A DNA stretch of 40,487 nt, taken from NCBI GenBank assembly GCA_012033015.1, contig JAAUPS010000015.1, forward strand, positions 1-40,487, in the 5' to 3' direction. Each line of letters begins with the position of its first letter. Positions within the stretch are counted from its first letter, which is position 1. Positions 1 through 40,487 of this stretch are shown here, in pieces. The stretch is from Phormidesmis sp. RL_2_1. GTDB lineage: Bacteria > Cyanobacteriota > Cyanobacteriia > Phormidesmidales > Phormidesmidaceae. A model generated the notes under the pieces. It saw nothing but the letters and a program-made list of their open reading frames with translations, ran no database searches and was not told where the DNA came from. The position numbers were made by a program, and so were the translations under genes.

Positions 1-100
1 CACATCTGTGGTGTATCCCGGAAAGGCGTTATCCCAGGTATAGCGATTTTCGTACGCAGCTTGAACCAATTCGCGAGCTGAAACCTGTAGGGCAGTTCAT
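1..100 (-). CDS. DUF3386-like protein, N-terminal fragment cut by window edge
   Basis: Reading leftward from about position 99, the reverse strand encodes a stretch with the core ARELVQAAYENRYTWD followed by NAFPGYTTDV. From memory this resembles the N-terminus of the cyanobacterial DUF3386 family, whose function is unknown. The gene runs off the left edge, so only about 33 codons are visible. The only nearby ATG (98-100) is out of frame with this stretch by one base. Deleting one base just after it gives a start MNALQVSARE, so a single-base error near the start is likely. The gene downstream of position 162 lies on the same strand 61 bp away and may be co-transcribed. The family call rests on pattern memory. 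Confidence 0.5.
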
Positions 101-161
101 AGGGTTTTTCTACCTGTTCTTGGGTACTTGTGCAGATTACTTAAAAGCGATCCTAACGCAG

Positions 162-380
162 TCAGGAAGGTCTGTCTGTACAAAAGGTATAGGTTTCAGT
201 ACGGGTTTCAATGGCGGTAACAGGTACCTTCCACTGCACGCGATCGCCCCACGCCTGCTGCCGAATCCAACAAAAGCGGCCTAGATAACGCTCCAGCACA
301 AAATCTGGCAAGTCAATGGGCTGATCTTTAAGCCGCACTAACATTCCCGGCTTTAGGTTTCGCCTTACATCGCTATGCAT
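162..380 (-). CDS. small conserved hypothetical protein (72 aa)
   Basis: A 72-residue soluble protein with no signal peptide or membrane segment. It has a dense basic and aromatic core: LKPGMLVRLKDQPIDLPDF, then LGRFCWIRQQAWGDRVQWKV. This looks like a small beta-rich cyanobacterial protein, but I cannot assign a function. The ATG at 380 is preferred because GAGG lies five bases upstream; a TTG at 395 would give five more residues without an obvious ribosome-binding site. It is followed on the same strand by the DUF3386-like gene. Codon use looks like that of the neighbours. Confidence 0.65.
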   Translation of the reverse strand: MHSDVRRNLKPGMLVRLKDQPIDLPDFVLERYLGRFCWIRQQAWGDRVQWKVPVTAIETRTETYTFCTDRPS

Positions 381-394
381 AAGCACCTCAGACA

Positions 395-581
395 ATATTC
401 TTGAGCTGGATATTCTTGAGCTGGATTTTGGGGTAATAGCTTTTTACAGCGCTGCTTTTTACAGCGCTGAATCCAGATCGATCAAAATCAGTTTAGCTAA
501 AATAGTTCATTTGAACTATTAAAATTTCAATCCTATCGCTTGCGCCACTTTGCTGATGTGAGCTGATGTGAGCTGATGTGA
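395..581. repeat. three short tandem duplications in a gene-free stretch
   Basis: The gene-free stretch 381-727 contains three unrelated tandem duplications. ATATTCTTGAGCTGG occurs twice (395-424), GCTTTTTACAGCGCT twice (439-468), and GCTGATGTGA three times (552-581). All copies are perfect. No convincing gene or terminator is visible in the rest of the stretch. Confidence 0.9.
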
Positions 582-727
582 CTTGCCGTAAATCCACACA
601 TTGAGCTTGAGCTGGCCTGCATCAATCGGTTTCTAAGCTGCTGTTGGAGAGAGTGCCACACCTATGGCATCCGCTCCTTGTTCGACCCGATTGGTGGGAC
701 TGGCTAATTTTGAACCGCACCAGCGGA

Positions 728-1466
728 TTAACGATTGATGGGCATGTAGGTTTCTTGAGTTTCTTCCATGCGCAGCGCTGAGGTCGCCATTTTGGTGGTG
801 TAAAACATTACCCCGATGGTGGTTGCAAGGCCAACGGCTTGAAAAAGCAAGTTTTCAGTTGGCTGCTTCAGGGTTAAAATGTTGGCCCCAAACGTCGCAA
901 TGTAGACATAGGTAAAAATAACGGGCAGCATTCCCAGCCAAGAAAAAAATAAATACTCCCAAAAGTCAATGCGAGTCAGGCTAAAGCCGTAATTGAGAAT
1001 ATTGGAGGGCAGTACAGGCGACAGCCGTGTGAGAAAAACAATCTTCCAGCCTTTTTGAGCAAAAGCACGATCAAACTTGTGAAACCGGCTGCTTTCTTTC
1101 ACCATGCTCGTAATCCAACGACGCCTAACGTTTGGCCAATCACAAAACAGGCTGCAATGCTCAGCGTATCGGCAATGGAAGCACTGATCACACCTTTGGT
1201 CAGACCAATAGGGTACCTGCTGCTAGCACCAATACGATATTGGGGAGGCCCAAAATGGCCGCCATAACGTAGATCGCAATAAATATCGGCAATGCCCAAA
1301 TGCCTTGGTCAGCCAGCCAGCTATGGGCTTGCGCGATTAAATCAATAAAAGGCACTTGACTGATGCACACGAGTAACAAGCTAATGATGGTTAATCCAGC
1401 CCACACTCGCTTTTTTCGTGCCCCTTTCCAAAGCACCGCCAAAAGCCATTGATAAGTCAACTTCAT
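728..1466 (-). CDS. TVP38/TMEM64 (SNARE-associated) family membrane protein, two frameshifts
   Basis: A polytopic inner-membrane protein of the TVP38/TMEM64 (VTT domain) family, related to DedA and thought to act in membrane homeostasis or transport. Three reading frames join into one protein of about 246 residues. An N-terminal membrane segment and LPNIVLVLAAGTLL come first (1466 to about 1205). Next is GVISASIADTLSIAACFVIGQ (to about 1120). Last is KGWKIVFLTRLSPVLPSNILNYGF, the family signature, written here as a hallmark of VTT proteins. Each junction needs one inserted base: GG to GGG near 1204 gives TLLGLTKG, and one C near 1119 gives TLGRRWITSM. Both halves are well conserved, so sequence error is more likely than decay. 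The next gene upstream is msrA. Confidence 0.8.
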
Positions 1467-1756
1467 ACGTGCTTTTAACCTTTGACAACTAAGCCGGGAT
1501 GTCTCAGCCCTTTACCGACACCCTGGTCTACAAGCGGTCGAGCATCCGTAATATCACTGTCAGCAGAATTACAGAGCATTATGCCACTGACTCCTCCCAA
1601 ACGCTTCTGCTGAATAAAACATTGATTGATAGTGCAGACGACAAAACCATTACTTATGTGCCAGTTAACCGATAACTTTTTTTGATGCTTTAGGCCATTA
1701 AGCATAGCCGTTCAACAGCATGTCCGTTTAACAGCATGGCCGGATTATGGCGGCTA
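1467..1756. other. intergenic stretch without a convincing gene
   Basis: Between the TVP38-type gene and msrA. A 76-codon reverse-strand frame (1475-1705) exists but has no recognisable motif or ribosome-binding site. A near repeat, TTCAACAGCATG / TTTAACAGCATG, lies around 1710-1738. I see no hairpin terminator. Confidence 0.5.
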
Positions 1757-2572
1757 CTAATGACTAGGGGCCTCTGCTCCCCAAAGATCAGAAAGTCGCT
1801 GGTCTCGTCCGCAGCCAAAGCGATAAACCTTATAGCGTACGGCATGGGTTTGGTAATAGTCTTGGTGATAGTCTTCAGCGTCATAAAACCTCGCTGCTGG
1901 CAAAATATCTGTGGCAATGGGCTGATCGAGCTGCTCAGCAATCTCGTTTTTAGAGGCTTCTGCTAATGCTTGCTGTTCGGCGGTGTCATAAAAAATCGCT
2001 GATCGATACTGGCTGCCTTGATCACAAAACTGGCCGCGATTATCCAGTGGGTCTATATTGTGCCAAAAGGTGGTCAGCAGTTTTTCGTAGCTGACTTGCT
2101 GAGGATCGTAGCGCACTTCCATGGCCTCTACATGACCCGTACTGCCGCCGGAAACTTCGGCGTACGTCGGATTTTCGACCGTTCCACCGGTGTAACCTGA
2201 TGTCGTTGACACTACGCCCGGAAGCTGATCAAAAGGCTGTTCCATACACCAGAAACAGCCACCAGCAAAGATGGCCGTTGATAGTTCAGGATCTGCGCTA
2301 GGACTGGCTGTGTTGGCATTAGCTGTGTTAGGGCTGTCTGTGTTAGGGCTGTCTGTGTTGGGAGTGCTGTTACCGGAGATGGCCAGGTCGGGTTGCGCCG
2401 TTGCAATCGGGGTTGCTGCATTTTGTTCGGCACCATTGATTTGCGTGCAGCCTAGCGCACTGAAGCTGATCATCAAGATGCTGAGACCGGCACAAAGCCG
2501 TTTTAAAAAACGCTGTCTTAAAAATACTTTGGTGGTAAATATTTGGATGGAGGGCTTTTGAATAACGGTCAT
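1757..2572 (-). CDS. msrA: peptide-methionine (S)-S-oxide reductase, predicted lipoprotein
   Basis: Reduces methionine S-sulfoxide in oxidised proteins. The catalytic motif GGCFWCME is present (nucleophile Cys116), as are GYTGGTVENPTY, STGHVEAMEVRYDP and the C-terminal YHQDYYQ. An N-terminal hydrophobic segment ends in a lipobox, SALGC with Cys42. That predicts a membrane-anchored enzyme on the periplasmic or lumenal side, unlike the usual cytoplasmic MsrA. Residues about 45-105 form a low-complexity Asn/Thr/Ser/Pro linker with tandem PNTDS units, encoded by a perfect 15-bp duplication around 2326-2360. There are further cysteines near the C-terminus (FGCGRD), usable as resolving cysteines. 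The length of 271 aa exceeds typical MsrA because of the leader and linker. Confidence 0.93.
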   Translation of the reverse strand: MTVIQKPSIQIFTTKVFLRQRFLKRLCAGLSILMISFSALGCTQINGAEQNAATPIATAQPDLAISGNSTPNTDSPNTDSPNTANANTASPSADPELSTAIFAGGCFWCMEQPFDQLPGVVSTTSGYTGGTVENPTYAEVSGGSTGHVEAMEVRYDPQQVSYEKLLTTFWHNIDPLDNRGQFCDQGSQYRSAIFYDTAEQQALAEASKNEIAEQLDQPIATDILPAARFYDAEDYHQDYYQTHAVRYKVYRFGCGRDQRLSDLWGAEAPSH

Positions 2573-2641
2573 GGTTTGCGATCGCCTCTTACATTAACGG
2601 ATGCTAGCTGCTGTCAAATCAAGGTCACGAGACGACGATTG

Positions 2642-2671
2642 CCTATCACACGATTGCCCATCACACTAGAA
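2642..2671. repeat. 15-bp tandem duplication
   Basis: GATTGCCTATCACAC is followed directly by GATTGCCCATCACAC, which differs by one base. It lies between the divergent msrA and P450 genes. A possible -10 element TATAAA sits at 2726-2731, upstream of the P450 gene, without a clear -35. Confidence 0.75.
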
Positions 2672-2779
2672 GCGTGGCAAAAATAGGGCATAGCCTCGTC
2701 GTAGCGTTATATATCTGGATACCACTATAAAATAGTCATCACGACCAACATTTTGCCTTCTTTTTGTTTTGGTTATGCT

Positions 2780-4145
2780 ATGAGCGCGCAACTGCCTTTG
2801 CCACCGGGTCGTTTAGGACTGCCTCTGCTGGGTGAAACCCTCAGTTTTTTAAGCGATCCTGACTTTGCTCGTAAGCGTCAGCAGCGGTATGGCAGTTTAT
2901 TTAAATCTCGCATTATTGGCCAGCCTACTGTTTTTTTCTGTGGCCCGGAGGCCAACGAATTCCTGCTTTCTAGTCATGCTGATTGTTTTTCGTGGCGAGG
3001 GGGTTGGCCCAACTCATTCAAAGAATTGCTAGGAGAATCGCTCTTTTTGCAAGAAGGCGAAGTGCATCGGCGTAATCGGCGGTTGCTGATGCCTGCTTTC
3101 CACGGCAAGGCGTTAGAGAGCTATTTTTCTACGATGGTGTCGTTGTCAGAGCGCTATCTCACTCAATGGGAAAAACAACGCCATCTGACGTGGTTTTTGG
3201 AGCTGAAAAAATTTACCTTTGAAGTGGCCAGTGTGTTGTTGGTCGGCACCACGCCCGGTGACAATGTGGATGAGCTGGCTGGTTGGTTCTCCGATTTGAC
3301 CAATGGCTTATTCACGCTGCCGCTTAAATGGGGGCCAACGCCTTATGCCAAGGCACTGAAAGGGCGCGATCGCCTGCTTGCCTATATCGAACAAGAAATT
3401 GCCAAACGTCGTCGTCGCGATCGCCAAGCACTCCTCAGCTGACGCCAACGCATCTCATGGGGTGGCAACTGATGTCCTTACCCTTCTGTTGCAAACTGAA
3501 GATGAAGAGGGCAACCGCCTCAGCGAAGCAGAAATCAAAGTTCAAACCCTATTGATGCTGTTTGCTGGCCATGAAACCACGACCTCCATGCTGACCTCCC
3601 TGATGATGGCACTTGCTCAGAATCTTGACGTCCTAGAAAAAGCCAGGGCCGAACAACAAGACATCATCCAACGCACCGATGACACAGCCCTGACTTTGGC
3701 TCAAATCCAGCAGATGCCCTACCTCGATCAGGTGCTCAAAGAAGTCGAACGGCAGTATCCCCCTGTTGCGGGCGGCTTTCGTAAAGTGATCAAATCTTTT
3801 GATTTTAACGGTTACCATGTCCCGGCGGGTTGGCTAGCGCTTTACCGGATTGAAGCGGCTCATCGGGATGAGCGCTGCTACGCCGAGCCCGATCGCTTCG
3901 ATCCTGAGCGCTTTGGCCCTGAGCGCGCCGAGCAAAAGCGCTATGACTATAGCCTTGTCGGCTTTGGCGGCGGCCCTCGCATTTGCCTAGGGATGGCTTT
4001 CGCCAAGTTGGAAATGAAAATTTTAGCGGCCCAACTCCTACGGCGTTATCGCTGGCAAATCACAGCCGGTCAAGATCTCAGCTTCAGTGTCATTCCCTCT
4101 TTACGGCCTAAAGACGGACTGAAGGTCATCTTCACCGCTTACTGA
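2780..4145 (+). CDS. cytochrome P450, CYP120-like (one frameshift)
   Basis: A heme monooxygenase of about 454 residues once the frames are joined. The N-terminal frame (2780 to about 3440) has the proline-rich LPLPPGRLGLPLLGETL and C-helix-like RRNRRLLMPAF. The second frame has the I-helix AGHETTTS, the K-helix ExxR as EVER, and the heme-binding loop FGGGPRICLG, with the cysteine ligand encoded at 3984-3986. The arrangement matches CYP120, a cyanobacterial family that includes a retinoic-acid hydroxylase, though substrate cannot be inferred. The frame changes near 3438; removing one base there joins LLSDANASHG. The start at 2780 (MSAQ) is preferred over 2753 because the P450 N-terminus begins right after it. 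All key residues survive. Confidence 0.88.
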
Positions 4146-4172
4146 TGACCTGCTGACTGAGAATAGGGCGGG

Positions 4173-4763
4173 CTACTGAGATACGGCTGGCCAGTTCTCA
4201 TCACCAGTGGCGATAAAGCCCGGTATATCTTTTTCCCACTGGCTTTGAACCTTTGAGTTGGCATTGAGATACAGTTTGCCATCAACGACCTTCCACGCAT
4301 TGGGATCTGTCGGGACTAATGCTTTTTTCGCTGCGATCGCCCAAGCACAAAAGCCACCGTACTGGGGCGCGTATTGCTCAGGGTTTTGGGCAAACGTATC
4401 GCGGTTTTCAGCGCTAGAAAACTGCCAGCTTGCGCCTTGCCACTCATAGGTATACTCGGCACTGCCCGGAACAAAAGCAGATTCGGTAAAGTAGGCAACG
4501 GCATCAGCGCCGCTAATTGCTACGCCGTCTTTGACATAGAGTGTGGCGTCTGCTGTTTCTGCACTGGCTGTTTCTGCACTGGCTGTTTCTGCACTGGCTG
4601 TTTCTGCACTGGCTGTTTCTGCACTGGCACCGTCAGTGCTAGGTGCTGTAACTGTTTCAGGCGGTGAACAGGCGGCTAAGCCTAAGGCCATGGCCGCAGC
4701 TCCGGCGAGCAAGGTGCCAGAAAGAGAACGGGATGGAAAAATTGACTTTGCTGAAATAGGCAT
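4173..4763 (-). CDS. YHS-domain lipoprotein with (ASAET)5 spacer
   Basis: A 196-residue exported protein. Residues 1-31 form a signal peptide ending in the lipobox LAAC (Cys32). Next comes a low-complexity linker with five tandem ASAET units, then a YHS domain (about 75-150). That domain has DGVAISGADAVAYF, WQFSSAENRDTFAQNPEQYAP and YGGFCAWA. YHS domains occur in metal-related and uncharacterised periplasmic proteins, and the conserved Cys of GGFCAWA may bind metal. The C-terminus has WKVVDGKLYLN and WEKDIPGF, typical of stand-alone bacterial YHS proteins. It is convergent with the P450 gene, whose stop lies 27 bp away. The exact role is unknown. Confidence 0.85.
   Translation of the reverse strand: MPISAKSIFPSRSLSGTLLAGAAAMALGLAACSPPETVTAPSTDGASAETASAETASAETASAETASAETADATLYVKDGVAISGADAVAYFTESAFVPGSAEYTYEWQGASWQFSSAENRDTFAQNPEQYAPQYGGFCAWAIAAKKALVPTDPNAWKVVDGKLYLNANSKVQSQWEKDIPGFIATGDENWPAVSQ
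4551..4630. repeat. 15-bp tandem repeat inside the YHS gene
   Basis: GCACTGGCTGTTTCT is repeated four times perfectly at 4561-4620, with partial copies on both sides. It encodes the ASAET repeats in the reverse frame. Copies identical at the DNA level imply recent expansion or homogenisation. Confidence 0.95.
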
Positions 4764-5241
4764 GTGAACTCAACTCAATGGGTAGTTTTAAAGGCTATGT
4801 AAATAAGTTAGGTGAATTGTATGAAGAAGAGATGAGAGCGACCTGTGAACTTCCTAAAACTGTTGATTACTCTGGCCGGGAGGCATTGGCTCACTGGCCT
4901 CAAATCGGCCTCAAAAGGTTGTGACAAATCAAAAGTAGTCACATAAACATAACCTGTTGAAAACGAAAACCCGCTCAATGGGATCAGTTCGCAGAATTCT
5001 CCAGACCAACTGCTATAGTCCTGTTGGCTCACAACAAAATTCTTTGAAATTTCTTCTGTGAAACCGTGTTTAGCGTGCCCTAGTTGGGTACTCATTAGCT
5101 GGGTACATTCGCTGAAGAAAGCATTTTACAAGGGCAAGCTGTAGACCAAAGACCTCACACATCTTGACGACTAGCAGCTTTTTAACCTCACACCCATCAG
5201 AGCCTGTCACTGTTCGCTGCACCTGCTCAATTGCCGAAGAT
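4764..5241. other. gene-free region between YHS and amidase genes
   Basis: A divergent promoter region for the YHS lipoprotein and amidase genes. A 95-codon reverse frame (4808-5095) has no family resemblance and I treat it as noise. No clear operator or -10/-35 pair was identified. Confidence 0.5.
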
Positions 5242-7077
5242 ATGAAATCTGTAATTCGCCGACTCACCACACTGACCGCCTTAACTGCTACGGCGTTAGG
5301 CGCCAGCGTGCTTGCATCCACAAGTGCCATGGCTCAAAACTATGGTCAGCAGCCCATCGCTGCTGACCGGGTGGTGGCCATTGCCGAACCGGTTTCCAAT
5401 GGTCGCTTTTATCGGCTGCTCATTTTGGAGCAGCTTTCAAATCAGCGGGCTTGTTTCTCTGAACGTGCAGGCACCCCGACTGTGATTGAACCACTACTGC
5501 TCAATTTTGATTTCTCGGGTATCTGTGGTCGTAGTTCTGACAGTAACGGTTATTCCGTCCGCGTCGGTAATGAAGACTTGAGTCGCCGCTACCGGCTGCA
5601 AATTACCCGTCGCGATGATAATTTGGTGCTGATTGCCTTACCTGGTGCCTTACCTGGACGGGGCAGTGATCTACCCGTGTTAGAAATTGGTCGCAGTAAT
5701 GGGGTCGCCAATGATTTTGTCAAGATCACGCTGGATCCAGGTTGGCAAATGAGCCGTAGAACCCTCAACGGTAGCGCTCAAAGTCATGTGTATCTCTCCA
5801 ATGATCAAAGTTTAGAGACCGTGATCGCCCAAGCGGGTGGAACCCGTCCTAGCCCTTCATCACCAGCGTCGCCATCACCAGCGTTGCCATCACCGGCTAC
5901 GCCTGCTGTTCCCAGGCCCGCTACGCCCACACCGGCTACGCCACCGATCATCGGCAGTGGCTCTTTGCCTGCACCGGGTGCTACACCTACGCCCAGTAGC
6001 GGTAGTGCTGATGGTCTTTCCTATCAGGTGATTGTGCCGAGTTCTTCAACGATTATGCGGACGCGGGTGCGTCAGGTTGCCTCTGATGCTTTTCTTACCG
6101 ATGTCAATGGCAATCGGGTGATTCAAGCGGGTCTTTTTCAAGAGCGAAATCGAGCTGATCAGCTGGTTTCGCAGCTTTCGAGCCAAGGCATTAACGCCCA
6201 AATTATTGAGGGGCGTCGGGCTATCCCATCACCGTCGAGCCCATCGGCAGGCACCCAGACCGCCTATCAGGTGATTGTACCTAATAGTGCTGCGAATATC
6301 CGCGATCGCGTTAGTGCAATTGAGCCTGGGGCTTTTCTAACCACCGTGAATGGCCAATCTGTGGTTCAAGCAGGGCGTTTTCTAGAGCGTGATCGCGCTC
6401 AACAGCTACAGCAACGCCTAGCCGATGCTCGCTTACCGGCCCAAATCATTGAAAGCTCTGCCCCTGTTGCCAGTGTGCCGATGCCCTCTACTCCTTCACC
6501 GTCTACTCCTTCGCCGTCTATTCCGCGTGCTCGTCAGGGTCAGCTCACCGTTGTGATCGATCCGGGGCACGGGGGCAGAGACCCTGGTGCTGTTGGCATC
6601 GGTGGCCTGCGCGAAAAAGATATCAATATCACCGTATCTCGTCGCATTCAGGCCAGTTTGCAAGCCCAGGGTATTAACGCTCTATTGACCCGTTCTGACG
6701 ATCGTGAAGTCGATCTCGATCCTCGGGTTGTATTTGCTGAGCGAGCCGATGCCGATATATTTGTCAGCATTCATGCCAACGCCATCAGTTTGAGTCGCCC
6801 TGAGGTGAATGGCTTAGAAACGTATTACTATTCCTCTGGTTTGCGCTTGGCGCAGACGATTCAAAATGCTGTTTTACAGCGCACCGACTTGCGCGATCGC
6901 GGTGTGCGCCGTGCTCGGTTTTATGTCCTAGTCAACACTTCCATGCCTGCCGTGCTGGTGGAAACTGGCTTTGTCACGGGTAGCGAAGATGCCGCTCGCT
7001 TTAGAAATCCTGATGCCGTTAATGCTATCGCTGATGGCATCACTGCGGGTATCCTGCAGTATCTAAACGTTCGCTAG
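5242..7077 (+). CDS. N-acetylmuramoyl-L-alanine amidase (DUF3747, two SPOR-like repeats, Amidase_3)
   Basis: An exported cell-wall hydrolase that cleaves the amide bond between muramic acid and the stem peptide. The ATG at 5242 begins a signal peptide ending near AMA|QN; the longer upstream frame would bury it. Residues about 30-190 match DUF3747 (LLILEQLSNQRACFSE, LLNFDFSGICGRSSDSNGYS). A Pro/Ser/Thr-rich linker follows, then two homologous SPOR-like units, each starting YQVIVP and ending near QIIE. The Amidase_3 domain occupies about 434-610, with zinc ligands His443 (DPGHGG), Glu458 (REKD) and His511 (SIHAN), and catalytic Glu574 (LVETGF). The linkers carry 15-bp in-frame tandem duplications. 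It is probably monocistronic, with a hairpin 40 bp after the stop. AmiC-like function is inferred. Confidence 0.93.
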   Translation: MKSVIRRLTTLTALTATALGASVLASTSAMAQNYGQQPIAADRVVAIAEPVSNGRFYRLLILEQLSNQRACFSERAGTPTVIEPLLLNFDFSGICGRSSDSNGYSVRVGNEDLSRRYRLQITRRDDNLVLIALPGALPGRGSDLPVLEIGRSNGVANDFVKITLDPGWQMSRRTLNGSAQSHVYLSNDQSLETVIAQAGGTRPSPSSPASPSPALPSPATPAVPRPATPTPATPPIIGSGSLPAPGATPTPSSGSADGLSYQVIVPSSSTIMRTRVRQVASDAFLTDVNGNRVIQAGLFQERNRADQLVSQLSSQGINAQIIEGRRAIPSPSSPSAGTQTAYQVIVPNSAANIRDRVSAIEPGAFLTTVNGQSVVQAGRFLERDRAQQLQQRLADARLPAQIIESSAPVASVPMPSTPSPSTPSPSIPRARQGQLTVVIDPGHGGRDPGAVGIGGLREKDINITVSRRIQASLQAQGINALLTRSDDREVDLDPRVVFAERADADIFVSIHANAISLSRPEVNGLETYYYSSGLRLAQTIQNAVLQRTDLRDRGVRRARFYVLVNTSMPAVLVETGFVTGSEDAARFRNPDAVNAIADGITAGILQYLNVR

Positions 7078-7117
7078 GAATCATTAACCCCCATCATTCA
7101 ATACACATTGGAGCGTT

Positions 7118-7149
7118 ACGAGCGTGCTCTTTCCATAGAGCACGCTCGT
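7118..7149 (+). terminator. strong hairpin after amidase gene
   Basis: A perfect 13-bp inverted repeat, ACGAGCGTGCTCT and AGAGCACGCTCGT, around a 6-nt loop. It lies 40 bp after the amidase stop. The following CTTGTCTG is only weakly T-rich, so it is a probable but imperfect intrinsic terminator. Confidence 0.75.
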
Positions 7150-7245
7150 CTTGTCTGAATTGAGTGACTGGATAGCCAACGTTTTGCCTGTAGTGATCTG
7201 TAACTCTCGATCTACCCGTCACCTCTAGCTGTGACTCCAAACACT

Positions 7246-7908
7246 ATGAACAAAAACGCTTTGGGAGAATCCAATCTCAGATGACAAAGCGGTTGACGAG
7301 CCATCTTCGCAGCCCGTAGTCACAGCAGAATCCGTGATCACGAGGGCGTTAACTCGCCTACTACAGCACTTTGGCATTCATGAGCTAGATAGCAGCTCTG
7401 ATCACCAATTAGCGGTTTTGCTATCTCAATTTGGCCCAGATCAACACAGCCCAGATCAACACGGCCCAGATCAACACAGCCCAGACAAACACGGCCCAGA
7501 CAATGATGATCTCTGCCAACAAAATAGTATGCTGCTGGCCGAACTCAGGCGTAGAATCGTTCGCTTAGCGGGTGCACAACTCGATCATGTTTTTACCGAA
7601 ATAGCCCCCCTTGTCATTGGTGAAGATGAGGCAGAAGCCATTGTTCTATCGGTTGAATCTCGTCAACTGCAAGGGTTGAGATTCCAAAACGAAGTTTATC
7701 GCTTGGATGAAGCTTTTGCGCCTTGTCACCGACTGCAAGCTTTTGCCTGGGGCAAACCTTGAGTGAGCAAAGTATCGCTTATCTCATCACCCGTTCTGCC
7801 GAACGCTTTGCAGTTTGGATCAACGTCAGGGCGCTACCACGGCGAATTTACAGCGCCCATCTGCCTGCGTCTCCTGCGTCTCCTGGTGCTCCGAATCTGA
7901 ACCCGTAA
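7246..7908 (+). CDS. conserved hypothetical protein with tandem PDQH-type repeats, frameshifted
   Basis: No function recognised. The well-supported part starts at a GTG at 7334 (ITRALTRLLQHFGIHELD) and has an in-frame repetitive segment of alternating GPDQH and SPDQH or PDKH units (about 7435-7502). A conserved-looking region follows with ESRQLQGLRFQNEVYRLDEAF. At about 7753 the frame breaks; adding one G to the GGGG run joins AFAWGQTLSEQSIAYLITR and SAERFAVWINVRA, which read as one domain. Upstream, an ATG at 7246 opens MNKNAL, and a one-base deletion near 7263 would link it to the main frame, giving a longer N-terminus. That second correction is tentative. The protein looks cytosolic. Confidence 0.6.
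7437..7502. repeat. 15-bp tandem repeat, in frame
   Basis: Units of the form GCCCAGATCAACACG/A run consecutively for four copies, with small variations including AGACAAACACGG in the later part. They encode GPDQH/SPDQH units of the hypothetical protein. Confidence 0.85.
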
Positions 7909-8046
7909 TCGGCCTCAGTAACTGACGTCGTTACATTGATTGCCTCGCTGCTAGCATTAAAAACTTTCATCTGACTTGCAAAACTGTCCAAAAAACTAGC
8001 TAAAGTAAAGGAACGTTAACTTTCATAAATTACAGGGCCGTTGGCT

Positions 8047-9231
8047 ATGCGCGTACTTTTGATGACTGGAAAAGGTGGGGTGGGTAAAACCTCCGTCGCG
8101 GCAGCAACCGGCCTACGCTGTGCAGAAGTTGGTTATAAAACCTTGGTGCTGAGCACTGATCCGGCGCACTCCTTGGCAGACAGCTTCGATACCGAACTTA
8201 GCCATGATCCAAAAGAAATCAAGCCCAATTTGTGGGGCGCAGAACTCGATGCTTTGCGCGAACTAGAAGGCAACTGGGGTGCAGTAAAGCGCTATATCAC
8301 TCAGGTATTGCAGGCTCGGGGCCTAGAAGGCATTGAAGCCGAAGAACTCGCAATTTTACCGGGGATGGATGAAATTTTTAGCCTTGTGCGCATGAAGCGT
8401 CATTACGATGAGGCTGAGTTTGACGTTTTAATTATTGATTCTGCCCCAACGGGCACAGCCCTGCGGCTGCTGAGCTTGCCGGAGGTCGCAGGCTGCGTAT
8501 ATGCGCAAACTATATAAGCCTTTTCAGGCCGTTTCGACTGCGCTGCGTCCTTTGGTTGAGCCCTTGTTTCGCCCGGTGGCAGGGTTTTCTTTGCCAACGA
8601 AAGAGGTGATGGATGCGCCGTATGAATTTTATGAGCAGCTAGAGGCGCTGGAGAAGATTTTGTCTGATCCGACCATTACGTCCGTGCGGCTAGTGACGAA
8701 CCCTGAAAAATGGTGATTAAAGAGTCTCTGCGGGCCCATGCCTATCTGAGCCTTTATAACGTGGGTACCGATATGGTGATAGCCAATCGGATTATTCCTG
8801 AAACGGTCAGCGATCCATTTTTTCAGCGTTGGAAAGATCAGCAGACCAAGTATAAGCAAGAAATTCATGACAACTTTCACCCCCTGCCGGTGAAAGAAGT
8901 GCCGCTTTATTCTGAAGAAATGTGTGGCTTAGAAGCGCTACAGCGTCTCAAAGAGACACTGTATGGCAATGAAGATCCCGCTCAGGTGTATTACAAAGAA
9001 ACCACGCTTAGGGTAGTGCAATCAGCCGATAGCTATAGCTTAGAGGTTTATTTGCCGGGTATTCCGAAAAATCAGGTGGAGCTGAGCAAAACTGCCGATG
9101 AGCTCAATATTCGTATTGGCAATCATCGCCGTAACTTAGTGCTGCCTCAAGCCTTGGCTGCGCTTCAGCCTGCAGGGGCCAAAATAGAAGACGATTATCT
9201 TAAAATTCGTTTTGCTACGGCGCAGGGATAG
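8047..9231 (+). CDS. ArsA/Get3-family ATPase, Get3d type with C-terminal alpha-crystallin-like domain (two frameshifts)
   Basis: A P-loop ATPase of about 394 residues after joining three frames. Seen: the deviant Walker A GKGGVGKT near the N-terminus, [12 protein letters not shown], and [16 protein letters not shown]. The second segment holds [13 protein letters not shown], and the third [20 protein letters not shown]. The C-terminal ~85 residues ([26 protein letters not shown]) look like an HSP20/alpha-crystallin fold. That domain, with no obvious cysteine-based TRC40 insert, matches Get3d, a cyanobacterial and plastid clade whose client is not settled. Frame breaks: an extra C near 8498 (restoring AGWYMRK) and a missing A in the A5 run at 8706-8710 (restoring NPEKMVIK). 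The ATG at 8047 is preferred over the TTG at 8041. Confidence 0.9.
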
Positions 9232-9278
9232 ACCAAAGGTCGGCTACGGTAGCTGCTATCGAAGCTGTAAATTTGAAC

Positions 9279-11360
9279 CTAAAGGCAGCTTTGTTCGATT
9301 TGCTCTCTCATCATTTCTATTGTTGTGGCGGGTCTCAGACACTTTAATCCTTTACAGACGAGTGCGATCGCACCTTCTGGCAAGTTGTCTTCTAGCTTTA
9401 GGACCCCGGTATGCAAATTTGTATATACAGACTGATCTCTCATGCTTTTGATGTGCTCAGCCGATGTGCGTACCAATACCGGATGATGAAACCAATCTAA
9501 GGCGCTGAGCAAGCTAGGGCAGGCCCGAGGGGCTTTTTGTAAAACGCTGCTGAATGACTTTAGAGCCGTTTCTGCGCGATCGAGATAGGCTAAATTTTCG
9601 CTCAAGAGGAAGAGGCGGATGAGGGATGTGATCGCAATGCCATTGGCTGCCGGAACGGCGCTGTCTTGATAGGCCCGCTCCTGTAAAATCAGCGCACTAC
9701 TGGCATTAAAATAGCCGCCTTGCTCACTACCTAAGGTGCAATCGAATTGGGTTTGTAGCGCGATCGCCGCTGCCAACCAATCACCCGATTGAGCCTGATA
9801 TTGTTCAAACTGCAAGCACGTCTGCTGAATATCTAGTAGCGCTTGAATAAATAGCGCGTAGTCTTCCGACTGCGCCGGTACCTCTGCTCGCCCGCCATAA
9901 TTCAACCGATAAAAGGTGCCCTCTACCTGCTGCTGCTGTTGAATATACTGGGCGCATTGAACCGCTAGCGTCAAATAATCCACCGATCGAATACTGCCGC
10001 CGCCTTTGCGAGCCCTGAAATCATCAATGCATTCCAGGCCACAATCATTTTGGTATCCGTCACCGGTGGAATTCGCCCCGGCCAATCGCGCGTTTTCGCC
10101 GCTTGCGCATCCACAGCCGGTGCAAAGTGCACGCTCTGTTGGGGCAACGCCCCGTAGCGAACTTGAAAGAGTTTTTCGAGAGCCGTTGCCGTAGCTGAAT
10201 TCAGCGGTCCACTATGATTGCGCTGCAGTACATTGCGCCCTTCAAAGTTACCTGCAGCGCTAACACTAAAAGCCGCCATCACCTCGGCTAATTCGGTTTC
10301 GTTCAGCACAGTCTCAAGCTCAGAGAAAGACCAAACGTAAAAATCTCCTTCTTCTGGTTCAAGCGCTTCGGCACTGGTAAAGTTGTCGGCATCTTGAGCG
10401 GCGTAAAAGTAGCCATCAGGCGATCGCATTTCGCGCATCAGCCATTCCACCGTTGTCTCAACAGCACGCTGAATTACCTCAGAACGCTCGCCTGCTTGCC
10501 ACACCTGGGCTAGAAACGCCACAATCAGACCATTGTCGTAGAGCATTTTTTCAAAATGGGGCACCGTCCAGGTCGGATTGACGGTGTAGCGATGAAAGCC
10601 CCCGGCTACATGGTCAAAAATGCCCCCCATAGACAGGTTTAGCGCTCGTTGACGGACAAGATGCCAACCATCAACAGGCGCATTGTCATCAAGAGGATTG
10701 CCCCCCTGCGCAAAAGACGCTCGCCCTGCAGCACTAGCTGGGCATAGGGAATCATCGGAAACCGATTGCCTGTATCAAACGGCATCAGGGTTTTGGCACA
10801 GGCGGCTATTCCAGACGTTAGTAAGTTAGGTGCCAACTCGCCTGCCAAAAGCTGCGCTGACTGATAGAGTCCGCCTAGAATTTGGGATGTCACAGCGCTG
10901 ACCTTATCGGGTTCGGTGTCGTAGCGATCGCGCAACGCCTGCAGCACCTCCAAAAAGCCTGGGCGACCATAGCGAGAAGTGACTGGAAAGTAAGTGCCGC
11001 CATAAAATGGCACCCGCTGATCCGGCGTGAGAAAAATATTCAGTGGCCAGCCCCCCACTGTCCCACCATCATCTGCAGGGCCTGCATATAAATGCTGTCA
11101 ATGTCAGGTCGCTCTTCTCGATCCACCTTAATGGGTAAAAAATGAGCGTTCAAGTAAGCCGCTATGGCCTCATTGGAAAAAGCTTCTGTCTCCATGACCG
11201 TGCACCAATGGCAGCTAGAGTAGCCAATCGACAGAAAAATAGGCTTATTGTCCCGTTGCGCCGCCGCCAATGCTTGATCGCACCATGGCCACCAATCCAC
11301 AGGATTTTCAGCATGTTTTCTCAGATATAGGCTATTGCTTTGGGCCAACCGATTAGTCAT
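9279..11360 (-). CDS. thioredoxin-domain protein, YyaL/DUF255 (SSP411) family, three frameshifts
   Basis: Four consecutive frames join into one protein of about 694 residues, the usual size for this family. The N-terminal thioredoxin-like DUF255 domain has [21 protein letters not shown] (Cys50/Cys53) and [14 protein letters not shown]. Then come [29 protein letters not shown] and [12 protein letters not shown]. The C-terminal part resembles an (alpha/alpha)6 glycosidase-like barrel. Function is uncertain; roles in redox or sugar metabolism are proposed for homologues. Each junction needs one added base: the C6 runs at 11051-11056 and 10701-10706, and a GG (reverse strand) near 9998. It is convergent with the Get3d gene; the two stops are about 48 bp apart. 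Confidence 0.9.
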
Positions 11361-11655
11361 AGGATCTCATCAAAAATGCGGAATATCTTGCGTAATATCT
11401 ATCGATAGGTTTATGGGCTTAGACCAATAAACAGATGAATATTGATGAAGCGAAGGCCGTATAAATACTGATTTTTTACCCGAAATGCTCTACTTTGGTG
11501 AATTAATGCCTGTGAATTAAGGCCTGTATCGTTATGAGCAAAGAGCAACCAGCATAAATCAGCAGATGAATGGGCGCGTTTACCTCCTGCCTCCATGCTT
11601 CCATAGCCTCCATGCCTCTATATTATTAGTCCCTCGCGAATAGGCAACCATCCCT
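11361..11655. other. intergenic stretch with a 14-bp duplication
   Basis: The divergent promoter region between the DUF255 and SLH genes. It holds GTGAATTAATGCCT followed by GTGAATTAAGGCCT (around 11510-11525) and no convincing gene. A 61-codon reverse frame at 11411-11596 has no recognisable features. Confidence 0.5.
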
Positions 11656-12876
11656 GTGACTCAATCCCCCATCGAGCCCCCTAATGATCCTCGTCGTTCT
11701 GACGCTCGCCCTCCAACACCGCCCGCGATCGGCCCTAGCCGCCCCCTAACGTTTGATGAAATGGTGGCGTTGTTAGTGGCATTTTTGTCTTTGGGCAGTG
11801 TCCTATTTTGGGGGCTTAGCCGAAATCAGATGAGTTTCCTGAATAATTCGTTGGTGAGTATTAGCCCGCCTGTGGCTTCTTCAGAAGTAGCACCCGAATC
11901 ATTACCTGAATCATCATTCGATACCGCGACCGATGGGTCAGATTTGCCAGATCCCTCTATTTCAGCTCGCGGTGAAGGCGTTACTGCTCCTTTGTCAGCT
12001 CGCGAGGAACTCGCTGCTCGCACAGCCGAGAGGCGCAGGGGTGCGTCACCTCGGCGGCTATGGGATGACATGAGAGCAGGGGTCGCTAGTGCAGCGGCTG
12101 GAATTGCAGGGGTTGCTGCTACCTCGGAAGAAGCAGAAGCCTTGCCAGATGCTGGCACCACCGTTCCTGGCACCACCGTTCCTGGCACCACCGTTCCTGG
12201 CACAGTAGATCAGACAGCTCCGCCTGCCGCCGCCCCTTCTTCTACTTTGACGCTCTCTGAAGCTGCCACTGCCACCCCTCAAGCCGCGCTCCGCTTTGAC
12301 GATGTGCCTGATAACTATTGGGCTAAGCCCTATATTGATGCTTTGACTAGCCGTGGTCTGATGTCTGGTTTTGCAGAAGGTGACTTTCAGCCTGAGCAAG
12401 CTGTTACCCGTGCTCAAATCGCAACGGTTGTTGCCAATACTTTTGACTTAACGGCGGAGAAGGAAAATCTGGAATTTTCTGATGTGCAAGGCGATTACTG
12501 GGCCAGAGAATCCATTGGCGAAGTGGTAAAAGGTGGGTTTATGACCGGTTTTCCTAACGGCACCTTTGAGCCAAATACACCCGTTACCCGCGCTCAAGCG
12601 TTCACGACCTTGGTCACGGGGCTAAAGGTCGCAACGCCCAACAACGTTCAGGCTGCCCTGTCGCGCTATACCGATGCCAATGCAATTCCGAACTGGGCTA
12701 ATGAAAAAGTGGCTGCGGCGACGGCTAGCAGCTTTGTCGTGAACTACCCAAACTTAGAACAGTTAAACCCTAACAAACCGACAACGCGAGCTGAACTTGC
12801 CGTGATGATCTATCAGGCGCTTGTCAAAGAAGGGGCGGTTGAGCCGATGGCTTCTGACTATGTCGTGAAACCTTAA
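11656..12876 (+). CDS. S-layer homology (SLH) domain protein, membrane anchored
   Basis: A 406-residue envelope protein with a GTG start. A proline-rich cytosolic head (1-35) precedes one transmembrane helix (about 36-55, MVALLVAFLSLGSVLFWGL). A long low-complexity region follows, with three tandem TTVPG units. The C-terminal half holds three SLH repeats: FDDVPDNYWAKPYIDAL with TRAQIATVVA; FSDVQGDYWARESIGEV with TRAQAFTTLV; and a third ending TTRAELAVMIYQAL. SLH domains bind secondary cell-wall polymers or peptidoglycan. In cyanobacteria, similar TM-SLH proteins are common envelope components. It is probably monocistronic. Confidence 0.9.
   Translation: MTQSPIEPPNDPRRSDARPPTPPAIGPSRPLTFDEMVALLVAFLSLGSVLFWGLSRNQMSFLNNSLVSISPPVASSEVAPESLPESSFDTATDGSDLPDPSISARGEGVTAPLSAREELAARTAERRRGASPRRLWDDMRAGVASAAAGIAGVAATSEEAEALPDAGTTVPGTTVPGTTVPGTVDQTAPPAAAPSSTLTLSEAATATPQAALRFDDVPDNYWAKPYIDALTSRGLMSGFAEGDFQPEQAVTRAQIATVVANTFDLTAEKENLEFSDVQGDYWARESIGEVVKGGFMTGFPNGTFEPNTPVTRAQAFTTLVTGLKVATPNNVQAALSRYTDANAIPNWANEKVAAATASSFVVNYPNLEQLNPNKPTTRAELAVMIYQALVKEGAVEPMASDYVVKP
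12152..12199. repeat. 15-bp tandem repeat, in frame in the SLH gene
   Basis: GGCACCACCGTTCCT occurs three times in direct succession, encoding GTTVP units, followed by a truncated fourth copy. Confidence 0.92.
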
Positions 12877-12934
12877 GCGTGAAACCTTAAGCGCAACCTT
12901 AGATCGGCAGCCTTAATCATAAAGGCGCACGTTT

Positions 12935-13558
12935 TTAAGAATTTTGCGGACTGGTGTGGCGCGACTCTTTCCACCATGTGAACGTCACCCAAATCACTAC
13001 CCCAGCTAGGGCGATCGCTGTAACTTGAGCAGCCCACTTCACCAGGATAGAAAGGGGCACCAAACGGCCTAAAAAGTAGCTGAGGCTGACCATGACTGAG
13101 GCCCAAGTCGCAGCACCGATGGCATTGCACAGTAAAAAACGAGGATAGGGCATCCGGGAAATCCCGGCTAAAGGCCCTGCAAAGATTCTCAGAAGGGCGA
13201 CAAACCGACCTAGCAATACAGCGGTGTCTGCATTTTTACTAAAGCGATCGCGCACGCTCTCCAACTTAGTCTCAGAGATATTTAACAATTTGCCTAGCTT
13301 TACGAGCAGCGGCCAACCGCCGTAGTAGCCCACCGCATAACCGCCGCTGTCGCCTAGAATGGCCCCTGCGATCGCCACACTCAGCACGTACCAAACGTTG
13401 AGTTCGTGACTACCGGCTAAAAAACCACCGACCAAGGTGACCGTTTCACCCGGCAGCGGAATCCCCATATTTTCTAGTAAAACACCTAAAAAAATAGCCC
13501 AGTAGCCATACTCACGAGCGATATTTTGTACGAGCTCTAAAGGGATCAATTCGTCCAT
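12935..13558 (-). CDS. DedA family membrane protein
   Basis: A 207-residue polytopic membrane protein of the DedA/VTT superfamily, involved in envelope integrity and proposed to move lipid carriers or lipids across the membrane. Motifs: FLGVLLENMGIPLPGETVTL near the N-terminus, GAILGDSGGYAVGYYGGWPL, and GRFVALLRIFAGPLAGISRM, the conserved arginine-containing loop. The C-terminus is a membrane helix with a short polar tail. It is convergent with the SLH gene, with about 58 bp between stops. In that gap, GTGAAACCTTAAGC is duplicated across the SLH stop codon. A second VTT-family protein lies at 728-1466. Confidence 0.93.
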   Translation of the reverse strand: MDELIPLELVQNIAREYGYWAIFLGVLLENMGIPLPGETVTLVGGFLAGSHELNVWYVLSVAIAGAILGDSGGYAVGYYGGWPLLVKLGKLLNISETKLESVRDRFSKNADTAVLLGRFVALLRIFAGPLAGISRMPYPRFLLCNAIGAATWASVMVSLSYFLGRLVPLSILVKWAAQVTAIALAGVVIWVTFTWWKESRHTSPQNS

Positions 13559-13939
13559 GGAAATCGCTGGATATTTTGGAACTGGTGGCTGAGTTTACGT
13601 ACAGGGCTGAGTGGAGAGCTGATCAGTGGCCAAGGCTATCAGTGGCTATCAGTGGTCAGCGCGATCGCTTCAAAAAACTTAAACCTGCATTCATGATCAA
13701 TACTGGCGTGTCTCCATATCCCATGTCAATTCAATATTTACGGGATAACCTGTTAAACAGCGATGATTAGGTGGCAACACTGTCTTGAGCACGACAATGT
13801 TCACGTAGTCTTTATCAAAATCAATCAGCCAAATCAATGAGTAAATGTCATCCCAGTAAATGTCATCCCAGTAAATGTCATCCCAACGCAAACGCGATAT
13901 TGCCCCTAGCCTATGAGCCCCACTAGCATCAGCCATGTA
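13559..13939. other. gene-free stretch with 15-bp tandem repeat
   Basis: AAATGTCATCCCAGT is repeated three times at 13843-13887, the last copy imperfect. Near repeats of CTATCAGTGG lie at about 13633-13655. A 79-codon reverse frame (13697-13936) reads through the repeat as WDDIY units; it starts directly beside the terminator hairpin and has no known homology that I recognise. No firm gene. Confidence 0.7.
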
Positions 13940-13981
13940 AAAACCTTCTTGAATAGCGCATTAAGCATTCAAGAAGGTTTT
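13940..13981 (-). terminator. intrinsic terminator of the coiled-coil gene
   Basis: A perfect 14-bp inverted repeat, AAAACCTTCTTGAA and TTCAAGAAGGTTTT, with a 14-nt loop. It lies 33 bp after the stop of the leftward gene. In that direction the stem is followed by TTTTTAC, so it reads as a rho-independent terminator. It could also act weakly in the other direction. Confidence 0.85.
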
Positions 13982-14014
13982 GGCTGTTGTGATTGTGCTG
14001 CCTGACGCTCAAGG

Positions 14015-14584
14015 CTACTGGCTTGAGGTTGCCTTAGCAAAGCTGGCCATCGAATTAGTCCCTAGCATTTCGCTAGGAAAAGTCGGTAAATCCAAATGAT
14101 CGTTGCCGCGACGGCTGCGGACGGCTAATCGGTAGCTTGTGCTCTGTAATTCAGCCTGTAGCTGACGATTTTCTTGCTGGATTTTTGCGACCCGATCTTT
14201 GACAGCAGCCATGCGCTCAGCAAATTTTGCTTTGTATATTCTAGGTAATTCCTGTACGACTTGCTCCAGCATCCTTGTGCGATCAGTCAGTGCTTGAGTG
14301 GTTTGTCTAAGCTGGTGAGTCTCATCATCACGCTCTTCTAGCTGCTCTTGGTAAAAAGCCACCTGCTCTTCGAGTTTGTGCAGTTGAGTCCGTAGGGCGC
14401 TCACTTCCTGCTGATGCTGCTCAGAGACTTCTGGCGCAGGCATAAAGTCTTGATTGCCTTTCACAAGGCGAAAAAGCTCCTGGGAAAGCTGCTGCACAAG
14501 CTGATCACGCATGGCCAGTTCTTCTGTTAGCCGCGCAATTTCTACCTGACTATTTGAAACATTAACGCTAGCTAGCTGAGTCAC
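14015..14584 (-). CDS. coiled-coil protein of unknown function
   Basis: A 189-residue soluble protein, almost wholly heptad-like from about residue 15 to 155 (VEIARLTEELAMRDQLVQQL, then QVAFYQEQLEERDDETHQLR, then RVAKIQQENRQLQAEL). It ends in a less structured tail with SRRGNDHLDLPTFPSE. A conserved-looking segment, VVQELPRIYKAKFAERM, interrupts the coil. I do not recognise a named family. The GTG at 14584 is chosen because AAGGAAGG lies seven bases upstream; the ATG at 14608 would overlap that ribosome-binding site. It is leftward, downstream of rpsF, with its own terminator. Confidence 0.75.
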   Translation of the reverse strand: MTQLASVNVSNSQVEIARLTEELAMRDQLVQQLSQELFRLVKGNQDFMPAPEVSEQHQQEVSALRTQLHKLEEQVAFYQEQLEERDDETHQLRQTTQALTDRTRMLEQVVQELPRIYKAKFAERMAAVKDRVAKIQQENRQLQAELQSTSYRLAVRSRRGNDHLDLPTFPSEMLGTNSMASFAKATSSQ

Positions 14585-14772
14585 CGACAAACCTTCCTTA
14601 TATGACAATGGGCCAAGTAACTCACGGCGTACGTTGGCGCACTCTCTTTTTTGAGAGATGAGATACGCATTGGCAAGCCGCTATATATATCAAGTTATCT
14701 TGGTGTTATACCATGTCCAAACTGACCTAGAAAACCTAGGGAAGACTGAAAGGTGATGTCATAAAAGCTACA

Positions 14773-14830
14773 TCAACAAGACAGGCATCCTTCTGATCAA
14801 GCTGATCTAAGGTGATGTCTGTCTTGTTGA
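14773..14830. repeat. long inverted repeat between rpsF and the coiled-coil gene
   Basis: Arms 14773-14789 and 14814-14830 are complementary at 16 of 17 positions around a 24-nt loop. It lies about 90 bp beyond the rpsF stop. There is no long T-run, so it may be a terminator, a processing site or a mobile-repeat remnant. The rest of the 14585-14918 gap holds only this and the neighbouring tandem repeat. Confidence 0.7.
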
Positions 14831-14880
14831 GAACGGATGGGTTGATTGAGAACGGATGGGTTGAGAACGGATGGGTTCAG
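14829..14880. repeat. 15-bp tandem duplication
   Basis: TGAGAACGGATGGGT occurs three times, the first two separated by TGAT and the last two adjacent, directly abutting the inverted repeat. Confidence 0.85.
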
Positions 14881-14918
14881 AGCTGGGGGCTATGAACTTA
14901 AGACCTCATGCCTCAACC

Positions 14919-15266
14919 TTATGAACCAAGGGGTGCAGCGGTTTCGATGATTTCAGGTTGGCGCTCACTTTGCTCAGAAGGCGCTTCAAAGAGGATAGTG
15001 AGGTAGCGAATCACATCTTCGCTCAAGCGCATAGCTCGCTCCATTGGCGCGATCGCAGTTCCAGGTGCTTGATAGTTCATCTGAATGTAGATGCCTTCGC
15101 GGTAGCGGTTGATTTCGTAGGCAAGGCGGCGTTTGCCCCGATGCTGGGTTTCGAGCATATCAGCGCCACTTTCTTTGAGCATATCTTGATAGTGGCTAAT
15201 GGCCTGATCGACAGCTTCATCGCTGAGGTCGGGCCGCAAAATGTACATAGTTTCGTAAAGTGTCAT
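14919..15266 (-). CDS. rpsF: 30S ribosomal protein S6
   Basis: A small-subunit ribosomal protein that binds the central domain of 16S rRNA with S18. The start at 15266 gives [20 protein letters not shown], the standard S6 N-terminus; an upstream ATG at 15293 would add nine residues atypical for the family. [23 protein letters not shown] and the C-terminal [11 protein letters not shown] are conserved. The extension of about 17 residues after LTILFE ([10 protein letters not shown]) is acidic and variable, as in other cyanobacteria. No rpsR or ssb gene lies alongside. The gene sits between the rightward FAH-family gene and the coiled-coil gene. Confidence 0.95.
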
Positions 15267-15561
15267 ATCCGAACTTAATATCCTTGTGGTCATGAAGGCC
15301 TTTATCCATTGCTACTACCAGTTTTTGAGCACTCTTTGTCACACTTTGTTCTAGCATTGCTTAGGCACTGATGCGGACAGCACGCCAATTACCTGCCAAT
15401 CACAGGCCAATCAATTGTTGAATGGTTTGTGCAATATCTTGGCGATATCTGTAAGTGACCGTAGGTTTCAGCGTAGCGTGGATAAAAGCAAGGGCTTACA
15501 ATCATACCAACAACTGGCCCACGTGACCTAACACAAGCAACCTAAACCGCAACCTAAACTT

Positions 15562-16389
15562 ATGGCGCATCGCTACGTTCGAGTCCAATCGTTATCAGGG
15601 CAACTGCACTATGGATTGTTGCAGGCTGATCGCTGTGTCCAGATATTCGATGCGCCGCCCTGGCGAAATGGCGAAGTAACCGCGATGACCTTAGCTAAGT
15701 CAGAATACAGGCTGCTGGCACCTTGTTCTCCTTCTAAGGTGATTGCGGTAGGTCGTAACTATGCTCAACATGCTGCTGAGTTTGGTCACGAGTTACCAAC
15801 AAGACCGCTGTTATTTATGAAACCACCAACATCTGTGACGGCGGCTGATGCGCCTATCTTTTATCCATCCCAGTCGCAGCGCGTGGATTATGAAGGTGAA
15901 TTGGCCATTGTGATTGGCGATCGCACCACAGATTGTGAAATTTCAGAAGCACGTAGCAAAATCTGGGGCTACACCATTGCTAATGACGTCACAGCCCGTG
16001 ATTTGCAACAGCAGGAAAATCAATGGACACGGGCCAAAGGTTTTGACTCATTTTGTCCTCTAGGCCCCTGGATTGTGCGCGAAATTCCCGTAGGCGCTCT
16101 GCTGCAAACCTTTGTCAATGACGCTCAGACGCCTGCTCAATCAGCTTCCATTGCTGAGATGATTTTTTCTCCAGAGTATTTGGTCTCCTACATTAGTCAG
16201 GCCATTACCCTCTTGCCAGGAGATGTGGTGCTCACAGGTACACCTGAGGGGGTTGGGCCACTGAGCGTAGGCGATCGCATTCGTATAGAAATCGAAGGTA
16301 TCGGCTCTTTAGAAAACAAAGTGAAAGCCAAGATACCTCATCATCTCAAAAACAAAACGCCAGACCCAAAAGAGCTGACGTTACAGTGA
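15562..16389 (+). CDS. fumarylacetoacetate hydrolase (FAH) family protein
   Basis: A 275-residue metal-dependent hydrolase, decarboxylase or isomerase of the FAH superfamily. Seen: AVGRNYAQHAAEFG, FMKPPTS, VDYEGELAIVIG with the two metal-binding acids, GYTIANDVTARDLQQ, RAKGFDSFCPLGPW and the C-terminal LLPGDVVLTGTPEGVGPL, all diagnostic. Bacterial members include acylpyruvases, oxaloacetate decarboxylases and 2-hydroxyhepta-2,4-diene-1,7-dioate isomerases, so the exact reaction cannot be told from sequence. It appears to be a single gene. A short perfect palindrome (TATAGCGCT-C-AGCGCTATA, 16392-16410) follows the stop. Confidence 0.93.
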   Translation: MAHRYVRVQSLSGQLHYGLLQADRCVQIFDAPPWRNGEVTAMTLAKSEYRLLAPCSPSKVIAVGRNYAQHAAEFGHELPTRPLLFMKPPTSVTAADAPIFYPSQSQRVDYEGELAIVIGDRTTDCEISEARSKIWGYTIANDVTARDLQQQENQWTRAKGFDSFCPLGPWIVREIPVGALLQTFVNDAQTPAQSASIAEMIFSPEYLVSYISQAITLLPGDVVLTGTPEGVGPLSVGDRIRIEIEGIGSLENKVKAKIPHHLKNKTPDPKELTLQ

Positions 16390-16462
16390 GCTATAGCGCT
16401 CAGCGCTATAACCTATCATCTAGAGCTTATCAACAGGTGAAACCATCGACGCCTCAATCAAG

Positions 16463-16951
16463 CTAGTAAGGCATCTGCATATTCACAGCTTCTGAAATGG
16501 TTGGAATTTCAGCGTAACGTCCGAGTACTGACTGAGCAACCGAATAAATCACAATGGCCATACCGCCTAAGAATAAGACATTCAGCAGCGTTTCGCCGAT
16601 GATACCGCCTGAGAGTCCGAGCAAACTCAAAATTAGGCTGCCAATAGAAATGATAAAGCTCACAATAATCGCTTGAAGCACGTTAAAGCGAATAAACCGG
16701 CTGATATCCGTATTTCTGATCACAAAAGCAAACAGCAAAATAAAAATACCTAGCCCTAAAATCGGATTGTTTTCAATCGCGAGCAGTGGTCGTAACGGCA
16801 TCAATATCAGCAGAATAAACGTCAGCACCCCAGGTGCTTGCAACCTTAAAAACTCAAAGAAGTAAGCGCCTGCACTCAACGCAGAAGCCAACGGCATAAT
16901 GTAAGCTAAGGCTGCAAAAACTCTATCCAAAGGGGATGCAGAACTATTCAT
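16463..16951 (-). CDS. Tic20 family protein
   Basis: A 162-residue membrane protein homologous to Tic20, the plastid inner-envelope translocon component. The role of cyanobacterial members is unsettled. The ATG at 16951 is chosen because GGAG lies seven bases upstream and the Tic20-like sequence (PLDRVFAALAYIMPLASAL) starts just after; a longer frame starts at 16996. Four membrane segments are visible, with the signature DISRFIRFNVLQAIIVSF between the second and third. It is convergent with the FAH-family gene; the stops are 73 bp apart. Confidence 0.88.
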   Translation of the reverse strand: MNSSASPLDRVFAALAYIMPLASALSAGAYFFEFLRLQAPGVLTFILLILMPLRPLLAIENNPILGLGIFILLFAFVIRNTDISRFIRFNVLQAIIVSFIISIGSLILSLLGLSGGIIGETLLNVLFLGGMAIVIYSVAQSVLGRYAEIPTISEAVNMQMPY

Positions 16952-16996
16952 CCAAAAACTCCGACATAACTGAGGGAAAATCAACAGGGAATACAC

Positions 16997-17232
16997 TTTT
17001 CAAAGTTGAAACCCATCCACAGCATAGCGCAACTGTCCCTGATCGAGGATGCCAAGTGTCTATTTTATGCCTGCAAAAAATATGCCTGTAAAATTCAGTC
17101 TGGCAAACGCACTATGATCTGGCAAACTTATCTATGATTTTGAAAGCGTACTCAGGAAACCCATTGCTGTGGAATGATTCTGGGAGTTTACTGGTTCTGG
17201 GAGTTTACTGGGGCAGATTATTCCAGTCAAGA
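16997..17232. other. intergenic stretch with a 17-bp duplication
   Basis: TTCTGGGAGTTTACTGG is present twice in direct succession around 17177-17210. Near repeats of TATGCCTG and TCTGGCAAAC also occur. A rightward 98-codon frame (17134-17430) overlaps the small Cys-rich gene on the other strand and looks like a shadow. Confidence 0.6.
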
Positions 17233-17433
17233 TTATTCTGGCAACTCAGCTATGCGAAATCCCATCGTACACTCGTATTGGGCAGTGGCTGGCTCGGGTG
17301 CTTGAACCACAGGATGCCCGCATCTAAGGCGTCCTTGCTGCCATCGAGGCAATCCACTTTGATTGGCCATAGGGCAACTTCTGCAAACAGTGGCAGGTTG
17401 CAAAAGCTGATCTTTCATCAGAATAACTAACAT
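17233..17433 (-). CDS. small Cys-rich (zinc-ribbon-like) protein
   Basis: A 66-residue protein with Cys17-x2-Cys20, Cys38-Gly-His40 and Cys55. The conserved-looking frame is VCRSC, SGLPRWQQGRLRCGHP and YECTMGFRIA. The cysteine and histidine spacing suggests a metal-binding knuckle. I cannot assign a function. The ATG at 17433 has GGGAG nine bases upstream; an ATG at 17418 is also possible. It is leftward and isolated. Confidence 0.65.
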   Translation of the reverse strand: MLVILMKDQLLQPATVCRSCPMANQSGLPRWQQGRLRCGHPVVQAPEPATAQYECTMGFRIAELPE

Positions 17434-17751
17434 AGGTCAGTGCTCCCTCCAAATCAGAGTCCCATAGAGGATGCTTCAGTAATCCCATCTTAGGCCGTCA
17501 TTTAGAATAATCTGTATGGGCTTTTACACATCGTCAACATTATATGCAGATGTATGCAGATGGATATATGCAGATGGCACTGCTTATCCCCTATGTGGTT
17601 GTCAAATATGGTCTGTCGAGTATGGTTTGTCGAGTATGGTCTGTCAAATATGGTCTGTCGAGTTGCAATTCATCAGATTTCATCACAGCCGTTGATGAGA
17701 ACAGTCCTTGGATGAACCAAGGGTCAAATCGTTACCCAACGACGATAACTA
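17434..17751. repeat. gene-free region with 14-bp tandem repeats
   Basis: TATGGTCTGTCGAG and close variants run four times without gaps at 17607-17662. Three loose copies of TATGCAGATG occur around 17543-17577. No gene is supported. Confidence 0.85.
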
Positions 17752-19266
17752 TCATGATTTAACAGCAGAAGATCTAGAAGATCTATCTTTACTGCGACTG
17801 CTGTCGCTGTAGCTGCTGTCGCTATCGTGGTTTTCGATCTCACTATTTTCGGCTGCTTTTACCGAGGCTGATGGTTGCTTGGCCGGAAGGGATGAATCGC
17901 TCAGGAGTATGGGCTTGGGCTTGGGCTCAGCTTGGCCATAATCAACACCGCCATAGTCCTCAGTGCGCAGGTGAACCGGACGGGCTTGGTCATAGGCCAT
18001 TTGTAGGGCAGCCGCTGCAATGGTACGGATGTCGTACTCTTCTGCAAGCTGAGAGACAATCGGTAGAAACGATGCTACGCGCTCGCTGGTGACGGCTTCC
18101 CGAACTTGTGTTTGTAATTTTTCGAGGTGGCGTGCGGCAATTTGGGCTTGGGTCGGCACTTTGCAGTACTCTACTTTTTTGCCAAAACGCTTTTCTACTC
18201 GGGTAAGCTTATATTTCTCTAGCGGCATGACAATCGAGACAGCGCGGCCTTCTTTCCCGGCTCTACCAGTGCGACCAATGCGGTGAACATAGCTATCTAG
18301 GTTATCGGGTAGCTCGTAGTTAATCACGTGACTGAGATCGTCAACATGAATACCTCGAGCGGCAATATCGGTCGCTACGACCCAGCGCACCTGCCGCTGG
18401 CGGAAGCGTTGCAGCAGCCGCTCTCGCTGAGACTGGTTGAGATCGCCATGGTATTCATCAGCGCTGTGGCCTGCGGATTGAAGCTGACGCGTTAAGTCAG
18501 CGGCAGTGCGGCGAGTCCGCACAAAAATGATGGCGGACTCAGGATCTTCCATTTCCAAAATGGGTACGAGTGCTCTAGGCTTTGTCCAGCCAGTTGGCAC
18601 CACGTAGGCGACTTGCTTAATGCGGGCCGTAGAGGTCTTTTGGGGTTCGACGCTGATGGTAACCGGTGACTTGAGGAATCGAGTCGCTAGTTTTTGAATG
18701 GCAGGCTCCATTGTGGCCGAGAAAAAAGCTGTTTGCCGCTCGTCAGGTGTGTATGACAGAATCTTCTCGACATCTTGAATGAAGCCCATATTGAGCATTT
18801 CATCGGCTTCATCTAGTACCATGGCGCTGATTTGATCAAGCACTAAGCCTCCGCGATCGATCAAATCAATGACTCGACCAGGGGTGCCCACAACGATTTG
18901 AGAGCCCCGCTTAAGGCGGCTGAGCTGCTGCCCGATGGACTGCCCGCCATAGACAGACGTGATGCGCAGCCTTCTATCTATGTTGAATTCCTGCATGGCT
19001 TGGCAGACCTGCATCGCTAATTCACGAGTGGGTGTTAGTACGAGAGCTTGAACGTAGCGATTGGCAACATTGATTTGCTCCAAAATCGGCAGGGAAAAGG
19101 CGGCTGTTTTGCCTGTGCCGGTTTGGGCTAGGCCCACCACGTCGTGCCCGGAGAGTAGCTGGGGAATACCTTGGCTTTGAATGGCCGTTGGTTCGTGAAA
19201 GCCTATTCCGGCGAGATGCTTAATCCGAGCGGGGGATAGTCCTAAATCAGCAAATGAAGAGGTCAT
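17752..19266 (-). CDS. DEAD-box ATP-dependent RNA helicase
   Basis: A 504-residue RNA helicase. All core motifs are visible: Q motif (GFHEPTAIQSQGIP), Walker A AQTGTGKT (about 47-54), PTRELA, TPGR, DEAD at 152-155, SAT, IIFVRTRR, VATDIAARGIHV and HRIGRTGRAG. After the RecA domains (to about 370), a helical extension is followed by a Ser-rich acidic/basic tail (DSDSSYSDSSRSKDRSS). It is similar to DeaD/CshA-type and cyanobacterial CrhR-like helicases used in cold or redox stress and RNA remodelling; which paralogue is unclear. It is leftward, in the same direction as rimO, about 195 bp downstream of rimO's stop. Confidence 0.94.
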   Translation of the reverse strand: MTSSFADLGLSPARIKHLAGIGFHEPTAIQSQGIPQLLSGHDVVGLAQTGTGKTAAFSLPILEQINVANRYVQALVLTPTRELAMQVCQAMQEFNIDRRLRITSVYGGQSIGQQLSRLKRGSQIVVGTPGRVIDLIDRGGLVLDQISAMVLDEADEMLNMGFIQDVEKILSYTPDERQTAFFSATMEPAIQKLATRFLKSPVTISVEPQKTSTARIKQVAYVVPTGWTKPRALVPILEMEDPESAIIFVRTRRTAADLTRQLQSAGHSADEYHGDLNQSQRERLLQRFRQRQVRWVVATDIAARGIHVDDLSHVINYELPDNLDSYVHRIGRTGRAGKEGRAVSIVMPLEKYKLTRVEKRFGKKVEYCKVPTQAQIAARHLEKLQTQVREAVTSERVASFLPIVSQLAEEYDIRTIAAAALQMAYDQARPVHLRTEDYGGVDYGQAEPKPKPILLSDSSLPAKQPSASVKAAENSEIENHDSDSSYSDSSRSKDRSSRSSAVKS

Positions 19267-19461
19267 ACGTTCCTGTTGACGAAAGTGAAAAGGTGAGTGC
19301 AGTGGTTGAGCCGTGGCTTAACGGATGAAGACGTAGAGTGCGCTACGGTCGTCAAGATGCTCAAGTAGGCCAAAATTGGGTTGGATTAGCCAGAGTCTGG
19401 ATTAGTCAGAGTAGTGAGATGAATTAAAATTGGGACGAAACAAGCTCATAAAAGCGATGTC

Positions 19462-20856
19462 TCATAAAAATGCTGCAGAGATGGGCATGGATGCAGGTAC
19501 GTGGATAGATCCAAATAAGTCGTAAGTATCGGCAGCTTCGATCAGGACGGGGACGATGTGGCCTGGGGTGACGCTGCCTCTGCCATGACTGCTGTTACCT
19601 TTTTGGGGGGCAATGCTAGGCTGGCTGATGTAGACTAATCCATCAACGTCGGGAGCAAAGCGGGCACTGCGGCCAATAAATTCGCCAGTCGATGGATTTT
19701 CTTGTTCAATCAACACATCGACGACTTGACCTACTTGGATTTGGTTCCGCCGAAAGGAAATCTCTTGCTGGGTGAGCATGAGGTCTTCTCGGCGAGCTTG
19801 CTTAACAGATGGCTCAATCTGATGGGGTAAGTTGTAGGCAGCAGTGCCTTCTTCGGGGGAGAAGGTAAAGACGCCTACATGATCGAATTCGTGACGCTGG
19901 ATAAAGTGTCGCAAGTGCTCAAATTGCTCCTCGGTTTCGCCGGGGAAGCCAACGATAAACGTGGTTCTCAGTACGGCTTCGGGTAGGGATGCTTTGAGAT
20001 TTTGAATGATGTTGTCGTTGACTTGCCCTTGCCAGGGACGATTCATGGCCTTGAGCATGGCTGGGTGGGAGTGCTGTAAGGGCAAGTCTAGGTACGGTAA
20101 AGCATTTGGGGTTTCACGGATGGCGCTGATAACGGCTGGCGTGAGCCCTGTGGGGTAGGCGTAGTGCATTCGCACCCATGGCACATCGACATCACCAAGG
20201 GCACGGATCAGCTCTGCTAGACGGGGTTTGCCGTAAATGTCCACACCGTAGTTGGTCGTGATTTGGGAGATTAAGATCAGTTCTTGCACGCCTTGGGCAG
20301 CGAGCTGATGGGCTTCGGTGACGATGGATTCAATCGGGCGCGATCGCTGCTTGCCTCTAAGGTGAGGAATAATACAAAAGGCACATTGGTAATCGCAGCC
20401 TTCGGCCACCCGCAGATAAGCTACCCCTTCTGTGGTGGTGCGGTAACGGGGAACCGTTTCATCTGCAATATAGGTCGGCTCAGCCGAAACAGCCTTCACC
20501 CGTTCACCAGCTTCAGTGCGTTCAATCACATTGACAATTTTGTGATAGTCACCGGTGCCTACTAGGGCAACCGCCTCTGGAATTTCCTCAAGCAGCTCGT
20601 CTTGGAAATGCTGGGCAAGGCAGCCAGTAATGACAAGCTTTTTGTTGGCCGCGGCTAGCTCGACTAGCGTACGGACGGACTCTTCCCTGGCTTCTTGGAT
20701 AAAGCTACAGGTATTAACAATCACGTAGTCAGCTAGGTCTTCATTCGCATCTACGCTGTAGCCTGCCTTAACTAGCAGACCCAGCATGTGCTCGCTGTCT
20801 ACTCTATTTTTTTCGCAGCCTAAGTGTGAAATCGCAATCGTGGGTTTGCGTCCCAT
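19462..20856 (-). CDS. rimO: ribosomal protein S12 methylthiotransferase RimO
   Basis: A radical-SAM enzyme that adds a methylthio group to the aspartate of ribosomal protein S12 (Asp89 in E. coli). The ATG at 20856 gives [20 protein letters not shown], the expected N-terminus; a frame from 20937 adds 27 atypical residues. The N-terminal cluster cysteines lie in HLGCEKN, NTCSF and TGCLAQ. The radical-SAM motif is [29 protein letters not shown] and [15 protein letters not shown] follow, and a C-terminal TRAM domain carries [19 protein letters not shown]. About 464 residues, full length. Downstream and in the same direction is the DEAD-box gene. Confidence 0.95.
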
Positions 20857-21304
20857 GGAATAGTCTCTCGGTGTGTATTCTTTGGCGGTAGCGATCGCCT
20901 CGTGAGTAAGCCACACCACAGAGGGCAGAAACATCAAATATTGCGACAGGCAAATGTGGCGACAAGCAAATCTTCTACACCCGTGATCATAACATAACTA
21001 CACAATTGACAAGAGAAAAACACCCTAGCCTTGCCATCGTGTTTGAAGATGGACTGATACCAGAATTTTGAGCAGATCATTTACCTTAGTAAGCACACTT
21101 ACAAGCACAGATCCAAGTACAGATCAAAACATTAGGCCGTCTTGCTAAAACTTCGGCTAAAACTCTCAACATTGACTGTTAATGTAGATCGAGACCTCAG
21201 CTAAAACATTGGGTTTGAACTGGTAGGTTGGCAAAAGGATTGAGGCCAGCTAGCTGGCCTGTAGATTCATCAACTAACGTGACGAGTCCGAGATAGTAAC
21301 CCCC
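20857..21304. other. divergent promoter region of rimO and btpA
   Basis: No gene visible. It contains near repeats (GCGACAGGCAAAT/GCGACAAGCAAAT around 20943-20971; ACAGATC twice near 21110-21125) and the 18-bp palindrome listed separately. A TTGTCA-(15)-TATGAT pair on the reverse strand (20986-21012) is a possible rimO promoter with a short spacer. Confidence 0.5.
21243..21260. promoter_or_regulatory. perfect 18-bp palindrome upstream of btpA
   Basis: AGGCCAGCTAGCTGGCCT is a perfect palindrome with no spacer, ending 44 bp before the btpA start. It could be an operator for a dimeric regulator. With no loop it is a poor RNA hairpin. Confidence 0.5.
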
Positions 21305-22165
21305 GTGGACTTAACTGAACTTTTCAAGACCGCCAATCCTGTGATTGGTGTGGTTCACTTACTGCCATTGCCTGCCTCGGCGCGATGGCAGGGTGACCTG
21401 CAGGCTGTCATCGCCCGAGCGGAGCAAGAAGCAACGGCAATAGCATCAGGTGGTGCCCACGGCCTGATTATCGAAAATTTTTTTGATGCGCCCTTTCCCA
21501 AATCCCACGTAGATCCTGCGGTGGTGAGTGCCATGACCTTGGTGGTGCAGCGCTTGCAGCAGTTGGTGACGCTGCCTATTGGCATCAATGTACTGCGCAA
21601 CGATGCGCGCAGTGCGATGGCTATAGCGACCTGTACGGGGGCAAGTTTTATTCGAGTAAACGTGCTTACTGGTGTGATGGCGACGGATCAGGGGCTGATC
21701 GAAGGGGAGGCCCATGACATTTTACGCTATCGTCGGGAGCTGGGTTCCGGGGTGAAAATATTAGCGGATGTTTTGGTCAAACATGCCCGTCCGTTAGGTG
21801 CGCCTAGTTTGACCTCGGTAGTGCAAGATACGATTCACCGTGGTCTGGCTGACGGGGTGATTTTGTCGGGATGGGCGACAGGCAGTCCGCCTAGTGTGGA
21901 AGATATGCAGTTAGCGAGATCTGCAGCTAGCGATACCCCTATCTTTATCGGCAGCGGCGCGAGTGCTGACAATATCTCTAAGCTGATGCCGTTCGCCGAT
22001 GGTGTGATTGTTTCGAGTTCGCTCAAACGCAAGGGCCAAATTGATCAGCCGATTGATCCGATTCGTGTGCGTGACTTTGTCAGTGAACTCAGTCGTGGCC
22101 TCTTGGCCTTAGAGCGGCGGGATGCTGCTAGTACGCCGGAGCATCAGCCGATGGCTGTAGGTTAA
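21305..22165 (+). CDS. btpA: BtpA family protein, photosystem I biogenesis
   Basis: A 286-residue TIM-barrel-like protein. In Synechocystis, BtpA is a thylakoid-associated factor needed for stable accumulation of photosystem I reaction-centre proteins. Seen: NPVIGVVHLLPLPAS, GGAHGLIIENFFDAPF, PIGINVLRNDA, ASFIRVNVLTG, ILADVLVKHA, DGVILSGWATG and IFIGSGASADN, all conserved along the family. GTG start. The C-terminus (about 270-286) is variable. It is transcribed rightward, followed after 131 bp by the VKOR fusion gene; no terminator is obvious between them. Confidence 0.93.
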   Translation: MDLTELFKTANPVIGVVHLLPLPASARWQGDLQAVIARAEQEATAIASGGAHGLIIENFFDAPFPKSHVDPAVVSAMTLVVQRLQQLVTLPIGINVLRNDARSAMAIATCTGASFIRVNVLTGVMATDQGLIEGEAHDILRYRRELGSGVKILADVLVKHARPLGAPSLTSVVQDTIHRGLADGVILSGWATGSPPSVEDMQLARSAASDTPIFIGSGASADNISKLMPFADGVIVSSSLKRKGQIDQPIDPIRVRDFVSELSRGLLALERRDAASTPEHQPMAVG

Positions 22166-22296
22166 GGCTTTTGTGACATATTTTTAGTCAGTTGCGGGTA
22201 TTTTTGGCTAAGATCCCTTTCGGAAGGCTTGCTCAGTGATGCCAAGTCATTCCAAGTAATGTTGATATTACAAACCCTATTCTCTGAGTACTCACT

Positions 22297-23256
22297 ATGA
22301 GACGCCGTCGCCAAGAAAAACTTTGGATTCACACCTGGTCGCGCCCAATTATTGGCGCGATCGCAGCGGTTGGAGCTACCGGTACGGGCTATCTGACCGC
22401 TGTGAAGCTGATGAATAAAACGGCGGCTTGTATAGGAGGGTGCGATCGCGTTTTATCCAGCGAATGGGCGACGGTTTTTGGCTTGCCGCTGACCTTGTTT
22501 GGCTGTTTGTCTTATCTTTCTATGCTGGTACTGGCGCTGTCGCCACTGGCAGTCAATGCGGACGATAACAAGGATCTGCGCACTCAGTTAGAAGGCTGGA
22601 CTTGGCCATTGCTCTTCATTGGCTCCACGGGCATGATGGTCTTCAGTGGCTTTTTAATGTACGTTTTGGCCACAGATCTCAAGACGACCTGCCTTTATTG
22701 CATTGCCTCAGCGACGATGACCGTAGCTATGTTTGTGCTGACACTGGTCGGCCGTCGCTGGGATGATCGCGGCAAACTAATGTTTAATGGCGCTATTGTT
22801 GCGACCGTGGCCTTAGTCGCCACGTTGGGAATCTATGCGGTGCCGGGTGGGCCTTTGAGTACCGGCAATCAGGCGGCTGAAGTTGCAGGTGCAGGCCCAA
22901 GCGTCACGACAGCCTCTGGGGCCGCCGAAATTGCCCTGGCAGAGCATCTGACCGAGAGCGGCGCCAAAATGTATGGCGCTTACTGGTGTCCTCACTGCCA
23001 TGATCAAAAGCAGCTCTTTGGGGAAGAGGCGTCTAAAAAAATGCCTTATGTTGAATGCGCGGCAGATGGAAAAGCTTCTCAGACGGCGCTGTGTACGGCT
23101 GAAAATATTACAGGCTATCCCACTTGGAAAGTCAACGGTGAAATTTTAAGTGGGGCTCAGTCGCTAGAGACTTTAGCCTTAGCCTCTGACTACACCGGCC
23201 CTAAAGACTTTATGAATAGTGGTGGCGGTACAGGCGCAACTTCTGATGGCGGTTAA
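22297..23256 (+). CDS. VKOR-thioredoxin fusion, disulfide-forming membrane enzyme
   Basis: A 319-residue fusion of a vitamin-K-epoxide-reductase domain and a thioredoxin-like domain. The pair catalyses disulfide formation in the lumen or periplasm, with electrons passed to quinone; in Synechocystis and plants the homologue (LTO1) helps photosystem assembly. The VKOR half (about 15-190) has membrane helices, the loop cysteines CIGGCDRVLSSEWATVFG, and the active CxxC in TTCLYCIAS. After a linker, the Trx-like half has YWCPHCHDQKQLFG, then YVECAADG, LCTAENITGYPTWKVNG. The Gly-rich C-terminal tail is unconserved. It lies downstream of btpA on the same strand, a fitting pair for photosystem assembly. 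Confidence 0.95.
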   Translation: MRRRRQEKLWIHTWSRPIIGAIAAVGATGTGYLTAVKLMNKTAACIGGCDRVLSSEWATVFGLPLTLFGCLSYLSMLVLALSPLAVNADDNKDLRTQLEGWTWPLLFIGSTGMMVFSGFLMYVLATDLKTTCLYCIASATMTVAMFVLTLVGRRWDDRGKLMFNGAIVATVALVATLGIYAVPGGPLSTGNQAAEVAGAGPSVTTASGAAEIALAEHLTESGAKMYGAYWCPHCHDQKQLFGEEASKKMPYVECAADGKASQTALCTAENITGYPTWKVNGEILSGAQSLETLALASDYTGPKDFMNSGGGTGATSDGG

Positions 23257-23356
23257 TGGCTGCGGCGATTCTGTGGGGATAGTGCTGTTTGCAGAGGTGC
23301 GGTAAGAGCAAGGTGCAGGCTTTTGCGATGGCATTGGGCAATCCAGCTAGCCATCA

Positions 23357-23398
23357 TGATTTAGCCATAGTGATTTAGCCATAGTGATTTAGCCATAG
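23357..23398. repeat. 14-bp tandem repeat
   Basis: TGATTTAGCCATAG occurs three times perfectly, with partial copies on both ends. It lies between the convergent VKOR and GTPase genes, just before the GTPase stop. Confidence 0.93.
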
Positions 23399-23414
23399 TG
23401 ATTTTCTGCCAGCC

Positions 23415-24823
23415 TTATTGCTGCCAGCGAGCTTTTAGGTCTAGTTTGGCGGTCAGTTCGCTGCGGATCTGGCTGATAATCGAGTCCTCATCCAGCTCAT
23501 GGAGAATTTTGGCGATGACAGCTTTGGGGCTATCGTCGCCCCAAGTTGCGCCGTTGGCCAAGTAAGTTTTGGTGACTTGGGCGATCGCATAAGTCGATAC
23601 ACCAGATACAGCCGCTTGGGTGAGTGCTACCGATACGTAGGGGGTTACTGTCAGCCCCCCGGTGGGCAATGCTGCTGCTGCCAAGAGGCTTTTGAGTCCG
23701 CTCAGGCCAAAGCTGATTACCAATTCGCTAGCGCTCAGCCCACCCATGGCGATCGCAATTTTTGCAGCAGTTGCGCCGCCCCTGTTTGAGTCATTTCTAA
23801 TCCATACACCCTCGCCAGTGTGACGATTAGGGCGACATCAATGGCCGCGCCACTGAGTAAATCAATCACCGTCAGTGGATTTAGGGCAACAGCGATGGAC
23901 TTGGTGATGACGGTTTTCCAGATGGTGTCATCTGCGGCGCGATCGCGTAAATCCAATTTTCGTGCCACGACCTGTTGGTTGATTTCATCGGCGTACAGCA
24001 ATGTATTGAGCGCCACCAAGGCTTTTCCCTCTCGCTGCAAAATTTCTAAAATCCTGAGTTTGAGCGCACCGACATCGGCTGCTCCCCGTTTGACTTGGGT
24101 GCTGATCTGACCATTGGGCTCGGGCACCGCTTGGCTCACCAATGGTGCGGCGGCCGCAGTGACAATATTGCTAGCAGGCATCCAGTCTGTCAGCCGCTTT
24201 TCCCTGAGCGTCGAGAGGATTTGGGCGCGATCACTAGCGGTGTACTGATCGACTTTGTTGAATACCAATAGGATGGGCTTACCGGCCTGACGCAGTTCGC
24301 TCAGGGCAGTGTATTCAAGCTGCGTCAGATCACCTGCGATCACAAATAGAATCAGGTCGGCTTGATGGGCAATTTTATGGGCGATCGCCTGTCGTTGCGA
24401 GCCATCTATTTCATCGATTCCCGGTGTATCTATCAGTTCTACGCTCGCCGCCGACTGTCCTAGCTGTTGGCCAGAAGGAAGGGTAGCGCGGTGGATTTGT
24501 TCTGCATCGTTCAGCTTCTGTGGTTGCCAATGCACGCTTTCAGCCTGCCGGGTAACACCGTGCAACGGCCCAGTTTGAAAAATAGGCTGACCGACCAAAG
24601 CATTGAGCAAAGACGATTTTCCGCGGCCAACCATACCGAATACGGCGATATGCACCACCTCGTTTTCTAGCTTTTGCAGGACACCATGCAGATGGCCGAT
24701 GTCAGCTTCTAATCCGGCTTTCTCGCGAGGGGTGAGATCGAGTTTGTGAATTAAACGGTTCACGGCTGCGATCGCCTCACCGTAATGCAGATCATCCGTC
24801 AGCTTTTCAAAATCGTCCATCAC
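23415..24823 (-). CDS. Era-like GTPase with DUF697-type C-terminal domain (one frameshift)
   Basis: Two frames make one protein of about 469 residues. The GTPase domain has the P-loop FGMVGRGKSS (62-71), G3 DTPGIDE and G4 FNKVD. After the G domain, LNPLTVIDLLSGAAIDVALIVTLARVYG starts a hydrophobic DUF697-like region. It continues in the second frame as GGLSASELVISFGLSGLKSLL and TPYVSVALTQAAVSGVSTYAIAQV. The break lies at the T5 run 23759-23763; adding one base restores LLQKIAIAMGG. The hydrophobic region suggests membrane association. The precise role is unknown; related proteins are found across cyanobacteria. It is divergent from the YbjN-like gene. Confidence 0.87.
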
Positions 24824-25037
24824 GCTTGTGGCTTAAAAAAGCTTATTAAATAAAAACGACCAGTCATAAACGACCGAGTCATTCATTGATTTAGCAGCTA
24901 GCCTAGCACTTGATAACAGCCTCTATGGGGTGGAGAATACCGGAGGGGAATACCGGGGGTAGGTGATGGTGCCATCGCTAGCGATCGGATTAAATAGTGA
25001 GAGAATAAAACCAGGCCCTTAACAGTTTTGATCACTC

Positions 25038-25487
25038 ATGGAGTTTGAAAGTATCTCACAGCGAGCTTGCTACCAAAGAATTGTGCCGTGGATGGAAGAT
25101 CTTTTTGGGGAAGCAGCCGTTGTGTTTGAAGATGAGCCATTATTTATTGTCACCATTGGTTCGGCAGTTGCTTCGACCCGTGTGGTGCCTTGGGGAGAGA
25201 ACGATGCGCTGATTACCACCCGTTCCTTTGTGGTGACCGACGTGACGGTGACCCCCGAACTGAGCTACTACCTATTGCGTGCTAACAACGGTATCCATTT
25301 TGGTCGCTTTGCTCTCGATAACGAAAACGACATTGTATTTGAGCACAGCCTAGTGGGTTCCACCTGTGATCAAATTGAGCTTAAGCACTCCGTGACGACA
25401 GTTATTCGCCTAGCCGATGACTACGACGATGAAATAGTGGCCCGCTGGGGTGGTCAAAGAGCATTAGAGCGGTGGTCGTCATCTTGA
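25038..25487 (+). CDS. YbjN-like (type III secretion chaperone fold) conserved protein
   Basis: A 149-residue soluble acidic protein. FIVTIGSAVASTRVVPWGENDALITTRSFVV, split over several strands, and LSYYLLRANNGIHFGRFALDNENDIVFEHSL resemble the YbjN/CesT-like fold, widespread in cyanobacteria without a settled role. Members are proposed chaperones or regulators. The stop is only 3 bp from the start of the following CHAT gene, so the two are probably translated from one transcript. That makes a chaperone or partner role for the CHAT protein conceivable but unproven. Confidence 0.8.
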   Translation: MEFESISQRACYQRIVPWMEDLFGEAAVVFEDEPLFIVTIGSAVASTRVVPWGENDALITTRSFVVTDVTVTPELSYYLLRANNGIHFGRFALDNENDIVFEHSLVGSTCDQIELKHSVTTVIRLADDYDDEIVARWGGQRALERWSSS

Positions 25488-25490
25488 GCT

Positions 25491-28275
25491 ATGAAGGTTT
25501 CTAGGCAGTTATTTGCCGGTCAGTCATTTGCCGGTCAGTCATTAAAAGGCCAATCGTTCAAGGGCCAAGATCTGACGGGTGCTGATTTTAGAAACGCGCA
25601 AATTCAGGGTGCGGATTTTACTGCCGCAATCTTAAATGAGGCCAATTTCCGTGAGGCTAAAGCTGGTGCAAGGCCCTGGGCGATCGCCCTGATGCTGCTA
25701 TTGATGGCCGGTAGTGGCTGTCTGCTGGCGCTGCTAGGCAATGCCATTGCCGATACGGTCAACAGCGGCTACCTGCATTATTTTGGCCCTCGTGATGCCA
25801 GTCTTGTGTTTGGTACGCTACTGCTGTTTACGGCCCTGCTGTGGCAGCGAGATTTAGTAAGCGCCATATCTGGCACTATTTTGGGGGGGGGTAGGGGTTT
25901 GGGTCGGCTTTTTCCTGTGGGAATATGCTCGAACAGGAGATCTCATTGTCGCGTTGGTCGGACAAGAAACACACACGGCCAGTGCCATTATCCTAGTCAA
26001 TGTTTTTTGGCTGGGGCTAAGTATTATTCCGACGCTGTGCGGATTGCTCATGGCCAGTGCCCATTTCCAGCAGCATCGCAGGCGCATTCCAGGTGGCTTG
26101 GAACTGATCACGCTATTGTGTGCTCTCATGATCGCAATTCCGAGTGCTGTGGCCTTTACCGGCATCTTCGCTAAAATTAATGCGCCCTTAGATGCGATTG
26201 TTTTGTGGTGCTTGAGTTGGCACACAACCCAGCGGATTGTGGCAGATCATGCCCGTTACGGCTGGTTGCGCTCTGGAGCATTGATCCTCGCGACTTGGGG
26301 AAGTACGCGATTCCATCAAGCCCAGCTTTCTAAAGCTGACTTTACAGGGGCTCGCCTGAATGCCACCGATTTTACTGAAGCTACGCTCACGGGTACCTGT
26401 TTTCGCCAAGCTCAATTTTTAGACTATGCCCATGTGGGCACGACCCTGCTGCGCCAGCCTAAGGCACGTCAACTGTTGGTTAGCGGAGAAGGTAGGGGGC
26501 AAGACTATAGGGGCTGCTACTTACGCGGCGCTTACTTGGCTGAGGCAGTTCTGCTGGGAGCCGACTTTACCGATGCTGATTTGTCTCAGGCTGATTTGAC
26601 GGGCGCGCACCTCAGGGGGGCTGTGTTCATTCGTACCCAAGCTGTAGGGACTTGCTTTTGCAGTGCCCAAATGACCGCGAGCTGTATAGAAGCTTGGAAT
26701 ATTAATAGCTCTACTCAACTGGCCGGGGTGGATTGTGACTATGTGTATTTGTTGGATGGGCAGCGGGAGCGTCGTCCTAGTCAAGGCGATTTTGAACCAG
26801 GTGACTTTACCAAACTGTTTCAAGATGTGCTGCATACGGTAGATCTCATTTTTCGTCAGGGTTTGGATATGTCGGCGTTTATGCGTGCTTTTCAGCAGGT
26901 ACAAAGGCGCGGCGAAGATTTGGCTATCCGTAGCATTGAAAACAAAGGTGATGGCGTGGTCGTGGTGAAGGTAGAAGTTCCTGAAGATGCGCCTAAGCCC
27001 CAGATTCAAGCTGCGCTTACCCAGGAGTACGATCAGGCCCTGCAGCAAATAGAGGCCCGTTATCAGGCGGCATTAGCGGCGAAAGATGAGCAAATCAGCC
27101 TTTACCGGCAGCACCAAAGCGAGCTATCTAAACTGACCCAGTTGCTCACTCAGCCCAGTGTCAGACAGCCATTGTCGGGTAAGCGCGTGGTGCTCAAGCT
27201 CGGCCACAAAGAAGCGTTAGGCATTCCGGTAACCCTTCAGCTTGGTGATGAAGGGGCACAGCCACAAATGGAAACGACAGGCTGGCTGCCGTCGGCTGAC
27301 TCGTTGCTGCAGGCTCAGCAGCGCTGGCAAATGGCTTACCGCCAGGTGTATCAACATGCGACTCGGATTGATGCGCCTGCTGTTCAACTGACAAACGTCA
27401 GCTACCGAGAGCTGTTTGAGCATTGCCAAGAGGTTCATGGCGATCTGCTCTGTCAAATCAATAGCTGGCTAAATTCGGAGCAATTTCGGCCGGTGCGGGA
27501 TACTTTGCTAGCAGCATTAGATCCGGTTGATTCAATTCGCTTTGTGCTGCAAACAGACAGTATGCCCATTCGAGCAATGCCGCTACATCTATGGGAATGG
27601 TTTGATCGCTACATCCATGCAGAGCTGGTGCTGAGTGAGCCGATCTATCGTCAGGGTGCGGCGGCGTCAACCGCCTCGGGGCAGGTGAGGATTTTGGCGA
27701 TTTTAGGCGATAGTCGAGGGCTAGATGTGGCCCGCGATCGCCGCCTGTTAGAGCAGCTACCCGATGTGGCCTTGACTTGTTTGGTCGAACCGGTGCGATC
27801 TCAGCTCAATGACAGTCTGTGGGAGCAGCCCTGGGACATCTTATTTTTTGCCGGCCACAGCACCTGTACCAACAGTCAACAGCAATTGCGGATTAATGCC
27901 ACCGAAAGCCTGAGCCTCAGCGACCTCAACTACGGCCTGCGTCAAGCCATCCAACGTGGGCTCAAATTAGCCATATTCAACGCCTGCGACGGTCTGCAGC
28001 TCATCGAGAATCTCAGCGCTGATCTTTCTTTGCCCCCCACGATTGTGATGCGCCATCCTGTACCAGATGCCGTCGCCCAAGCGTTTCTCAAGCATTTTTT
28101 AAGTGCCTTTTCTCAAGGCGCGCCACTACACCAAGCCGTCCGTGAAGCCAGAGAACGGCTGCAAGGCATAGAGTCGCAGTTTCCTTTTGCCACTTGGTTA
28201 CCTGTACTTTGCCAAAATCCTGCAGGGCTGCCGTTGACTTGGGAAGCAGTTAAATCTGGCCGTGACACCATCTGA
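25491..28275 (+). CDS. membrane pentapeptide-repeat / CHAT caspase-like protease protein (frameshift at G9)
   Basis: About 927 residues after removing one G from the G9 run at 25883-25891. Order: an N-terminal pentapeptide block (LTGADFRNAQIQGADFTAA); about five hydrophobic segments (residues about 60-235); a second pentapeptide block (LSKADFTGARLNATDFTEA, LLGADFTDADLSQADLTGA); the helical FEPGDFTKLFQ region; a coiled coil; and a C-terminal CHAT domain. The CHAT catalytic His lies in FFAGHST (codon 27856-27858) and the Cys in FNACDG (27985-27987). CHAT domains are caspase-like proteases, often effectors in stress, cell-death or defence systems. The 3-bp gap to the YbjN-like gene suggests an operon. 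The first pentapeptide block starts with a 15-bp tandem duplication. Substrate unknown. Confidence 0.88.
25883..25891. repeat. G9 homopolymer in the CHAT gene
   Basis: Nine consecutive Gs inside the membrane-helix coding part. Eight would keep the reading frame; nine break it. It could be a base-calling error or a natural slippage switch. Confidence 0.8.
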
Positions 28276-28280
28276 TCGCT

Positions 28281-28355
28281 GAGCGTGACGAATCTAAGCG
28301 TGACGGATCTGATTTTGACGAATCTGATTTTGACGAATCTGAGCGTGACGGGGCT
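28281..28355. repeat. 15-bp duplications between convergent genes
   Basis: CTGATTTTGACGAAT is repeated directly, flanked by several AGCGTGACG-like copies. It lies between the stops of the CHAT gene and the FAD oxidase gene. Confidence 0.8.
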
Positions 28356-29761
28356 TTACTCACGATGACGCTCTAACCAACCCCTCATTTTCCCTGGATT
28401 CATGAGGCCATAAGGATCGACTTGCGCCTTAAATCGAAGCTGATTTTCGTCAACGGTTTTGCGGCCGCCATCTTCTAGCATGTAGGTGTGGGGGTTGGCG
28501 ATGAAGGCCCCTTTTTCTTCATGGTAGCGAATGATCTCCTGTAGGCGTTCTGCTGTGGAGTAGCGCACCAGTTGCAGCGCGGCAGGGAGAATTTTGCCTT
28601 GAGTGCGAATGTATTCCAGATGCATGACCACCTCGTTGCCAAAGTGTTCGTACATATGCTGCAACAAATTCAACTCACGGTCGTATGGAAATACCGTTTG
28701 TAAATATGTCCAATCAGCGTCGGCATTGCGAGCGTGGAGGGTGGTGTGGTTCCAAGTAAATTCGCCAATGGCTGCGCCTTTGCTGGCAGCTTGTGCGTCT
28801 TTTTGATAAGTGAGGGTGCCTGCATGTTGATTGGCCAAATCGCCCAATGCCCCTAAGTCAGCTTCAGATACCATCAGCAAAGCAGCCGCTTTGCCTGTTG
28901 GTAAGGCCTCTTGTAGGGCCGCAAAGTAGCTGGGAATAGGCCATGCGTGGATGCTGATCAGTTTTTTGATAATGCCGTCAGCCTCACCGAGGGCTTGGCC
29001 AAAACGGGCGGCGCTGATGAAATCATCGAAGGTGATGATGACTTCGGCCCAAGGGTAGGCTGGGCCTAAGGGAATTTCCAGTTCGGTGATGATGCCATTG
29101 GTGCCATAGGCATGGTTCACTTTTTGAACCGCGTCGCCACGCAGTTCGATCATGCGGGGCGTATCTTCTAAGGTGGCGACGCGGACAGCCTGGAGATTGC
29201 CGCGATCAGCGAGTTGCCCGTACATCACTGAGCCAATGCCGCCGCTGCCGCCGCCGATGAATCCACCGATGGTGGCGGTACGGTAGGTGGAAGGGGCCAT
29301 GCGAACTTCCCAGCCTTGGGGGCGAGTGAGGCGATCAATCGCAGCGAGTTTGGCGCCTGCTTCTGTGCAGGCAATGCCTGGTTTGATCCACTTCACGGCA
29401 TTCATGGCGCTCATGTCCAAAATGACGCCGCCAGCTAGGGGAATGGCTTGACCGTAGTTGCCGGTGCCTGCGCCCTTACCGTTAGGGGCACTTTAGCCGA
29501 TACGCAAGCTTGGGCGACTTGCAAGACCTCTGCCTCAGTTTTGGGCCGGACGACCAAATCACCTACTTTGCCGTTGAGCTGTGCGGCCAAAATGGGGCTG
29601 AAGTGATAGTAATCTTTAGATAGCTTGGCAACTTGATCGGCTTGGAGGACAGTTTCAATCGCACCGAGGCTATCAGCGAATAGTTGCCAATCAATAGATT
29701 TGTCAGGTCTCTGTGGTGGGAAATGTGCCAAAGATGTATCCGTTGATAATGCTGATGACAA
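28356..29761 (-). CDS. FAD-linked oxidase / FAD-binding dehydrogenase (one frameshift)
   Basis: About 468 residues from two frames, similar to the glycolate oxidase GlcD and D-lactate dehydrogenase class (PCMH-type FAD-binding domain). Seen: VVRPKTEAEVLQVAQACVSAKVPLTVR, then after the break GAGTGNYGQAIPLAGGVILD, GGFIGGGSGGIGSVMYG, and the C-terminal DPYGLMNPGKM typical of FAD-oxidase tails. Adding one base at the CCC near 29473-29475 restores the glycine-rich FAD-binding stretch. The first codon is TTG at 29761. The substrate cannot be inferred. It is flanked by two CHAT genes but shows no evident functional link to them. Confidence 0.87.
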
Positions 29762-30320
29762 TGCTAACGAATAGCGGTGTGCACAAAAGATAGCTCAAAA
29801 ATGAGTTGGCATACTTGAATTGAAGTACTTCTACGGTGGGAAAATCCTGGTGTATTGACATCATTGGTGAGTAAGGCCATGGCTTTATACGGCTTTACCT
29901 TGTACTCACCTGTCGTCTTGATACCGTCATGATACCGGCTAATTCTATTGTTCCTATTGCTACTTTTCCGCTCTGGCAGTACTTAAGTCAGCCTATTGGT
30001 CAGCGCGATCGCAAGTTGATTATCAATCCTAGGAAGTTTTGGCATGTGCAAAAAGTGCACTATATAGAGCGCTGCTGGGTGATGTCTTACACCCCTGAAG
30101 AGTGGACACATTAGGCACAGTAAGCGGTAAGGTGGCCCCTTGCAGTGCCCTACCACCACCTGAGCAGCGGCTACAGAGCGCCGATGAAGCGCCGATTAAG
30201 TGCCGATTAGCCGATTAAGCGCCAATTATGCCAATGATACAGAGCGTCCCTGACAGCGCGTCCCTGACAGCGCGTCACTAACTTAGAGGGTTAACTTAGA
30301 GGGTTAACTTAGAGGGTTAA
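29762..30320. other. gene-free region between FAD oxidase and second CHAT gene
   Basis: A rightward 61-codon frame (29929-30114) has no recognisable motif. The right part is repetitive: several GCGCCGATTA-like units (30178-30225), a duplicated GCGTCCCTGACAGC (30244-30270), and TAACTTAGAGGGT three times (30279-30317), reaching the CHAT stop. No terminator is evident. Confidence 0.7.
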
Positions 30321-32855
30321 CTAGAGCGTTTGGCTCAGTTCTGCTTTGGCTTTGTCCCAATCGGCGATCGCACTGCCTAGCCACAGCCAGTTATCTCCCA
30401 GGGAATTGGCATTAAACTCAGTCGGTGCTTCGTCAATCACTTTGAGATAGGCGGCTGAGGCTTGTGCCAACAGTCGATTGCGCTCATCGGCATTGGCCTC
30501 AATTTTAGCCATAGACAGTGAGACCATCGCCAACCCCGCATAGGCGTTGAGGATATACTGACTCACGGGCTGCTCAGAAAAATACATATTCGCATTGGGC
30601 TGCTTTTTGGCAAGTGCGATCGCCCGCTCCCAAGCGGCTAAAGCTTCTTCTTCTTTGCCGACCGCATACTGGGCAAAGCCAAGCGCCATCGATATTTCCA
30701 TCCAATCAGGCTCATTTTTTAAAGACGCCAACCAAGAACGTCTGGCATCATCGGGGGAAAAATTGCTATCGCCTTGCTTGGTCAGGCCCCATTGAGCGCG
30801 GCCACGTAAGAAGGAGACAATCACATCGTTTTGTTGCGTAGGATTGGCACTTTTTAAGGCTGTGATTGCCGCAGAGAATTGCCCTTGATCAATTAATGCC
30901 TTGATCGCAGAAGCCGCAACGTCTAATTCATTTTGGTTGAAGGCGACTTCTATTTGAGCAGGTAAACCGGCTGCGTTCAAGACCAGTGGGGCATCGGCAA
31001 TAGCTGGTTGGCGGCTGCGTTGCAACCAGCTTACGGTCGTGATACCCAAAATCACGATCAGGGCCATGCTGGCCAGTCCAGGCATAGTTAAAAGCTTCGT
31101 GTGTAGGGTGTGGCTGCGGTTGAGCCGTTCGCCCACGAGTATTTCTGAAGGTGCGCTTGAAGGTGCTTGAACCTGAGGAGGTTGTGGTGACTGACTTAAG
31201 TTGGTGGCATTAGGTGCCATTCCCTGTTCTCCGTAAAATCCAGTGGTCGTCTCAATTGCTTCAGGTAGGTGCACCGCCGTTTCAACCGATATTAACGGGG
31301 TTGAGTTTTCTTTTACTACGGTTGTTGTCGTCTGTACATCGTGGTTATTGACTAAGTTATTGACGGCATTAACACCGATAGCATCAGCTTGGGTCGGGTT
31401 AGTTGGGCTGTCAGTGATGGTGGTGCGATTACTTGCTTGATCCGGCTGATCCGGTTGATCAGGGTAGGTCAGTAGTGCCCCTGAGCCTATGACGCCGACA
31501 GCGCCAACAGCACCGACAGGTATCTCCGCTCGAGGTGCTGGCAAGTCAATTTCAGCCAGTCCTGGTTCAGAGAACATGCCGCCAAAAGGATCGTTGGCAG
31601 CGTCTAAAGCACGAGGATTTTCCATAGGATGGCTGCGATCGCCTGCTACTTGCACCAAATAGCCATCGAAAGCAGGTTGCATATACAGCGTCGGCAATGC
31701 CCAGTAAAACTGGTGTGAGCCGTAAGCTGAAATCAAACCTTGACGAGTTCGATTCAAGCTGAGATCAATCGCCTGTCCCTTTTTCAGATTGCGATAGAGC
31801 AACTGAGTAAAGGTAATCGCCACATGATCAGGAATGCGCTCAGTCATCGCAATGACAGCAGGCACACCGCGGTTGACGAGCGCCTGCGCTAAATTGCGCG
31901 CTTGCCATCCCTGCTCTGTGCTAGCGCTATAGCCCCCCCGGCAGGAGTTAAACACCGCCAGCTTAATGCCATTGTTAACCAACAACCCAGCTAAATCTTC
32001 ACCGCTCAGCCGCTCCGTCAGGCCAGTTTGGCGGCTAACCAAGTAAAGATCGCCCCCAGCATTGCCTAAATTGCTGTGGCCCGCATAGTGCAGCACCTGA
32101 TAGTTGCCGCGATCTAGCTCTTGAGTCAGTTCTGCTCGCCCTGGCTGCTCAAGGATTTTGAGCTGAACATCCAGCACCGTATTGTTGTTATGGGTGTCTG
32201 CTTTCTCAGGATGGAGTTCACCTTGAAGATGGTAAGCCTCTTGCTTGAGCTCTAGCCGTTCTTGATCATCTGGCGAGGCAATGACCATCAAAATTCGCAA
32301 CCCCTGACTCGGCTCACTGATTTTGAGCTGGCCTGAGTGACCCTGCCGTCGATCTAGAATGTAGCGAGAAAAAATCACATCAGTGCCCGTTGCCAAAGGT
32401 CTTGTTCCGGCATGGAGCGCTTCCCAGGGAAGCTGCTGTAAGCGATTGTCTTTCATGCCAATGCGTAATCGCAATAGCGCCTGACGGTTTTGGGCAACGC
32501 CTTGGGCTGTGATCCAACTATCGTGCAACTGCCCTTGAAAGAGCTGATTGTGTAAGGCTTGTCCGAGGTGAACTAGGGTGGTGGCATCGATATCTGAGAG
32601 CGGGGGCTGTTGCTGCTGCTCGCTCTGGCCCATACGGGATTGTTGCAAGGTATGGCGTGGCTGCCCTTGCAGAAGGCCCAGCAGTGGATCGTGCATCAGC
32701 GCTTTGGTTTGCTCCAGCCATTGGGTGACAGGCCAATGAACTTTTTCTTCAGCGAGCTGCACGCCTTTAGCTACAGTCTCTGTGCGTACTAAATACTGGT
32801 CGTTGCCGACGGCAGTGATGGATATTTCAAATTCCTGAATCACGGCTGTTCTCAT
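30321..32855 (-). CDS. CHAT caspase-like protease with transmembrane helix and C-terminal TPR-like region
   Basis: 844 residues. The N-terminal part (1-180) includes a helical region and QQLPWEALH. The CHAT domain (about 185-395) holds the catalytic His260 (HYAGHSN) and Cys305 (FNSCRGG), followed by VPAVIAMTERIPDHVAITF and HQFYWALPTLYM. A long low-complexity linker (405-585) carries PDQ repeats. One transmembrane helix lies at about 591-611 (GLASMALIVILGITTVSWL). The C-terminal 200 residues have TPR-like helices (EISMALGFAQYAVGKEEEALAAWERAIALA). This predicts a single-pass protein with the protease and TPR parts on opposite sides of the membrane. CHAT-TPR proteins are frequent in cyanobacteria; the substrate is unknown. 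The frame is intact. ATG start, with AAAGGG adjoining. Confidence 0.9.
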   Translation of the reverse strand: MRTAVIQEFEISITAVGNDQYLVRTETVAKGVQLAEEKVHWPVTQWLEQTKALMHDPLLGLLQGQPRHTLQQSRMGQSEQQQQPPLSDIDATTLVHLGQALHNQLFQGQLHDSWITAQGVAQNRQALLRLRIGMKDNRLQQLPWEALHAGTRPLATGTDVIFSRYILDRRQGHSGQLKISEPSQGLRILMVIASPDDQERLELKQEAYHLQGELHPEKADTHNNNTVLDVQLKILEQPGRAELTQELDRGNYQVLHYAGHSNLGNAGGDLYLVSRQTGLTERLSGEDLAGLLVNNGIKLAVFNSCRGGYSASTEQGWQARNLAQALVNRGVPAVIAMTERIPDHVAITFTQLLYRNLKKGQAIDLSLNRTRQGLISAYGSHQFYWALPTLYMQPAFDGYLVQVAGDRSHPMENPRALDAANDPFGGMFSEPGLAEIDLPAPRAEIPVGAVGAVGVIGSGALLTYPDQPDQPDQASNRTTITDSPTNPTQADAIGVNAVNNLVNNHDVQTTTTVVKENSTPLISVETAVHLPEAIETTTGFYGEQGMAPNATNLSQSPQPPQVQAPSSAPSEILVGERLNRSHTLHTKLLTMPGLASMALIVILGITTVSWLQRSRQPAIADAPLVLNAAGLPAQIEVAFNQNELDVAASAIKALIDQGQFSAAITALKSANPTQQNDVIVSFLRGRAQWGLTKQGDSNFSPDDARRSWLASLKNEPDWMEISMALGFAQYAVGKEEEALAAWERAIALAKKQPNANMYFSEQPVSQYILNAYAGLAMVSLSMAKIEANADERNRLLAQASAAYLKVIDEAPTEFNANSLGDNWLWLGSAIADWDKAKAELSQTL

Positions 32856-33677
32856 CCCTTTGATATGTACGCTGGGATAGTCTCAAGCGCGAGCTGAGTG
32901 CACCGCCTTGTAAAACAATCCTTCAAGCCACTGCCAATCGGCCTACTCACAACTATTTTAGGCACTTTCATCAAGCCTTGTACCCGTAGATCGGCCCTGT
33001 ACGGAGTAAACTTTGATGCTTGAGACGATACTAAGGCTATCTCCCTAGTATTTATCGTAGAGATCGACAATTTGATTGCTCAACTCAGTTAGGACAGTTG
33101 TCAGCTTGCCCACCTGTTGTGCCCTAGCTTTGACTAACCAAGCACCAATTCATGATCTGGTAAATCCTACGGATAGCTTACCCGCCATTTCTTCCACAGC
33201 AGGCACCCTTGACTTAATGTTCAGGTTTTTTGCCTCTAAGCCAGCTCTATGCAAAGGGCCAGCCGTCCATCTGTCACGTAGTTACGGACAAGGATGCTCA
33301 TGCTCGTCAAGGCTTCTAGCGTTGGCGTAGCTCTTCGAGGAGAATGACTATGGTCCTGACTACCTCGACAGAAGCTATAGCCCAGTCATAATGACAACTC
33401 TGGTCATTAACTCTGGCTACTAAAGTTTGGCTACTAAAGTTTGGCTACTAAAGTTTGGCTGTTACAGTTTGGTGCTCATTTCTGGACTTAAGTACGTGTC
33501 TTTATGCTCGTTAAGCAAATCTTAAAACTCTATAGCTAAAGGCATATTTATTCCCAGGGGCTGCTTTCGCTTGGCTTATCTGATTTAAGCTGTGTAAACA
33601 AATAAAGACTTTTCTACATCTAAATATTTCTTTTCTCATACTTTTGTTGAACTGGTCTTCAAGCCAGCTTTGTTAAA
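32856..33677. other. long gene-free region with repeat remnants
   Basis: An 820-bp region lacking a convincing gene. It contains a degenerate dispersed repeat (33088-33381) and a 14-bp tandem repeat, GGCTACTAAAGTTT three times at 33415-33456. The last 100 bp before the MFS gene are AT-rich. Short frames at 32852-33070 (reverse) and 33076-33330 (forward) show no recognisable domain. Confidence 0.6.
33088..33381. repeat. possible MITE-like or transposon remnant
   Basis: The segment 33298-33381 matches 40349-40413 in reverse orientation, sharing AAGGCTT, GTCCT-ACT and CTCGACAGAAGCTATAGC, with a ~22-bp gap. Left-end GTTAGGACAGTTGTC (33088) and the reverse of GACTATGGTCCTGAC (33346) agree at 11 of 15 positions, as imperfect inverted ends. 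No open transposase was found. Confidence 0.45.
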
Positions 33678-35085
33678 ATGACTTCTCTGCGCAGTCAGGC
33701 AGTTTCATCGCGCCAAAGTCTGAGAGCCTCTATTTTAGACGGTACTTTTTCTGCCGTTTTCGAGAATATCGTTAGGGGTGTCCTCATTAGCAATTTTTTG
33801 CTGGGGCTAGGTGCAGGGACTTTCGAGGTGGGTTTGCTCACTTCGATTCCGATGATGGCTCATTTGCTGCAGCCTTTGGGGGCTTATTGGTCTGAAAAAA
33901 CCACCAGCCGCCATCTTTATTGCCTTTGGATTTATGGAACTGCGCGGTTGTTGTGGTTACTTCCAGCAGGCGGCATTTTCCTTTTTAGTCACGGCACTAT
34001 AGATGCCCATGTGCTATCGCTGATGACCTTGAGTGTTTTGGCGTTGAGTAATGTTTTGGATGCGTTTGGCAGTGCTTCGTGGATGAGTTGGATGGCAGTG
34101 TTGGTGCCGCCGAAGGTGCGAGGTCGTTATTTTAGCCTGAGGCGATCGCTGGCTAGCCTAACGGCGCTGCTGACGATTCCTTTGGGTGGATGGTTGGTGT
34201 CTCAGTGGATGGGCGGTGATATTGAAGGCTATGGCATTGTGCTGATCATCGCTGTGTTGATGGGGATGGTGAGTTTAGGGTTTCAGTTCAACATGAGTGA
34301 TGTCAATCCGCAAGCGGTGGTGGCTAAGGCCGTTTCTAGATCGGTGAGAGCGGGGCATGGAAATGTTGCTAGCACCTCTTTGTCCCTGCTGCGATCTGAA
34401 AAGCGAGACGAGCTAGGTCTTTTGGGGCACAAAAATTTTTTAATACTGCTGTTGTTTTTAGGCTTGTGGTCATGTGGTGTGAATTTGAGCGCGCCGTTTT
34501 TTAATTTTTATCTGCTGGATAATCTGCAAGTCGATGTGCGCTGGGTAGCGCTTTATAGCAGCTTGAGATATGGTGCATTCTTTCTGGCGATGCTGCTATG
34601 GGGTCGTTTGGCCGATCGTATTGGCAATCGCCCGGTGCTGTTGATGAATGGGTTGTTGGCGGCGAGTGTTCCTCTTTTATGGATGCATGTCGATAGTAGT
34701 TTTGTCTCTTTGTGGGTGGCTTTGCCGCTGTTGCATATCCTCGAAGGGGCTATGTTTGCGGCGTTAGATCTATGTTTGGCCAATATTCAACTGGAGCTGG
34801 CACCTTGGGCGAAACAGTCTAGCTATTTTGCGATCGCCGCTGCCATTATGGGGGGTTACTGGCGCCCTGGGTACGACAGCGGGCGGCTATTTGGCTGAGC
34901 TACCCAGTCTTGGGATTCTTTTTGTTTTTGGCTTTTCAGCTTTGGTGCAGCTATTGAGTCTTATCCCGTTAGTGTTTGTGCAAGAAAACCGGGCTCAGTC
35001 TATGCGTCAGATCTTCAGTCAGTTCGTAGATACCCAAGGGCAACAGCTTCCTCGGCGATGGCAGCCCGCTAGCGTAAAAGCTTAG
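33678..35085 (+). CDS. major facilitator superfamily transporter (one frameshift)
   Basis: About 468 residues, polytopic, once one G is removed from the G6 run at 34850-34855, restoring AAIMGVTGALGTTAGGYL. N-terminal helices (FSAVFENIVRGVLISNFLLGLG), VPPKVRGRYFSLRRSLASL in the first half and the MFS A-like loop GRLADRIGNRPVLLMNG after helix 8 are visible. It resembles cyanobacterial MFS proteins of unknown substrate. The C-terminus is short and hydrophilic. The gene stands alone, with an AT-rich leader. Confidence 0.87.
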
Positions 35086-35270
35086 TGCTCGTTTGCTTTG
35101 ATGGCCTGTTTTCAATTGTCTGTTCTCAGATGCTCAGGGCAGGCACTAGGATCAGCTCTAACGAAGCTCTAACGCAGCTTTAACAATGCAGCTTTAACAA
35201 TGTTGAGCGACAAGTCAGTCACTGTCCAGCTACAATCTGGATGACACTGTAGCTGTTCATTTGTACTATT
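35086..35270. other. intergenic stretch with 14-bp duplication
   Basis: GCAGCTTTAACAAT is repeated directly around 35174-35201, preceded by the related CTCTAACGAAG/CTCTAACGCAG. It sits between the MFS and helicase genes. Confidence 0.7.
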
Positions 35271-37685
35271 TTGGAGCATCCTAAAAGCAAGCCTGAAGCC
35301 GCAGCCCTTGGCGTTGGAGCTGGTTCTCATGCTGATTCTAATGCTGACTCTTCTAATTCTGAATCGAGAGTTTTGCAATTGCAGCAGCTCCTGGAGAGTC
35401 TACGCCCAGGGCAAAAGTCCTTGGCGCAGTGGCGCTCTGGCCCCTTGGCTGTTTCGGCAGTGCCCGGTTCTGGTAAGTCTACGGGCATGGCGGTGGGTGC
35501 TGCGATCGCGATCGCCCACCATCAGCTTCATGCCCGCAAACAGCTTGTCTTGGTGACATTCACCCGTTCTGCTGCCGCCAACCTCAAAGCCAAAGTCCGC
35601 CAGCATCTCAGAGCCCTGTCCTTGCCCCTGAATAGCTTTGTGGTTCATACCCTGCATGGCTTGGCGCTGAATATTGCTAGCCGTCATCCGGAAGTTTCTG
35701 GGATTAACCTTTCCCCGTTGGATGCCGAAGGGACTACGCTGATTTCGCCAACCCAGAGCCACCGACTGATTCGTTTAGCTGTAGAGCGTTGGATAGAAGC
35801 CAATCCGATTGATTATCAGCAGCTCATCGAAGGGCAGCAGATTGACGCTGAAGAGACAGAACGGCTCCGTAGACAGTCGGTACTCCGCACAGAAGTGCTG
35901 CCCGCGCTAGCCTATACGGTCATTCACGAGGCTAAAAGTTCAGGCTTGTTGCCCCCAGACCTAGCTGACATGGCACAAACCATGACAGTCGGTATCCCGG
36001 CAGGTGCAGTGGATTATCCGGTGGTGGCCATCGCTGCCGGGCTTTATGCCCAGTACCAATCCCTCCTGGCCGATAAAGGGCTAATCGACTACGACGACAT
36101 GATTCTCGCTGCGCTCAAAACGCTGGATGAACCTGCCATTCGTCAGATCTGGCAGAGCCGGATATTTGCCATTTTTGAAGATGAGGCGCAAGATTCTTCG
36201 CCGCTACAAACTCAGCTTTTAACGGTGCTGGCAAGCGATGCTGAGAACCTGAGCGCACCGCCTCACTTAGTGCGAGTGGGCGATTCCAATCAGGCGATTA
36301 ATTCGACATTTACCCCTGCTGATCCGGTCTTTTTTAATCAGTTTTGCGATCGCTGCCAGGAAATCGGGCGCTTAGCCACGATTGAGCAGGCGGGCAGGAG
36401 CTGTCAACAGATTATGGATGCGGCTAACTTCACCCTGGCTTGGGTCAATGCCCACAGTGCTACCCAAGCTTTTCGCAGCCAAGCCATTTTGCCCGTTGGC
36501 CCTCATGACCCACAGCCCAATGCGAATCCTGCCCCCATCGGTCAGGGGGTGGAGCTAGTGCGGCCTAAGCACATTGTTGAAACTGTCAAAGTGCTTGCCC
36601 AACGGGTTGTCGATGCTTTTGAGGCCGATCCAACCATCAGCGCAGCGGTGCTTGTGCGAGAAACGCGCCAAGGCCAATTTCTGCGGGAAATTTTAGCAGA
36701 TCCTCAGCAATTGGGGTTTGATTTTGAGGCAACGGGAATTGAGATTTTTGATGTGGGGCAGCGCGATCGCAAAACCCATATCCCCAGAGAAATCCTTGCC
36801 CTCCTTCAGTTTATTGAGCGCCCCCACTCCCCCGATAACATTAAAGCTGCCCTGCATGTGCTGGTTTCTCGTCAGCTTATTCCCACTCAAGATCTCAATC
36901 CGCTGGCGACTCATCCCGAGCAATTTCTCTATCCCGGCCCGCTCGATGCCCTGCCCCAAACGCCTGCTGCCCAGCAGGCTCGCCGCTACTGCACCGCCCT
37001 GATCCGCGCCCGCTTAGAACTGCCTGCCTACCATTTGATCTCATTTCTTGGTCTCACCTTGGGCTATGACCAAAGCGAGCTTGCCACTGCCGATAAGCTC
37101 GCTGCCCGCATTGCCCAGCAGACGCTAGAAGATAACACCCTTACCGCCATGCTGGGTGCCCTGCAAGAATTACTCAGCAGTGAACGTTTCCGTGCTGTTG
37201 AAGCCGAAGAGACTGAATCTCAATTCACCCGTTCTGGTCAGATCACCATCATCACCATGCACAAGGCCAAAGGACTGGACTGGGATGCGGTTTTTTTACC
37301 TTTTCTGCACAAGCGTAATATTCCGGGTGAATCTTGGGTGCCTCCCCAAATGCAGTTCCTCGGCAGCTTTACCCTCGACGAAGTCGCCCGCGCTCAGCTC
37401 CGCGCCCACACCCATGCAACCTATGCTGCTGAAGCCCAAAACTACCGGCCCGAACCTATTCCTGATATCGAAACGGCATGGCAGCAGGCCAGTAACCTCA
37501 AACGCAATGAAGAATATCGCTTGCTGTACGTGGCCATGACTCGCGCCAAAAAATTACTGTGGATGTCGGCAGCTAAGCAGGCTCCCTTTACATGGAGTAA
37601 GCCCGATAATCTGCAGGATGCAGAAGCTTCGCCTGTTTTTGTGGCGCTGCTGAGAGAAAGAGGCGCGATCGCACCTAGAAAATAG
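35271..37685 (+). CDS. UvrD/PcrA-like superfamily 1 DNA helicase
   Basis: 804 residues from a TTG start (an in-frame start inside the Ala/Ser-rich first 35 residues is also possible). SF1A motifs are visible: Walker A AVPGSGKST (about 63-71), VTFTRSAAANLKAKV, HTLHGLAL, Walker B FEDEAQDSSPLQ, VGDSNQAINSTF, TMHKAKGLDWDAVFLPF and YRLLYVAMTRAKKLLW. Full length. Such enzymes unwind DNA during repair or clear protein roadblocks; this one diverges from canonical UvrD (the Walker B is DEAQ-D, and the mid-region is unusual). A cyanobacterial family of its own is likely. The frame is intact. A repetitive gene-free region follows. Confidence 0.9.
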   Translation: MEHPKSKPEAAALGVGAGSHADSNADSSNSESRVLQLQQLLESLRPGQKSLAQWRSGPLAVSAVPGSGKSTGMAVGAAIAIAHHQLHARKQLVLVTFTRSAAANLKAKVRQHLRALSLPLNSFVVHTLHGLALNIASRHPEVSGINLSPLDAEGTTLISPTQSHRLIRLAVERWIEANPIDYQQLIEGQQIDAEETERLRRQSVLRTEVLPALAYTVIHEAKSSGLLPPDLADMAQTMTVGIPAGAVDYPVVAIAAGLYAQYQSLLADKGLIDYDDMILAALKTLDEPAIRQIWQSRIFAIFEDEAQDSSPLQTQLLTVLASDAENLSAPPHLVRVGDSNQAINSTFTPADPVFFNQFCDRCQEIGRLATIEQAGRSCQQIMDAANFTLAWVNAHSATQAFRSQAILPVGPHDPQPNANPAPIGQGVELVRPKHIVETVKVLAQRVVDAFEADPTISAAVLVRETRQGQFLREILADPQQLGFDFEATGIEIFDVGQRDRKTHIPREILALLQFIERPHSPDNIKAALHVLVSRQLIPTQDLNPLATHPEQFLYPGPLDALPQTPAAQQARRYCTALIRARLELPAYHLISFLGLTLGYDQSELATADKLAARIAQQTLEDNTLTAMLGALQELLSSERFRAVEAEETESQFTRSGQITIITMHKAKGLDWDAVFLPFLHKRNIPGESWVPPQMQFLGSFTLDEVARAQLRAHTHATYAAEAQNYRPEPIPDIETAWQQASNLKRNEEYRLLYVAMTRAKKLLWMSAAKQAPFTWSKPDNLQDAEASPVFVALLRERGAIAPRK

Positions 37686-38071
37686 GTCTATGAAATGAAA
37701 ATAGGTCTATATCGCAAAGTCAGAATGCATCCCTACTTTGCGAGTCGAGTTAGCCGCTGCTATAGCGTGTGCCGGATGCATAACGCCGACGGCGAGGCTG
37801 CGCCAGCGGGTACAAGCGCGTCGCTTGGCCTGTTGTCACGTAGAGGCTTCAGCCAGCGCGTGCCGTACCTCAGCCAAGCGACCAAAGCTATGTACAAGGG
37901 CTTCGTCACCTGCTTCAAAATTTATCGCTTTATTGGGATAGAGCTTATCGGGACAGAGATCTGCTCAGTATGAATACGCTTGAATACGCTATAAACACAT
38001 TGCCCCACTCAATGCACTGCAAAACCTCGCACTGCAAGATCTCGCACTGTAAAACCTCGCACTGCAAAATC
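37686..38071. repeat. gene-free repetitive region
   Basis: Contains GCACTGCAAAACCTC four times with small changes (38014-38073, running into the GNAT stop), a duplicated TGAATACGCT, and duplicated AAAATAGGTCTAT. Inverted segments GTCGCTTGGC (about 37819) and GCCAAGCGAC (about 37875) could form a stem. GC-rich with scattered palindromes; a 92-codon forward frame (37695-37973) lacks a clear homology. Possibly relics of a dispersed repeat. Confidence 0.7.
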
Positions 38072-38560
38072 TCAGAGGCTTTTGCAATAAACCTTATCGC
38101 AGCGCTCTGTTGTTATCCCGCTCATCGGTCGATAGCCATTTTTTTCGTATAGCTTAACCGCTGCTGACAAAGCTGTGGCCGTCTCTACCCAAACTTCTTT
38201 AAAGCCTTTGTCTGTTGCAGCTTGCTCTAGCTGAGTCAATAAAAAACGGCCCAAGCCATAGCCCCGAGCATCTGGCAGCAGATACATTTTGCGAACCTCA
38301 ACGGCCCGATTACCCCGAGTAATCGGATAATAGCCGCCGGTACCGACAATTTGACCTGAGCGCTCAATCACCCAAAACTCGCCGCCAGCTTCCCAATAGT
38401 ACTTTTCAACGTCTACAACGTCCTGATCGCTACAGCCGCCGCAATCGACTTCCCAGCTCAAGTCGTACTCAACGAGGACGGTTTTGACAACGTCTGCGGC
38501 TGCAGTGCGATCGCCTACGCTCCAATCTCGAATCAAAAAATCCTTAAATTGTTGCCGCAT
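38072..38560 (-). CDS. GNAT family N-acetyltransferase
   Basis: A 162-residue GCN5-related acetyltransferase. The acetyl-CoA-binding motif A is VRKMYLLPDARGYGLGRFLL (R-x2-G-x-G form), followed by the motif B-like ETATALSAAVKLYEKNGY. The N-terminal half carries a short Cys cluster, VDCGGCSD, and WVIERSGQIVGTGGY. The substrate is unknown. It starts 12 bp after the miaE stop and is probably translationally linked to it. Confidence 0.9.
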   Translation of the reverse strand: MRQQFKDFLIRDWSVGDRTAAADVVKTVLVEYDLSWEVDCGGCSDQDVVDVEKYYWEAGGEFWVIERSGQIVGTGGYYPITRGNRAVEVRKMYLLPDARGYGLGRFLLTQLEQAATDKGFKEVWVETATALSAAVKLYEKNGYRPMSGITTERCDKVYCKSL

Positions 38561-38572
38561 TTAGCTACGCAC

Positions 38573-39229
38573 CTAGCTATGCACCCGTGGCTCAGGATGC
38601 AGGGTCTGCAAGAGTTCACTTTCTTGTTCAGCGAGTTCAGTCAATCGTTCATTGACTAAGGCAGTATCAAAATACGTTGTTGCCAGCAGCCAATAGATTC
38701 CATAGTGACGAGCCTCTGAAGCCATCAGTGACTGGTAAAACTGACCCAGTTCACGATCGGGACAATGCTTTGCGATCAACCCTAGCCGTTCATGGCTGCG
38801 CGCTTCGATCAGGGCTGACACCAGAAGTAGATCTAACATGCGGTTGGGCTCGTCGCGGCGCACCAGTTTTTTTAAGCCTGCGCCATAGGGCGGCGGTGAA
38901 ACCGGTTGTAGGGGAATGCCGCGTTTTGTCAACCACCAGTTAACTTGCTCATAATGGCTGAGTTCTTCTTGGGCGATCGCAATTAATGCCGTCACCAATT
39001 TTTCGCTAGAAGGATAGCGCGACATCATTTGAATTGCGGTGCCTGCTGCCTTTCTTTCACACTGAGCATGATCGAGCAAAATGGTGTCTAGGTTTGCGAT
39101 CGCCTGATCGACCCACGCTTGTGAAGTCGGTGTTGCCAAAACCTTAATTTTTGATGCACTCACAATAGCAGCAACCAAGGGACTCACAATCCTATCGAAA
39201 GGGGGGCAATGGCCGTCGTGTCTGAGCAA
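38573..39229 (-). CDS. miaE: tRNA-(ms2io6A) hydroxylase MiaE
   Basis: A di-iron enzyme that hydroxylates the isopentenyl group of ms2i6A37 in tRNA. About 218 residues. The iron ligands expected for this ferritin-like fold are seen in HAQCERKAAG, QEELSHYEQVNWWL, ALIEARSHERLGL and SEARHYGIYWLLA. The start is uncertain: the first 25 residues (MLRHDGHCPPFDRIV) look less conserved than the part from IKVLATPTSQAWVDQAI. It lies between aroQ and the GNAT gene, all leftward. Confidence 0.9.
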   Translation of the reverse strand: MLRHDGHCPPFDRIVSPLVAAIVSASKIKVLATPTSQAWVDQAIANLDTILLDHAQCERKAAGTAIQMMSRYPSSEKLVTALIAIAQEELSHYEQVNWWLTKRGIPLQPVSPPPYGAGLKKLVRRDEPNRMLDLLLVSALIEARSHERLGLIAKHCPDRELGQFYQSLMASEARHYGIYWLLATTYFDTALVNERLTELAEQESELLQTLHPEPRVHS

Positions 39230-39311
39230 ATATTTGGTGAAATATTTATTTGGTGAAATATTTGATGAAAAATATTTTAAGCGATCTGGTGTTCAGCAGT
39301 TTGTCAGCGGT

Positions 39312-39797
39312 CTAGGCGTCGGTTTCCAACATATCGACCCTCAACGCACCAGCCTTCAGCGACTGACGCAAGTGCCGCACTAGCCCTTCTAGACCTAAGC
39401 GATAGCTATCTGAGCCAAAGCCGCTAATTTGGCCAACGGCTATCGGGGCGATATAAGAATGGTGCCGAAAAGCTTCTCGCTGATGAATATTACTGAGATG
39501 CACCTCTACCGTGGGAAGGGCTACAGCCGCTAGGGCATCTCGAATGGCCACGCTGGTGTGAGTGTAAGCACCCGGATTAATCAAAATGCCCTGATGGCGA
39601 CTCAAGGCTGCTTGAATCTCATCCACCAGGGCACCTTCATGATTGGATTGAAAAAAGGTCAGAGTAATATCCAAAGACTCTGCCATTTGCAATAACGCTT
39701 GATTAATATCTTGAAGTGACTGAGAACCGTAGACTTCAGGCTCTCGCTTGCCCAACATGTTTAAGTTAGGGCCATTCAGGACAAGAATACTCAGCAC
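39312..39797 (-). CDS. aroQ: type II 3-dehydroquinate dehydratase
   Basis: Catalyses reversible dehydration of 3-dehydroquinate to 3-dehydroshikimate in the shikimate pathway. 161 residues, full length. Diagnostic: [20 protein letters not shown] at the N-terminus, [51 protein letters not shown] and [11 protein letters not shown]. Tyr23 (in EVYG) and His102 (in VEVHLSN) are the probable catalytic residues. GTG start. It is preceded 15 bp upstream by a 45-aa gene and followed by miaE. Confidence 0.97.
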
Positions 39798-39812
39798 AAT
39801 AGTGTGTCAATA

Positions 39813-39950
39813 CTAACGACGACGATTTCGGTCATCTACAGGAATAGGAATAGGCTCACGTTCAGGCTGCGCTTCTGGCCCAAACAAGGCATCCATAATC
39901 CGGTCAACTAATTCTCTGAGCTTCTCTAGAACCTGATCGATATAATCCAT
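39813..39950 (-). CDS. 45-residue small protein upstream of aroQ
   Basis: An ATG at 39950 opens a 45-codon frame ending 15 bp before aroQ. The product starts MDYIDQVLEKLRELVDRIMD (amphipathic helix), then ALFGPEAQPEREPIPIPVDD, ending in RNRRR. The order helix, acidic and proline-rich stretch, basic tail reads like a real small cyanobacterial protein, not random. No function known. I infer it is the first gene of the aroQ-miaE-GNAT transcript. Confidence 0.65.
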   Translation of the reverse strand: MDYIDQVLEKLRELVDRIMDALFGPEAQPEREPIPIPVDDRNRRR

Positions 39951-40487
39951 GAGCTAGATTGCTCCCTCTCATATTTTGGAACATGTATTCTGAAAATGGT
40001 AACTCTTCAGATGGCCGAAACCGCTGGCGAGTTTGGGCTGGCAAGTTTAGATATCACCGCCATCTAGCAACCTCAGCGAAAAATCGAAAGTTAAAATCGA
40101 AAATTGTCGCGCGAAGATCGCCACGTTATGTATTTATGATAACCAATTGAGACGAATGATCAAGGTGACCTTGGGCAAATTTACATAATCTCCTGTATTT
40201 CTTTAGAACATTGAACCCTGCTGTGTATAGCTATAGCGGTTATATGGTGCGCTTTGATCCCTACCTATGAGGTTTTTGGTAGGTTGGGTGCGGTTTTTGA
40301 TAGGTTGGGTGCCATGGGCCAGCATGATTGATGCCAGCATCTGCGTCGCTATAGCTTCTGTCGAGTGAGTTAGGACAATTAGTAATCGCTGAAAGCCTTG
40401 ACTAGCATCAGCACACTCGACGAGCAGCGGTGAGACCCTGCGTCGTCGTACGGCGCTAAGGAAAGCTCACCAAGACAGCGGTGAGAC
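39951..40487. other. right-edge gene-free region with repeats
   Basis: A 63-codon forward frame (39959-40150) lacks features. A 21-bp unit is duplicated with one mismatch at 40271-40312; each copy ends in AGGTTGGGTGC. The segment 40349-40413 is the second, inverted copy of the degenerate repeat at 33298-33381. GCAGCGGTGAGAC recurs near the end (about 40423 and 40475), showing that a repetitive element continues past the window. Confidence 0.6.

Follow-up and report, generated by a model that had tools for sequence, protein, structure and literature searches.

Tandem duplications in wild cyanobacterial genomes bear a one-sided boundary motif that points to topoisomerase I

The window, namely, the whole 40,487-nt stretch of Phormidesmis sp. 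RL_2_1 DNA that was analyzed, contains 19 exact tandem arrays with a unit of at least 11 bp (12 bp, one; 13 bp, one; 14 bp, five; 15 bp, nine; and 16, 17, and 19 bp, one each), two of which overlap at 14827–14877. No array with such a unit appeared in windows simulated by 50 order-2 or 60 order-3 Markov runs. All 11 example loci named as tandem duplications in a first-pass annotation are tandem arrays; eight are exact, with at least two full copies each, and three are imperfect according to TRF (2635–2666, 94%; 17596–17663, 83%; 38014–38073, 84%). The units were judged by eye to be unrelated to one another, and we agree with that annotation in disfavoring a mobile repeat family, favoring instead a mutational mechanism confined to lineages.

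Exact intergenic arrays with a 15-bp unit (2.1 copies each) lie at 395–426 and 439–469, and three exact copies of a 10-bp unit lie between genes at 552–581. The peptide-methionine-sulfoxide-reductase ORF (1757–2572, minus strand) contains an exact 15-bp array of 2.5 copies (2323–2359, minus strand), and the imperfect array at 2635–2666 (15 bp, 2.1 copies) corresponds to the locus annotated earlier as 2642–2671. The YHS-domain gene (4173–4763, minus strand) carries 5.1 exact copies of a 15-bp unit at 4552–4628 (minus strand), and its relative in genome G001 carries a 12-bp array of its own in the aligned region. Two exact 12-bp copies at 5634–5657 (plus strand), within the DUF3747/amidase gene (5164–7077), may be an ancient duplication or an inherent trait of this protein, because the G001 relative aligns gap-free to a near-copy. 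The exact 15-bp array of 3.5 copies at 12152–12203 (plus strand), within the SLH-domain gene (11656–12876), is missing from the G001 relative (17 versus 0 amino acids; 44% identity).

Further exact arrays were found at a gene end (12864–12893; 14 bp, 2.1 copies), between genes (13840–13885; 15 bp, 3.1 copies), in the overlapping pair at 14827–14877 (19 bp, 2 copies; 15 bp, 2.1 copies), and in a short putative ORF at 17134–17430 (17178–17211; 17 bp, 2 copies). The cluster at 17543–17663 comprises 10-bp (2 copies), 14-bp (2.1 copies), and imperfect 14-bp (4.9 copies, 83%) arrays, and a 14-bp array of 4.1 copies (23348–23404) separates the VKOR gene, which ends at 23256, from an ORF at 23415–23747. 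The exact array at 25511–25543 (15 bp, 2.2 copies, plus strand) was classed as intergenic by greedy ORF choice despite lying inside ORF 25491–26174; this ORF has a pentapeptide-repeat match, and the array is possibly ordinary protein periodicity because pentapeptide repeats lead to a 15-bp period anyway. The other intergenic arrays lie at 28279–28350 (15 bp, 4.8 copies, 82%, with an exact core at 28307–28342), 30239–30330 (two adjacent arrays, 14 bp with 2.7 copies and 13 bp with 4.1 copies), 33414–33472 (14 bp, 4.2 copies), 35174–35202 (exact, 14 bp, 2.1 copies), and 39231–39263 (exact, 16 bp, 2.1 copies). TRF reads 38014–38073 as four 15-bp copies (84%) or, alternatively, two 30-bp copies (93%). 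Arrays appear to cluster in places within the window, for example, at 30177–30330.

The arrays are spread genome-wide, with 274 in 556 kb sampled, and extrapolation gives approximately 2700 for G000. For the density counts of the final survey, heptamer-like arrays and arrays over 30 bp were left out, and arrays explicable by a period of 9 bp or less were removed; at Microcoleus, Tychonema, and Okeania loci, repeats with a 7-bp period appear as 14- or 21-bp arrays. Filamentous cyanobacteria are known for heptameric short tandem repeats (STRR), which have 7-bp periods. Like STRR, the present arrays are short tandem repeats that abound in some cyanobacteria, but they are not heptameric, with units peaking at 12 to 15 bp after the removal of periods up to 9 bp, and their units differ. 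Densities among sister species ranged from 40 down to 2 arrays per 100 kb, and a high load recurs in Elainella and Pegethrix. The pattern had been expected to be rarer in other cyanobacteria; most of those sampled do have far fewer arrays, but comparable densities are reached by a small number that are unrelated (Elainella, Pegethrix, RM1_2_2, and J069). No array was present in two pieces of E. coli K-12 DNA of 50 kb each, and Nostocales plasmids contained one in a total of 250 kb.

The genome-wide check of unit lengths, which the first-pass annotation had proposed, did reveal a peak. Between genes, the lengths form a bell at about 10 to 17 bp, which holds 158/173 (G000), 192/196 (G001), and 34/36 (G058) of the intergenic units of 10 to 30 bp; in this comparison, units shorter than 9 bp may in part reflect chance. 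The size range is thus narrow, as had been claimed, but genome-wide it is about 10 to 17 bp rather than 13 to 15 bp. In G000, 86 of the 97 units of at least 10 bp within genes were multiples of 3, compared with 57 of 175 between genes (Fisher, 3 × 10−20), and in-frame units within genes numbered 86/97, 92/112, and 25/32 in three genomes. The excess of 12- and 15-bp units in genes is reading-frame selection and not enzyme geometry, and genic units account for the peaks at these two lengths. The same bias bears on the origin of the arrays as assembly artefacts in a fragmented genome bin. The assembly of the window's genome comprises 436 contigs with 7% contamination and contains single-base frameshifts, but errors would give no preference for the reading frame, and several separately deposited genomes show the same pattern; we consider an artefact extremely improbable.

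We then compared the number of extra matched bases at the junctions with the number expected if no homology were required. Of 133 clean two-copy intergenic arrays, the 101 with zero to three extra bases were distributed as 55/23/16/7, against an expectation of 57.7/28.8/10.8/3.6, which the counts slightly exceed at two and three bases. The remaining 32 arrays have 4 to 13 extra bases, which a single event does not explain. Founding events are thus mostly independent of microhomology. In the 46 arrays from low-density genomes, lengths are similar and extra bases likewise few, which means that the high-density genomes do not stand out by their lack of microhomology; no C peak at −4 of the boundary (see below) was seen in this small set. 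Direct repeats with 1- to 4-nt spacers are also in excess, with a faint C peak (0.29).

These counts bear on whether the duplications arise by ordinary slippage of replication between short direct repeats in strains with weak repair. Slippage surely adds copies between existing ones, because arrays of three to eight copies are frequent (139/664 in three genomes), and it is also favored by the 32 clean arrays with at least four extra bases. However, the near-expected counts at zero to three extra bases argue against it as the founding process, and slippage yields neither the length bell nor the one-sided boundary motif described below; we regard it as an unlikely origin. Homology-free two-copy duplications also resemble the target-site duplications of a transposon that duplicated its target and then left, but lengths varying over 10 to 17 bp and copy numbers of up to eight make such footprints a very improbable source.

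An EM search of the array boundaries gave a weak motif, T−5 C−4 H−3 W−2 T−1 followed by A0 (TCHWT↓A, the arrow marking the boundary), with a log-likelihood of 129.0 compared with 75.1 ± 8.8 for 15 matched null sets. Without EM, the frequency of C at −4 was 0.35 versus 0.22 (334 boundaries of 167 duplications); it was again 0.35 in a held-out imperfect set (228 boundaries of 114 duplications), whereas the other held-out set, consisting of 46 duplications that have two or three extra bases, gave just 0.28 versus about 0.25 nearby. At least four of the five consensus positions were matched in 23/167 exact and 11/114 imperfect duplications versus approximately 5% at other offsets; in G058 to G061, this count was 4/55 and not significant (p = 0.19). 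The published E. coli topoisomerase I motif, TCNTT↓A, had its highest mean score at offset 0 among 25 offsets in 5/5 subsets, with a thin margin in G001 (2.25 versus 2.23). The published motif was compared only after TCHWT↓A had been derived, the preference for C at −4 being already known by then.

The motif is carried by one boundary only. Scores of the left and right boundaries were correlated at −0.29 at the true boundary, compared with 0.01 ± 0.10 for the matched null and −0.15 to 0.14 at other offsets. C at −4 alone occurred at both, one, and none of the boundaries in 11, 60, and 43 cases, a split that by itself is compatible with two-sidedness too. The first-pass annotation had proposed staggered cuts or nicks followed by fill-in; as considered here, the nicks would fall on opposite strands, 10 to 17 nt apart, with filling of the 5′ overhangs and blunt joining. 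The little microhomology and the narrow length range would suit such paired nicks, as would fillers of 1 to 4 nt that may be present at some junctions. By contrast, a one-sided motif with anticorrelated scores is unlike two cuts by one enzyme, and Ku was found in 0/18 genomes, on which ground Ku-dependent NHEJ was rejected; this reading, too, seems to us unlikely. What survives of the proposed staggered cuts 14 to 15 nt apart is that a nick is probably followed by the recopying of about 14 nt and sometimes by expansion, but not the pair of equivalent cuts with end joining.

The neighbors of the C raised another explanation, the repair of dipyrimidine photolesions, in which a strand is displaced after an excision-repair incision and the resulting flap is joined; the flap length could account for the 10 to 17 nt. 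Enrichment of C at −4 was confined, in the discovery set, to sites beside another pyrimidine, and in the held-out data it was likewise strongest in pyrimidine contexts. However, RCR was also raised there (16.5 versus 11.7), T at −4 was below average, so TT lesions are not followed, and 15/15 genomes encode the 5′ nuclease domain of PolA. A UV-lesion origin of C at −4 was dropped on the held-out data and the one-sided topoisomerase match, and we give it little credence. Among other candidates, loss of the PolA 5′ nuclease and of the large subunit of ExoVII (encoded in 15/15) were rejected, and a primase-site reading was discarded on reasoning alone.

An E. coli topA R168C mutant forms de novo tandem duplications of 2 to 19 bp independently of repeats, with mutational hotspots and by a mechanism that its authors call unknown (PMC6954433), the cleavage motif of E. 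coli topoisomerase I is TCNTT↓A (PMC9352719), and C at −4 is a preference common to characterized bacterial TopAs (PMC12445093). The mutant's duplications and the cyanobacterial arrays are alike in being head-to-tail, up to 19 bp, and repeat-independent; the former stem from a laboratory point mutation, whereas the latter occur in wild genomes with R168 intact in 21 spanning sequences, as a load accumulated in evolution, with a 10- to 17-bp bell and, on one side only, a boundary motif that resembles a cleavage site. Likewise, C at −4 is common to topoisomerase I sites and array boundaries, but the former are mapped cuts of the E. coli enzyme and the latter a weaker motif (TCHWT↓A) at mutation boundaries. 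In yeast, trapped topoisomerases also cause indels, Top1 deletions and Top2 duplications, but these enzymes belong to other classes and the indels are much shorter. None of the literature matches listed (titles and abstract openings, with subscription journals thinly covered) concerned natural topoisomerase-linked tandem duplication in cyanobacteria.

What we observed directly is the density of the arrays, their distribution among lineages, the length bell, the scarcity or absence of microhomology, and the one-sided motif. From these we infer an enzyme and an order of steps: the duplications are probably made by a DNA topoisomerase of type IA (topoisomerase I) that cuts and, after extension, rejoins. 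The topoisomerase would nick one strand after TCNWT, the C being at −4 relative to the cut, and remain attached to the new 5′ end. A polymerase would extend the free 3′-OH over the next 10 to 17 nt, displacing the enzyme-held strand, and the topoisomerase would then seal the held 5′ end onto the lengthened 3′ end, so that two copies lie head to tail; no homology would be required. One boundary would be set by the cleavage preference and the other by the extent of extension. Later slippage between copies would create arrays of three or more; all lengths would survive between genes and mainly multiples of 3 inside them.

A second, divergent TopA (type X TopA2) is present in 12 of 85 genomes. The 85 comprise the G-handle genomes and those of 80 named loci, except that L097, L122, L127, L135, and L143 (short contigs) were unclassed, L098, L103, and L159 were also left out, and a genome reached via two loci was counted once. 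Type X genomes have a median of 17.8 arrays per 100 kb, none being at zero, compared with 0.0 for 40 genomes with type Y or intermediate TopA2 and 4.8 for 33 without TopA2 (Mann-Whitney, 2 × 10−6 and 3 × 10−5, respectively), although 5 of the 12 (4.8–9.3) overlap the class without TopA2 (0–15.1). In hand-picked neighbor pairs, with G001 excluded from the Phormidesmis pair, the type X genome was denser in 7/7, three of them at p < 0.01, and PGLS on type X gave p values from 0.005 (lambda 1) to 1.5 × 10−9 (best lambda, 0). A reciprocal type Y search covered 48 genomes, namely, 12/12 type X and 36/40 type Y or intermediate.

The cut-off of the bacterial topoisomerase I family TIGR01051 (456.4 bits) is exceeded by two full TopA2 proteins, at 546 and 534.5 bits, and the broken G000 piece scores 410.5 bits. 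TopA2 has Toprim and Topoisom_bac domains and the ITYMRTDS motif with the catalytic tyrosine; Toprim_C_rpt was not found in it. An R168 substitution, considered as a cause, was rejected because R168 is kept in 21/21 cyanobacterial sequences covering that position (9 canonical and 12 TopA2; the C252 row does not reach it). TopA2 is altered in the −4 C pocket (R169 and R173), changes that might weaken the C preference; the canonical TopA could be the cutter instead. Type X TopA2 is only a candidate causal enzyme because G001 has a high density (40 per 100 kb) with type Y only, the class was drawn once the densities were known (with L152 borderline, 68 versus 63%), and X-like genes (66–70%) occur in at least 29 genomes of family f28, to which the hosts of the nearly array-free Nostocales plasmids may belong. 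That type X TopA2 acts across the genome in several cyanobacterial lineages as a natural writer of tandem duplications, an evolved heritable mutator, is therefore put forward only tentatively.

These genomes bear on how tandem repeats originate from nonrepetitive DNA. They offer hundreds of natural events in sampled DNA, with boundaries fine enough to reveal the preference of the cutter, whereas comparable events are otherwise known to us from the E. coli laboratory mutant. The arrays point to topoisomerase I and a specific model of cutting, extension, and rejoining, with strains and a gene named. If this is true, a housekeeping enzyme family would be a lineage-specific source of repeats, of protein length variation, and of intergenic change; if type X TopA2 is the writer, it would seed short repeats from nonrepetitive DNA, giving rise to in-frame protein repeats and altered intergenic regions.

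The window is a complete contig (C358) of the 5.56-Mb Phormidesmis sp. RL_2_1 genome, which is in 436 contigs, and its gene content is cyanobacterial in appearance. TRF returned 68 rows for it, and 19 exact tandem arrays with a unit of at least 11 bp and at least two full copies were present; simulated sequence (50 order-2 and 60 order-3 runs) contained no such arrays. Density, defined as exact arrays of unit ≥11 bp per 100 kb after removal of small-period repeats, was 49.2 in RL_2_1 (274 arrays, 556,474 bases) and 40.3 in P. priestleyi Ana (317 arrays, 787,298 bases). Other genomes of the same genus gave 25.3 (P. priestleyi ULC027bin1), 8.4 (cf. Phormidesmis LEGE 11477), 8.3 (Leptolyngbya BC1307), 6.7 (a further genome, G002), and 2.1 (L. 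foveolarum ULC129bin1). The pattern appeared again in Elainella sp. Prado103 (53.6), Pegethrix bostrychoides (21.5), RM1_2_2 (24.1), and J069 (21.1), which were first spotted via 20-kb loci and afterwards sampled for more DNA, and E. coli K-12, sampled in two stretches of 50 kb, contained no arrays. Extrapolation from the sample gives approximately 2,700 arrays for the whole RL_2_1 genome. The arrays are genome-wide and lineage-specific. Numerous 14- and 21-bp arrays were also seen at loci from Microcoleus, Tychonema, Okeania, and others (L138, L148, L153, L157, L166, L167, and L170); these were mostly heptamer repeats that vanished once small periods were removed, and the density of one genome (G062) fell from 15.6 to 6.7 when heptamer-like arrays were removed. 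Density surveys must leave such repeats out.

Intergenic unit lengths were bell-shaped, with means (SD; 10–30 bp units) of 13.9 (3.0) bp in RL_2_1, 13.3 (2.4) bp in P. priestleyi Ana, and 13.9 (2.1) bp in Elainella, and units of 10 to 17 bp accounted for 158 of 173, 192 of 196, and 34 of 36, respectively. At 8 and 9 bp, where chance repeats start contributing, the counts dropped to 7 and 15 in RL_2_1 and to 12 and 22 in P. priestleyi Ana, versus 28 and 33 at 13 bp. With genes assigned by a plain greedy longest-ORF choice, units of at least 10 bp were divisible by three in 86/97, 92/112, and 25/32 genic arrays of the three genomes, compared with 57/175, 64/196, and 11/36 intergenic ones, and intergenic density (152, 133, and 150 per 100 kb) was approximately 5 to 8 times the genic density (21, 16, and 28 per 100 kb). 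A relative spanning the region was available for 21 of 207 coding arrays. At least one unit was missing from the relative in 10 of these (table read by eye); in the other 11, including window position 5634, where the aligned P. priestleyi Ana sequence is a near-copy of the repeat, the relative was of similar length or the region had diverged. Where a YHS-domain protein aligns with its P. priestleyi Ana counterpart, the 15-bp array at window 4552–4628 and the 12-bp array in that relative (L231:14135) are separate repeats within one tolerant region. Two other window genes, for an ArsA-type ATPase (8041–9231) and a cytochrome P450 (2753–4145), were each broken across two reading frames; no tandem array (unit ≥6 bp) was found at the breaks searched, which points to sequencing error or genuine decay. 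Two CHAT-domain genes, one carrying pentapeptide repeats, lie at 25954–28275 and 30321–32855.

Microhomology was assessed in 133 clean two-copy intergenic arrays from five high-density genomes. Zero, one, two, and three extra matched bases beyond the copies were found in 55, 23, 16, and 7 arrays, versus 57.7, 28.8, 10.8, and 3.6 expected without homology; apart from a slight surplus at two to three bases, the two sets agree, so microhomology slippage is not the origin of most founding events. The remaining 32 arrays had 4 to 13 extra bases, suggesting repeated events at a single place. The 46 arrays of low-density genomes likewise had few extra bases, and little microhomology alone is therefore no marker of the high-density genomes. 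Copy number rises after founding: three genomes contained 525 arrays of two copies, 105 of three, and 34 of four to eight. Direct repeats of 11 to 18 bp with a 1–4 nt spacer were in excess in RL_2_1, P. priestleyi Ana, and Elainella (21, 22, 13, and 13, respectively, for the four spacers, versus approximately 3 at spacers of 8–26) and are perhaps junction insertions or end substitutions.

An EM run over both boundaries with shift ambiguity reached a log-likelihood of 129.0, versus 75.1 ± 8.8 in 15 matched null sets, and its one-site model was T(−5) C(−4) not-G(−3) W(−2) T(−1) before the boundary and A(0) after it. Counted without EM, C at −4 had a frequency of 0.35 versus 0.22 (z 5.5; 167 duplications, 334 boundaries), with 0.37 in RL_2_1, 0.31 in P. 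priestleyi Ana, and 0.41 in other genomes. The value was also 0.35 in 114 imperfect duplications kept out of discovery and was 0.28, versus approximately 0.25 at nearby positions, in 46 duplications with two or three extra bases; no C peak at −4 was seen at 54 boundaries from low-density genomes. C at −4 is a topoisomerase trait. Published studies place in vivo cleavage by E. coli topoisomerase I within TCNTT|A, with the cut falling four nucleotides after the C (PMC9352719), and describe C at −4 as common to characterised bacterial TopAs via an R169, R173, and Y177 pocket (PMC12445093). This consensus, which is that of the E. coli enzyme, was scored at 25 offsets after our own motif had been obtained, and its mean score was highest at offset 0 in the exact, held-out, RL_2_1, P. 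priestleyi Ana, and remaining-genome subsets, with a thin lead in P. priestleyi Ana (2.25 versus 2.23). At least four of the five positions matched in 23/167 exact (p = 9e-6) and 11/114 held-out duplications (p = 0.02), compared with approximately 5% at other offsets; in the remaining genomes, 4/55 duplications at four of five positions was not significant. Left and right scores were correlated at −0.29 at the true boundary (114 duplications). Matched random positions gave 0.01 ± 0.10 (1/300 equally low), and the correlation at other offsets ranged from −0.15 to 0.14. The motif is confined to one of the two boundaries.

A single cut chosen by sequence, a second end of variable position, and independence from homology fit a type IA topoisomerase model. 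The enzyme would cut one strand at the chosen site, retain the 5′ end while the free 3′ end is extended, and rejoin the ends, with a variable second boundary 10–17 nt away and no homology required; we infer this order of steps. The closest known parallel is the E. coli topA R168C mutant, in which, according to one report, half of galK mutations are de novo tandem duplications of 2–19 bp that do not depend on existing repeats, by a mechanism described there as unknown (PMC6954433). The kind of event is already known from this mutant; among the literature titles listed, none dealt with its natural, lineage-specific, genome-scale occurrence, a cleavage-like boundary, or a candidate paralogue.

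Canonical TopA kept R168, R169, R173, and Y177 in all nine rows read. Many genomes also encode a second, shorter TopA (TopA2); two full proteins tested passed TIGR01051 and lacked Toprim_C_rpt repeats, and in 12 rows read R168 was kept, R169 was replaced by T/S/A or D, and R173 by K. In RL_2_1, canonical topA and TopA2 are each frameshift-split, and a third TopA2 copy, adjoining a transposase-like ORF (recognised by eye), has decayed (L266 on C44, L267 on C17, and L268 on C252); these defects are either sequencing errors or real.

TopA2 was divided into types X and Y by identity to queries from Elainella and P. priestleyi Ana, with type X, the candidate enzyme, having at least 68% identity to the former and being at least 5 points closer to it than to the latter. 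Among 85 genomes, 12 had X, 40 Y or an intermediate, and 33 none, with median densities of 17.8, 0.0, and 4.8 per 100 kb, under a class boundary set after the densities were known and a query taken from a high-density genome. Pooled rates, from btpA-flanking DNA only (the whole window for RL_2_1), were 25.3, 2.8, and 4.1. No X genome had zero density (0/12), and five of the 12 (4.8–9.3; three on one array each) were within the none-class range (0–15.1). Type X was dispersed over the BtpA tree, with nine changes, of which well-supported branches require at least four (the bootstrap was still unsettled), and the X member was denser in 7/7 neighbour pairs hand-picked from this tree (three at p < 0.01; P. 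priestleyi Ana omitted from the Phormidesmis pair, locus L152 in no pair). PGLS on the FastTree BtpA tree gave t 6.8 with lambda at its best value (0) and t 2.9 (p = 0.005) with lambda set to 1. P. priestleyi Ana has high density with type Y alone. In a phylum sample, the X query had matches at E ≤ 1e-150 in 34/386 genomes. One family, f28, accounts for 30 of these genomes, with 66–70% identity in 29 and a broken copy of 59% identity in the other. Five 50-kb stretches of plasmids from three genera of Nostocales, the order to which f28 may belong, contained one array, and X-like genes may well be insufficient for high density. Type X as the cause is a lead; the topoisomerase mechanism rests on the boundary evidence and stands independently of type X.
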